Shown piece by piece: positions 1 through 64,000 of a stretch of DNA of 64,000 bases. The stretch comes from Sarcocystis neurona. Lineage: Eukaryota > Apicomplexa > Conoidasida > Eucoccidiorida > Sarcocystidae. Position 1 is the first letter of the stretch. Every line of letters begins with the position of its first letter. A program made the position numbers and the translations under genes. The notes beneath the pieces are model-generated. The model saw only the letters and a program-made list of their open reading frames with translations. It was not told the origin of the DNA and did not search any database. The stretch spans positions 1,227,017-1,291,016 of the forward strand of contig KL647311.1 of the NCBI GenBank assembly GCA_000727475.1, in the 5' to 3' direction.

Positions 1-128
1 GCAACAGAGAAGGCGCAGCAGCCACTGCAACAGAGAAGGCGCAGCAGCCACTGCAACAGAGAAGGCGCAGCAGCCACTGCAACAGAGAAGGCGCAGCAGC
101 CACTGCAACAGAGAAGGCGCAGCAGCTC
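1..128. repeat. 26-bp tandem repeat, five copies
   Basis: The unit GCAACAGAGAAGGCGCAGCA plus GCCACT repeats exactly at 1, 27, 53, 79 and 105, the last copy diverging near its end. The period is not a multiple of three, so a coding role is unlikely. The array continues off the window. Confidence 0.95.
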
Positions 129-270
129 ATTATCGCCAGCGAAGAAAGAGCAGCAGAGGGGGGGCCACTCGGGAGCAGCACAGAAACAGCAGCGCAGCAG
201 CGGCAGCAGCCTGAGGCAGGACCTTTACAGCAGCAGAGCAGCGAAGAAGGGAAACAGCAGCGGTCCAACA
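129..270. repeat. CAG-rich block
   Basis: Irregular CAG/GCA runs follow the tandem repeat. The orientation would give Gln/Ala/Ser on the plus strand. No exon border was identified. Confidence 0.7.
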
Positions 271-304
271 GATGCAGGAGTCTCGGCAACAGAAACGCAT
301 CTCT

Positions 305-1465
305 CTCACGCTTGCGCCCGCAGCAATCACGTACATTTACATATACCTATATATATGTATGTACGTGTATATATATATATATATATTGTGTGCATCTGTT
401 AATATATATGTATATCTTTGTGTTTATCTGTGCGTATCTATCTGTCTATTCTTCTTCCTCTGAAAGATGCCTTCTGAACAAGTCGACCCCCAGTAGCAGT
501 CACAACTACCCACACCCACCCACATACATGTATATATATATATGAGTGCTATGTATATAGAGAGAAAGACAGGGTGATAGATGAGTAGCTTCAGCTGATG
601 GATATATAGCTACGTATATAGCGATATACAGAGGTGTATAGAGAGAAAGAGATAGACATCTGTAGACACGTGTGTATATATACGGATGTACATGCATACA
701 TACATGTAGACATAGATGTTTAGACGAACACACCTATATACATGTAGGCATAAACACTTACATAGAAGAGATATACATACATACATATATCTATATATGA
801 TACAGAGAGACAAGAAAAAAAGACATATACATATATCTATATATGTATACCAAGAAATAGACATGCATGTATCCCACGCAAGAGACAGATAAACAATCCC
901 ATGCAGTCCCGTATACCTGGATGCCTATGTACTGTCACATGCATGCATATATATTTATATATGTGTATATATATTCGCACGCACACTTCAATACGTTTGT
1001 ACAGGAATACTACTACATACACAGATAGATAGATATAAACAGAAATAGAGAAGGAAACCGTCTACATATATATATATCGAGACACATGCACACACACAGA
1101 GCTTTATAGGAGTACATTCATCTACACATAAGGCAAGAGACAAACACATATACATATATATATACGTTGTATATATCCGTGAATGCAACTACATGGCGGA
1201 ATGTAACCCCGTGTAGATCTCCTGAACTGCATGTCCCAGGATTCCCCTTCAAGCATGCACAAAGAAACGCACGTGTGTATATTTAGGAAGGAAGCGCATA
1301 ATATGTGGCGCTTCTTATCCTCTACCAAATATATGCGACCTTTGCATGCAATCAGAAATCAAAGCCAGACTCTTTCTCTCTCTCTCTCCATATACATATA
1401 TATATATGTGTATATAAATATATATACAACCCGAGGCCCACGTATATGCATGCTGCATAAATAAG
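305..1465. repeat. TATA/TGTA microsatellite tract, no gene seen
   Basis: Alternating TATATA, TGTA and CATA runs with short unique spacers. The only long open frames are Tyr/Ile/Cys-rich products of the repeats. Confidence 0.8.
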
Positions 1466-1559
1466 GAAAATGAGAGAAAAGCGGGCACGGGGAGGAAGAG
1501 AGCGAAACGCAGAAACAACAAATATGTTGACATATATATGTTCGCACACATATACACGT

Positions 1560-1990
1560 GTGTGTATGTGTGTATGTATATATGTATGGATGTACGTATG
1601 TATATATGTACGTATGTATATATGTATGGATGTACGTATGTATATATGCATGTCTGTACATACGTACGTATGTATATATGTATGGAAGTACGTATGTATA
1701 TATGTATGGAAGTACGTATGTATATATGTATGGAAGTAAATATGTATATATGTATGGATGTACGTATGTGTATATGTATGGAAGTACGTGTGTATATATG
1801 TATGTACGTATGTATATATGTATGTATGTATATATGTATGTATGTATGCATGTATGTATGTACGTCTACATCTTTGTACGTATATGCATAAATGTATGTA
1901 TATGTATATGTGTATGTATATGTAGATATGTATGTATATGTAGATATGTATGTATATGTATATATGTATATATCTGCATGCATGTAAACG
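1560..1990. repeat. 24-bp minisatellite
   Basis: About ten copies of GTATGTATATATGTATGGAA plus GTAC, degenerating into shorter TATG units after 1800. Because the period is divisible by three, both strands stay open and give artefactual Tyr/His/Thr/Ile peptides. Confidence 0.9.
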
Positions 1991-2505
1991 TGTATTTTTG
2001 TGTGGATGTATAGACGTATAATGAGAGGAAGAGATATAGAGAGAAAGCAGACACTTCTGTAGATACAGAGTAAGACATGTATATATACACAGAGAAGAAG
2101 CAAAGAAGAGATATAAAATATGGAGACACAGAAGGGGGAAGAAAAAGAGAAGGAAGGGAGACGGACATTCAAAAGAGAATTCGAAGATATATATAGAGAG
2201 AGATACGCATGTACACACCTGTGTGTGTACTTACAACAATATCTACACAAATATACAGAAAACGACATATGTATATATATACATATATGTGTATGTGCGT
2301 GGACAGGAGTAGATAGATACAGCGGAATGCACATATATATATAAGAGAGGAAGAAAGGTGGACGACGAATTGAAAGACATGTCAGTTATATAACAGATCC
2401 TTACTACTTTCTGCATGCACGTCCACATGCATGTAGCTTTGCTCGACTTTGTGTAGATGTATATAGCAAGAAAGATGAAGTTCTCTAGGAAGCACACATA
2501 TATAT

Positions 2506-5500
2506 TCACGTGAAAAGAAGACGGAATGTTGACAGTACGTCCCCTTCAGGAAAGCAGCGCGTGTACCTCGTAAGAAGAGGAGCCATCTGTAGGAGAGTCT
2601 TTCTTTGACCCAAGTCTTTCAATACGTCAGCAACAGCAGCTAATTCTTCCACAAGCATAACATGCCATATCCATAGCCACCGCTGCATGCGTCGCATTGT
2701 TCCGTCTGTTTCTTCTTTTGCTGCTGCTGCAAGTTGAAGTCTTCTTTCTCCTGCTTCTTCTCGTCGCCGTGGTGCTCCTGCACCACCCCCTGCTCTGCTT
2801 CTTGCTGCTCTCTCAGCCTCTTGGGATTCCTGCTGCTGCTGCTCCTTCCCCTCCTCCTTCTGCTGTAGCTCACGTCTTTCCTGCTGTCGTCCTCCGCCTC
2901 CTGCAAGCCCCACCGTCACCACTTGCTGCTGCTTCTCCTCCTCCCGTTTGTTCGGCAGGTGCTGCTGCGGATGGCGCCTGCTGCTGTTGTCGACCAGTTG
3001 CTGCTGCTGCTGCTGGCTCTCCTTCCGCTGCTGCCGCCACACGCTCTGTCGCTGCTGCTGCTGCAGCTGCTGCAGGTGACAGCCGCAGTGGTGAAGGACG
3101 ACGAGGACGCGCTGCACGGCAGCAGCAAAAACGTCTTCGAAGCAGCTACGAAGAAATTTTTCGAAAGCAGCAGCAGCAGGGGGTTGCTGCTGTCCCCTCA
3201 GCAGGTCATCTCCCCGTCGCAGCCAGCCCACAAGCACCTTCTGCCAACGGACACCCAGCACCTGCAACACTTCTCGGACGACTTTAACTTCCTTCAACAG
3301 CCGCTCTCCTGCTGCAACTGCAGCAGCGTCACCGTCCTCCGCAGAAACGACAGCAGCTGCAGCAGCACTCGCTTCTCGACCAACAGCAGCAACATCAACT
3401 ACGTGTACTCCTCGGCCTGCTGCAGCAGCAGACCCTCTCGCTCCCCGCACATTACTTACAGATGCTGATGTAGCGCCTGCGTCGGCGGCAGGAGCAGCCG
3501 CTGCGCCAGCAGCAACAACAGCTCGGCCACCGAAGACGAAATTAAACCCCACGTGTTGCTCCTGCTGAGACTGCTGCTCCTGCTGAGACTGCTGCTCCTG
3601 CTGAGACTGCTGCTCCTGCAGACGTGGCTGCTTCTGCTGAAATTGCGGCTCCCGGTGAGACTGCTGCTCCCGTTGAGACTGCCGCTCCTGCTGAGACTGC
3701 CGCTCCTGCTGAGGTTGCCTCTTCTGCTGCGATTGCTCACCCTGCTGAGACTGCTGCTCCTGCTGAGAGTGCTGCTCCTCCTGGAAGTGCTGCAGCTCAC
3801 AACGTTGCTGCTGCCGCGCCGCCTGCTCCTCCTCCTCTTCCTGTTGCTGCTGCTGCTTCCCTGGTTGTTGTGGTATTGGCTGTTGGGTCACTGGCTGTGC
3901 CGCTGCTTGCCGCTGCTGCTGCTGTTGCTGCTGCTGCGTACGCTGCGGCTTCTTCAGGCCTGCGGACTGCTCCTCCGGTGCGGGTGCTTCAGACAGCAGC
4001 GACACGAACAAGGCCGCGGTGTTCTCTCTTGCCGCTGCAGCAGCCGCTGCTGCTGATAAACGCAGGAAGTACGAAGCAGCAAAAGACAGCAGGTCGCTCG
4101 TCGAAAGAACTGCCGAATCACTTCCCAGTAGAGCCGGGAGGAAGAAGTGCTGCGACACGTTTGCTTCTGCTGCCTCTGCTGCAGAAGTTAACAATCCATC
4201 TTTCTCTCCTGCTGCTACGTCTGCCACCTGGTGAATCTGTTTGCCCCCTGCCGCTTCTGCTGCTGCTGCTGTCGACAGCGGCTGACACACTCCTGGCGCT
4301 GCTGCTGCAGGCTCTCTCACCGGAGCACCTGCCGCAGCAGCAGGCTCGACAGTCACTGCCGCGGCACTGTTGCTGCTGCTGCTTAGGACGAGGTCGCAGC
4401 GGCTACTGGGGGTAGCGCTGCTCGTCCTGCCGCTGCTAGTGCACCTGCTGCTGCGGCTACCGAGATCAGCGCCACCTGGGAAGCTGCTCTTTGAGCCACC
4501 CCACACAGCAAGGCGAACTACTTCTTCCGCAGCCGGGGAAGCAGCACCCGGAGAAGTAGTACCCGAAGAAGCAGCACCCGGAGAAGCAGCAGTCGTAGCG
4601 AGCGCAGCAGCCGTAGCGAGCGCAGCAGCAGGCGCAGGAGCACTCTGAGCACCGACAGCAGCAGCAGCAGCAGGCGCAGAAGCAGGAGGCGCAGCAGGAG
4701 TAGCAGTTGTCGGCCTCCAGTCTTTGTCGAGAGGCCAGCTGTTGTTAGGTAGAGAAGCAGAAGTGAACGCATGCGCAGGTAGGGGAGACGCTTGCACCCT
4801 CTGCTGCAGCAGCTGCTGCCGTTTGTGTCTACGTCTGCGGCGGTTGCTGCTTTCCGTCCGCCTCAGCGTCCCGTCAGCACCAGGAGCAGCAGCCCCCGCA
4901 GCAGAGGCGCGCGTATGAACAGCAGCAGCATCGGCAGGTCCACCTGCAATAGCAGCACCAACAGCAGCGCTGCACGGGGAGCCTGGCGGCAGCGTAGTTG
5001 GCAATGAGGCGTTTGCCGAAGGTTGTGCGGCAGCAGCAACAGCAGCCCCAGCAGTGGCAGCAGCTTCAGCAGCAGCTGCTGCAGCAGAACACAAAAAGCG
5101 AGCAGCACCAGTCGCAGCAGCAGGAGCAACAGCAGCAGCAACCGCAGCAGCATGTTTGTGGACACTGAGAGGGTATCGAGCTGCTGCTGCGGCGGCTGCT
5201 GCTGCAGGAGAAAGCGCTGCAGGGGCAGAGGCACCTACACACACTGCTGCTGTCTGGCGAGGTAACGTGCGTTCTGCTGATGCAGAAAAGGAGAAGAACG
5301 AAAGGATGGCTCCTGTTGCAGAAGGAGAAGACGACGGCCTCCCCGCTGCTGCGCCTGGAAAGCACGACGCACAAGACGCGGTCGCGCGTGCTGCTGCGAC
5401 ACAGAGAACGGAGGTTGCTGTTGCAGCAGATGCTGCCGCCGAGAACGCACGTGTAGGTGGTGCTGTTGTTGCTTCAAGACACATGTTTTCCGCTACGGCA

Positions 5501-6756
5501 GGTGCTGCTGCTGCTCGAGCAGCACCCGTCGCTGGTGCTCCTTCGCGAACCCCTGGTGCTGCTGTTGCTGCTGAAGAAGCTGCTGTTGACGCTCGTGCTG
5601 CTAGAGGAACTACCGTTTCTGCCGCTCGTGGACGAGCAGGTCCTCCTCCTGCTGCCTGTGTGGAGGTTGCTGTCACCGGCGTCACTGCTGATGCTGCTGC
5701 AAAACGTTTTCTAGACGCTGCTTCTCCTGAGGAAGCTGCTGTGCTTCTCGCCGCTGCTCCTAGCGCTGCCGCTTCCGCTCCTGTCGCTTGGCCTGAAAAA
5801 TGCCCTGCCCTCTCTTCTCTTGTTGCTGCTCGAGCCGGATATGCTGCACCTGCAGGTGCTGCTACTGCTGTTGCTACGCGTCCTGCTGCTGTCGAAAGTC
5901 CTGCTGCTGTCGAAAGTCCTGCTGCTGCAGATGCCGTTGTGTCTGACAAAATTGCTGCTGCAGGTGCGGTTTGGCCACCCCACAGGGAGACAACGTCTTT
6001 CCCCAGCAGTTCGGCTGCCGCTGTTCTTGCTCTGTTGCTGCTGCTGCTCCGTCTGCTGGTGCTCCTCCCGCACTTAGATCCCTCATTAAATATGCTTCTG
6101 CTGCTGCTGCTGCAGCCGCTCATGCCGCCGCTGCTGCAGCGTCTCCCGCCATGGCGAGAGCAGCCGCAGAGCGTCCTCTTGCTCCTGCTGCTGCTGCAGC
6201 AGCAGCAAAACCAGACGCTTTCAAAACCAGCCGAGAAAGGTCTACCGCTGCTGCACGTGTTGCTGCTGCTGCGGCTTCGTACGCCGCGCCCTCCGCTGTT
6301 GCTGCTGGATTTGCTGCTGGTCTGTGTACTGCTGCTGCTGAGGCTGCTGCTGCTGAGGCTGCTGCTGCTGAGGCTGCTGCTGCTGAGGCTGCTGCTGCTG
6401 CCGCTGAGGCTTTGGCTAAGGAGATGGGCGCGCTGCAGCTGCTGCACGCGTGGCGGCGTGGAATGGAAAGACCGGCGGAGGCAGCCTCCGGATGCGGCGC
6501 GAATATGTGCGTGGGAGAAGCAGCAACTCGCAGGAGAGAAAAGGAGGAAGAAACAGCAGCGCGCAGGCGAGGAGAAACGACAGAGGTCGACGCTGCTCCA
6601 GAGGATGCAGCAGCAATTTGACGAACAAGAAGGCGTGCAACGCTGCGTTCTGCTGCGGAGGGAGGAAGCGCCTGCTGCCCCAGAACGGTATGTCGAGCAG
6701 GAGCAACAAAGTCTGCTGCGAAGGCTGCTGCTGCTGTGGAGCTGTAGCGACGGCAT
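2506..6756 (-). CDS. Ala/Gln-rich hypothetical protein, single long open frame
   Basis: One minus-strand frame is open for 1416 codons from an ATG at 6756. The 3-prime half (below about 4.8 kb) looks protein-like. It has an alpha-helical stretch ASYFLRLSAAAA, a Gln/Glu-rich segment of EQQSQQ repeats (about 3960-3540), helices KVLVGWLRRGDDLL and MRRMQRWLWIWHVMLVEEL, and a clean stop at 2506. The half upstream of 4.8 kb is a Ser/Cys/Ala mix typical of a CAG block read in an arbitrary frame. The real start is therefore probably an exon border inside the block. No family is recognised. Opposite-strand frames here are also long, so strand choice rests on the Gln-rich reading of the minus strand and the ordinary-looking C-terminus. 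Confidence 0.4.
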   Translation of the reverse strand: MPSLQLHSSSSLRSRLCCSCSTYRSGAAGASSLRSRTQRCTPSCSSNCCCILWSSVDLCRFSSPARCCFFLLFSPASCCFSHAHIRAASGGCLRRSFHSTPPRVQQLQRAHLLSQSLSGSSSSLSSSSLSSSSLSSSSLSSSSTQTSSKSSSNSGGRGVRSRSSSNTCSSGRPFSAGFESVWFCCCCSSSRSKRTLCGCSRHGGRRCSSGGMSGCSSSSRSIFNEGSKCGRSTSRRSSSSNRARTAAAELLGKDVVSLWGGQTAPAAAILSDTTASAAAGLSTAAGLSTAAGRVATAVAAPAGAAYPARAATREERAGHFSGQATGAEAAALGAAARSTAASSGEAASRKRFAAASAVTPVTATSTQAAGGGPARPRAAETVVPLAARASTAASSAATAAPGVREGAPATGAARAAAAPAVAENMCLEATTAPPTRAFSAAASAATATSVLCVAAARATASCASCFPGAAAGRPSSSPSATGAILSFFSFSASAERTLPRQTAAVCVGASAPAALSPAAAAAAAAARYPLSVHKHAAAVAAAVAPAAATGAARFLCSAAAAAAEAAATAGAAVAAAAQPSANASLPTTLPPGSPCSAAVGAAIAGGPADAAAVHTRASAAGAAAPGADGTLRRTESSNRRRRRHKRQQLLQQRVQASPLPAHAFTSASLPNNSWPLDKDWRPTTATPAAPPASAPAAAAAVGAQSAPAPAAALATAAALATTAASPGAASSGTTSPGAASPAAEEVVRLAVWGGSKSSFPGGADLGSRSSRCTSSGRTSSATPSSRCDLVLSSSSNSAAAVTVEPAAAAGAPVREPAAAAPGVCQPLSTAAAAEAAGGKQIHQVADVAAGEKDGLLTSAAEAAEANVSQHFFLPALLGSDSAVLSTSDLLSFAASYFLRLSAAAAAAAARENTAALFVSLLSEAPAPEEQSAGLKKPQRTQQQQQQQQRQAAAQPVTQQPIPQQPGKQQQQQEEEEEQAARQQQRCELQHFQEEQHSQQEQQSQQGEQSQQKRQPQQERQSQQERQSQREQQSHREPQFQQKQPRLQEQQSQQEQQSQQEQQSQQEQHVGFNFVFGGRAVVAAGAAAAPAADAGATSASVSNVRGARGSAAAAGRGVHVVDVAAVGREASAAAAAVVSAEDGDAAAVAAGERLLKEVKVVREVLQVLGVRWQKVLVGWLRRGDDLLRGQQQPPAAAAFEKFLRSCFEDVFAAAVQRVLVVLHHCGCHLQQLQQQQRQSVWRQQRKESQQQQQQLVDNSSRRHPQQHLPNKREEEKQQQVVTVGLAGGGGRQQERRELQQKEEGKEQQQQESQEAERAARSRAGGGAGAPRRREEAGERRLQLAAAAKEETDGTMRRMQRWLWIWHVMLVEELAAVADVLKDLGQRKTLLQMAPLLTRYTRCFPEGDVLSTFRLLFT

Positions 6757-7395
6757 TTTCGCAGAGACGTGCCCTGATATGCTGCCGGTGGATTTTTCCC
6801 GCAGCCTTCAGTGCAGCACAGCCGATGCTGCTGCTGCTGCTGCTGGTCCTAGGCATGGGAGCTTTCGGCGAAAGCTGTCGCTGCTGCCGCCTCGGGTAGC
6901 GTGCGACCCCGTCCTCTGCTGGCGCTCTTGTCATAGGGCAGGGACGCACCAGGAAAGGAGGAGAAACCACTGCCGTCCTCTGCCCGACGGTTGAAGCACA
7001 GACGCCGACGCTGTCCCGCAGCTGCTGTTTGTTCTCCACCGAGTCCTGCTCCGGCTGCCTGTCACGCAGGCGATCCTGCTGCTTCTTCTCCTTCAGGAAA
7101 CGCTGCTGCTACTTCTCTAGACACTGCCGCGGCTGCTTCTTACCCAGCCAATGCTGCTGCTGCTTCTTCTCCCGCCACGACTGCTGCTACTATTTCTTCT
7201 CCCAACACGACTGCTGCTGCTTTTCCTCTTCTGCAGGAATGCTGCTGCACATGCCGGAGTCGTGCTGCTGGTGAGCGCTGTAGCGGGACGTCGGGGTTCG
7301 TCACGCCGCCGCAAAGAGCAGCTGCTGCTGCCTATGCACCGGAGGCGCCTGTAGCGTCAACGTTGCTGCTCGTGCTGCTTTACTTGTCGTGGTGA
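2700..7395. repeat. CTG/CAG-rich block
   Basis: On the plus strand CTG runs dominate 2700-3060, 3540-4460 and 5460-7390, with CAG stretches at 3110-3180, 4560-4700 and 4910-5160. Four or more frames stay open for hundreds of codons. Any gene model here needs transcripts. Confidence 0.9.
5054..6994 (+). CDS. alternative plus-strand Ala-rich open frame
   Basis: A 646-codon plus-strand frame overlaps the minus-strand candidate. It is Ala-rich with ordinary segments such as DAAAKRFLDAASPEEAAVLL and then turns into Leu runs. In another plus frame, 5178-5714, a Leu/Arg-rich peptide (RHLHTLLLSGEVTCVLLM, then HPSLVLLREPLVLLLLLKKL) is interrupted by a stop at 5455 that a 51-base GT-AG intron could remove. 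Both look as protein-like as the minus-strand reading. This is recorded as a competing interpretation, not as a second confirmed gene. Confidence 0.2.
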   Translation: MAAASAAAAAAEHKKRAAPVAAAGATAAATAAACLWTLRGYRAAAAAAAAAGESAAGAEAPTHTAAVWRGNVRSADAEKEKNERMAPVAEGEDDGLPAAAPGKHDAQDAVARAAATQRTEVAVAADAAAENARVGGAVVASRHMFSATAGAAAARAAPVAGAPSRTPGAAVAAEEAAVDARAARGTTVSAARGRAGPPPAACVEVAVTGVTADAAAKRFLDAASPEEAAVLLAAAPSAAASAPVAWPEKCPALSSLVAARAGYAAPAGAATAVATRPAAVESPAAVESPAAADAVVSDKIAAAGAVWPPHRETTSFPSSSAAAVLALLLLLLRLLVLLPHLDPSLNMLLLLLLQPLMPPLLQRLPPWREQPQSVLLLLLLLQQQQNQTLSKPAEKGLPLLHVLLLLRLRTPRPPLLLLDLLLVCVLLLLRLLLLRLLLLRLLLLRLLLLPLRLWLRRWARCSCCTRGGVEWKDRRRQPPDAARICAWEKQQLAGEKRRKKQQRAGEEKRQRSTLLQRMQQQFDEQEGVQRCVLLRREEAPAAPERYVEQEQQSLLRRLLLLWSCSDGIFAETCPDMLPVDFSRSLQCSTADAAAAAAGPRHGSFRRKLSLLPPRVACDPVLCWRSCHRAGTHQERRRNHCRPLPDG

Positions 7396-8095
7396 GAGCA
7401 GCTGTTGACTATTGGCACCGTGTCTCGCGAAGAGAGAAGGCTGCAGTCATTCCTGTTCGTTAATTCTACGTCATGTTGCGGCTGTCCGGTATACGTGCCA
7501 CCGGCGCATGTAACGGGCATTTTCCGTGTGCGGGTTTTGTCGGAGTAAATCTGGATAAAATGAGGAAGAAATGCAGAGGCAAGGGTGAAGAAATGGAGGA
7601 CGATGTTCCGACAAGAGGAGGAACACTTAGACAGCGGAAAACAGCATTTGTTGGACAGTCAAAGAGCCAACTAGCATCGGCAAAACAGCTCTACGTGTCT
7701 CTTGTTGCGGTGTACGTACACCGCAGGCGTCGTCGCACATGCGGCAGCACATGCTCTTGCCAAGCCAGGTCCTGTCGTTGTAGACACTGCCGCGGGCAAA
7801 ACCGGCGTAACTAGACAGGTGACATCCTTCTCTACAGATGTAGTCAAGCCAAAAGAAGTGTCGCAACACAGTAAATACAGGAAAAATCCCTCTTCGTTGG
7901 CGGTGCAGGAGAAATGGCGACAGCAGCAGCGCGAAGCAAGGCAGGAAGCGCATGCACGGGTGTGCAGACGAAAGAAGTTGTGGGGTCGACGGCTGGCTGC
8001 TGCCGGCCGCTGCTGCTGCCACAGCTGTGCCAGTAACAGGAACACGAGGCATACTGCCGCTGCTGCTGCTACCGGTATTGCTATTGCTGCCGCTG
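7396..8095. other. transition region, gene content ambiguous
   Basis: The CTG block ends, then ordinary sequence with protein-like readings on both strands: plus-strand DTAAGKTGVTRQVTSFSTDV around 7790-7850, and minus-strand alternatives. A CAG|GTGACA donor-like site lies at 7818. I could not decide strand or exon borders. Confidence 0.3.
7706..7725. repeat. perfect 20-bp palindrome containing GTGTACGTACAC
   Basis: TGCGGTGTACGTACACCGCA is its own reverse complement. It shares the core found at 12595, 14627, 14881, 15592 and 17590. Confidence 0.9.
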
Positions 8096-8277
8096 CTACT
8101 GTTGCTGCTGCTGTTGCAGCTGCTCTTCCTGCAGCTCTTCCTGCTGCTCTTTTTGCTGCTCTTTTTGCTGCTTTTCCTGCTCCCCCTCCTGCTGCCCTTC
8201 CTGCTGCTCTTCCTGTTGCTGTTCCAGTTGCACTTGCTGTACTTGAAAAAGCGCTTCACGGAAGCAGTCCTTGCTGC
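8096..8277 (-). CDS. Gln/Glu-rich exon candidate
   Basis: After a CTGCGGCAG acceptor-like site the minus strand reads KDCFREALFQVQQVQLEQQQ followed by repeated QQEEQQEG/QQKEQ units and a Gln run ending at a TAG. A Gln/Glu repeat of this kind is characteristic of Eimeria coding exons. The 5-prime border and the partner exons were not found; it might be an upstream exon of the 2.5-6.7 kb gene. Confidence 0.3.
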
Positions 8278-8344
8278 CGCAGCTACACACAGCAGACGTC
8301 TCGTGAGCTACAGGGACGTGTACGTGAAAAGAAGTGAGAAATAA

Positions 8345-9919
8345 ACAACATCTAATGTGAATTTCTGTGGACACCGTGCTCCATATAGCTATACAGTGAC
8401 CTTACCACTTCGAGATAAGATATGGTATACGCGCGGCTAGATAAATACTGTCTTCATCACTGGATAGTAAATAGACTATTCATCGCGCGTATATTAGAGC
8501 TGCAAGAGTCTCCAAGCAACTATGTTTCAGCAATAGCCATACAATCAGAAAAATACCTACGACATGTATCACGTGTACTTATTTGCTGTAGCACACGAAT
8601 GCCTCCTGCACACATTAGTCAAAGGCGTTTGTTTTAAGTCGGTATCGCTGCCCTACGTGCCACTACTACCTACACGCAGGACAGCCGTGTTTATGCAATG
8701 AAGAGAGACCTACTACTGTTTCACCGTATTCACAGACAGCTTCTACCACCTTGAAGTACTTGTAGTGGGTTGTGTTTTCCTCCCTTGACACCTGCCTCCA
8801 CAGATTTGTTGATGTTTGGCGTCTCCTTCTGGCAAAGGGAGACACAGAGGTTGGTATGCTTCGCATTTGTAGAAACGTACTTTGTCAAAAACTACACAAG
8901 GACGAATGTGTGCACGAAAGTGTACGGGCGCGTGAGCACGCACTCACGCATACACCCTTTTTATCGCAGGCCGGCACATATTCACGGTGGCTGACAGGTT
9001 CAGACCTGCTGGCACATACGCAGGCGTAAGAGCCTGTCTACGACAGGAAAAGGAAGGCACGAGAACACCAGTTCAACCTACAGGCGTATAGTCCTGCTTG
9101 TGTACAACATAACTGAACGGGAGGTAGAGAGCTGGACAGATTTAATCAGAGCAGAGGCGTGACGGCTTGCACATAGGTTGAAGACAGCCGCCGTAGGCTT
9201 CAAGACAGCGCGTAGCGGCTGCATAGGTCAGTTTGATATGTGCGTAGATGTGGAGATGCCCACAAAGAGAGACAGAGCTTGGTGAGCAAACAAATGAGTA
9301 GCCAGATTGACATACACTCACGAGTGTCAAGAGGCAGTTACATCTCGACAATACTTGCAAATCCGAGAGGTGCGGTCTGTGTTTGTGCAGTCTGCAGGAG
9401 GCAGATAAGAAATGACTCCACAGGTCTCTTGGTGCGCGGTTCTCCAGGAAGCGAGGAAAAGAGAAAGTTGTGCTACTATTTCCCAACGCCTTTCACGGAG
9501 AAAACAAAAAATATGACAGTATAGTGTAACGGTTTGATTACCAATGGTAGCCGTCACGTAGTGTGAACAGGAATGTTTTCCTGCACTGATTCGCACATAC
9601 GCAGGTGTGCTTTGCTTGAAGAAGACAAGCCCGAATAAAAGAGTGGCGGTAGTGAGAATAATAATGGCAACACACGTAAAAATAACTATTGTAGTTCACA
9701 TGACATGTGAAAGCATGTTTGGTAACGTCAACAAGTAATACAGCAACGATAATAGTATTAGAAGTATATTACGAGGAAGTGACTCTACTGGTGATAAGTG
9801 GAAAACTCAGCTTTATTACAGTGACAACGATGCCAGTAGCAGGGGAAAAAAGGAAGGAACTGAATGTCGAGTGGAAGAGGAATTATTCTAGTACGCGTCA
9901 GGCACACCGAAGTGGTTAG
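8345..9919. other. repeat-poor region, no gene seen
   Basis: Base composition is balanced, and there are neither CAG runs nor long microsatellites. Open frames are short and not protein-like. Confidence 0.6.
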
Positions 9920-10370
9920 AGTAGTGAGTACACACTGATGTCTGTACATTGATACGTGAAGTGCTGATGCTATTTAAAGTGATCCTTCGATGCGACAACT
10001 ATTGTGGTTACAATACTACCAATATGTCATGGTAATATTTTAAACGATGGAAATAAAATACAGCGAGCGCGATAAAAAGAATGAGAATACACATGTTGAT
10101 GCCTGTATAGTGCCAAGTGTAGTGCTGACGCTAGTAAAAATATTCCTTCACTGCGAATAGGATTATGGTCACGATATTGTCAAAATGTCAGGGTACCATT
10201 TTAGACGGAAGAATTAAGTGGCGCAAATGTGAGTAAAAGAGTGAGAATACACAGGTTGATGTCTGTGCAGTGTCAAGTGTAGGGCTGATACTAGTGAAAA
10301 TAGTCTTCTAGTGGGAGTAATATTGTGATTGTGGTACAAACAAAGTGTGAGAATAGTAGTTCAAACGGTG
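9920..10370. repeat. ~160-bp degenerate tandem repeat
   Basis: A segment beginning GAG(T/A)A(T/C)ACAC..TGATG and containing AGTG(T/C)(A/G)GTGCTGA recurs at about 9925, 10083 and 10243. The following AT-rich parts (TTGTGGTTACAATA, TTATGGTCACGATATT, ATTGTGATTGTGG) also correspond. Traces of older copies may extend upstream to 9640. Confidence 0.75.
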
Positions 10371-11354
10371 AACACATCAAAGTTACTTGGGTAAAAGTGA
10401 TGCACATCTCTGCAAAATTTCGGAGATTGTTGCTTGGCGATAGCAGGATTGTCAACGTGGGCGTCCCGAGCGGTTCCGCTAAGTTGTAGAGTAACAACGA
10501 TCTTGAGATGCACCACGTTATTGTCAACTGAAGAAGACGTTTTCCGTATAAAAATGTGCGAGTCCCTTTTCTGCAGACAAAACTGTCAAGAGTGAACATT
10601 TATCAGCCGTGCGCACTAGTGCCTGCAGACAGGATGCAGCAGCCCCTGACGTGCATAGAAAAACGCGTTTCAGAAAGATGTTTTTTTGTCTGCGGAGAGT
10701 ATTCCCATAGTCACAGTAAGCAGTGTGCGCTGTTTCTTGAAAGGAAGAAGAAGACGAAGAAGGATGATTTAGTACAGAGAGAGAGGAGGGAAGAGGACGC
10801 TCAAACAAAGACCGTGAAGTAAACTGGTGCGAATGTTTACGCACACGTCCAGAAGTGAAAAGGCAGCGCAACCAATAAGTAGGCAGACTGCCACGAACAA
10901 CTATGACCTGTGCGTCCTGTAGAACAACTCCGGTGGCGGTGGTGGTCCTGCTACTGGTGCCACTCGTGATGGGGTGACGAGAAGCATTACTAACTGACCT
11001 CGAAATTTTGCTGGTGTGTCAGGTGTAAAGCGCTGTTTTCTTCTTTCTCCTGCATGAAAAGGGGGCCCGGGGCTACCTGTTGGCGTAGTGGCAGACACCG
11101 GCGAAAGCCAAGGGCACGCAGACTCGCCTCGGCAGTGCTGGTCACGTGAAATTCCCTTGTGCTTTGAAGTGTATGGAAATTAAGTCAACGAGCCCACAGT
11201 CGAAACAAAAAATTGCTGCTGCTGGCTGCTGCTAAGCTCGCTGAAATTCGCTCCCTGTGCACTTCAGATAGGGAGAGTCGCCGCGCGTAAGGAAAGTGGC
11301 AGGGCGATGTACCTGCGTGATGTGGATGTTAACAACTCCTGCCGAGGAAAAGAA
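10371..11354. other. repeat-poor region with one weak exon-like stretch
   Basis: Mostly nothing recognisable. On the minus strand near 11076-11000 a Pro/Arg-rich peptide (ERRKQRFTPDTPAKFR) lies between CAACAG and GTCAGT; support is too weak for a gene call. Confidence 0.4.
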
Positions 11355-11564
11355 TTATGCGTGTGCAGCAGCGATAAGCTGGAAACGCCGCAGATCCAAT
11401 GGGAAAAGTTTTGTGGAAGCAAATTCAGAGAATGACGCGTACAAGCGGAGAAAATTCATGATTGTATCGTCTGTCAGGCGCCTCTGCGGCGAGTCGCTGT
11501 CTTGCTGCTTCTCTTGGGCGACGTGTTGAGCACCTACGGCCGGATGGCAGACTACTGCACACAT
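11355..11564 (-). CDS. small hypothetical protein or terminal exon
   Basis: From an ATG at 11564 the minus strand is open for 69 codons to TAA. The C-terminal part is protein-like: DDTIMNFLRLYASFSEFAST then KLFPLDLRRFQL. Acceptor-like AG sites in the first 40 bases (TGTGCAG, GGCCGTAG) make a terminal exon as likely as a one-exon gene. No homology is recognised. Confidence 0.35.
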   Translation of the reverse strand: MCAVVCHPAVGAQHVAQEKQQDSDSPQRRLTDDTIMNFLRLYASFSEFASTKLFPLDLRRFQLIAAAHA

Positions 11565-11892
11565 CAGGTCGCTACAGGACGGAGGCATGCAAAGAAACAC
11601 ACTCGTGCGCGAAGGTAGGATATACACAGGCGTGTAATAAAGCTGACCTTACACATGTGTATGTACGTACACATATAGTCCTCACAACGGATACGCGTAT
11701 ACACACATATGTATAGTAAGCAACAGGCGAAGCCTCACGATAGAGAAACCAAGCGCGCGCAACTATATTGTTGCTGACGTTGATACAGATTTTACGCATA
11801 CGTGTGTTCAGATTAATGTACACATACATACGCAGAAAGAGTATAAACCCGAAGTGCGTCCGTGGAGCAGCTCTCGACGGAGGAAAACACAT

Positions 11893-13233
11893 TCAGTGTG
11901 AATCGGGAATATCGAAGACTGCTGCAACATCAGCATCTTGATCGGCCAGCACCTTCTCCTTCATCTTCGAGAGCCAAGTCGCAGACTACAACAAACACAC
12001 ACCAGCAGAAGAGGGCTCATCCGCTAGCTGATGACGTGCGAATCCTCTACGCATGCGTGCCGCCGGGCGTGCACGTCCACTTGCTGGGCAAGAAGACTGA
12101 CAGCTCTCTTCTTCGAGACGCGTGGACGAAGATGCATGCGTCAGGGTGTAGGACGTTCACGAGCTGCAAACAAGTGCCCCCGCTAGGTCAGAAAAACGTC
12201 TAGGCATGAGGGCTTCAGAGCAGCAGCAGTGGTTTTCTGGCTGCAGGCACGCGGCCCGCAAACCCCTGTGCGTGGGTCCGCTACGGTACGGAGACTGCCG
12301 CATGCGTGCAGTCTTGTGAGATACATTGTACCACATGTGTGCAGCTGTGCACGCGGGTGTTCTTTTTGTCCGTCTACGCCCCCGCGAGCAGATGCAACTG
12401 CGTCTGCATGCGGGCAGTGTGCGTACGCATGCATGCGTTTGGGCGTCCGGGAATGTTCACGAACTGCGTACGCCCCTGCGTGCACCATTGCGGTCGGTGG
12501 GTAGCGTGAACGCCGATATAAAGGAAACGCCACCTCAGGAGACAACACGCGTTCGCTTGCATGCGTATCCTGTGCAGAATGTGTGTGCAGCGCAGTGTAC
12601 GTACACCGGCGTGTCTCCTCGTCTCCACGCGTCAGAAGGTTTTCCTCCTTCTACGGGGACTCGCACGTACGCATCTTTACACATATGATGTTTGCGCCAC
12701 TGCTGATCTACGCGTCACTCGCTGTACTGAAAGATCTGTGGACGCAGGAGCTGCTTTTTCCTCTTGGGTTTGTCAGGCTCGCATATGAAGCCAGTCGCAT
12801 GTCTCCTCTCTGTGCTCATGCAGTGCGTCACCAGCACGCGCAAGAAACAAGAGTATACTCTGCGTATTCCCTACGCGGTGGTCACCTGTCATTTTTTCGT
12901 CTCTACTGTGTACCCCGCGCATGCAGACGTGGCCAGGACTCTTGACCCTGACGCACACATGCGCGTCCAGCTCATTTCGGCGAGCGCAAGTGTGCATGCA
13001 GCGGTATAACTAAATGTTTCTGTCACGGCTTCGCGTTCGTAGTCTTCAAGGCAGATACGCAGCTCACTGCGTTCGGCACTTGCATGCCTGAGTGACGGGG
13101 GGATAAGGCGCGAATAATGCATGCGTGGCGCGCGTGTCTACCTTCCTGCTTTCTTCAAACAAGTGCACACATCTCTGCGAAGAGATGTGACACGCCTGCG
13201 TTTCTATCGCATGCAGAAGCTCGTAGCAGTCAG
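11893..13233 (-). CDS. multi-exon hypothetical helical protein
   Basis: Exon 13233-13142 (acceptor CCTTCAG, donor GTAGAC, phases 1 to 0) encodes CYELLHAIETQACHISSQRC and a following acidic helix. It joins in phase to an exon starting at 13062, encoding LRICLEDYEREAVTETFSYT and ALAEMSWTR; the end of that exon is not fixed. Further candidates are an exon starting at 12163 (LVNVLHPDACIFVHASRRRE) and a terminal exon 11964-11893 (KVLADQDADVAAVFDIPDSH, TGA). The paired-helix character of the first two exons suggests TPR-like repeats, but no family is recognised. The segment between 12.9 and 12.2 kb is rich in TGCATGC-type palindromes and is probably intronic. Confidence 0.45.
12595..12606. repeat. 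palindrome GTGTACGTACAC
   Basis: A 12-bp copy of the recurrent palindrome core, within a stretch also rich in TGCATGCA and GCATGCGT. Confidence 0.8.
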
Positions 13234-13369
13234 CTGAAGGGACGAATGCGCATGTACGCGTGGACAGAGCAAGCAGCGAGCTGCGCACCGACGCGAGACT
13301 GATACGACCAGCAGCAAGCAGCCGCTCGCCACACGTTGGTGGATTTTTCTCTGAGTTTCCCTATGCACA

Positions 13370-13640
13370 TGCTTGTGTATGTCTGCGTATCTGTACGCAT
13401 ATATATATAGGTGTGTCTGCATGCATGTGTATATATATGAATATCTGTCTTTATATATGTGTATATGTGTATCTCTACGTGTGTGCATATCTGTTTCTCT
13501 GTGTGTCTGTATGCGTGTAAATTTTTTCCCGCACAGACGCACATCTCTATGTGTAGGTTTGTATTTATATATATGTAGGTGGACACCTCTGTGTGCGTGT
13601 ATGCGCGGGTAGACGTCGCTGTTAAGCCCAGGCGTGTTCC
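13370..13640. repeat. TGTATA/TGTG microsatellite tract
   Basis: TATATATG, TGTGTAT and TATCTG runs mark the start of the large repeat-rich segment. Confidence 0.7.
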
Positions 13641-13688
13641 TGCGTTCGGCTGCAGGGGTGAGAAAAGTCGTGCAAGTGTAGAAGTGTG

Positions 13689-16600
13689 TTAGCTCCTCAC
13701 CACCACCTGCTGTGATGCGGTTGCTGCAGCTGCTTCCTTTTGCTGCTGCGCTGCGACAAGCAGCTGAATCGCCTTCGCTGCCGCGTAGCTGCAACAGTGG
13801 CACATCACATGCAATTCAAAGAGTGAATATTCACCATCAAAATTCAGATCTTTCGGTGCGTGTAGAGAGAGAGAGGAAAAGAAAGACATAGAGGGCCATT
13901 GTTTTCCATATATATATACATATATGTATATACGTGTATAGGTAATACGAGTGTATGCGTCCGTGTGGAGACACCTTCAAATACATAGATATATACATAT
14001 ATATACATGTATACGTGTAAGTATATATAGATATATGTGTATCTGTAAATAGCCATACATCTATAGAAGTTAATTTTTACGTATCCACATTCACACACAG
14101 ACAGAGATACATGTGGAGGTGGACGTGTAGCTAGTTGCTATGATGGTGGAGCGGGAAAATCACGTGATCTACTTACATCACGCTCCACGTAGAAACAGTG
14201 ACTGCTACTGATGCGGGCCATCATAGAAATGAAGAGAACTTCAATATGTGAAGATGCATTCTGCGCATCCGCATTACCACTTAGCGCGTATGATACCCTG
14301 ACACATATATATAAGGAGTCAGGCAGAGAAGAGGGAGACGGGAGACAGTGAAAGAAATAGAAGGATATATGTAGAGAGCACGAGACACATGGGGAGATAT
14401 TCTCGAAGACAGAGAGACAATAGAGAGGTACAGCCATGTGTTTATGTGTGTATATGTGTGTACATACATACGTGTGTGTGTAGACGCGCATAGGTAGGGG
14501 CATGTTGGTGTTGGTTTCTGTTGGCGAATATAAAAAGAAGAGGGCAGCCGCATATTCTGCCGTGCGCATAGATGCACTGGATGAGTTGTTGAAGCTGTCT
14601 GGGTGATCTTGCAGAGGGACCTCTCAGGTGTACGTACACCCCAGACTGGAAGTACTCCCGTCTCGGAATGCATGCACTTGCATGCCAGAGAGGAAAGTAT
14701 CGCTGCCCGCTCGAGACTGCCGCATTGCGGTTCTCCAGGTGTACAGACACCATCTTTAGGAGAAACGAAGCGCACGCCGGACGCAGTCTCAGCAGGCTTG
14801 CGATGTACATACACCGGAGCTGCACTTGGCTGCTCGAAGAAGGCTGCAGATGCCACGCGAAGGGGAAGGACGTCGTCTTCGGTGTACGTACACCCGACGG
14901 ACGTGGAGACAAATCCTCGTTCTTCACCAGAGCGCGTTTTCGTGCAGCGGCACTTTTGAGACAACAAGAAGGAGAATAGGTCATAAATTCCACACTTCGA
15001 ATATAGGGAAGAAACGCTTGGCAGCTCGGGACAAGTTATCGCCAGTTCTCCCAACCACCAACGTCGACAGATAAAGCGAAAAGCCGGATGGGACACAAAT
15101 GACGAGAAGAGAAGGGGAAGAGAAGAAAACCCCGAAAATTTTCGTCGGGGAGAAAATGGAGTGTCTCTACAGAGGAAGAACAGACTCATGGAGAATACGA
15201 GAAACTCTGCTTTATACAAGTGCGCCCATATATGTATACACATGTATGCATATATATGTACACATATATGTATATATATGTATTTGTTTAGTCTGATTTC
15301 TTCTAGACACGCGTGTCTACTGCACACACGTAAAAGCCCCGGCAAATGCATACACTTGCATATATGGAGGACCAATTATTTTCTACTCAAACACAGAGAT
15401 CCACTTCGCTAGGCAACGAGACTACAGATGGATCGAGTGCGACGACGCGTAGAAGAGGACGTGGTCGGTCGCGGGGACCCACACATATATATGGAAATGC
15501 AAGAACGAAGAAAAAGAGAAATGTGTGAGACTGTGAAGCTGGAGAAGAACAAGGAGGTGCGTAGTCTTCTCCGGACTCCTCTCGCAGGCCTGGCGTACGT
15601 ACACCGGCCCGTACTTTCTTCGGCAGAGAGTCACACGTCTATATATGTGCAGCTTATAGAGGAGACATATACAACAGCGCACTCTCACGCCCATCTGCAG
15701 AGAAAGGGAAAAAGAGAAGGGAAGAGAAAATTGTGTCTACATGTGTATTTGTTTGTATTTCGACACGAAGAAAACAGCAAGAAAACTATACAGACATATG
15801 ACCGACCATATATGTATATACGTGCAAGCGCCATCTATGGCACACTCCCACACAAATCTACAAAGAAAAAGACAGAGAGAAGGAAAGGAAGAGAGAAAAA
15901 AAAGTTCATCTATATGTATTTCTTTGCTTGTCGAAGAATACACACTTGTGTACGTATGTGGACTTGCGGGCAGTAATCACCTGTGACTGGGCGCGTATAT
16001 ACACGTGTGCATGCGTGTACGGATAGGACTGCTGCACTTCGACTCACGTGCGTCTCTACAGACATACGCGTTTGAAGATACGACGTCTGCGTCAGTCGCT
16101 TGTCGAGCTGTCTCCCCGTCTCCCTCTCTGTCTCTGTCTCACTCTGTCTTTACACACGCTTGGGTCTGCAGACGGGTGTTTCTTCTCCTGTCCGTGAAAA
16201 GGTGTGAAGAGGAAGGCGGATAAGAAGAAAAGGAAAGGAAGAAAGGGAAAACAGGGGACGAACCGAGTTTGGGGTGTGGGGTCGGCAAGCGCCGTCTCCA
16301 CGAAAGGCCGCAGATGCTGCTCCCACGCCTCCTTTGAGAAATAGGAATGCAGCAGCTGCAGCAGCAGCACACACATACCCACACAGCAGCTAAGCACTTG
16401 GCAGCAGCAGCAGCAGCCTAGAGAGAGAGCGAGGAGCGCAGCAGGTGGCAGCAGCACCCGCAGCGCAGCAAGCAGCAGCAGCAGCAGCGGGAGCACAGCA
16501 GGCGGGAGCAGTAGCAGCAGCGCAGCAGGCGGCAGCCGCAGCAGCAGCGCAGCAGGCAACAGCAGCCGCAGCAGGCAACAGCAGCCGCAGCAGCACCGCA

Positions 16601-18373
16601 GGCGGCAGCAGCAGCAGGAGGCAGCAGCAGCAGCAGGGCAGCAGGGCGGAGCAGTAGCAGGAGTAGGGGTCCTTTTTCTCGACGCATGCAACGGGGCGGA
16701 AATACCGCCGCATTTCCTCTTTGGTGGTGGCGTCAACGGAGTCGTTTTCGCGTTTAATAGGACGAAGCGTGGGACCGGGTAGAAAGGAGGAGACGCTTTG
16801 CTGCGGTGTCTGCTACGGCTAGAGACACTAGGAATATCACAGACACAAACAGGTCTACGTAAAGTCGGCAAAGATAATGAAGAGACGCATGTTTTCCTGC
16901 GCCCACGCATACGGAAGCGTTTTCCGCGTGGAGCAGCGCAAGGGCGGCGTCGGGAAGGCAGCAGCAGCAACAGCAGCAAAGAAGAGACGAAAACAGAGAG
17001 TCTTTTCTCGAAGGGGAAAGGAAGAGTGAAGCAGGGAGCCGACGGAGCGGGAAAATTTCGGGACACGGAAGAAGCCGAGCGTTCACTTCCACGAGGCAAA
17101 TAGGTCCACACGCCGACAGCGAAAAGGCGTGTCTTCATGCGGGGCTGTAAATTCTGCAGAGAACCGGAGAAGCGAAGAAGCAGAAGAACAGAAAGGAAGG
17201 GAGAGGCAGGAAGAGAAAGAGAGGGGAAGACAGAAACACAGAGGAACACACAGAGTGAAAACAACTGGTCGGTCCGCATGTATGGAAGTATACATACAGA
17301 AGACAGGGAGAGACCTCCTTCCAGACATGCAAATATGTGTAGTTCCCATCTGCAACATATACGTGTGAGTTTCTTTGGGGGAGAAAGACGCAACAGCAAA
17401 GGGGAGGTGGTTTACGCAGCATGCAGACGCTTGTCGGCTTTTGCTGCTGTTCTTCTTTCACTTGTAGACCCTTTTCATCCATACACCAAATTTCCCTTTT
17501 CTCGTCCTTTTCGCCTCGTCGGTTCACATTTGGGCGGACGCGCACATGGGGCTACTCGTTTGCAAAAACCAGGCGCGCGCCACATGGCAGGTGTACGTAC
17601 ACCACGTCGTCGTCAGACACTCGCAGTCGTCTTCCAGCCGGTGTATGCACAAGGAGAGACACAGACATACGAAGAAGAAAAGGACGAAGGAGAAGAAGAG
17701 AAAAAACATGCAGAGACGGGGACGGAAAGGCAGGTGAGGAAGATATTTGGACCGTACAAGTAGAGAGTGACGTGCCTGCTGAGAGGGGGGGAGAGACACG
17801 GAGACAGCGAAGGACAGAAAGAGCGAACAACACTTTCACCGGAAAACTACTCTTCCACACGACTGCATGCGCGCGGAGTGCGCTGCTGGCCTCTCGAAAA
17901 GAGAAGGAAAAGGAAGAAGAGGGGGAAGTCGCAGGAAAAGAGTGGACGTGTTGCGTGGACGCGCGGTGCGCGGCAGCTCATAGGAGGAGGACAAGCAGAG
18001 GGGAGAGGACGGACGGGAGAAGGGGAGAAGATAAAAGAGAAGAAGAAGATGGAAGACGTAATCGAAAAGGAACAACGGGAAGGGGAGGGCAAGAAGGGAA
18101 GGCAAGGAGGGAAGGAGAAGAAGAGAAACTTACAACAGCGTAGCGACAAATTTCCCCGCGCACCGAGCACCTCTTGCTGCGCTGCAGGTCGCGGAACAGC
18201 GGCAGCAGCTGCTGCTGCAGCAGCACCTCACGCTGCCGCATGACACCTGCTGCTGTCCCGACTCCCTTTGCTGCTGCTGCTTCTCCTGCTGCCGCTGCCG
18301 CTGCGCCGCCCTCCTTGCGGCTGTTGCTGCTGCTCGCTGCCTCCGCGCGGCTGAGACTCTGCTGGGGCAGCTC
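13689..18373 (-). CDS. PR65-like HEAT exons, C-terminal part of a phosphatase scaffold
   Basis: Exon 18373-18134 (acceptor GTCACAG, donor GTAAGT, phases 0/0) has an Ala-rich start and ends LLPLFRDLQRSKRCSVRGEI. It joins in phase to 16355-16264 (acceptor CTGCTGCTGCAG, weak donor GTTCGT), which encodes YFSKEAWEQHLRPFVETALA. Together they align with PP2A scaffold repeats 11-12, including the KFGKEWA helix. Further down, a segment about 14250-14169 (SSHIEVLFISMMARISSSHC, donor GTAAGT) and a terminal segment starting near 13788 or 13861 (YAAAKAIQLLVAAQQQKEAA, TAA at 13691-13689) look like the remaining exons. Their phases were not fully reconciled, so at least one small exon is missing. Whether this is the C-terminal half of the gene starting at 44204 is an inference. 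Confidence 0.55.
14627..14894. repeat. cluster of GGTGTACGTACACC palindromes
   Basis: Exact 14-mers lie at 14627-14640 and 14881-14894, with one- or two-mismatch copies at 14739-14752 (GGTGTACAGACACC) and 14802-14815 (GATGTACATACACC). The sequence between copies is GC-balanced and open on the minus strand. Confidence 0.85.
15592..15605. repeat. palindrome copy GGCGTACGTACACC
   Basis: One mismatch to the GGTGTACGTACACC consensus, followed by GGCC. Confidence 0.75.
16380..16660. repeat. CAG-rich intron block
   Basis: CAG/GCA runs on the plus strand lie just upstream (minus-strand sense) of the PR65-like exon at 16355. The minus-strand (CTG)nCAG here forms the exon's acceptor. Confidence 0.75.
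17590..17603. repeat. palindrome copy GGTGTACGTACACC
   Basis: Exact 14-mer, preceded by CA as in the copy at 14627. Confidence 0.85.
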
Positions 18374-18507
18374 CTGTGACGCACGCGCAAGTCAAAAAAA
18401 GGGCGTTTTTCCTTCTCTTTTTCTGTCTTTCGCCTTTCCTCTTGCTGGCGTGTGCACCACCCACTTAAAAGCAGCACCGGGCCACAGCGATGGTACCGAG
18501 AGTCGAA

Positions 18508-19030
18508 TACGTAAAACAGAGAGACAGAAGGAGAGACAGGAGGAGGGAGACAGGAAGGGAGAGACAGAAGGAGAGACAGGAAGAGAGACAGGGAGAGAGA
18601 TAGACGGAGAGGCAGGAAGAAATGGAGACAGGAGGAAAGAGACAGCAAGAGAGAAAGGGAGACAGGAAGAGGGACAGAATGGGAGACAGAATGGGAGACA
18701 GGAGAAGAGAGACAGGAGGAGGGGGACGGAAAGAGAGAGACGGAAGGGGAGAGACAGGAGGAGGGAGACAGGAGGAGGGAGACAGGAAGAGGGACAGAAT
18801 GGGAGGCAGAGTGGGGGGCAGAATGGGAGATAGGAGGAGGGGAAGGGGAAGAAAGGGAGACGGGAAGGGAGAGGAAGAAAGGGAGACAGAATGGGAGACA
18901 GGAAAAGAGAGACAGAAGGAGGGAGACAGAGAGAACTGCATAGAGCGGAGAGGAAATTGATGTGAAGAGAGGAGGCGAAACAGAGGGAAGAAGAGTGATG
19001 GACAAGTATAGAGACAGAGAATTGCAAGAA
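18508..19030. repeat. polypurine tract GGAGACAGGA(AG)
   Basis: About 520 bases with almost no pyrimidine other than the C of GACAG, built on GGGAGACAGGAGGAG-type units. It also shows up as a Ser/Leu/Pro/Cys-rich frame on the other strand, which I read as an artefact. Confidence 0.9.
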
Positions 19031-19039
19031 GAAGACGGG

Positions 19040-19500
19040 GACAGCTACAAATGTAGATATATATACAGAGAGAGAGGTCGATAGATACAAATATGTGCAC
19101 GCATATAAATATATGTCTGTGTGTGTGCATATACATCAATATAGACCTCAGTACATATATGTATGGTACATATAAATATATATGTATATGGACAAAGAGA
19201 GAGAAGAGTTTGTATGCAGGCGAATTTTTACATGTCTTGGAGAAGGTGTGTAGAAAGCATGCGTACGAGTAGATATATTCACGTGTAGAAATAGAGAAAG
19301 ATACTCAGTAAAACAAAGAGGACTACGTACATATACACATATATATAGTCTACTGCAGCGCGTGTATATATGTATATATAGGGAGAGAGAAAGGAAGAAA
19401 CAACGGACGAGAACAGTAGGCAAATGCATATAAACAGTTCCTCATAAACATATTGATGTAATATAGAGACTCACCTATATATGTTGATATGTACACATGC
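19040..19500. repeat. TATA/TGTA microsatellites
   Basis: Short TATATG and ACATAT runs with unique spacers. No exon recognised. Confidence 0.7.
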
Positions 19501-19619
19501 GTATGTACAGGGACGCTTGAATTCTTTCTACACATACATACATAAAAGCACCTGCATGCCTTCCCGAGTAGACCGTATAAAAACCGGTGATGCATGCGGC
19601 TTGACGGCTAAGCTGCAGG

Positions 19620-20270
19620 AGACGTGGACCGAGCAGCAGCAATAAGAACGGGAGCAGCATCAGCACCAGAAGCGGGAGCCGCCGCAGCAGGAATGGGAGA
19701 AGCAGCAGCGAAAAGGCCTGCTGCGCGCGAGCGTCTTTTTGAACAGGAAAGAGGAGCAGCAGAGAACCGGGGGCAGCTTCAGCGCAGAGCGGCAGCAACA
19801 GACCAGCAGACGCGCAGCAGCAGAAGCAGCAGCAACAGACCCAGAGGCTGCAGCAGCAGAAACAGCAACAGGCGAAACGGACGCAGCAGCAGCAGCCACA
19901 CGCGCAGCAGGTGCAGCAGCAGCAGCGGCAGGAGCAGCAGCAGAAAAGGCAGCAACAGCAGCAAGGACGCGAGAAAGCAGCAAAGGCAGCAGCAGCGGCG
20001 GGTGTCGTGATAATCAAAACAGCAGCGGGGAAGTCGAAGCCGCAATGCACAGCAGAGAAACATGGGGTCGCCTTGTCGCCTGCAGCTGCAGCATGTAACA
20101 CACGCAGAACCACGCTGCTGCTGCTTGACGTTTTGCAGCAGCAGCAGCATGGTCAGCGAGAAACAGCCGCTTCCACACGTATGCGCCAGCAGCAGGAGGA
20201 AGAGGTCGGCGAAAAGCTCCTGCTTCGGTCCGTGTGTGGAGAGAAATTTATGTCTACACATTGACATGTG
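19620..20270. repeat. CAG-rich block with doubtful coding potential
   Basis: CAG/GCA runs on the plus strand. One plus frame ends in a protein-like stretch (TTLLLLDVLQQQQHGQRETA, then EEEVGEKLLLRSVCGEKF) before TGA at 20262; the minus strand gives Leu/Cys-rich readings. Strand undecided. Confidence 0.4.
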
Positions 20271-20399
20271 GGGTGGCCAAGCGTCCACACATACGGCAGT
20301 TCCTTTCCCTTCTTGTTCCTATAGATTTCTGCTTCCCAGGAGAATATACGAACAGAAGAAAAGTAGACGGGAGCCCATCGACACAAAGAAGTGTGTGTC

Positions 20400-21060
20400 A
20401 TACATGTAGATATATATATAAATCCCGAAGGTGGAGGATAATGCGAGACACACATATATTCTATCCCTGCGCAGTGTTCTGCCTGTCTATATATATATAT
20501 ACGTATGTGTGGATCTGTGTGTGCCTACTAATACACGAGGATTTCGGGAAGATATATCTATCTATCTCTTATCTATCTACCTACATTTATCTCCATGTGA
20601 TGTCTACTTGCCTATCTTCCCATATCTCTCTATCTACCCATCTACTTGTCTATCGTTTTGCACACATATGTATCTATAGCTATCTATAACTCTCTCTATA
20701 TGTCTATATATCTATCTATGTATATCTGCCTATCTATATCTCTCTATGTCTATCTATATACACATGTGTATCTAACTATCTACACATATGTACCTAAACC
20801 TATCTTACTATACCCATATATATATATATATAGATATAGATAGATAGATATAGGTGGATAGATATATATCTATCTACCTGTATCTATCTAAGTATATTTA
20901 TCTATCTACCTATATACATATATATGCATTCACACACATATATACGCGTATGCGTGAGCCAGAATGTCACACATATATATATATAGCTTGTGCTTGCATG
21001 CATGTGTGGATACATGTGCGTATGTACACATATACATATATATATATATATACAGGTGGA
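20400..21060. repeat. TATC/TATA microsatellites
   Basis: (TATC)n and (TATA)n runs, densest at 20545-20930. Confidence 0.85.
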
Positions 21061-21194
21061 TACGGAGAAACAGGAAGATAGAGGAAGAGGGACTACTTCG
21101 TGTTTTTCCACGCGTGTGTGGTATAAGAAGAAAATGGGTGTCTCGGCAATTTTTTTTGCATGCCGAAGAAGTAGGCGGGAAGGGAAGAAGTACC

Positions 21195-21650
21195 TTGCAA
21201 GAAGCGACGATACGCTCGAGAGCTGCTCCTCCCTCCTGTCGCACTGCCCACACTTTCCACAGCAGCAGCCCCACAGCAGCACCAACAAATCAACCAGCAG
21301 CAGCGGCAGCACAGAGAGAACAGCAGCGCCAGCAGCGGCACCAAAGACACAGGAGCAGCACCAGCAGCAAGAAGAAGGGGCAGCGGCAGCAGCACCAAGA
21401 AGACGGCGCGGCAGCAGCAGCGGCAGCACAGCGAGAGCGGTAGCACCAGCAGCCCAGCAGCGGTTGCCCGCCGGGGAAATCGTGATAGGCCAGCAGCAGC
21501 AGCAGGAGAGAAGTGAGAGCATCAGCCGAGAAGAAGCAGCAGCAGCAGCGCCGTCGAAGAGAAGAGTGGACTCCGTAGGAGCACAGCAGCAAATACAGGG
21601 CAACCTCCACAAATGGCTGGTACATTTTACTACCACGGCACGTTCATGTG
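21195..21650 (-). other. CAG block with probable HEAT-like exon(s), frame unresolved
   Basis: Minus-strand readings include MYQPFVEVALYLLLCSYG near 21620, ADALTSLLLLLLAYHDFPGG near 21500, and KVWAVRQEGGAALERIVASC ending at a donor AAG|GTACTT near 21200. They fall in different frames. The plus strand gives a Gln/Ala/Ser-rich alternative ending at a GCAG|GTAGGA donor. By position an exon of the scaffold gene is expected hereabouts. Confidence 0.35.
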
Positions 21651-21699
21651 CAGCAGGTAGGAGGCTTATACATCTCTGAATCTTCAACTTTCTCTAAGG

Positions 21700-22900
21700 C
21701 AGACTCAAGTATGCGTCTACATATATATATATGTATGCGTCTACGGAGGAGAGGTGGAATATGCATGCAGGTGCGTAACCTTCTTCTCCTCTCCCAACCT
21801 TCAAAGGTAGAATATATACGTAGATAGACATCTCACCTAATAAAGCACATCTATACACGCATGCAAATATATTTTACTTCTTCACTTATTCTCTCAAACA
21901 CATGCAACATAACTTTACCCTGCGACCTACTCAACCATATAAATATATGTGTACATTTGTGTCTTCTCAGTAATGAATTTCTACGCCAGTACATACGTAT
22001 GTATGTACATACACATATATATATATATATATGTATCTACAGTAACAAGTATCTACAAGCATATAAGTCTGTATACATATACATATGACCTATGCATACA
22101 TTACATACTCATATATAGATGTGTTTGTGTATACAAGAGGATGTATCTCCCTGCATATATATATATATGAATATATGTGGAGACAGTATTATACACCTCT
22201 CCATACACGCATACACACACACACACACAAGACATGCATGGGCAAATATATACACATATATCCATATATATCATATATATATGTGGAGACACAGTAGCAC
22301 GCACATCTATGCATATGTACAGATATAGACAGAACCGGGATGAAGTGAATTTCCGTCGTTTGTTTGCAGTCGACGAACTTGCTATACTTCCAAATTTATT
22401 CACCTATATGCATGTGCCACCAGGCTCTCACACACACAAACACACAGGTATATTTGGGCTCCTTTTCTTCTCTTGTAAAGGATCATTCATATGCATATAT
22501 ATACATATATATTTGCCGCTTCATATCCACACAAACAGGCATATACCCACACATATATACGTACACACGTACCCACCTACATATACACACATATACACGT
22601 ATACATACATATGCATGCACACACACACACACACATATATATGCACACATGTACCTACACACACACACATATATATACAGAGGTATATACACACAGATAC
22701 ACATACATATATACGCAGATATATACACGCACATATACGCACATATATATACACACGTACAGACATATATGTGCACATGTATCCACACATGTATTCACAT
22801 ATATATACACACACATCTATACATATACATACATACGTATATACATACATACATACACACACATACATACATACGTTCATACATAGATATACACACATAT
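21700..22900. repeat. CATA/TATA microsatellites
   Basis: ACACAC, ACATAT and TATATG runs dominate 21990-22310 and 22480-22900. Confidence 0.85.
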
Positions 22901-23359
22901 GTGTGTGCAGTTCAATTTCCGATGCGGTTCGTGGTCCTGGCCTGACGTTTTCTTTTTATATGAACTTCTTTAATGAACCTCTGTATGCAGTCCACACCGA
23001 AGAAGCGATCCTTTCCCTCTGTCTCCGTGTCTCCGTGTCTCTGTTTAGGCCACAATATGTATGGTGCCTGTAGACCTCTTAAGTACGTACACGTACTACA
23101 CAAATGTGCTTCTGGCATATATTAGAGGCTTCTCGTGTGTATATACATATAAATATATAACACACACGCGCGCACACATATACGTACATCTACTTAGCCA
23201 CGTTCTACATGTGTCAGTAGACGCGTGCACATATATATATGTGTATGTTTATGTAGAGGTGTGGATCAGTTCTTCTCCCTGTGTCTGCGGCAACATATTC
23301 GTCTATGCGTCAATGTCTCTGTGTACATACGAAGGTACCCCTGGAGACAATATATATAC

Positions 23360-23835
23360 ATATATTCTGTGCCAGTGTACTCGTATAGATAGAAATGTAT
23401 ATACATATATTAGTATATATGTACATAGGTATATAGAGATACACACCACGGGTGCCAATATACTCATATATAAATATATATATGCATATGTGTATGCACT
23501 CCACTGGTGCCAGTACGCTTATACGTATATATATATATATACTCTATGGGTGCCAGTATACTTATATAGACAGATATATACATATATACATATTACACGC
23601 ATATAGAGATAAATATATACTCTCCACGGGTTCCAGTAACTTATATAGATACATGCATATACACACTCTACGGGTGCCACCATACTTATATCGATGAATA
23701 TATATATATATATGCATATGTGGACAGACTCCACGGGTGCCAGCATATTTACATGTACTCATACTCTACGGGTGACAGTATACTTGTATATACATATATA
23801 TATACGCTACAGGTAGCAAATATACTTCTATGTAA
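23360..23835. repeat. ~50-90-bp satellite with CTCTACGGGTGCCAGTATAC core
   Basis: The core (C/T)TC(T/C)A(C/T)GGGTGCCAGTATACTTATAT recurs at irregular spacing about eight times between 23360 and 23820, separated by TATA runs. Confidence 0.85.
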
Positions 23836-23894
23836 AGACGTGTATGTATGTGTAGCTGTAGGTGTGTGCGGTGGTTTGTGTTGGGTTGGTTACG

Positions 23895-24687
23895 TCACTG
23901 CTGGTGAGGAAGGTGGGGACCATAGGAGAACCAGGAGATAAATTTTTGCAGCTGCATGCGTTTCCTTTCAAGAAGAAGACGCGTCGCTATTTTCCGAGTA
24001 GATAATGAATACCCTTACGCATGCATGCAGAGACAAATAAAGAGATGTGTACATACATGGCCTCGGTGGCAAAGTTACTGTCTTGGCAAAGAATCGAGCT
24101 GCAGACAGATGGAAGGAAACTACTGCGGCGTCGCTGCCGGCGCGTTTCGACTTCTCTGCTGCAGTAAAAAGAGGCAGGTGTCTACTTTTGTGGGGAAGAA
24201 GACGTGCCCGTATGTACGGGTCCGACGCATGTCTAGTAGTTCCCCACCGCTACAAGAAATATTGCTGGTCGGCAGAGGGAGCCATACAGATACACATACA
24301 CATACATATATACAGGTGCATACAAGGTATATATGGAGACAGAGACAGAGACACACGGATGACCAGCTATACCCAAATATACATATGTGCGTGCATGCGC
24401 CTGTGCATACAACATTACTGTGTGTGTATATATGCATGCGTGTACATATATGTATGTGTAAACATGAAGGTGAAGCGGTTTTGGAGAAAGAGAAGGACAG
24501 ACAGAGGGACAAGTTGCTTCTTGACGACGTATACAGAGAGACAAATCTCCACCCTTTGTTCCTCACAAACCCGTGTCGATTTGCTGCTGCTGCTGCTGGA
24601 GGACTTGCTGTTGAGTTACTCACCATCGTCCTGCAGCAGGCGGAGCAGCAGGACCCACAGGCGCATTACGACGCCTTCTTCAATCTC
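23895..24687 (-). CDS. HEAT-like exons with a possible stop at 23895
   Basis: Exon 24687-24624 (acceptor ACGCAG, donor GTGAGT) encodes EIEEGVVMRLWVLLLRLLQD and ends in phase 1. Exon 24158-24057 (acceptor TTTTTACTGCAG, donor GTATGT) enters in phase 1 and encodes a helical stretch containing VVSFHLSAARFFAKTV. A candidate third exon, 23986-23895 after a 70-base intron, encodes TRLLLERKRMQLQKFISWF and runs to TGA. If that last exon is real, a gene ends here and the HEAT exons upstream and downstream belong to different genes. If not, the chain continues to the PR65-like exons at 18.4 kb. The first two exons are well supported by splice sites; the terminal one is tentative. Confidence 0.5.
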
Positions 24688-25159
24688 CTGCGTGAATGCA
24701 CATACACACATTGCAGCTAAAATGAATATAGACACATTTACACATGTGACTACATTCTCGTCCACAGCGACAGGCAATAAATGTAGACACATGTGTCTAT
24801 GTTCTCGTCCACAGCGATAATAAATATATACACATACACACACATGTCTACGTTCTCGTCCACAGCAATAGGCACGCGTATTTGCATATATAGAGAGAGA
24901 TACACAAAAGTCGCCTTTTGCAGGTGTAGACCTTTCCAGACAACTTGGCTTATACACGTTGCTGTTGGACAGAGATTTACATATCCCCACGGCTCCTCTT
25001 TCAACAGAAGAAGATTCATATTTCTGTATGTGTACGCACGTGTATAGATATAGGGACGGACCGCCACAGAAGACGGAGACAGAGACACCGGCGGGGGATG
25101 GAGGGGCGACAACAAATGTCTCGTGAGCGCTGTGCATGCATCTACACCTGGAAGTGAGA

Positions 25160-25930
25160 GGAGAGAAGGAGGAGACACGGAGACAGACAAAAGAGGGGAA
25201 GGACGCCAGGAGGGAAAGGAGGGAGAAAGTTCGGGAAGACAACCCCCGTCGTATAGAGAGAGAGAGCGAAGAGGAATACACAGCGAGCCAGAGAAAAGGA
25301 CCGAAGGACACGGAGACGGGGAGACGGGGAGACGGAGAGACAGAGAGAAGAGGGAGACGAGGAGAAGAAGAGACAGAAGGGATTCGGAGACGGAGCGAGG
25401 AGGAGGAGGAGAGCAACAGAGGGGACGGAAGGAAGGGAGACACACCGAGAAAGAGACGGGAAGGCAGCAACAGCGCGAAAGCGAAGAGAGACGGAGACGG
25501 AAGGAGACGGGGAGAAGGGAGGGGAGACACGGAGACAGAAGGAGACACCGGGAGACGGAGACACAGCAAGAGAGAGAGAGAAGGAGGGAAGAAGACAGAA
25601 GGGAAGGCAGACGGGGAGAAAAAAAGGGAGACAGAAGGGAAGGCAAAAGGGAGACACGGAGGGAGAGAGAAGGAGAGAGACGAAGTGAGACAGGGGAAGA
25701 AGAGGGAGACACGGAGGGAGACGGAGAGGAGGAAAAGAGAGAGACGAGGGGAGACAGGGGGGAAGGAGAGACCTGGAGGGAGACGGGGAGAAGGAGAGAC
25801 ATGGAGGGAGACAGAAGGGGAGGCAAAAGGGAGACACGATGGGAGACAGGCGAAGAAAAGGTAGACACGGAGGGAGACAGGGGAAGAGGAGGAGACACGG
25901 AGGGAGACGGAGAGAAGAAGAAGAGGGGAG
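25160..25930. repeat. polypurine tract GGAGACGGAGA
   Basis: About 770 bases of GGAGAC/GGGAGA/AGGAAG units, even longer than the tract at 18.5 kb. It lies in the intron region upstream of the exon at 24687. Confidence 0.9.
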
Positions 25931-26059
25931 GGACGGCTTTGCAGAGACGTGGCAGTGTGCCTCGTCTTCTTCACCTCCCCACGCGTTGTCTGCTGATTGA
26001 CTTCTGCAGAAGAAGTGCGACATCTACAGCAACTACCCCACACATATAAAGACACTCCC

Positions 26060-27045
26060 TGCAGCACCCCTACAAATACACACATATAAAGAGGGAAGAC
26101 CAGGGGGGTCTCTCTCTGTATATTCATGGAAAGCACATATATATACATACGTGCATATACAGAGACAAGGAGACAAGGAGACAGCGGAACAGGTCTGTAT
26201 ACGTATGGCAAGTATATATATAGACAGAGAAAAAAGGACGAAAGGAGGACAGACAGGTCTACATGGAAGTGTATAGCAAATAGTACATATAGAGAGAGAA
26301 AGAAATATATATATATACGCATACATACAGACATACACACACACGTGTCTATATATGTAGCTGTATAGCTACGGGTAGGAAGACGTGTTCCTCCTACTAT
26401 ATATGTGTAGAGTCATCCGTATCCATGCTGGCATTGATATTCGTGGACGAATACCGGAACACCAACAAAAAAGATATTCAGGCCTATCTATATATCTATA
26501 TATCTATCTATATATCTATCTATATATCTAATCTATCTATATATCTATCTATATATATCTATCTATATATATCTATCTATATATCTAATCTATCTATATA
26601 TCTATCTATATATCTATCTATATATATCTATCTATATATCTATCTATATATCTTTCTATCTACATGTCTATATACTTATCTGCATATCTGTCTATACGTA
26701 CACATCCATCTATATATAGACATAACTATGTGTATATCTATTTGTGTATCTATCTATATATATGGGTGTATATACCCACCTATATCTGTTTATCTATCTT
26801 TGTATCCATCTATCTACATATCTATCTATATACAAGGATTTATATACCCACCTACATATTTATCTGTTTATCTATCTATATATCAACCTATCTACATACC
26901 TATTTATATACCTATCTATCTATATATCTATCTACATATATATATATGTATATCTACCTGCATATATATCTATATATATGTATATGTAATTCTACCTATA
27001 TATATCTTATCTATCTACCCATCGATATATATATGTATATTTAGA
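26060..27045. repeat. TATC microsatellite
   Basis: (ATCTATCTAT) and (TATATC) runs, nearly pure at 26480-26660. On the plus strand this yields long Tyr/Leu/Ser/Ile frames. Confidence 0.9.
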
Positions 27046-27059
27046 GAGAGAGAGGAACA

Positions 27060-27275
27060 CTTTTAGAAGTTGAATTGTCTGCTGACAGCGGATCTGCTGC
27101 AGCATGCGACGCGGGGAGGGAGGCCGGGAGCGGGCGCTCCTCACCACCCTCTGTGTGTGTGTGTGTGTGTTTGGCGGCCAAAAATTAATTTCTTCCTCTG
27201 CATGCATCTTCCACGGATGAATAAATTCCTCGGCGACAAGTGACCTTTCTATTCTTCGGTCTGCAGAGACTCTTC
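27060..27275 (-). other. exon-like stretch near a (GT)n run
   Basis: On the minus strand, after CTCTGCAG at 27265, the reading RIERSLVAEEFIHPWKMHAE then EEINFWPP is protein-like, and IRCQQTIQLLK follows a CTGCAG at about 27100. The phases do not match the exon ending at 27429, so it was not joined. Confidence 0.3.
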
Positions 27276-27428
27276 GAGACGTACAAGACACGGAGACACG
27301 GGGAGACACGGAGTGTGGGGTGGGGGAGATCGGAAGAGGGAAAGTCACAGTTTTGAAGAATAAGAAATGTTGGTAGATAAACTCCCCCCACTCCTGGGTA
27401 ATTGCTGGGGAAGACAAAAACACTTCAC

Positions 27429-29971
27429 ATGTCCGTAGATGTCTGCGGACGCCCGGTGATTTGTGACTTCCTCCTTTTCAAGCAGCAGAAGTCCACTTTT
27501 GGGTGATTCTTCGAAGAACATCTGCCTCAAAAAAGAAACGAACTTCTCCCCAAAAAATGTACCTGCTGCAGAAGAATCAACGGGATCTGCTGCAGAATTG
27601 TCGCCCGTGTCCTCCAGCAGCTGCCGGGCGAATGCACCAGCGTTTCTAGCCGGGCCATCAGTACCTGCCCCAACACACGCATGCAGCAGCAGAAGCAGCT
27701 GCGCGACAGCGGTAGCAACAGCAGCAGCTACGGCAGCTCCACCACCAGCGTGGTGGGCAGCGGCGACAGCAACAGCGGCAGCTACGCAGCATCACCACGG
27801 GGGACAGCAGCAGCGGGGGCAGCAGCAGTAGCGACGGCAGAAAGACTAGCAGCTAGGACGGCGCCAGCAGCAACGAGGGACGCAACAGCAGTTACGGCGG
27901 CAGCGGTAGCAGCTACACCAGCCGCAGAACCAACAGCGGGAGCAGCAAGAACTACAGCAGGGACAGCAGGAATTACAGCGTGAGCAGCAGGAACTATACA
28001 GAAGGAGCAGCAACTACCACAGCAGCAGCAGCACCTACGGCAACAGCTACACCTGCAGCAGCAACTACAGCAGGAGCAGCTACCGCAGCAGCAGGAGCAG
28101 CGGTGGCTAGAGGAATAACGGCAAGATTAGCAGCAGATACAGCAGCGAGGGCAGGACCCCCTTAGGAAGAACAACCACAGGGGACTCTGCAGCAGCAAGA
28201 GAAGCAGCAGCGACAGCAGCAAGAGAAGCAGCAAGAAGGGCAACGACCGCGAGAGAAGCAAGAACAGCAGCAAGAGCCGCAACAGCAGCAGGAATACTCT
28301 GGTGTCTACTGGTCCAATAACCTTCGCAGCCGCACATACGTCAGCAACAAAAGAAGCAGCAGCAGCGTCTCTAGAAGAGCGGCAGCAACAGCAGGAGCGG
28401 AACGAAGGAGGAGGAGCAGCAGCAAAAACTGCTGAGGGGAAGAGGCAGTCGCTGCAGCAGGAGAAAAGAACAAGCAGCAGCAGGATAGTGAGGGAAGAGC
28501 AGCAGCAGCAACAGCAGCAGTGGACGAGTTCAAAGGAAGAACATACCGCATAGAAGCAAGGCGGCGGACAAGAGAGAAAGGCTTCGAGCTCCTTCAAGAA
28601 ACAGACAGCAACGTGCCAGTCATTAACGCTGGAAACACAAAACATTCGCAGCCAGGCAAAGGAAGTAGACACGCATGTATAAAACAGTAAATGTGTCTGC
28701 ATACACATATGTACATAGATACATATATACACGTTTGTGTCAACATATACACTGCATGCATATAGATTTGAATATATATTCACATCCACTTGATAGCAAT
28801 ATATACATGCATGTGCATATATGTATACATACTTGTGTACCTACGTATCAACCATATATGAATATATACAAGAGTATTCACAACCAACTGGCAGCAAGGT
28901 ATATGTATACATACAAGTGTACATATATATATATATATATATATGTACATGTTCACATACGTGTACACAAACTTGTGTCAGTCGGTCGCAGCAGATATAT
29001 ATATGTATGTCTCTATGTGTTTATATCGATGTAGACACATATATACATATATACATATATATATACATATATACATATATATATATACATATATGTGTAC
29101 GTATGTATGAAGAGAGGATACTTCATATGTATGGACAGGCACTACCCCCCAAAAATAGTGAGAGAACCACATTATCCAGGTAACATATACACAGACATAT
29201 ACGCTTCAACCGACTACCTATCCACGAAATATATACACATATATACTTCACACGCATATATGTATATCTGTACATAAATGGGTGTACATATATATATACA
29301 CATATGTGTATAGTTGATATGTTCCCGGTAACACATACACAGATATGTATGCATCAACCAATACATATGCGGGTATATATATATGTATACGTTTCACACA
29401 TACATGTATATCTGTCCAGAGAATGGGAGTATATATATATATATAAACATGTGACAGCGTCTACACATGAGAGGGTATATATATATATATATATTGCTAA
29501 GTCACCTATATACCAGAGTATTTGCATATATATTTGCCTTTGTCTACACATGGAGATTCTCCGTATACATGCATACATTACTAGATATATATGTGTGGGC
29601 TAAGGGGAGGACGGGCATGTATATACGCGCATGCAGAAGTGTGTATATGTGGAGAGATTGTGTCCGCTTTTTTGTATATGTGCATGCAGGGACATACGAA
29701 GGTTCTACGAAGACATGTGTTATATCTGTTGGCAATCAATGAATATCTACAGTTATATAAATGTGTGTGTCCCTTTCTCGAAGAAGTGTCCTTTCTTGAG
29801 GACGTATGCACGAGGATGCGTGGAGGAGACACCAGAAACAGACGACCGCGAAGAGAGGATAAAAAAGGACTTACTTAAGAAGAGTAAAAGCGAAGATCGT
29901 CAGCTGCCACCGCGTCTCATTCGAACTCGAAGGCAGCCGCATCAGGCAACACAGCGTCTCCATGAACTCCG
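27429..29971 (-). CDS. middle exons, probably of the same HEAT-repeat gene
   Basis: Three minus-strand exons chain in phase: 29971-29875 (acceptor TGTGCAG, donor GTAAGT, phases 1 to 2), 28628-28547 (acceptor TTTCCAG, donor GTATGT, 2 to 0) and 28431-28340 (acceptor CCCTCAG, donor GTATGT, 0 to 2). A fourth, about 27645-27429, contains GEKFVSFLRQMFFEESPKS and may start at 27645 (phase 2), though its acceptor is not settled. The peptides are helical and amphipathic: METLCCLMRLPSSSNETRW, QLTIFAFTLL, VNDWHVAVCFLKELEAFL, then a Leu-rich helix. ETRWQLTIFAF sits where PR65 repeat 10 has its KWRVR helix, so I infer a continuation of the scaffold gene. A second HEAT-type gene is possible. The introns hold microsatellites. 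Confidence 0.5.
28680..29640. repeat. TATA/CATA microsatellites in a 1.25-kb intron
   Basis: TATATATACATA and TGTATA runs, lying between the exons 29971-29875 and 28628-28547. Confidence 0.8.
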
Positions 29972-29979
29972 CTGCACAG

Positions 29980-30930
29980 ACCAGCAGCAACAGCAGCGCA
30001 GCAGCAACAGAACAGCAGCAACAGAACAGCAGCAGCAGAACAGGGCAGCAGCAGCATCAGAAGAGAACAGCGGGAGCAACAGCAACAGAAGAGAGGAGCA
30101 GCGCAACAGAACAGCAGCAACACCGCACAACAGCAACAGAGGAGAGCGGCAGCGCGACAGCGAAAGAGAGCAGCAGCGCAACAGCGTTTCGCAGGGCAGC
30201 AGCAGTGAACAGGAACGTCCACGGGAGGAGGAGGTGCAGCGGGAGCGCAGGGAGGGAGTCATAAAGAGCAGCAGCGCCAGCGGGAAGGAACAAGCAGGGT
30301 CAGCAGGAGCAGCAAGGGGGAACGAGAGAAGCAGCGGAGCGGCACAGGAGAAGCAAAAGCAGCAAAGCGAGGGAACGAGTCCTGATGCGCCAGCAGCAAA
30401 GCAGCGCGTGCGGCGGCGGCAGCAGCAGCAGCAGAAAAGAAGCAGCAGCAGAGACAGCGCATGCAGTTGTCCAGGTGGAAGCAGCAGCGGAAGCAACAAA
30501 ACGGCAGCCCCTGCGGCAAAAGGCATGCTGCTGCAGCAGCAAAGGCAATTAGCAGCTGCTGTAGGCCAAGGATATAACAACGACACCACCGACGCAGAAG
30601 TAGAAGAAGCATGGCCGTGTAGCGGGCAGCAACAGCAGACATGCAGAGGCAGCGGCAACACGAGGAATTCGCACATACAGCAGCAGCAGCAGCAAGTCTC
30701 AGGACGGCACAGGAGAAGCAGCAGCAGCGGAAATTGAGCGCGAAAATTCAGCGATGGCATTAGGGAAGAAGCAGCAGTTGCAGCAGCAAAAGAGAGGCGA
30801 GAGGAGAGCAGGAGCAGCAGCACATTTGCAGGGGTGGGTGTGGCTGCAGCAGCAGGGAGGCGCTTGGGAGAGAGGTGGAGACAGCAGCAACAGCAGCAGC
30901 AGAGGAACATGATTTACGACAGCAGCAGAA
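29980..30930. repeat. CAG-rich block
   Basis: CAG/GCA runs on the plus strand give a plus frame of Ser/Gln/Arg over 350 codons. The end of the block supplies the acceptor of the minus-strand exon at 29971, so at least that edge is intronic for the minus-strand gene. Confidence 0.7.
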
Positions 30931-31079
30931 GAAAACGAGCAGCTGTGTCAAGGAGGAGAAGGAGAAGCAGCAACAGCAACGCGTGGGACGGAAGAAGTAG
31001 CAGGGGCCGATGGTGGGAAGACAGACGGAAAAAGGGAGCGGGACGGGAAAACTTTGCATGCAATTGATATGTCAACAAA

Positions 31080-31650
31080 TACTCCTCTTTCTACGCAGAT
31101 ACACAAACGCGTAGCTACCTACATATATACATACATATATATACGTATTTGATGTATGTATATAAATACACGTAGGTAGACACATATATATATAGATGGA
31201 TAGATAGATAGGTAGACAGATAGATGGATAAAGCTGGGCGATAGGAGTATTTATTGGTTCATTTGAACAGGTAGACGTAGGCAGAGAAGCTACGAAAATT
31301 CTTCTGCGTTATTCTCACTTCCTGCACAAACCCAAATACTCGTATATATATAGAGAGAGATGTATATATATATATATGTGTATAGAGAGAGAGATGTACA
31401 TATACATATATATATATGTGTATATAGAGAGAGAGACGTACATATATATATATATGTATATATAGAGAGAGATGTATATATATATATATATATGTATATA
31501 GAGAGAGAGATGTACATATATATATATGTGTATAGAGAGAGAGAGATGTACATATACATATATATATGTATATATATATATGTGTATAGAGAGAGAGATG
31601 TCCACACATATAGATATATATATATGTATATAGAGAGAGAGATGTACACA

Positions 31651-31684
<34 letters not shown>

Positions 31685-31980
31685 GAGAGAGATGTACATA
31701 TATATATATATGTGTATAGAGAGAGAGATGTCCACATATATATAAATATATATATAAAGATATATATATATATGTATGAAATAGTATCTGCAAGTCAACA
31801 TGCAGATACATATTAGATATACAGAGAGAGATACAGAGAGACAGAGATACACAGAGAGAGGTAGACTGCCTGCAGGGGTGCATAGATGTAGAGATACACA
31901 TAAATATAATAAATGTCGGTGGAAAACATAAAAGAAAGACGTGCAGGCCTACGTATATATATACGTGGGCGTAGATACTG
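31080..31980. repeat. AGAGAGATGTACATATATAT satellite
   Basis: About ten copies of TATATAGAGAGAGATGTACA followed by (TA)n between 31345 and 31740, flanked by TATA runs. Confidence 0.9.
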
Positions 31981-32089
31981 GCTGGCTGCACCGGGGTCCT
32001 TAGCTTGGCATCAACCTGTAAATTTTCTTCATATATTACTTCTGCTGACTTCTATAAAAAGAGAGTAGTACACGCATACATATACATAT

Positions 32090-33050
32090 ACGTAGGTATA
32101 GATATGCTTATATATTTGTATCTATTAGCGCTTGTATACGTCCCGTCAAGCTCATCCAAATATATATATATACGTGTGTCTACTACCTACGTATGTTTAT
32201 GTATATACATTACCCCGGTATACATATGTACATATATGCATATATTATACACATATATATATATATATACGTAGACATACAAGTACACGAATACATATAT
32301 ATACATATATATAGGTATGGTTGTATATTTGTATGTATTGACACTTGCATAGATATCGTCCAGCTTATATATCTATATAACTACCTATCTACATATATAG
32401 TAACATATACATACATATGAGCAGACATACAAATGTACTGATAAATATACAGATAGATATATAGCTAGAGAGATATATATGTATATATTATACAAGTACA
32501 TATGAGTAGGTATACAAATATACTGATATGTATATATATATACATATATACAACCATATGGATACGGATGTATAACTCTTTGAATCTAAGCTTGTATAGA
32601 TATTGTCCGGCTTATCTATACTTACCTACACATATATGTATATATACGTCAAACATATGCACATGTTTATAATATATATAGATATACAAATACACTGGCA
32701 CATACATATATATATAATATTACAGGTATTGTTGTATATTCGTATGTATTAACACTTGTATATATATCGTCCACCTTAGCTATATATATATATTACACAT
32801 ACATATAAGTAGATATACAAATACACTGATATATATATATATATATTTATATATATGTATATATGTCTACCTACATATACTTATAGATACATCAAAATTT
32901 CAGATGCATATATATCTGTACATATTATACACATATATATATATGTATATATGTATATACGTATACATATACATTGATACATATATATATATATATATTT
33001 ATAGGTGTTGTAGTATATTTGTATGTATGAATAGTCGTGTAGGTGTGAAG
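32090..33050. repeat. ~160-270-bp satellite family
   Basis: A motif TTGTATNTATTNNCACTTGTATAGATAT then CGTCCNGCTTA recurs at about 32115, 32325, 32585, 32735 and, truncated, 33010, separated by TATA runs and AGNAGACATACAAATACACTGATA segments. Confidence 0.8.
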
Positions 33051-34440
33051 CAGCGTTTTAGGAAGGGAGGAACTTTTTCTGCTGCGTGCAAGTGGCGTTG
33101 AAGTATCGGCGCAGAAAGTGACTGCTGTTTCACAGAACGTGGGGGGAATATCTGCACAGAAAGAGACGTGACCGGAGACGGAGACACGGAGACGGGGGAG
33201 ATGAGACAGGCGAAGAGGCGAGACAGACGAAGAGATGAGAAGAAGAGAAGTGTGCATTATTGAGAGGAAGAAATGGAGGAGAAGAGAGGGGACGGAGAGG
33301 CGAGAATATATGGGCGAAAGGGAAGAAAGGGACGTACTAAAAATTGGCGCCGGGGCTCCTGCTGCTGCTGCTGCTCCGATGCTGCTGCACAGCGCGTCGC
33401 CTTCTTCGAGGAACGCACTGCAGACACCCGCGCAGCTCCCTGCCGCCTGAAGAGGCAGCAGCAGCAGCAGCCCGGCAGCGGCGGTGGGGCAGCAACTGCG
33501 GCCTTGCAGAGCAGCCGCAGCAGCAGCAGCAGGCCAGGAAGCAGCAGGAACGGCAGCCGCGTGAGAGCGGAAGCCAAAGAAGAAGAAGCAGCAGCACAGC
33601 AGCAGGCGAGGAAGAAGAAGCAGCAGCAGCGGCAAAGGGAGCCGTAGGTGCAGCAGCGGCAGCACGAAGGAGAACAAAACGGCAGCGGCAACTCTCAGCA
33701 GCAGCACAAGTTGACACGTCGCGTATACGTGTACAAGAAGACCGGGTGGAGGACTCACGCGTGCTAAGGCTGCAACTGCTCTTAAAGTCTGTGCTCGCCG
33801 AAGCGCTGCTGCTGCTGTTCCTCCTGCTGCTGCAGTTCCTCCTGCTGCTTCTCTTCCTGCCGCTGCTGCTGTCCTTGCTGCTGCTGAAGTGTGTGCTCGC
33901 CGAAGTGCTGCTGCTGCTGTTCCCGCTGTCGCTTCTCTTTCTGCCGCTGCCGCTGTCCTTGCTGTTGCTGCTAGTCTTTCTCCTGTTATCCTTGCTATCA
34001 TTGCGTCCGCCGCTCGTCTTCCTTCTGCTGCTATTGCCACTGCTGCACTTCATTCTGCTGCTGCTGCCGCCGTTGCTGCGGCTGTTGCTGTTCCCCATGT
34101 TGAACTCACTGCCGCCGCTGCTGGTGCGTTGGCTGTTGCTGCTGCTGATGCTGTTGTTGCTGCGTGGATACTCACTTGCGTCAGCTGCCGAATTTTGCGA
34201 AGGGCCGCCGACTTCACATTCATCTGCACAACACCGCAGCAACAGCAGCAGCAGCGACTGTTTCTGCTCCGAGCAAAACGCAGCAGCAACAGCAGGAGCA
34301 GCAGGAGCAGCAGCAGCAACAGCAGGAGCGACAGGTTTTCAGGAGCAGGAGCAGCAACGGCAGCAGCGACAGTTTTCCAACTGCAGAAGCCGCAGCGTCC
34401 GGGCAGCAATGCTTCAACAGCAGCAGCATGAGTTGCAGAC
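33050..34440 (-). other. CAG/CTG block with unresolved HEAT-like exons
   Basis: The minus strand reads [20 protein letters not shown] and LKRCF after AAACAG near 33130, a position where PR65 repeat 9 would be expected, but no donor follows before a stop. A second stretch about 33422-33340 ends at a TTA|GTACGT donor and is open in all three frames. CTG runs fill 33800-34150. Confidence 0.3.
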
Positions 34441-35714
34441 GTAGGCCAGCACCGCGGGAGTCGCAGGGGGGCGCCGTTCAAGCGCGAGCAGGAAGCGGCC
34501 CCGGCTGACCCACTACCGCCGCCTCCTCAGCCTACGGCGGAGGTGGGGCCCCCCACATATATACGCATGCATGTGAATCCTCTAGCGCACAGAAGCAAGG
34601 CGCTGGCGGTAGAAGATTATATAGCCGGGTGTCTACGCATGCGCACCAGGCCAACAACAGGGGGTCCCCGGGTCCTTTCTTGGAAAGAGGCAGGGAAGGG
34701 GAAACAGACTGCCACAGCAAGAAGTACGAATCAACAGAAAATCCACACCTATTTCTTTGTAATGTCTGCGTCCGACCTTCTGTTTGAATGTGTTGAAGTC
34801 TAGACGCGCATGCATCCACAGACAAACAGGAAAACCCATATATATACGCAGTTGTATATGCGTGTATCTGTGTACATGCATGCGCATGTATATACGTATA
34901 TGTGTACACAGATATATGTATATACATATATGTACATAGGTGTATACATGTATAGATGTGCATATATGTATACATGTGTATATATGTACATGTGTGTATA
35001 CGTGTATATATGGCTATATATGTGCATATGAGTATATAGGGTATATGCGTATACCGATGTAAATAGGTGTAGATAGGTGTATACATATGTACATATATGT
35101 AAGTATGTATATACGTGTGTATATGTGTGAATACGTATATATGTATGCATGTGTGTGTACGTGTCTATGTGTTTAGATACATAGAGGAAGAGTGCAGTTA
35201 CCTCCCGGTCTTTGAGAAGCTGCGTGAGCAGCGATGCGAGACACGTGCCTTCGCCGAGGACGAGGCCCGGGACGCTGCTGCTGCTGTCGGTCGGTCGCTG
35301 CGACGCTGCTGCTGCTACGCTTCTTCCGCCGCCTCCTGCTGCTGCTGCTGTCCCGGGGCCGCCGCCGGTAAAAACAGCAGCGAGGCGCTCCAACCGCTCG
35401 CACACTGCCGCGCGCACTCGCCAAGAAACATCCGCTGCAGAACGCACGCAGCAGCAGCACTGGCGGCGGCAACGTCCACGGGCGGCAGCAGCAGCAGCAA
35501 GAGCGGCAGCAGGGCGCAACAGGTGCAGCTGCAGCGACTGCAGCAGCAGCAACACGGGTGCAGCAGCCAGCAGCAACACCAGCGAGAAACATCAGCAGCA
35601 ACAGCAGCAAAGAGCGAGAGGCACCAGCAGCAACAGCAGCCCCCAGCAGCAACAGAGCGAGAGGCATCAGCAGCAACAGCAGTAAGAGGCAGCCGCAGCA
35701 ACAGCAGCAAGAGG

Positions 35715-35746
<32 letters not shown>

Positions 35747-38700
35747 GCAAGGGGTGGCAGCAACAGCTACGAAAGTGTTTTTCAACGTACTACACAGACG
35801 TGGGAGGAATTCTTTTCCGAGTTCTCGAAAAAGTTTGGGATCGTGGTCTGCCATTGCCGCTAGGCCCTGCACGCCCTGCATGCGCAGCGTTTCCTGCAGC
35901 AGCAGGAGCAGCAGCCAGGAAAGCCACAGCAGGAGCAGGGGCAGCACGACAAACCCTTCAGACCACGAAGTGGCGCCACAGCAGCAGCAGCACTGGCGAC
36001 GACTTCAGCAGCAGCTGCAGCAACCGCCCAAAAGGCACCAACAACCGCGCAACACAAACACTTCCCTACCCACCGCGCTGAATTCACAACAGCAGCAGCA
36101 GCAGTAGCGGCAGTCCCCCGGCTGCGTCAGCAACCCTTGCCGCAGAACAGCCACATCAGTGTCACCAGGTGATGCAGCAGCAGCAGGAGCAGCAGCAGCA
36201 AGAGAGCAAGAGCAACAGCATATCAACACCGCCGGAGCAGCTGTGTGTCATAGTCTGCTCCGTCGAGAAGCACGTCAAGTATGCATGCGCATCTTCGTGC
36301 ACCACCGCGTCACGCGCTCTTCTATTTCTTGCCAGTGTGTGCGATATCTTTGCCCGCATCCGCCAGAGAGAGAAGTTGAATTAAAAGAGTGGAGATGTAG
36401 CGTTGTCAACTGTCCTTGAAGAAGTGACAAATAGGCACCCGTGAATATCCATAAAATAGAAATATGCCAAGAAGTATACGTCTCTTCAGGTGCTTGCACA
36501 CGAATGCTGGCTTTAGAAGATGGCCAGGCACAGAATCCCCCTGCGCATGTAGACACATACAACGCGCATGAAACACACGTAACCGGGTCTATCGGCTGTC
36601 TCCCCTACACAAGTGTCTCCCCCTATACGGATGTCTCCCCCTATACGGCCGTCTCCCCCTATACGGATGTCTCCCCCTACACCGCTGTCTCCGCCCACAC
36701 GGCTGTCTTCGTCTACAGGGGTGCCTATAAATATCTGTGTGGCTACATGAGTAGGCGGATGTGGACGTGTGTGTAGGTGAAGACAAAGGGAGCCGGGGCT
36801 GCTTGGCTGCCGCTCGACTGCAGCAGGTGCTTACCGAGGGGGAACTGACGTAGCTGGAGAGAAGCTGCGCGAGAATCTGCAGCAGCTGCTGTCGTTCTTT
36901 CTCTCCTGCGGGTCGACCACTTCTTTCTCTTGCTGCTGCTGCTGTTGTCGCTGCTGCGTTGGCATTGCTGCTGCTCTTGTTCAGGCAGACAGCAGAGGTC
37001 AGTCCTTCCTCTCGCTTCCTGCTGCTGCTGCTCCCGCCTGGTGTCTGCTCACCACGCGCGGAGAACGAGTGGCCCTCTGTTGCTGCTGCAGAAGGGGAAG
37101 AAGCAGCAAGCGAATGGCGCAGAGCCGCCCCACACATTTCAACGAAAAGCGGGAGCCGGGTGCCTGCCTGCTGCTGAACGTAGATGAGAGCAGTGTCCTT
37201 GCACAGCGCTGCATACGCATGCACCAGCAGCTCGAGCTGCTTCTCCCCGCCAGTCGCCCGCAGTTGCTCCTCCTCCTCCTCCTGTCCTTCCTCCTCCTGC
37301 TGCTGCTGCTCCTGCTGCTGCTGCGGCGGCTTTTCCTGCGGCTGCGGTTCCTGTGGACGGTACTGCTTGGCTTCGCAGAGGCGCTGCTGCAGGTGGAAGG
37401 CGGCAATGGGGAGCAGGACAGCTGCAGCTGCCTGGCTGCGAAGCCCGTCGTCTTGTAGCAGCAGCAGCACGCGGGGAACGAGCTGCTGCTGCAGCACTGC
37501 CAAAGAGACGTACCTGCGTGAGGAGAAGAGCCTGTACAGAGCGGCTTGAGCCACCTCACGCGTCTCTCTGTCCTGCTGCAGCAGCAGATGCAGCAGAAGT
37601 TTGAAAAATAGCACCGCGTCACTTTCTTCCTCGCCGCCGCTGCTGTCTCTGCCGCTGCTGCTGTCTTCTCCTCCTACGCTTCCTCCTCCGGCGACCCGAT
37701 TCTTCTCCTCGCTCGTGCTTCTCCTGCTGTCTCCCCCGCTGCTCCTGCTGCTGCTGCCGGTCTCACTGCAGCTCCCGTTCTTGCCGCCGCTGCTGTGGTG
37801 TCTCGAGCCAGTCTCGAGCTCGCTCTCCCGTCCGGTCGTCTCCTGCTGCTGTTGCTGCTGCTCCTCCTTCTGCCCGCCCTGCTGCTGCTGTGCTGCTGGT
37901 GCTGCAGCCCTCTCCTCCCGCTGCAGCAGGGCCAGCAACTCCCTTCCGACGGCCTCAAGCACAAGGCGATCATTCTCCTGCTCCAAGTGCGCTGCCCTCG
38001 GTTACACAAGCAGAAAACAAATACGCTTGCATTCTTCAACACAAGCCGAAAAACTAATATGCATGCGTACACCTATATACGTCGCTCCACGAACACATAC
38101 ACAACTGTCGAAAATATGGGCGCACGCGAACGCACGCAAACACATCCTTCACTATAGATACACGTAGCTGCATATGCATACATGTACATTTATGGGTAAT
38201 ACATATATACATATATATATGAATGCATTTGTTTCACAAATATATATATCCTTTGTGTACCTGGCTATAACACACGGCGAGGAGTACACATACACATAAG
38301 TACACACAAGTACATATATGTCATATATATATATATATATATGTATAAATGAATACATATGTTTCACATTCATATAGAGACATATATATACGTATATTTA
38401 TGTAATTTATATTTGGCTTTAGCACACCGCGAGAAACAAAACACACGAGTACATATATGAGTTACACATATATATATGAATGGATACAACTATTCACACA
38501 TATATACGTATATATTTATATGTTCTATGTGTACCTGGGTGTAATACATGACGAGATATATATATATATGCATGAGTATACGTATGGCCGGAGAAATGGA
38601 TACATCTATACATACATATGGAGTACTCTCCATGTGTATGTATGACCATATATGTACGACGTACGTACACATGCATATATATATGGATAGATGCATACGA

Positions 38701-41700
38701 AGGACAAAGAGATACGGGCATATAACGAGGGGTTTGTGTGTGTACAAAAATGTGCGTCTATACATCTACGTATGTTGCAGTAAATATACGTGTGTCTCTC
38801 CACACATGCCTGCGCCTATCGATAAGACACATATATGTAGGAGTCGCCTATGTGTACGGATAGTATGTCTATATATATGGAGACGCCGGTAAACACCTAG
38901 GTATTTCATCGCGGTTTTTTGCCCTCATCCTATATATATATGTGTAGGCACAAGAGACCGAGCAACACATCAGTAAGTGTATGAATGCTGAGAACGTACA
39001 TATATATATGCAGAGGTACTGAGGAGTATATATGTGATGAGGTGATCACTGACGAAATGAATATATATATACGTGGAAGTTGGAGTGTGACGGCTGAGAA
39101 GTTGGGGGTCTCTGGGTAGCCGGTCCAGCAGGCCCGAGGCTGCGTCATGCACCTTTTATGCATGTACACACTTTCTAGCTATTTATTTAGAGAAGAAAAG
39201 TCTTCCGCAGATGTATATGTGTAGGGCCAGACGTGCGGGTCCAGCAATACAAACGAAAAGAAGACACACATATACACATGAATCCATATACAGCTATAGT
39301 ACTGTGTGTATATATATAGAATCTACTACTACACACATTTACATATCTATATACATAGAGAGGGCGATGGAGCGAATATATATATATAAGGGCATGGTGT
39401 CGCTATACAAATGCATGCATACATATATAATGCCCCACACAAAGAAAGACAGCGAGAGGGACCGAAGAAATGTGCACGTGTACAAGTGTATGGCTCCGCT
39501 ACGTATATATATATATATATATATTGTACTAAGTACATATATATGCAAGTGTAGCAAATAAATGTATATGTGTATATTTGTACGGATGTGGCTTCAAGCA
39601 TAGGCATGCGCAGATACGCGGCTCCTCGAATACTCCGCCAGTCGACCGGCAAGGTGAATACAGACAGACATATATACACACATATATATGTGTATAAAGG
39701 CAGACACACTCGCGCATGCGCACGGGAGCAAAAGGCGGAATATAAAGATAAACAAATATATGTGAAGGGGGGGAAAAGATAGAAACGTGTACTTTGCGAT
39801 GATCACGGCATGAAGCCGTTCAACCCACATATATGCGTGCAGCACATCTGCGTAGTGTTGCGTACACTCGTGAAAATGGCCTGTCACAAATACGTTTATT
39901 CTTCACACGCACGAGCCTAATATATACATATATGTACACACATACACATATATATGTATATATTTGTGTTTATATACGACTGTACACATGTATGTATATA
40001 TGCGAAGCACGCGCGCTAGTGTATTCCTACATACGCACATATATATATGTTAGTATAGGAGTGCAGACATATATATATGAATGCACGTGCGCCACTATAT
40101 ATAGACACATATACATATATGTTTGTGTATGATTGTAGAGACATACTACGCTACTGTGTGTAGACACGTACATACGTGTATATATATATGTATATTAGTA
40201 TGAAACTGCAGACATATATATAAATGTACGTGCGCCACTGTGTGTAGACACGCGCGTATATATAGTATATAATCATAAAGAAAGATGTATATAGGGAAAT
40301 GTACGTGCACTCGATTGTGTAGACAAGTACATGCGTATATATATGTGTGTATTAGAAGATAGATGTAGAGGGATATGTATACACCTAAGTACGCGTCCGC
40401 TAGTGTATATATGCTCATATCTACGCACACGTTATGTATGTGGAGGGTTGTAGAGATACACATATATATATGAATGCACGTGCACTACTATATGTAGACA
40501 CATATATACGTATGTATGTACGTTAGTATATGACTGTAGACAAATATGTACATATGTGAATGCAAATGCCCTACCATATGCATACACATCCATATATATA
40601 TGTACGTATGCATTAGTATATGAATGTAGATAGATATAAATATATATATGTGTCTTATATGTAAAACTACACAAATGAACTCGAACTGGGGTGTGGAGAC
40701 GGTTGAATAGGAGAAACTGCAGAAGAAAAGAAGACTGCGTCAAAGACTGCGTGTGAACCCTTCTTACCTGCGTCGGCCTAGACGCATGCATATACGTCGG
40801 GAGAAGTATAAGTCGCACGCATATACTTCTGAGTATATATATTTCTACACCTGTCCACTTTAGCAGCACCACGTCATAAAAAGTTTTCGACGCCCGAGTC
40901 CACATATTACATGCAGATAGACACACACATACACCGCCGTGTCCACAAGGAAGTAAACCCCTGAATACACATATATATATGTATATGTAACGCGTGCGAT
41001 GCATGCGAACAAGTGTATATCTGAGGAGCAGCAATTCGTGGATCATCCCTTTCCGCGTGTAGATGCTGCTCATGCACATGTGTGGCCTTCCCGTAGGCGT
41101 CGTCAACGCAAAGAGACGTCGATATAGATATCGACCAGGAGAAGGGAGACGAAAAGGAAGGACACTTCCTAGCGACAACGTCCTTACTCAGAAGAAATAG
41201 CAGCAGCTCACGCTGGTTGCAGGAGAGGGCCGTCGCCAGGTTGCCAACGCTGCATACAGCAACGAGTCTCTCCTGCGTCAACGGCAGGAGCCCAGGGGAA
41301 GCGACAGCAGCAGCAGGTGGGGACGGGAGTAGGTGATGAGAAGAAAGTGCCAAGACGCAGCAGCAGAATCCACAGCAGTTCCTCGCTTATATTGTGGGAG
41401 AAACAGGTGTACTCGTGTATATATGCATACGGTTGTAGAAAGCTTAAAAAGTCCGCATGCATGTGTGTATTTGTCTATAATCCTATACATATGTGTGTGT
41501 GTGTACCAGTACACATATTCTAGCATACAGCCATACACAGACATTCTATGGAAACAGAAGTACACACACATATATATGTATATGCTTGTGTTCGTTAAAA
41601 TACACATATTTTACATATGTGTCCACATGTGTTTACATCTGTACACACATATATAAATAGAAATATACATGTATCTATTTACACATGTCTATAGAGATAT

Positions 41701-44204
41701 AGGTAGATGGACATGTGTACATATGTGAGCATGCAGCCGTACATTTATTTGATGAAAACCAAGATATACACATATATATATATGTTTGTAAAAATATACG
41801 AACTACATATATATATGGGTACTTGTGTATAACCACATACATACCCATATACATATATATATATATATATATACACGCACTACCCATATATATATATATA
41901 TATATATATGTAAGCGTACAGCTGCAGATAGACTTTAGGGGGACAAAGGTGTATGCATATGTTTGTATATATACGTATGTGGGCACTGGTTTGTAGTGGT
42001 ATACCTCTGTATACGTACGCATACAAATATATACATATATGTACGTAAATATACATATATATACATATACATATATTTATATTACGGTACAACGGTACAC
42101 ACATGCTGTGGAGAGAGAAGTACACGTAGGCATGTGTATATTTAGAAATATACGGTTCTCCTATTTATGTATGTACGGATACTTCTGTATTACCATCAAA
42201 TGCGTGTGTCTATATATATATATATACAATGATATATATACTATGTGTATATATATACATGTATGTATATATGTACATACATATACACACATGCATATAT
42301 ATATATATATGTAGACAGGTGTATTCAGGTGTATTAGTTTGTCAAAATCTCGACGAGTCACAGCCGTAGAGACCCTCACTTTTTCTCTTCGTATAGAGGG
42401 AACAGGAAGAGGTACATGAACAGCAGCAGCACGTACAAGCGCAGACACACGCATAAAACCAGACAGGTGGTCGTAGCAGACCCTCTTCTTCCGTGCTGCT
42501 GCTTAAACATGAAAACTACATACAAGTGCGCACACAGCACCAGCAGCAGCAGAAGCAGCAGTGGCAGCTGCAGTAGCAGCAGTAGCAGCAGTGGCACCAG
42601 CAGTAGCAGCAGTGGCACCAGCAGTAGAAGCAACGGCAGCAGTAGTAGCAGCAACGGCACCAGCAGTAGCAGCAGTGGCACCAGCAGTAGGAGCAACGGC
42701 AGCAGCAGTAGCAGGCAACGGCAGCAGCAGTTGTAGGCAACGGCAGCAGCAGTAGGAGCAATGGCAGCAGCAGNNNNNNNNNNNNNNNNNNNNNNNNNNN
42801 NNNNNNNNNNNNNNNNNNNNNNNNNNNNNNNNNNNNNNNNNNNNNNNNNNNNNNNNNNNNNNNNNNNNNNNNNNNNNNNNNNNNNNNNNNNNNNNNNNNN
42901 NNNNNNNNNNNNNNNNNNNNNNNNNNNNNNNNNNNNNNNNNNNNNNNNNNNNNNNNNNNNNNNNNNNNNNNNNNNNNNNNNNNNNNNNNNNNNNNNNNNN
43001 NNNNNNNNNNNNNNNNNNNNNNNNNNNNNNNNNNNNNNNNNNNNNNNNNNNNNNNNNNNNNNNNNNNNNNNNNNNNNNNNNNNNNNNNNNNNNNNNNNNN
43101 NNNNNNNNNNNNNNNNNNNNNNNNNNNNNNNNNNNNNNNNNNNNNNNNNNNNNNNNNNNNNNNNNNNNNNNNNNNNNNNNNNNNNNNNNNNNNNNNNNNN
43201 NNNNNNNNNNNNNNNNNNNNNNNNNNNNNNNNNNNNNNNNNNNNNNNNNNNNNNNNNNNNNNNNNNNNNNNNNNNNNNNNNNNNNNNNNNNNNNNNNNNN
43301 NNNNNNNNNNNNNNNNNNNNNNNNNNNNNNNNNNNNNNNNNNNNNNNNNNNNNNNNNNNNNNNNNNNNNNNNNNNNNNNNNNNNNNNNNNNNNNNNNNNN
43401 NNNNNNNNNNNNNNNNNNNNNNNNNNNNNNNNNNNNNNNNNNNTAGCAGCGATGGCAGCGCCAGTAGCAGCGATGGTAGCAGCAGCTGCAGCGCACCTCT
43501 TGCGAGTCGCTGTAGAATTTATCAAAGACAACTCGCGCTGTCTCCGCGTCTGCCTCATTTCTCAGGTTCTCCGTCGCAGCCTCAAGATTACCCTCCGCCT
43601 TACTGTTGTCGCTGTAGGTGCTGCTGTTCCTGCTGCGGTTCCACAACTTTGCTGCGGCAGCAGCAGCAGCCTGGATCTCCGCAGACGCATGTGGTAGCTC
43701 TTCCCACGGCTGCCTGTCGATAAAAACTGCTGCTGCAGATCCGCGCAGTCGTGAGGCAGCTGCAAAAGCTGGTCTTGTTCCTACTTCGCTTTGTCCGAGT
43801 TCGTCACGGGGCGTTCGACCTGCTATCTCTCCTGCGGTCCCTGCTGCTGCGCCTGCTGAGGAGGCTGCTATGGAGGCCCGTCCTGCTGCCGCTGCTGCTG
43901 CTGCATCTGAGTAATAATCTGTTGCGCCTCCTCCTCCTGCAGCTGCTGCTGCTGTTCCTGTCTGTGCCGTGGCGGGAAGTCTTCCTCCTGCTCGTGAACA
44001 TGTTGCTGTGCTCTCTTCTGCAACTGCTGCTGCTGTTCCTCGAGCTGGGACTGCTGCTGCTGCTGTTGCTGCACTTGGCCACACGGCAGCAGTTTCTGGA
44101 AGGGGGTTGCAAGTATGACGGGAGAACAAGAGGAACGCGGTGCTGCCATACCATCCCGAGTCGCCTTCCACGCATGCAGATGCTGCGGCGGCTGCTGCAG
44201 CCAT
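34176..44204 (-). CDS. PP2A/PP4 regulatory scaffold (PR65-like HEAT-repeat protein), N-terminal exons
   Basis: Exons 44204-43497, 41272-41188, 37991-36835, 35893-35791, 35434-35202 and 34223-34176 join in phase (0,1,0,1,0,0) at GT-AG sites such as TCG|GTAAGC, CAA|GTGAGT and GAG|GTAACT. The joined ~778 residues follow the order of HEAT repeats in the PP2A scaffold subunit. NLATALSCNQRELLLFLL (residues ~247-264) matches repeat 1, TREVAQAALYRL and YAALCKDTALIYV match repeats 3-4, LRMQGVQGLAAMA repeat 5, SWRVRAAVCERLERLA repeat 6 and LLKDREMNVKSAALRKIRQL repeat 7. Low-complexity Gln/Ser/Ala inserts break the repeats at about 296-387, 472-515, 560-628 and 706-740. Such subunits bridge catalytic and regulatory phosphatase subunits. 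The first intron holds the assembly gap. The ATG at 44204 is the first in frame, but the Ala-rich first exon is the weakest part. PPP4R1-type scaffold is the main alternative. Confidence 0.7.
34830..35190. repeat. TGTATA microsatellites within an intron
   Basis: ATATATGTACATAT runs between the exons 35434-35202 and 34223-34176. Confidence 0.8.
36596..36715. repeat. 18-bp minisatellite TGTCTCCCCCTATACGGA
   Basis: Six to seven copies with C/T and A/C variation, in the intron after the exon ending at 36835. Confidence 0.9.
38150..39600. repeat. TATA/CATA microsatellites
   Basis: TATATATGAATG and ACATATAT runs, densest at 38170-38560 and 39300-39560. No exon recognised in this intron region. 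Confidence 0.75.
39985..40650. repeat. ~100-bp satellite with GTACGTGCGCCACTNTGTGTAG
   Basis: The core TGCACGTGCGCCACTATATGTA then GACACATA recurs about seven times, each followed by TATATATG and a TTAGTATANGACTGTAGA segment. Confidence 0.85.
41400..42330. repeat. TATA/TGTG microsatellites
   Basis: CATATATATG runs with spacers. The sequence lies in the first intron of the scaffold gene model. Confidence 0.8.
42540..42773. repeat. CAG-type minisatellite adjoining the assembly gap
   Basis: AGCAGTAGCAGCAGTGGCAC-type units of 18-24 bp run into the Ns; the same unit reappears at 43444-43490. The gap is therefore probably an unassembled stretch of this array. Confidence 0.85.
42774..43443. other. 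assembly gap of 670 Ns
   Basis: The bases are N. The true length is unknown. Frames drawn across it have no meaning. Confidence 1.
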
Positions 44205-44559
44205 CTCGTCAACGCTGTCAGCGTCTGCAGCAACAGAATCCACATGACCAGCAGCAGCAGCTACTACTACAGCACCAGCTACTACTACAGCAGCAGCACC
44301 TACACCAACAGCACCCACACCAACAATAGCGTCAACTACTGCAGCAGCAGCAGCACCTACGGCAGCACCTACACCAACACCGCCAACATTAACAGCAGCA
44401 GCGACCGCTACAGCAGTAACAGCACGTGCAGCAGCAGCAGCAGCGGTACATCCATCGGGGCAGCAAGCGAGCACTGGCAGGAGAGAGACAGAGAGAGCAG
44501 GAGTCGCAGAAACACGCCAGCAGAGCGAGTAGCCACCCTCAGGCAGCAATAGCAAGCAG

Positions 44560-45855
44560 ACAAAGGAGCAGCAGTGATATCAGAGAGGCAGACCGGCGGC
44601 GACCGGCATATAAGGCGCAGCCATAAGTACAGGAATCATGACAAAAGATTGTCAATTTCCTACAGATGGCCTCGTCTCCAGGCGGTGAAATTTAGCACAA
44701 TGCAAAACTGCAACGAGAATGCATCGGGCTGTCTTACGCATTTCTTGATTTTATACAGGCAAAAATACTTGCGTGCGCTCATTGGTATAGGCGGTTAGGT
44801 GAGATTCCTTCGCTTCGCGGTCAGGTGCAACAGCAGAGCTGCCGCTGTAGCTTCACGTGCACCAGGTAATTCGCGTTTCCACTGTGAGATAGCGAGGACG
44901 ACAGAAACAAGGAAAGATTTAGAGAGAGACTGACAAGAAGAATGAAGAAACTCTATGTCATTGTGTTCTAATTTTGCAAGGACTCTATGCATCGGTATAT
45001 TCACGCACTTGAGCGACGCTGTACCGGTCGCTAATTGACAGAAAAGGCGATGTGCGTACGGTCTCGTGCAGCAATGGAAAAGACTCGTTAAGACTGCGGG
45101 AAAGCGCTGCTCTCTCCAGGCACGTGTAAATTTGCTGTGTCACTGGCTTGACAACTTATAAGGAGGCGCCTTAACTGCTGCAAAACTCGGTTCTGAAGAC
45201 GCAAAGAAGCGGGGAACCATCTTGGTCAGCTAACAAGAGGTGCGTGCTAGAGCGAAGCAACAGACCATAAAAAAGTAAGGCAGGGATACTAACTTGTCTA
45301 TATGAATATATACTTACGCAGGAAGAGGGAGAAAAGCTGATGCCGCCACATACGGGTACAAACACGATACAGACTGGTAGACGCACTTTACAGATGGAGC
45401 TCCGACAGTTGTTGCCGCAGGACTACCAGGAGTGTGTAGAAGGTCACACTTACGTGCATGCATAAACTCTTGCCTCTACGTATACATATACATATTAACT
45501 GATGTGCAGAATATTTATTTATTTGGAACTCTCTGTTGCACACATGTAGGCTTACGTTGGTACAAATCTGACGTCTATGTAGCCGAGAACAAGGGAGCCC
45601 GCCGTCGCAAGCACGCACAGACATGAACAAGGAAACGCACACACGCACACATATATACATATGTAGCCGCCAGTACAAGCTTACAGTTACGTATACACGT
45701 GCGGATGCAAGGGAGGAGCCTTTTGCGTAGATGGGCAGGCTGTTAACCACATGTCGTGTAGGACACGTTCTGCAGTGAAAAACCCAAGTGAAACTATGCA
45801 TTTCACACAGCGTAAAAGAACTACGGCTCACTCGGTTGAACGCACACGTGTGCAG
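44560..45855. other. repeat-poor region, no gene seen
   Basis: CAG runs stop at about 44.57 kb and base composition evens out. No convincing exon before 45856. Confidence 0.6.
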
Positions 45856-45976
45856 GTATCTGCTCGAGTTGCGTATGTCGTCGAACGGTCCGGTGGTTGT
45901 ACGCTACGGCGAGGACGTTGATGTGTCTGTCTCCTCCGACCTAAGCGGGAAACTAGAGCTCATCCTGTGCTCATAG
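45856..45976 (+). CDS. terminal exon candidate
   Basis: After the acceptor CACGTGTGCAG a phase-2 exon encodes 39 residues (YLLELRMSSNGPVVVRYGED, then VDVSVSSDLSGKLELIL) and ends in TAG. The alternating hydrophobic pattern suggests beta strands. The family is not recognised and upstream exons were not found. Confidence 0.35.
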
Positions 45977-48210
45977 ATCCCAGAAGAAAACAAAAGCTTC
46001 TCCGCGATAGAGAAGAGTGAAGGCTTTCAAGAGGACGCACGGCTTGCAAGACATCGTTACCTTGAAGGACTCAAGCAAAAAAGAGTCCGGAGAAAAGCGT
46101 GCACCAATTGTGTTTTTGTTCCCTTCATTCACTTCTAGAAGCTACAACAGTCACCCTCACACGGCGGGCAGGTAAAAAGCAAGCGACGGGCGGGTCAGGA
46201 CGTTCACAACTAAACCCGTTTCTCTGGACTCGGTTGCTTTTTCACGGCAAGGTGGCACTCAGAATCCGGCACCCACTCCGAGTATGCGCGCACGGTGGAG
46301 GGAAGGAGAGGAGGGTGGTGGCGAGACAGCCACAGAGCGCCGCTCTGTGGAGGAGACCCCCGTTGAATTTACTGCCTGCTTCAATATTTTGCGGAAAACG
46401 AAATCGTCACGCCGAATTCATTGCTGGCTTCTCCGCTATAGTGTAAGAAGAGGGAACTGTGTAACACAGGTAATGTCTTCCTACCGTACAAGTTTTTGTA
46501 TGTGCGTATGTGCGGGCTCCAACCGCGCGCCTGCACAGCAACTGCTGAGCCTGTGTCGTGCCACACTAGCTGCGTGTTCGCACGTTTGCAAATTCGTATC
46601 TGCTGTGAAAGAGGATGCAGAGGGTGAGTATTCTACGCAGCATAACGGTGTGGTTAAGTACGATCACTTGAAAAAAGAATCTAACTGTAGGCGCAGGCAG
46701 GGGAGAAAGAAGAGCTGTATTACTCGTAGCTGTGACAAGAAGGCGCGGGCGACGAAGTGTACATACTTCGTGATACGGTGGACACGAGGACGGCGAGATA
46801 TTTGGCATAAAGTGTATTCGCAGAAGTAGCGACAATGTCGTATCAAAACATCCAGGGGGAAACTGGGGACTTAGTCTTTCCTCACTGACGTAGAAGCTCT
46901 TCCGTAGTGGATCAGTGTCGCCTTTTCACATATGAAGGGTGATGCAAAAGCTGTATGCACCACGGGGAGCTATTACAAGTGGTTTCCACATCCCAAAAGA
47001 CGTACGCAGGAGATGTCTAGATGAAGAGAAATGCAGACGTAAATATTAAGTCAGCGAGGTCGTACTGTAAAAGGTGTGGGTGTGGGGATGTTTGTGTTCG
47101 TGTGTGTGCGTGGGTGTATACGTACACGTGTGTCTGCGTACGTACGTGTATGTACGTGTGTATGCCTTTACGTATATATCCATATGTCTGTGTATGTACC
47201 TTGTTCCACGCACATGTTTCCGCGGCAGCCACACGCGAATAAGACAGCAAGTTCTTGTGATTGTATGGCGCTCCGGAAAGCTAGATGTCTTATCAGACGG
47301 GGCGACGACAGGATGTGTGACGAAGGTTCGAAAACGTCACAGCAAGGCGGTGGCAACTCCAAACGCAACGACGGTCAAGTTGCACATAAGACATGATGAA
47401 ACTCCGTGACCCCTAACGAGGAGAAAGTTTGTGTTTGTAGAACCTTGGACATTTCTTGTCTGCGCAGCACTTCTAGCCTGCCGACAGGCTCAGGTAAAGA
47501 AGCTACAGGCATACGAATACGTGAGTGCATCCTACAGTATGTATGTGAAGGTGCGTGAACGTTCACATGCCTCTTGAGGGGAAAGAAAAAACAGCTTGGA
47601 ATGTCAGTCAGCAGCATCCATCGTACTGACACAGTCATCAATGATTATGAACGGCCGTGTACACTCTCAGCGAGCTGCGCGAGTAGACAGAACATTATTT
47701 TGTACGTATTAGGATCTTTAACGAAGAAGGCCACCATCGAGGAGGGACTAAGTCGGATAGGCCCTGCAAACAGGGGGTATAAATGTAACCTAGCCACATA
47801 GTGCACGTCACGCACGACGCACGTTGTGTGCAAGAGCACCGTCTCTCTTCCTGGAGGGACGAGCATTTAAAATAGACACCAACCCTGTTGGCAGCTGCTT
47901 AACGAAGACGTTGCTTTTTTTTGTTTTCTGAGTCCCGATTCACTACACCAGTAATTTAAATTTGTTTATGTAGAGCAGGACCACGGCGTGAAATCAAGTG
48001 ACCTCCTTAAAACGGTCCACTTCTGTTCTACCTCGAGAACTCGTGCTTCCCAGCAACGACTGCCGGCGTGAACGTACGTCATCCGCAGACTTGTAGTACC
48101 AATTGTTTTTCCACTTTTTGTGCACCACAGTTATATACGTAGTCTGTTGTACTGTTACGGCTCGCCTGTAATTGGTGTCTTTCACAACAGTTTTTGTGAG
48201 CGGTTTCGGA
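45977..48210. other. repeat-poor region, no gene seen
   Basis: Short open frames only. A TGTGTG/GTACGT stretch at 47080-47180 is the only low-complexity feature. Confidence 0.55.
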
Positions 48211-48720
48211 ATGTGGCTGTGTATCTCGTTCATGTCTACAGTATACGCGTCTTACGCGTCTGTGGACACACTTCGCGAAAATGAGGCCCTGAAAAACGCT
48301 TCCCCATCTGTAAGCGAAGACCCTGAAAGTAACGCTCGAGCACCAGACGGCTCAAGTGTCTCAATGTCTGGTGAAGCAGAGCAGGCAAGAATGAAGACCA
48401 GCGTTACGGAGGAAGCAAATTTTGAAAATATAAGAGCGATTGGAGATGAAAAGCAGGGCTTGACTGCCCAGTTAGTCGAAGCTTTGGAGACGCTGCGCGT
48501 TTATGCCAAAAATGCCGAAGAGCATAGCTCTTGGCCCCTAATCGAACAAGTGGAAGATCTGCAGAGCACGCTACAGAAGGTGACTTCCTTGCTTACAGAA
48601 GGTAAAATAAACTTCCCGACGGCGTGGGATGACACAACGGAAAAGAGACTTCAGGAGGTGGAACAATGGCTGACCATCACGAATGCAACAGTTGAGCAAT
48701 TACGAAGCAAGGTCGAATAA
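48211..48720 (+). CDS. small probable secreted helical protein
   Basis: An uninterrupted 169-codon frame runs from ATG 48211 to TAA. It begins with a short hydrophobic segment (WLCISFMSTVYASYA) that could be a signal peptide. Next comes an acidic Ser-rich region (residues ~20-70). The C-terminal half is helical and charged, with VEALETLRVYAKNAEEHSSW, EDLQSTLQKVTSLLTEGKIN and RLQEVEQWLTITNATVEQL, suggestive of a coiled coil or an Hsp70-lid-like helical bundle. Codon composition is normal, with no CAG runs. An acceptor-like TTTCACAACAG at 48180-48190 raises the possibility of an upstream exon. The function is not recognised; in coccidia, secreted helical proteins include dense-granule and microneme proteins, but nothing here assigns it to either. 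Confidence 0.6.
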   Translation: MWLCISFMSTVYASYASVDTLRENEALKNASPSVSEDPESNARAPDGSSVSMSGEAEQARMKTSVTEEANFENIRAIGDEKQGLTAQLVEALETLRVYAKNAEEHSSWPLIEQVEDLQSTLQKVTSLLTEGKINFPTAWDDTTEKRLQEVEQWLTITNATVEQLRSKVE

Positions 48721-49459
48721 ACAGCATGGGCGTCCTGTAGCAATGCAGATTCGCTGCGACAAGGCTTCCAGAGTTCAAATTAGCATTTGAATACCTTACG
48801 TGTCTACGTTACTCTCACACACGTCGACTGGAAGTGAAGCTGCAACAGCGAGTTTGTTTCCTGTCCGTTGCGGGCTCTACCGTACGCATATCAGGGGAAA
48901 TGTATTTCGCTTACACCATTCTGGCACATTGAGGTGGCGACATAACAACCCACAACGTACTCTACAATTTTGTTGTCAGCTGTATTGTGGTGAAATATAG
49001 TTTGCTGGACTTGTTCCTGCTATCGCACCCCAACCTGTTACAGGCAAGGGCGACTTCTCACAGGTATGGATGGGCCCTAGAGGATGTGACTGAGTATCGT
49101 GTGCAGTGTCCATGCTTTACCTTCCAGTAGTACAACCAACAAACTTCCAAACTGCAGTCCAGCTCGCAGGGCTTGTCTCCAAAAATGTGGTTCCACTTCA
49201 CTCCAAAAGTGGCTGAAACTACATTTGCCGTAGCAAATCGACTCGTCTGAAGTTACCTTCTAAAATCACCTTTCACTGCTCAATTTCCCCGGCGAGCAAA
49301 ACGAGCGTACAGTACTTGCACCTCTCGTACAATTAGAAAAATAACAGGTTCCACGTTTCTTGACCCATACTATATGAATGACAGAAATGCGAAATCATTC
49401 CACTTTAATGGCCTTCCGCTTCTTCCCTCGGCATTTGCCGTCGTACTAGAAAATATACA

Positions 49460-49775
49460 CTTCTCTATTTGAGGTATCACGGTATTTACCAAACTGACCG
49501 GGAATCTCCTGCCTCCAGACTACATGAATAACAGGAAGGCGGAAAAATTCCATCAGTAATAACCTCCCGCTTCTTCCCTCGGCATTTTCCGTCGTACTAT
49601 TGCACTTCTCCATTTGAGGTACCACGACAGTCACCAAATTGATCGGGAATCTCCTGCCTCCAGACTACATGAATGACAGGAAAGCGGAAGCAAAGTACTG
49701 AAGAGACTTGCACTCCTTTATTTGAGGTACCACGATAGTCACCAAACTGACGAGGAATCTCGTCTCGCCATCTTT
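49460..49775. repeat. degenerate tandem repeat, units ~110-145 bp
   Basis: TTTGAGGTA(T/C)CACG recurs at 49468, 49613 and 49721. Each copy is followed by CACCAAACTGAC-like sequence and GGGAATCTCCTGCCTCCAGA, and CTTCTTCCCTCGGCATTT occurs twice. On the minus strand each copy reads WR(Q/D)EIPxQFGxxRxTSN. Confidence 0.85.
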
Positions 49776-50661
49776 TTGTTTCATTTGTGACCTTACTCAC
49801 GTGAATCTGTACTATATTCCTCGAATTAAGGGTTCTGCTGTGCCAGAGTAGATACTAACAATCATAGAGCGGCCCGGACAAAGAAATTCCCGAGTCATCT
49901 CAGGCGTCTACGTAGAAAAGCATGGTTACGCATCAACTACCACCTCCCGCAAAGTTACGGTCCTGCCGTGTCATGATAGTTACGCGCAGTGACACGGCTG
50001 TCAAAAACTAAGCTTCAGACAGATTTGTACACGCGCGTGCTTGGTTCTACAGAAATATATACGTGCGTCAGCACCTCGTAGACAAGACCTGATGCTGCAC
50101 AAATCGTACGCCGTCGTTCTCAAGATATGTACGTGCGTACGCAAATCTACATGTATTTGCACAATTTATGCTTGCTTCAACGTCCTGGAGAGATTATAAT
50201 TCTCGATATAATAACCGATAACATTCATATTTGGCCGGTGAGCAGATCCCGCAGCATCCATCTGTAGGTGGTATGGTCATACCTGTCGACAGTGAAGTGG
50301 TTACACCGTGGCACTTGTACTGTGTTGTCACTACACACTTATGCAGGAAAGTCAAATGCAGCGAAGGCGCTTCCAAGGGGAGAAATTCTTCAAGGTAGAA
50401 AGAATCGTTTTTCAAACTTATCGAGCGCATGCGTTAAACTGTTGAAACACTGGTAAGACGTAAACGACTGTGAAAAAGTGTGCTTGTACGCGCATGCGTC
50501 ACGGTGTATTCAAGTCCACTGAGTAGCTCTAAACAACGTGTGCCTCGTGATAACCCCTAGAGGGCAAACGTAGAGCACTGAAGAGAAGTCTCAACTAGGC
50601 GAGCAGCAAACATACAGATTATTTTGTTTGACGTCTGCAATTGTACGGACGTTGTCTCCAG
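49776..50661. other. repeat-poor region, no gene seen
   Basis: Nothing recognisable beyond scattered GTGCGTACG motifs at 50060-50140. Confidence 0.5.
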
Positions 50662-50814
50662 CACACAAGATACAAACAAAGAAATCCGCAGTTTTCTGAA
50701 ACAGTTGATGGGAGTCGGCACGTTTCGCTACGAACGGGAATGTGCCGGCTATCTCGTCGTGTGTTACTACAGCGAGGAGTCCACTGCGTCGCTTTACTTC
50801 GTAGCAAGGAGAAG
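50662..50814 (+). CDS. internal exon candidate, possibly of a SAG-type surface antigen
   Basis: The segment lies between a good acceptor (ACGTTGTCTCCAG) and donor (GAAG|GTAAAC), phases 2 and 2. It encodes EIRSFLKQLMGVGTFRYERE followed by CAGYLVVCYYSEESTASLYF. A Cys-x-Tyr strand followed by an Ala/Ser-Leu-Tyr-Phe-Val motif is reminiscent of Eimeria SAG surface proteins, but this comes from memory of the family and was not checked. Partner exons were not located. Confidence 0.35.
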
Positions 50815-52594
50815 GTAAACGTGCACCGTTTGCGTCCTAAAGGCGAAAAATGCCACTCGAAGAGGACTGGATGAAAGTATATGGGTGGTTTATTCTTTCC
50901 CGCACGGAGGACGGTAGTCCACACACCCACAGCACTGGCACTACTCCGTCGTTACTCACTAGTTCTTCAAAAGTACACTGTCTCCACCCATGGGACACAA
51001 GGGCTGAAAAGGTTCCTTGCAAAAAAAATGTGCCCACGCAAGCGTTGCGACCCACGAGTGAAGAAAGTCAAAAACACCCTCATGTATGCAGATGCACACA
51101 GGTGCACAAACGTGAATATAATGTGCACACGGGTTCTACACGTAAGTGTAGCGCTCGCGCGTACGAGCGCACACGCACACACCTTAGGCAGGGGGGAGAC
51201 CAGCCGCTTTTCGCTCCACTTCTGAGACACAGAAAACCAAGAAACACAGGACAGTGAAGCTTTTACAAAAAAAAGGCTTCTTAACCGCATCAAAAAAAGA
51301 GATGGCTAGAGCATGCAACGTAACTGGATACGATGGAATTGGAACTCGTTGGCGAGCTTCTTTGAACACAATGCCAGGTAATAATACGCAAATTAGAGGG
51401 CGAGAAAATGGAAGCCGTAGCAAATTTGAACTTCTCTGCAATAACACATGTAGTGGGCTTTTACAACAAAAGGTTTGTCTGCGGGTGTTCCCCGTGGCTT
51501 TCTGCAAACTTCTCAATAACAAACCTACACCCGAGAGATATCTGCAAGCCGCGCGCATAAACGTTCACGCAGTCACCTTCCAGTACCTACATTCCGGGAA
51601 CTTTCCCGAGCTACACAACGGCTATCCAATTACAGCGTCATGTCGCCCATTTTCCGCCAATAGAATAATCACATCACGCACACTGGCGTACATGTGAGTT
51701 TATGTATTAATAATACGCGCTTGTTTCAGCAGCCTGCGCTTCTCAGTATAGAGTTCTTTATTGAACGCCTACCACCATACATGTTCTCCATACGTGTGTC
51801 ACAATAGACTACATTACTGATTCCCCACACCGTCACGACATCTGCATTTCTGTAGCCTTCTGGTCTCTTCTGTGCTTTCGTGTCCACACTGTTTAAGCTA
51901 GGGTCACTTCGACATAGTCCCGAGTGCAGATGTGTGTGCGCTTCATTTGTGCACTGAATATCTCTATCTCCTCATCACATCTCCTACACTTTCCCCCTTC
52001 TTCAACCGTCCGCATGTACTGACCCATGGGCAATTACGTGTACCTTCGTTCTGTATTAAGTCCACACGCGTACTGTTTCTTCTTTTGTGGTTAACCCGCT
52101 TTGGTTCTTCCGCCAGCAGTCAGCTGGCATGTGACACTTTGTTCTACAGAGCATCATCGTATCTATAAAATATCCGTGTTTGTTATACTTTCATCTCCAC
52201 GTCTATCCTTTGTATGCAAACGTCTTCCTCTGAGTGTAAATATCCTCTTACACGTCACACATTTCTATACACAGTAGTTTGTGCAGACATATGTGCGGGT
52301 GTGTGCCTTCAGAGTTTCCACAGAGTGAACGCGTTGCCTATTTCATGTTATCCCGCAGCCGCTACGCGAGCTCTTTACCGGCGTGTCTCCGCCACCTGAC
52401 ACCACCATCTTGTAACAGCCATCACTACGGGGATTGCTCACGCACTCCTCTGCTATCTGCACTGTGTGTCTTGCTAGTAAACTGGTTGAATCAGTATGCA
52501 TCTGCATCAGTGCCCCCTTTGTCTGCGTGAAGCAGGAACGCTGGGGCTACAGCTTTGTCAGGAACATCAGCAGCTTCGCCGATGCTGCGGCATC
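50815..52594. other. repeat-poor region with weak exon-like stretches
   Basis: Plus-strand reading ACNVTGYDGIGTRWRASLNT at 51301-51380 lies between an AAGAG acceptor-like site and a CAG|GTAATA donor and could be an exon. The rest, down to the transaldolase stop at 52595, shows no gene. Confidence 0.4.
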
Positions 52595-55500
52595 TCAAAC
52601 CGTGGCGGCAGGGACTTCGGCGGAAACTTTCTGCGTGCCAGCTGTGGCTTCTGACGTGTCAGCGGATGTGCCTGTCTTATCAGTTTCTACGTTTTCGGCG
52701 TGCACGACCGGTGTTGCTTCACTATTCTGGTGTGTGTTGCTCGCTGCAATTCTCTCCGCCACCAAGCGCTTGAGGGCCAGCAGATCCCTATTGAAAAGAC
52801 GGATGCCCTCCGCAAGTTTCTCTGTAGCCATGGGATCTTCATTCAGCGCCCAGCGGAAAGTTTTCTCGTCCATGCGTATAATTGTCTCCTCTTGGTCTTC
52901 GATGTTACCGTCGCTGTCGGCTGCTGCTGCTGTCCCATCTGCAGCAGCCTTCTCCGAGACCTTGTTCACCGTTGAAATAGCGCTGTTCTCTGTGTCTCCT
53001 GCCTCTGCTTTCTCGGAAACACCAAGCCCTGCGGAGATGTTTCCATCTCCCTTAGCTGCAGCTGCTGCAGCCTCCTCGGTAGCGCTACCGGCAGCTACAC
53101 CCAAACGGCGGGTCACAATGGAGCCACTGCACGCCTCCAACTCTGCCAAGAGCGCTGGTGAAACTGTCACCTTGTCGCAGCCTGCTAAGCTGATGACTTC
53201 TCCTGGACACAAAAACGGAAGTTAAAAAATTCCGTAAGCTCCCATGGATATACATCTATAATGGGCAAGTGCATGGCACTCACCAGCAATTTTTGCATTA
53301 CGCGCAAAGGGATACACCACTGAGATCTGTGATTGTTCTCCTGACAGTGTAGAGGAAGCTGCACCAGCGGGACACTTTTTTAAGACACATTTCTTCGTGT
53401 ATCGACGACGAAGCAACTTCGCAGGGAAAAGGACTTCCTTAGTTTGCACACAGATGTGAAGAGATGAGCGTTTTTTCTTCCCTTTCTCTAGTGACGACAA
53501 AAGAGCTCAATGAATGAATATCCACTACGGTCTCAGCAGCAGCCTCGGAACGAGCAGTCAGAGCCGCAGCGGCATCCTCCATCTGCGCAGCAATTATAGT
53601 AAGTGCTGATGTCGCAGGAAGAGCAGTAGCACCGGGGTATGCAGCGGCAGCAGCAGTTGAAAATGGCGCAGCTACAAGAGGAGGGCCACCAGCAGCAGCA
53701 TGAAGAACAAAAATAGTAACAGTACGCGCAGCAAGAGTCTCATTCGTTAGCGTGCGGGTGACATGCGACTGCTCACCGATGTTACGAAAAGATGCAGCCA
53801 TTACAGTTGTTTTGTAGTCGTGACGCTTAAAGTATCGATACACACGCTTCACACGCTGCACGCCCGGATCGTCATCTCCTTCGTAGTTGACTGCCGGTGC
53901 ACCGTTCAATCTATCTTGCTGCTTGTGCCAGTCCAGGATGCGTCCTACAAATGGGGAAACAAGTGTCGCCCGCGCCTCTGCTGCTGCTACCGCCTGCAAA
54001 ACGACATCACAGCGCGGCGCACACACACAGCAGAAGGTATGAAGAAAACGCAGAGGCGGGGCCAGGCGCCTGCAGTAACACAAGGAGAACGACGAAAGTC
54101 GCAAAGAAATTCCACACGCACAAGAAGAAAGCTGCCGCAATAACAGAATCGTCAAAGAACATGGCAACTAGGGCACATAAAGAAATAAGTCAGAACGCGA
54201 ACGCACGTGGCGCAGAGACAGAGGGGTGGGGAACTACGACAACGCACAAAAGAAATATACACAGAAAATGAACACGACACGCCTGCAGAAGGCCGACGGA
54301 ACTGCTGCACAGGGACGCACCATCACCCGGTCTTTTCAGAACGCAAAACATTCAAATCCTCCCGCAGATGTACACCCGGACAGAGCTGACGGGTTTCTCC
54401 GCTCTTTCACACGACACGCACTCGTTAGCTCTCCAACTGCTCCCTTCAAAGAAAGGAACCACATCGCGTTATTCTAGACCTCTGCAGCCCCATGACGCAA
54501 AGCCACTTTTCTCCAGCAGAAAAAGCTTACACATTTACGTGCACAAACCTACGTGTTACACACGAGTTTCGCGGTGTAGATACACTCGTGGAAACCACCA
54601 TGTTTGACACTCACAAGCCAAAGGCTTCTTCACGGTGGCTATTTCCCAATGCAGCCGGCTCCTGCACGCATGAGAAGTAATCTCTCCTGCCACTACGCCA
54701 GAATTACGTGACGCAACCTGCCTCGCAGCCAACCTGGGTTGAGGGGAACTCGTGAGAGCCATCTGTCACCGTTTCACGCAGGATTTCTACCGTGTGCCTG
54801 CGCCATATACAGCCGGCAACGATTCTAGCTCCTGCAACATTTCTGCCACCCGTGCACCGAGCTCGCCGCTAGGTCTCCTATTTCTGGTTCACGTGGTGTT
54901 GCCAGTAGACCTTAACGTAGAGCTCGCTACTCATCCACCCTATTATACAGCTAGTGCCACCGACGCAACGACATGAAAAAAACTGTACGCAAAGCAGCAG
55001 GTCTACCTCCCAAAGAGCGACATATACACACCTGGCAAAAGCTGAACAACAGCGTCATGTTGCAGTGGATGTTCTCCTTTTCCAGACGCTTCGCTGCCTC
55101 ACATCCCTCCCACGTAGACGCTAGTTTTATCAATACCCGCCTTGTGTCCACGCCTTCCTTCTCATACAGAGATATCAGTTTGCGAGCCTTCTGCACAGAG
55201 CCTACACAGAGCAGCAAAACCCACAAGCCCCACACACGTGCCGCAGACTCTTAGTGTCTGCACGTGAAAATAAACGTATATACATATATATGGCGGAAAG
55301 AACCTAGATCACACGACACGCCTGTTGAAGCGTATGCCGGTGTGTACGCAGCTACCTGAAGGATCTGTCGAAAAGCGCTATACTGCTGAACAAAAAAGTA
55401 TGGGCGCAATAAATATCCTCAGCACTCGTGTGTATACGTACCTGTAGCACACAAGTTTTCCACAGAATACACACCGCAGAAAAAAGCTCTTCGTACAAGG

Positions 55501-57654
55501 GCAACAAAGGCAAAAACAGCACCTGCTACAGGCAGCGTAGAACATGTGCGGTCGCTCACCTTCCACGTCGAAGGAGAGAGCAGCAGGAACCTCAGTGCTG
55601 ACGACCCCAGGCACACGCTTCAAAATTTCAACGCCGAAAAGGACGAAAAGGCGATCCACCGTCTCTTCTACCAGAGCGTCTTCCTCCGGCTGCAGAACAG
55701 ACACATCCACGCAGTCCCTCTTGTAGACGAGCCTACACGTGTTTGTCTTGTCCACGCGTGCCCTGTTCGAGGTATCTGTGTAGGGTCCCGGAGACACGTG
55801 TTCGCGACGACGAAATGAGAAGCATAACACTCACTCTCAAAACTTACCTTTCACATAAATACACGTCTATGCGTATGAACACCTATACCATGCATACTTT
55901 CAACGGAAGTTTTGCTCTCTACCGCCTGACTTGAACACAAGCTCATACTGCACCCGCCTCTCCTACTTATAAGCTCTGCTTGCTTAAAGGATAGATGTGA
56001 ATAATCGCGTGTCGCCTTGTTCGTTTCCTGTATCCCAAGGACTTCTTTTGACTGGGAGAGAAACAAGCATACATGCTTTCAAGTTTCCATTGTGTGTTGG
56101 CTGCGTAGTCATGTGTGGGTGCTACAGCCAACCGCTGACGTACACACAAGTATGTGCAGACACGCGCAAATACAGAGACTAAGGTAGACGGGGAGCGACT
56201 GATACGTAGGGAAGCAATTTCGGATAGAAGACTACGTAAACACACGAACTCGTCCACGTATAGCACAAAATACAGGTGAACACACTGTCCGCGGAGTGCA
56301 TAGTTTTAGAATGGCACACCTGCGCAAGCTCATTTGACAAAAAACTTTTTTCCAACGCCTGTGCCACACCTTTCACACGGGATATTATTCAGATGAGTGA
56401 GTGTAGCCGGGTGGAATCAACCCATGGTTGTACATGTGCGTGTGCGCGTTTTACGACTTCACTACTGCAACAAACCTGCGGTGCGCACACAACATGTCCG
56501 TGCACAGCTGGTCACGTACGCTACGAACGCCGCGTAGAAGTCGGTAGTGAGGCGCTGCAGCTGTGCTCTTCATCATCTACGTGCACGGAGGAACACGCAA
56601 GCAGAAGTACATATCCACGTTTGCATGTGCGTTAGACGGGCACGCGCATGTAACAATAGACATACGCTCGCTGCCGGCGCGCCGCCGCCGCTATTGGCGC
56701 TGCTGTTGGTGTGAACTGGCTGGTTTTCGTGCTGCTGGAGCGCTTCGCGGGCAGCAGCAAGTGCCTTGTCCAGGAGGTGCGCATATTGAGGCTTGTTGGC
56801 GACTTTCAGGAGCAGAGACGGATTTGTTGTTGCATCCTGCGGAGAGAACTGCTCGATTTCTTCGAAGTCTCCAGTGTCAGCGACTACAATAGAGTAGCGC
56901 TTCAACTCGGCCAGCGCGCTCGGCTCGTTCTCCCCGCGGGGGTACTACAGAGAAATATATCAGTACAGAGAAGAGCAGAAGACGTCATAATGAAGTCGCA
57001 GGGCGCCACAAGCGCGGCACACTGAGAATAAAGAGCAGCTGGATACATGTGGTCGTGGTGGGACAGTCCCACGCACAAGAACACACGGACGGGTAGCAGG
57101 AATTCACAAGGTGACCTAATTATATGCAGAGAACATTACGGCATGTAACGTGAAGGACAATACGGTAAACCGCGTCAGACAGTGCTTCGAAGGGACAAAG
57201 TGTCAATAGAAAGTCTGTGGCCCTCCATACTCGATATGAATTAGCAACCCGCATAATCTGGAGCTCCCGAGCCCAACAACATCGACACTGCAGGGTTGCG
57301 CACGCTCTCTGCGCTTAGGGACCAAACAAGTCCGAAAGGCAGTGGATACACGGTATCATTTTACTCACGCCGTAGACATCCGAAATATATGCCGTTAAGA
57401 CCTAATCTCCAACATCACCGGAAACGAGGACGCCCACCTAGAACACCCGTAGCTCCGCACCGAGCCCAGACGAGTTCCAGAGGACTGTCCAGTTTATTTA
57501 CATGCACTTGTCTGGTCACTGTGCAGGAGGCGGTGAATCTTACGCGTTGAGCTGATGCCACTGCGCCCTTGGCTCGGGGGGACGTAGCACTCGCTCTCCT
57601 TTTCGCGGCGCTCTCTGCGGAGGCAGCGGCACCTCGTTTTTTCGCAGGCGGCAT
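52595..57654 (-). CDS. transaldolase, complete six-exon gene (504 codons with stop excluded)
   Basis: Transaldolase moves a dihydroxyacetone unit between sugar phosphates in the non-oxidative pentose phosphate pathway. Exons read 57654-57544, 56944-56666, 55689-55560, 55201-55032, 53993-53777 and 53202-52595, with phases 0,0,1,0,1 and GT-AG borders throughout (for example CGC|GTAAGA, CTGCAG|CCG, CAG|GTGTGT). Expected catalytic residues are all visible: Asp60 in VVADTGDF, Asn78 in TTNPS, Glu163 in VSTEV, the Schiff-base Lys199 in [11 protein letters not shown], Asn221 in HCNMTLLFS, Ser243/Arg248 in [10 protein letters not shown] and Ser298/Arg300 in ASFRNIG. The enzyme is eukaryotic type but about 170 residues longer than the usual ~335. 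It has a basic Ala-rich N-terminus (residues 1-40, KKR and KRR motifs), an acidic/Ala-rich insert at about 340-408 just before the DEKTFRW helix, and a 48-residue polar tail. The start is the first ATG of exon 1. Identification is very secure; exact N-terminus slightly less so. Confidence 0.95.
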
Positions 57655-58461
57655 GGTATGAAAAAGTGAGTTATTCCACGTGTAAGTTGGGAGAATTCTG
57701 TTGTCAACTGCCGGAGACGCAGAAACACCGTCCGTTTGATAGAAACGCAGGCAGACTCGTCGAAGATGCAACGATTTCGAAGCAGCGCCGACGAAAAAAA
57801 GTTCCAACTCGCGAGAGGAGTGAAAAAATGTGGTGACGCAGAAATGGTGTATCTGGCAGTGCAATACGAAGATATGTCGTAACGAGACGTATCACGGCAT
57901 TCGAAAAAAACGTGGGGAGTCTGCCCCGCGTGGTTTTTTGGTGTGGACCTACTCCGTAGCACACACGGCTAGCCAATGCGTGGCGTCGTGCTGGAACATG
58001 TGAGGAGTTGCAGAAAGCGTACAATGGTACGCTGAGAAAGCCAGCGTCTTTTACGTACATCCCTGTGGAAAAAAGTACTTCTTTGACGAAGCCGTATAGG
58101 ACCAAAACCTTGCACGAGAGGATCCCAAAACACGTTGGGAGTCCACGTAATACGACTGTTCCGCCCACGGACAGTCCCGTCCATCCTCCCGCCGGCGACA
58201 AGTCTCCATGACGGCCCACGGATGCGGTGAAAAACACACTGAGCGGCTGCCACCCTGGGTGAATGGTATTCAGAGATGCACACGTAGCCGTTTTTGCGCT
58301 TTTCCACTGCTAATTACGGGTGCCAACATCGTGCGAAGTCAGAGGTACGTGATGCTTGACGGTGTGCGTTCTTCCCTGAAGGTGACGGGGGCGCACGCGG
58401 GCTCCAGGAGCAGACGCGGAACGAACGCCTGCCGCCGGAAGGCGTAGAGCTGTCTACGCTC
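57655..58461. other. upstream region of transaldolase
   Basis: Presumed promoter and 5-prime region of the transaldolase gene. No TATA box or known coccidian promoter motif was identified. Confidence 0.4.
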
Positions 58462-58707
58462 TCAAAACCTGCAGCAGTTTCTGGAAATCCCGGGAGTACT
58501 CTCAAGTACACAATCCTTGTCCTCAGAGGTGTCTGAGTCCTCAACGTGTGCAAGACTTTCCACGAAACCCACCGAGTCCTCCGGGGACTGAACTCCGTCA
58601 CCCCGCACCTCTCCGGCTGAATTACCACCATTAACTCGTCCAGTGCCCATACGTTTCCGTACTGTATTCGCAGTGCTGGCCACAGCAGGCAGATGTGCGT
58701 AGAACAT
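58462..58707 (-). CDS. small hypothetical ORF or first exon
   Basis: An ATG at 58707, with a TTTTATAA sequence just upstream on the same strand, opens 81 codons. The peptide goes from a mildly hydrophobic start through a basic stretch (ANTVRKRMGTGRVN) to an acidic Ser-rich region (HVEDSDTSEDKDCVLES). A donor-like CTGCAG|GTTTTG lies near the end, so it may be a first exon. No family is recognised. Confidence 0.3.
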   Translation of the reverse strand: MFYAHLPAVASTANTVRKRMGTGRVNGGNSAGEVRGDGVQSPEDSVGFVESLAHVEDSDTSEDKDCVLESTPGISRNCCRF

Positions 58708-59000
58708 TCCCAGCTTATAAAAGGGAAGGCGACACGTGGAGCAGAGCTGATGCTAAGCCTCCCCAAACATGGACAGCAAATACGGAAACCTGGTCCACAC
58801 TTCCGCGTAGGTGCATCAGTCTTCACATGCGTATGCACGTCTTAATATACGTGTACATATACGAACAGGTACGGGTCCACGTAGGTATAGCTGTTGTCCA
58901 GCAAGAGAATTTTCAGCCTGCATCGGCACCAATGTGCCTGGACTGTAATAACAGCACCGTTGTGTCTGCAGAGCTGTGCTAGGCCTTTGTGAGACGCGCT

Positions 59001-59163
59001 AGTCGTTACTTAGCAACTTCTCGGCCGGCCAGATGAAAAGACAACTTTGCAGTCAAGCGGTGCACGGCTCTTAATCCAGGAGCAGTCGTTAGTTAGGTGC
59101 TTCTCGGCCGGCCAGATCAAAAAACAACTTCGCAGTCAAACTATGCACGGCTCTTAAGCAGGA
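59001..59163. repeat. 83-bp direct tandem duplication
   Basis: AGTCGTTA..TTCTCGGCCGGCCAGAT..CGCAGTCAA..TGCACGGCTCTTAA occurs at 59001 and again at 59084 with a handful of substitutions. Confidence 0.9.
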
Positions 59164-60189
59164 GCAGGGCTCAATCGAACGCGGAAAATCGCATGTTGGA
59201 GCAGCACGGAGGCTTTGACGTAGGAGACGCGAATTTACACGTCCACTATACACAAAAATGCTGTGGACAAGCTATATATATATCCCAGCGGCGATTCACG
59301 TCTTGATAGGAAACTTCCAACATACGACCGGGGCAGCGTTACCCGGCGCCTCAAGGAGTAAGGTTGCGCGTGCCGCCTCTGTCCATGGAGTAAATTCCTC
59401 TGCGCCGAAGAGTGTCCTCTGTCTCTTCGAAGCCCTAATTCCGGAAAGCTAGGTGCAAACCGCTTCCAATTTCTAATTCCGACCTTTCGCTCCTTCCGGA
59501 ATCGTAGCTTGCTGTTGCCGTGTATGTGTGGTCAGTGCCCGACAGTGTTCTTTCCAGAAGTACCTCACAGCTCGTCGCTACATTAAATCCAGTAACCTTG
59601 AACCTCGGTTCTTGTTTCCATAAGAAACTATCCCCTAATCGCTTCATGAAGCCTGGAGCGGGCGATGCCTGGAAACTGTAGAAGCGGTGCTGTGCAATAC
59701 GTGTACACGCCGACCACTTGAAGTAGGTCAGTTTACGTACGTGAATCAAGTGCCACCCATGCGGCCTTGCTCTGCACGTTTTTTAAGAAGTGCTGGGGAT
59801 CGGGAATGTCACAGGAAGAGAGAATACCAAGGTTATTAGAAAACGTCGGACGTGATCTGCTCTGATGGAGAACCACACGAATTAGTTTGTGCACCGCCAC
59901 TTGTGCTCAGATCTTTTTGCATCCAGGACCCCGTGAGCGTGTGTCGAGCACTGTCAACGTTCATTCTCGGTCCCACAGAGAAGCTTTTAGCCATTAGTCT
60001 GCCCGTGGGGATTTATCTTAATGCGGTGTCTCTGCGTTTGTCACGGTGCCTGTATTCGACACACCGGAGTGATCACCCAGTAGCGCCACTGCTCCGCCAG
60101 CACGCCACTGGACGTGTAACCCATATATGGGTAAACGGCTGCATGTGTGGTGGGCCCGTCCTGGGGCAAATAGTATGCGCGGCGGTAAG
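59164..60189. other. repeat-poor region, no gene seen
   Basis: A plus-strand frame at 59852-60313 is open but not protein-like. Nothing else recognised. Confidence 0.5.
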
Positions 60190-60501
60190 TCATCTTGGTA
60201 GTGTGATTGTCCCCTTGAGTGTGCATGATAGCCTGTGGCAGCACTTTAAAGTGAATTCCCTAGGCAGCCTTGAATCTGGTTCTCTCGTAGCATCCACATC
60301 ATACGATATATGAGACAAGTCGTTACACACGCGGGCGTTTGCGCGCAGAACGGGGTACGTAGCGTCACATTTCGTGGTACATGCTTCGATGATGGAAAGC
60401 AGCGTCCTGTCCCACTGAGCAGGTGTCCACTTGTGGCCTTGACGTGCAGCATCGACGGCGCAACACGACAGGAATACAGACACAATGAGAAGCCGGCGCA
60501 A
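60190..60501 (-). CDS. exon candidate with hydrophobic start and Cys-rich body
   Basis: The minus-strand frame lacks an in-frame ATG (the first codon is TTG), so it would have to be an internal exon entered at AATACAAG. It encodes a hydrophobic stretch (LLIVSVFLSCCAVDAA), then GHKWTPAQWDRTLLSIIEAC and several more cysteines. The W-x5-W pattern with the cysteines recalls coccidian secreted surface antigens, but no family can be assigned. Confidence 0.25.
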   Translation of the reverse strand: MRRLLIVSVFLSCCAVDAARQGHKWTPAQWDRTLLSIIEACTTKCDATYPVLRANARVCNDLSHISYDVDATREPDSRLPREFTLKCCHRLSCTLKGTITLPR

Positions 60502-60549
60502 CAGCTTGTATTTGTGAGTAACTGAAGAATATGGCTGCTCCTACTGTAG

Positions 60550-62017
60550 TGCACGCGACTCTCTAGACAGATGCGCACACAAACTGGACACAAGCAACAG
60601 AGACAGACATTTCGCGACCACACAAGAAGGCAGCGACATTTGCAGTAGACGACACGAGCTTGTAACGACAGACAGACTGCGGTGTTCTTAGTGCGTAGGA
60701 CGTCACACAAAACGTCTACACTAAAAAGGCTTACACTTCGTATACTGGAAGGACCATGTGTGGAAGACCGGGATCATCGGAAGCACTGGCACAGAACACA
60801 TTTGTGCCGGTGTGAAACAGCAACAAGGTAACTTGCATGCGCAAACGTTCGTGTGCAGAGAACGACAGATAGAACCATGACGTAGAGTGGTGAACGCGTA
60901 CACGACAAAGTGGACACCTCCAGGCGCTTGTGTGCACTCCTGAGCATACGACAAATCTGTGCGTACGCGTATATACGTTTGTGTATCTATGCGTGCATTT
61001 ACGCCCGCCGGAGAACTGCCACTACGGGACTTTTTGTAAGAGTGCTCTCAAGGTCAAATTTTCAAATTGTTCCGAGCTCCTCTTGTGGTACTCTCCTGAT
61101 GAGATCCTGTCCTTTTTGCTGCACATGGAACCAACCTGCAGAGAAACCTGCAGATTATTTTCTTCAGGCATCTGTTGAAGTCTGCGAACGTGTACATATT
61201 GATACTGGTAGATAGATCAGTATATATATGTATGTATAGGTGGAGAGACAGATACGTACGTACACGTATGCGTAGTCATCTACAACCGTATGTGCGCGAG
61301 TGTATCAGCGTTTCAAGGTGTAGTGCACGCACGTACGACAAAGGCACAACATGTTGCCGTGTGAGGCTGCGCTTGTGGACACAACAGCTAACACTTTGCG
61401 CGCAATGCACACGCGAGTCCACTTTACTCTTTTTACCTTCTACAGTCTATATACGACAATGTGCGCACTCTGCGAGTCCGATTCTGCTTTATCAGTCCTA
61501 ATGCTTAGAGGTTCATTCTTGTGTCCTCAAGGCACCTCATCACACATACATTTAGACTCAAGCAGATTCGCTGTTACCTTTGATTGAGTAGGCTGCTGAC
61601 ATCGCCACTGCCTACGTGGCCACCATTTTGAGACGCGGCAGACAGAATTGCTACACCACCATCATCATCATTATTACAGGTCATTCAACTATGGAAGAGC
61701 AATACCGCTGTGTGTGCACTCGCTGATAATACCTAAATACCAACATGTATAGCGCATGCGCACCCGTATCAATATACACGACTTTCTGTAGAGGAGCATG
61801 CAGATATATATGTGTGCATGTATGTACAAGTACACATATATATATATATATATATATTTGCTCGGGTGCGTGTATGTCAGGGCCTGATTACTGATGAACT
61901 GAGAAAGTTATAGCCGTTGACGGCACATTCGTCAGTCCACACAGTCGCCGAGTATTTTTTCTGCACGCAGAACCAGAGCAGTTTTGAATATCCAGTCACA
62001 TCATCCGAAGCACAAGC
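60550..62017. other. repeat-poor region with one weak exon-like stretch
   Basis: The plus-strand reading KVKFSNCSELLLWYSPDEIL then SFLLHMEPTC near 61050-61140 is protein-like but has no donor. A (TA)n run sits at 61837-61857. Confidence 0.4.
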
Positions 62018-62236
62018 ATGCAGAACAATGGCAGCGCCATTACGACAGCACGGCTGGGTTTAGGTCCTGCCCAGCTTCCCGGCGCAGCCTGGAGCCCCAC
62101 GGACAGCAGCTTTGTCACGCCGCACCGTGACAAACATACAGAACACCGTCGAAGTTTAGACTGCCGAGGGGCAACACTTGTGAATAAGCAACAACGAGAA
62201 GAAGCTCTCTGTTGTTCGCTGCGGAAGTCTTCATAG
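62018..62236 (+). CDS. short open frame, doubtful
   Basis: An ATG opens 72 codons. The peptide is polar, with no visible domain or signal peptide. It is listed because the surrounding 1.5 kb has no better candidate; it may be chance. Confidence 0.2.
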   Translation: MQNNGSAITTARLGLGPAQLPGAAWSPTDSSFVTPHRDKHTEHRRSLDCRGATLVNKQQREEALCCSLRKSS

Positions 62237-62745
62237 AAGGAAGAATATCACCTGTGAGGGAAGCGTATATGAAGACAGTTAGAGACTTTAAGCTGCGGCA
62301 GCAGTAGACTACAAGTGACAACGAGGGAAGTGCACTTTCTCACTCCTCTGCGCGTGCGCAGCGAAGAGCTGTATAGTGAGCTGTGCACTCAGGATGCTAA
62401 GGACCAACACCTGCGGAAGTACACAACAATAACGACAACAGCGTGCCAATACAGATTTAATCTGAATGTGTACCTCGCTTGTGAAGACATGTGAGCAGAT
62501 AGAGCTACGTAGATGTGAACATGTGAAACTCGCGTAATTGAAGTGAACACAAGCTCACCACAAAGCCGTTCTGCATCGAAAACAGAGAACGAAAAAAACT
62601 GTGACGCGGAAACTGATCCCGATAGCGCATCGTTTCAGGCGAACTCACTCGTGTCCAGCGCAAAATTCACGGAGGCGGCTGCTTGTGGAAGGTGGCTGAG
62701 CCAGCCCGTTTGTGCGCGAGGCAATAACAGTGTGTGAGGACGCAG

Positions 62746-62889
62746 TTCCGTGACGTCATATCGGAGTTTGTGCAGCAACACAAACAGGAGTTTTACACTC
62801 AAGACAACACGTCCTCTTCAGTGACTTTGTATGCTCCGTTTTGCCACTCAAAGTCATGCAAGTTTTCGAGCACTCTAGGCAGCCTGTAC
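62746..62889 (+). CDS. internal exon candidate, Cys-containing
   Basis: The acceptor GGACGCAG and the strong donor TAC|GTACGT enclose 48 codons in phase 0. The peptide reads FRDVISEFVQQHKQEFYTQD, then SVTLYAPFCHSKSCKFSSTL. Upstream, 62543-62737 is another protein-like stretch (KTENEKNCDAETDPDSASFQ) ending in TGA, which may be a preceding exon. No family is recognised. Confidence 0.35.
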
Positions 62890-64000
62890 GTACGTACCGG
62901 TCCCCCTTTCCCTTTTCTCTCTAGAGATACTAATGTTCGAATGCATTTAGTTTTATCTACGTATGTGTGTATATGTCCGTGTGTACTATGTTGCGAAAAC
63001 GCTCCAGCACACACCCCGTAGAGGACTTGGCACTACCTCCTTGATGTGCTGATCCGTCTTTCTGCGCCTTGGCAAAGACAAACATGCGCGAACAGACGAG
63101 TATAGACACACTCTGCATTCAACTCAACTGACACTCCTGCAGCTGGCAGAAATTGAGTCGCAGCACCAACGCAGGAATACAGAGTGCCTACTCAGAGGCT
63201 CTCGTTGAAAGTGCACACGTGACTTAGACTGTCATGCACTGGCGCCACGAAACGCACACAGCGGACGTGTCCCGATCAGACAGCGAAGCGCACTCGTGCA
63301 GGAAGTTCGACAAATACAGGAACAGCGTGAACAGTTACACCAACCGCAGGGGCATGATCATGACGAATAAATGGACGGAAGTAGTCGTACCACACTATAA
63401 AGCATGAACCTCTGAACATTCAAGTAGGATTTTCTCCTAGAGCAATTTTTAAGGGGAAGCCCTCTGGCGTGTAGGAAGGCATAACAGTTGTATCCCTGTT
63501 GGCTCTAGGAAGTACGAGGCGCACCAGACCTTCGGACATAAAAAATATTGAATCTTCTGAAGCGGAGGAAGCTGCGACGTGACTTCAAAATGTGAATGTG
63601 GCAGCCAGCCTTTTCAAGCATAGGGCCGCGTTAGACAACTACCACATACGTGTGTGTATATATAGTAGTATATACGTCATAGAAACAGCAAAGAAGTGAC
63701 AAAAAGGAGGGAGAAATGTGGCCAGGAGCTCACTAGGTGGCCATACCATAAAATGTAAGCAAACGACAACTGATGACGAGGGCGGACGTCAAAAAGTCTA
63801 GTCGCCTCTCCCGTTTCCGAAGCCATATCCAGTTTACATGTGCCCAGCATTAAATGACCTCTACGCCTGTATAAAAAGTTTCGTCGTCCTGCCAGGAACT
63901 TGCAACTTGAGTTTTACTTACACTCCTGCTTTGAGGGGGACAGATCCGAACCTGCCACGCTGCACTGTCGAAGGTACTCTGTACTGCAGCTGCTGCCATT
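62890..64000. other. repeat-poor region, no gene seen
   Basis: No open frame with protein-like composition; a short TATATA stretch near 63655-63680. Confidence 0.5.

What the first reader, a model, noticed from the sequence alone, without database searches (positions are those of the whole stretch)
13689..44204. A PP2A/PP4 scaffold gene possibly stretched over ~30 kb by repeats
Minus-strand exons chain by splice phase and follow the order of PR65 HEAT repeats 1-7 (44.2-34.2 kb) and 11-12 (18.4-16.3 kb), with candidate repeats 9-10 and a terminal exon in between and after. The human subunit is ~589 residues. Here the N-terminal 7 repeats already take ~778 residues because of Gln/Ser/Ala inserts, and introns are filled with satellites. 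If one gene, it would be an extreme case of repeat inflation of a normally compact, conserved protein.
Basis: partly seen in the sequence, partly recalled or inferred. Interest (0 to 1): 0.8.

Follow-up and report, generated by a model that had tools for sequence, protein, structure and literature searches.

The report
Divergent coccidian PP2A scaffold gene (PP2A-A2)
A parasite gene for a divergent scaffold subunit of the phosphatase PP2A really does look like one gene spread over about 32,000 bases, but its long introns and low-complexity inserts are close to ordinary for this repeat-rich genome.

Summary
One minus-strand gene model of 16 exons runs from an ATG at 44204 to a stop at 11893: 32,312 bp, 1,119 residues, 15 GT-AG introns, no internal stop. 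Spliced alignment to two coccidian relatives (Besnoitia besnoiti 956 aa, Toxoplasma gondii 772 aa) scores 608 bits against 45-60 for 11 controls. The last exon was missed, and the '11-12' exons are HEAT 13-14.

It is a PR65-type scaffold, but not the canonical PP2A-A, which lies elsewhere in the same genome. It is most likely the orthologue of T. gondii PP2A-A2 (TGME49_229350), already studied in daughter-cell separation (PMC11377541, PMC12425318, passages). The accession match is inferred.

'Extreme inflation' is not supported. The protein is 1.17 times the Besnoitia one. Span per Besnoitia residue is 33.8 bp, inside the 9.5-35.9 bp range of ten chaperonin loci; per PR65 residue it is 51 bp, above that range. 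Ala/Ser/Gln repeats in conserved genes are documented for Eimeria (PMC9131526, passages). No transcript data were available.

The parts
43497..44204 (-). exon 1: ATG at 44204 (start set by hand), N-terminal extension (236 aa) upstream of HEAT 1
   Evidence: matches P0121 N-terminus (SFLLFSR; FNKFFSEDHEE), 93 match bits from 44162 on
41188..41272 (-). exon 2, HEAT 1 (number by eye against human PR65)
   Evidence: 29 match bits to the coccidian profile
36835..37991 (-). exon 3, HEAT 2-6 (by eye), with Gln/Ser/Gly/Glu inserts
   Evidence: 195 match bits; inserts listed; its acceptor is weak
35791..35893 (-). exon 4, HEAT 6/7 (by eye)
   Evidence: 50 match bits
35202..35434 (-). exon 5, HEAT 7 (DVSWRVRAAVCERL; by eye)
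   Evidence: 79 match bits; the best Pfam HEAT stretch of the joined peptide lies here
34176..34223 (-). exon 6, HEAT 7/8 (by eye)
   Evidence: 24 match bits
33338..33446 (-). exon 7, HEAT 8 region (FLEEGDAL; number approximate)
   Evidence: 39 match bits
29875..29971 (-). exon 8, HEAT 9 region (number approximate)
   Evidence: 49 match bits
28547..28628 (-). exon 9, HEAT 10 region (NDWHVAVCFLKEL; number approximate)
   Evidence: 52 match bits
27563..27664 (-). exon 10, HEAT 11 (CWRTRATILQQIPL)
   Evidence: 53 match bits; hhalign to PR65 from 406 on
24624..24687 (-). exon 11, HEAT 11/12
   Evidence: 34 match bits; hhalign
21194..21252 (-). exon 12, HEAT 12 (VWAVRQEGGAALERIV)
   Evidence: 35 match bits; weak acceptor, but VWAVRQEG is identical in both relatives
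18134..18373 (-). exon 13, insert then HEAT 13
   Evidence: 38 match bits; hhalign; 5' boundary less certain
16264..16355 (-). exon 14, HEAT 14; start set by hand
   Evidence: 25 match bits. The programme's own path had extra pieces at 16809-16458 and 16417-16356 (13.8 match bits for the first), dropped because T. gondii lacks that stretch
13701..13788 (-). exon 15, HEAT 14 (YAAAKAIQLL)
   Evidence: 35 match bits
   Evidence: 32 match bits; WLSKMKEKVLADQDADVAAV against WLQKMKAKLIRDSDPDVAEV of P0121; end extended by hand to the stop

Best explanation
A single, intact-looking 16-exon gene for a divergent PR65-type HEAT scaffold, orthologous to the coccidian HEAT protein of Besnoitia and Toxoplasma, most likely PP2A-A2. 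Shown by computation: complete reading frame, splice signals, colinearity with the relatives from the N-terminus to the C-terminus, separateness from the canonical PP2A-A of the same genome. Inferred: as in T. gondii, the HEAT solenoid holds a PP2A-type catalytic subunit through HEAT 11-15 and a regulatory subunit through the earlier repeats, and acts in daughter-cell separation. Also inferred: simple-repeat growth lengthened the introns, and low-complexity codon repeats (Ala/Ser/Gln/Gly/Glu) grew where loops tolerate them, leaving the helices intact.
Confidence: 0.88

Rival explanations
1. Canonical PP2A-A (PR65) of this organism, inflated by repeats.
For: Colinear with PR65; joined exons hit PR65 in the PDB.
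Against: A better PR65 locus exists at about C9:1244339-1228570 (120 bits to animal PR65, controls 21-30; 43 to the coccidian profile, whose other-strand control is 35), while the window scores 608 to the coccidian profile and 72 to animal PR65.
Confidence: 0.04
2. A PPP4R1-type PP4 regulatory subunit.
For: Length near 950 aa and HEAT repeats are like PPP4R1 (recalled).
Against: PDB sequence and fold hits are led by PR65, but PPP4R1 was not seen there and no PPP4R1 sequence was compared. If P0122 is TGME49_229350, its level falls when the catalytic subunit PP2A-C2 is depleted (PMC12425318, passages).
Confidence: 0.05
3. Two neighbouring genes or a decayed pseudogene that only look like one.
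For: 32 kb span; introns up to 3,371 bp; no RNA evidence.
Against: One Besnoitia protein covers the exons in order, and no exon of the model has a stop.
Confidence: 0.03

Closest known systems
PP2A-A2 of Toxoplasma gondii (TGME49_229350 / TGGT1_229350)
   Same: HEAT-repeat scaffold, coccidian, ~95 kDa, predicted PR65-like (PMC11377541, passages); the T. gondii relative P0122, probably this protein, is 41.0% identical over 670 residues
   Different: window protein is longer (1,119 aa) with Ala/Ser/Gln/Gly/Glu inserts; gene with 29 kb of introns; accession identity of P0122 not verified
HEAT repeat-containing protein of Besnoitia besnoiti (P0121, 956 aa)
   Same: colinear over its length, including the N-terminal extension; 39.9% identity over 887 residues
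   Different: inserts at partly the same places (by eye) but without the long low-complexity runs
Canonical PP2A scaffold PR65 (human PPP2R1A; named in T. gondii as TGME49_315670)
   Same: HEAT repeats in the same order; WRVR of HEAT 11 reads WRTR
   Different: compact, 589 aa in human; in this genome encoded by another locus

Membership tests
coccidian PP2A-A2 (TGME49_229350 group) | full-length colinear sequence homology to a coccidian HEAT protein | tested here: met
   608 bits against 45-60 in 11 controls; 40-41% identity
coccidian PP2A-A2 (TGME49_229350 group) | distinct from the canonical PP2A-A of the same organism | tested here: met
   C9 locus is the better PR65; scores are reciprocal
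coccidian PP2A-A2 (TGME49_229350 group) | PR65-like fold of 15 HEAT repeats | tested here: inconclusive
   model of the T. gondii relative is led by PR65 at pLDDT 62; the window's own spliced protein was not folded and repeats were not counted by programme
coccidian PP2A-A2 (TGME49_229350 group) | P0122 is the product of TGME49_229350 | not testable with these tools
   name given is 'HEAT repeat-containing protein [Toxoplasma gondii RUB]'; accession not shown
coccidian PP2A-A2 (TGME49_229350 group) | works with PP2A-C2 and PR48 in daughter-cell separation | not testable with these tools
   reported for T. gondii only (PMC12425318, PMC11377541, passages)
canonical PR65 / PP2A-A | best PR65 match of the genome | tested here: not met
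   C9 locus 120 bits, window 72 bits with the animal profile; only these two loci were scored this way
PPP4R1 | closer to PPP4R1 than to PR65 | not tested

The most novel reading that the evidence does not exclude
The second PP2A scaffold of coccidia is a fast-evolving platform whose loop inserts and roughly 200-residue N-terminal extension differ by lineage and adjust which substrates or structures the phosphatase reaches during cell division, so repeat growth here would be functional and not only tolerated.
Probability: 0.12. Interest if true: 0.5.

Novelty: new member of a known kind. Interest (0 to 1): 0.3.

Why it matters
It gives a near-complete model of a PP2A-A2-type gene in a coccidian-like 123 Mb genome and shows that both PP2A scaffolds are present there. 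It also illustrates how a solenoid protein can absorb repeat inserts, and why automatic annotation could break such genes. It opens no new mechanism.

Tried and rejected
Human PR65 against the whole genome by the plain six-frame search found one weak place (C9, E 1.15), later shown to be the canonical locus. The animal PR65 profile in the spliced alignment was too distant for the window and chained spurious exons. The six-frame search with the joined exons found 14 matches: 11 in the window, then C9 (E 0.0033), C15 and C7 (E 0.57, 0.70). With P0121 it found 6: 5 in the window and one weak place on C3 (E 0.41). The first homologue search with joined exons returned none at E<=0.01 among 7,997 scored candidates, probably swamped by Leu/Gln-rich words; a query of less repetitive pieces found the two relatives. 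A pattern for a TPDYFL-stop catalytic-subunit end found 0 places, uninformative if an intron splits it. The claim that inserts sit in loops is weak: of 9 inserts of 4 or more residues in the part aligned to T. gondii, 7 fall within 2 residues of a loop of the model (45% of positions do) and 5 near low-confidence stretches (32% of positions do); alignment programmes also prefer loops. Pfam on ten long frames of the window gave one match, at E 0.47. Rfam and tRNA scans of the window found nothing. The species was not identified: the genome size is near that of Sarcocystis neurona (128 Mb; PMC5354109, passages), the codon repeats resemble Eimeria (PMC9131526, PMC8785600, passages). Coccidian origin rests on the two relatives and on the reported restriction of PP2A-A2 to Coccidia by sequence (PMC11377541, passages).

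Full report
What was checked. The window is G000:C24:1227017-1291016 of a 123 Mb, 74-contig genome. By eye, minus-strand frames between 41.3 and 16.2 kb hold pieces that follow human PR65 in order, with fitting splice phases. Joined to 394 residues they hit 21 PDB sequences at E<=10: 18 are PP2A A-subunit (PR65) sequences (one, 8uwb_A, deposited under the catalytic subunit's name) and 3 are A-kinase anchor proteins; best E 9.6e-10. Because the pieces were chosen with PR65 in mind, this alone is not independent.

Relatives. A homologue search with the less repetitive pieces found two proteins: P0121, 'HEAT repeat-containing protein [Besnoitia besnoiti]', 956 aa, E 1.7e-22, and P0122, 'HEAT repeat-containing protein [Toxoplasma gondii RUB]', 772 aa, E 6.7e-21 (2 of 7,994 scored candidates at E<=10; candidates were capped). 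The start of P0122 looks misannotated (it does not align with P0121 before FVETEND), so it was used from residue 87 on (686 aa).

Gene model. A spliced alignment (profile, three intron phases, GT-AG sites only; script written, run) of the minus strand with a profile of the two relatives scores 608 bits. The plus strand gives 49, the reversed profile 56 and 60, and eight column-shuffled profiles 45-57. The start codon, the acceptor of exon 14 (in place of two extra pieces in a stretch that T. gondii lacks) and the stretch to the stop codon were set by hand. The result has 16 exons from 44204 to 11893, 3,360 coding bases with the stop, 1,119 residues, no internal stop, 28,952 intron bases in 15 introns, and a span of 32,312 bp. 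Weak points are the acceptors before exons 3 and 12 and the donor after exon 14. Identity is 39.9% over 887 aligned residues with Besnoitia and 41.0% over 670 with T. gondii; the two relatives share 59.0% over 675.

The ATG at 44204 and the 778 residues for exons 1-6 are exactly as stated. The gene continues past 13689 to exon 16 at 11985-11893, which matches the C-termini of both relatives. Profile comparison with ten animal PR65 proteins aligns residues 881-1110 with PR65 406-576 (83% probability, E 8.6e-6), that is HEAT 11-15 by the recalled repeat borders. So the exons at 18.4-16.3 kb are HEAT 13-14. The comparison did not extend to HEAT 1-10, which were numbered by eye.

Is it extreme? 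The protein is 1.17 times the Besnoitia one and 1.9 times human PR65 (589 aa). 221 of 1,119 residues sit where neither relative has a residue; 67% of them are Ala, Ser, Gln, Gly or Glu, against 45% of the rest (T. gondii covers only the part after the N-terminus). The 54 Cpn60/CCT matches fall, by my grouping, into ten loci that span 4.5-16.1 kb for 430-487 profile positions: 9.5-35.9 bp per position, mean 24.6 (two of the ten, on C4 and C21, rest on two matches each). Canonical PP2A-A gives 27.8. The window gene gives 33.8 bp per Besnoitia residue, within that range, but 51 bp per PR65 residue for the HEAT part, above all ten (575 PR65 residues assumed). So it is at the upper end of, or by the stricter yardstick above, a pattern shared by the other conserved genes looked at. 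The canonical locus also carries long Ala/Gly/Ser inserts. Tandem arrays cover 23% of readable intron bases, 7.3% of the window outside the gene and 3.7% of exons. [quoted passage not shown]

How it most likely works. The solenoid holds a PP2A-type catalytic subunit by HEAT 11-15 and a regulatory subunit by the earlier repeats. This follows from PR65 structures (recalled) and the T. gondii work and was not tested here. The HEAT 11 motif WRVR of PR65 reads WRTR here; that it touches the catalytic subunit is recalled.

Verdict. A well-resolved gene model; a new member of a known kind; repeat inflation real but close to ordinary for this genome.

Noticed in passing
window 53439-54167 (-): Reading frame with a transaldolase match (PF00923, E 7.8e-19, 68.5 bits, profile 144-214, the only match at E<=0.01 among the ten frames tried there): part of a neighbouring gene.
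   Followed up: no
window 2506-6807 (-): Open frame of 1,433 aa between stops, with simple repeats, without a Pfam match at E<=1.
   Followed up: no
L022-L023 (about G000:C9:1244339-1228570, -): Canonical PP2A-A gene of the same genome, about 15.8 kb, with Ala/Gly/Ser inserts.
   Followed up: partly
G000, ten Cpn60/CCT loci: Conserved chaperonin genes are also split into short exons over 4.5-16.1 kb; a few matches cross a stop, as unspliced reading would give.
   Followed up: partly
P0122 residues 1-86: The database model of the T. gondii RUB protein seems to start in non-coding sequence; its true N-terminus is probably like that of P0121.
   Followed up: no
window 25312-25922 and 18521-18930: Purine-rich GGGAGACAGA-type satellite arrays inside introns leave long frames open.
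   Followed up: no
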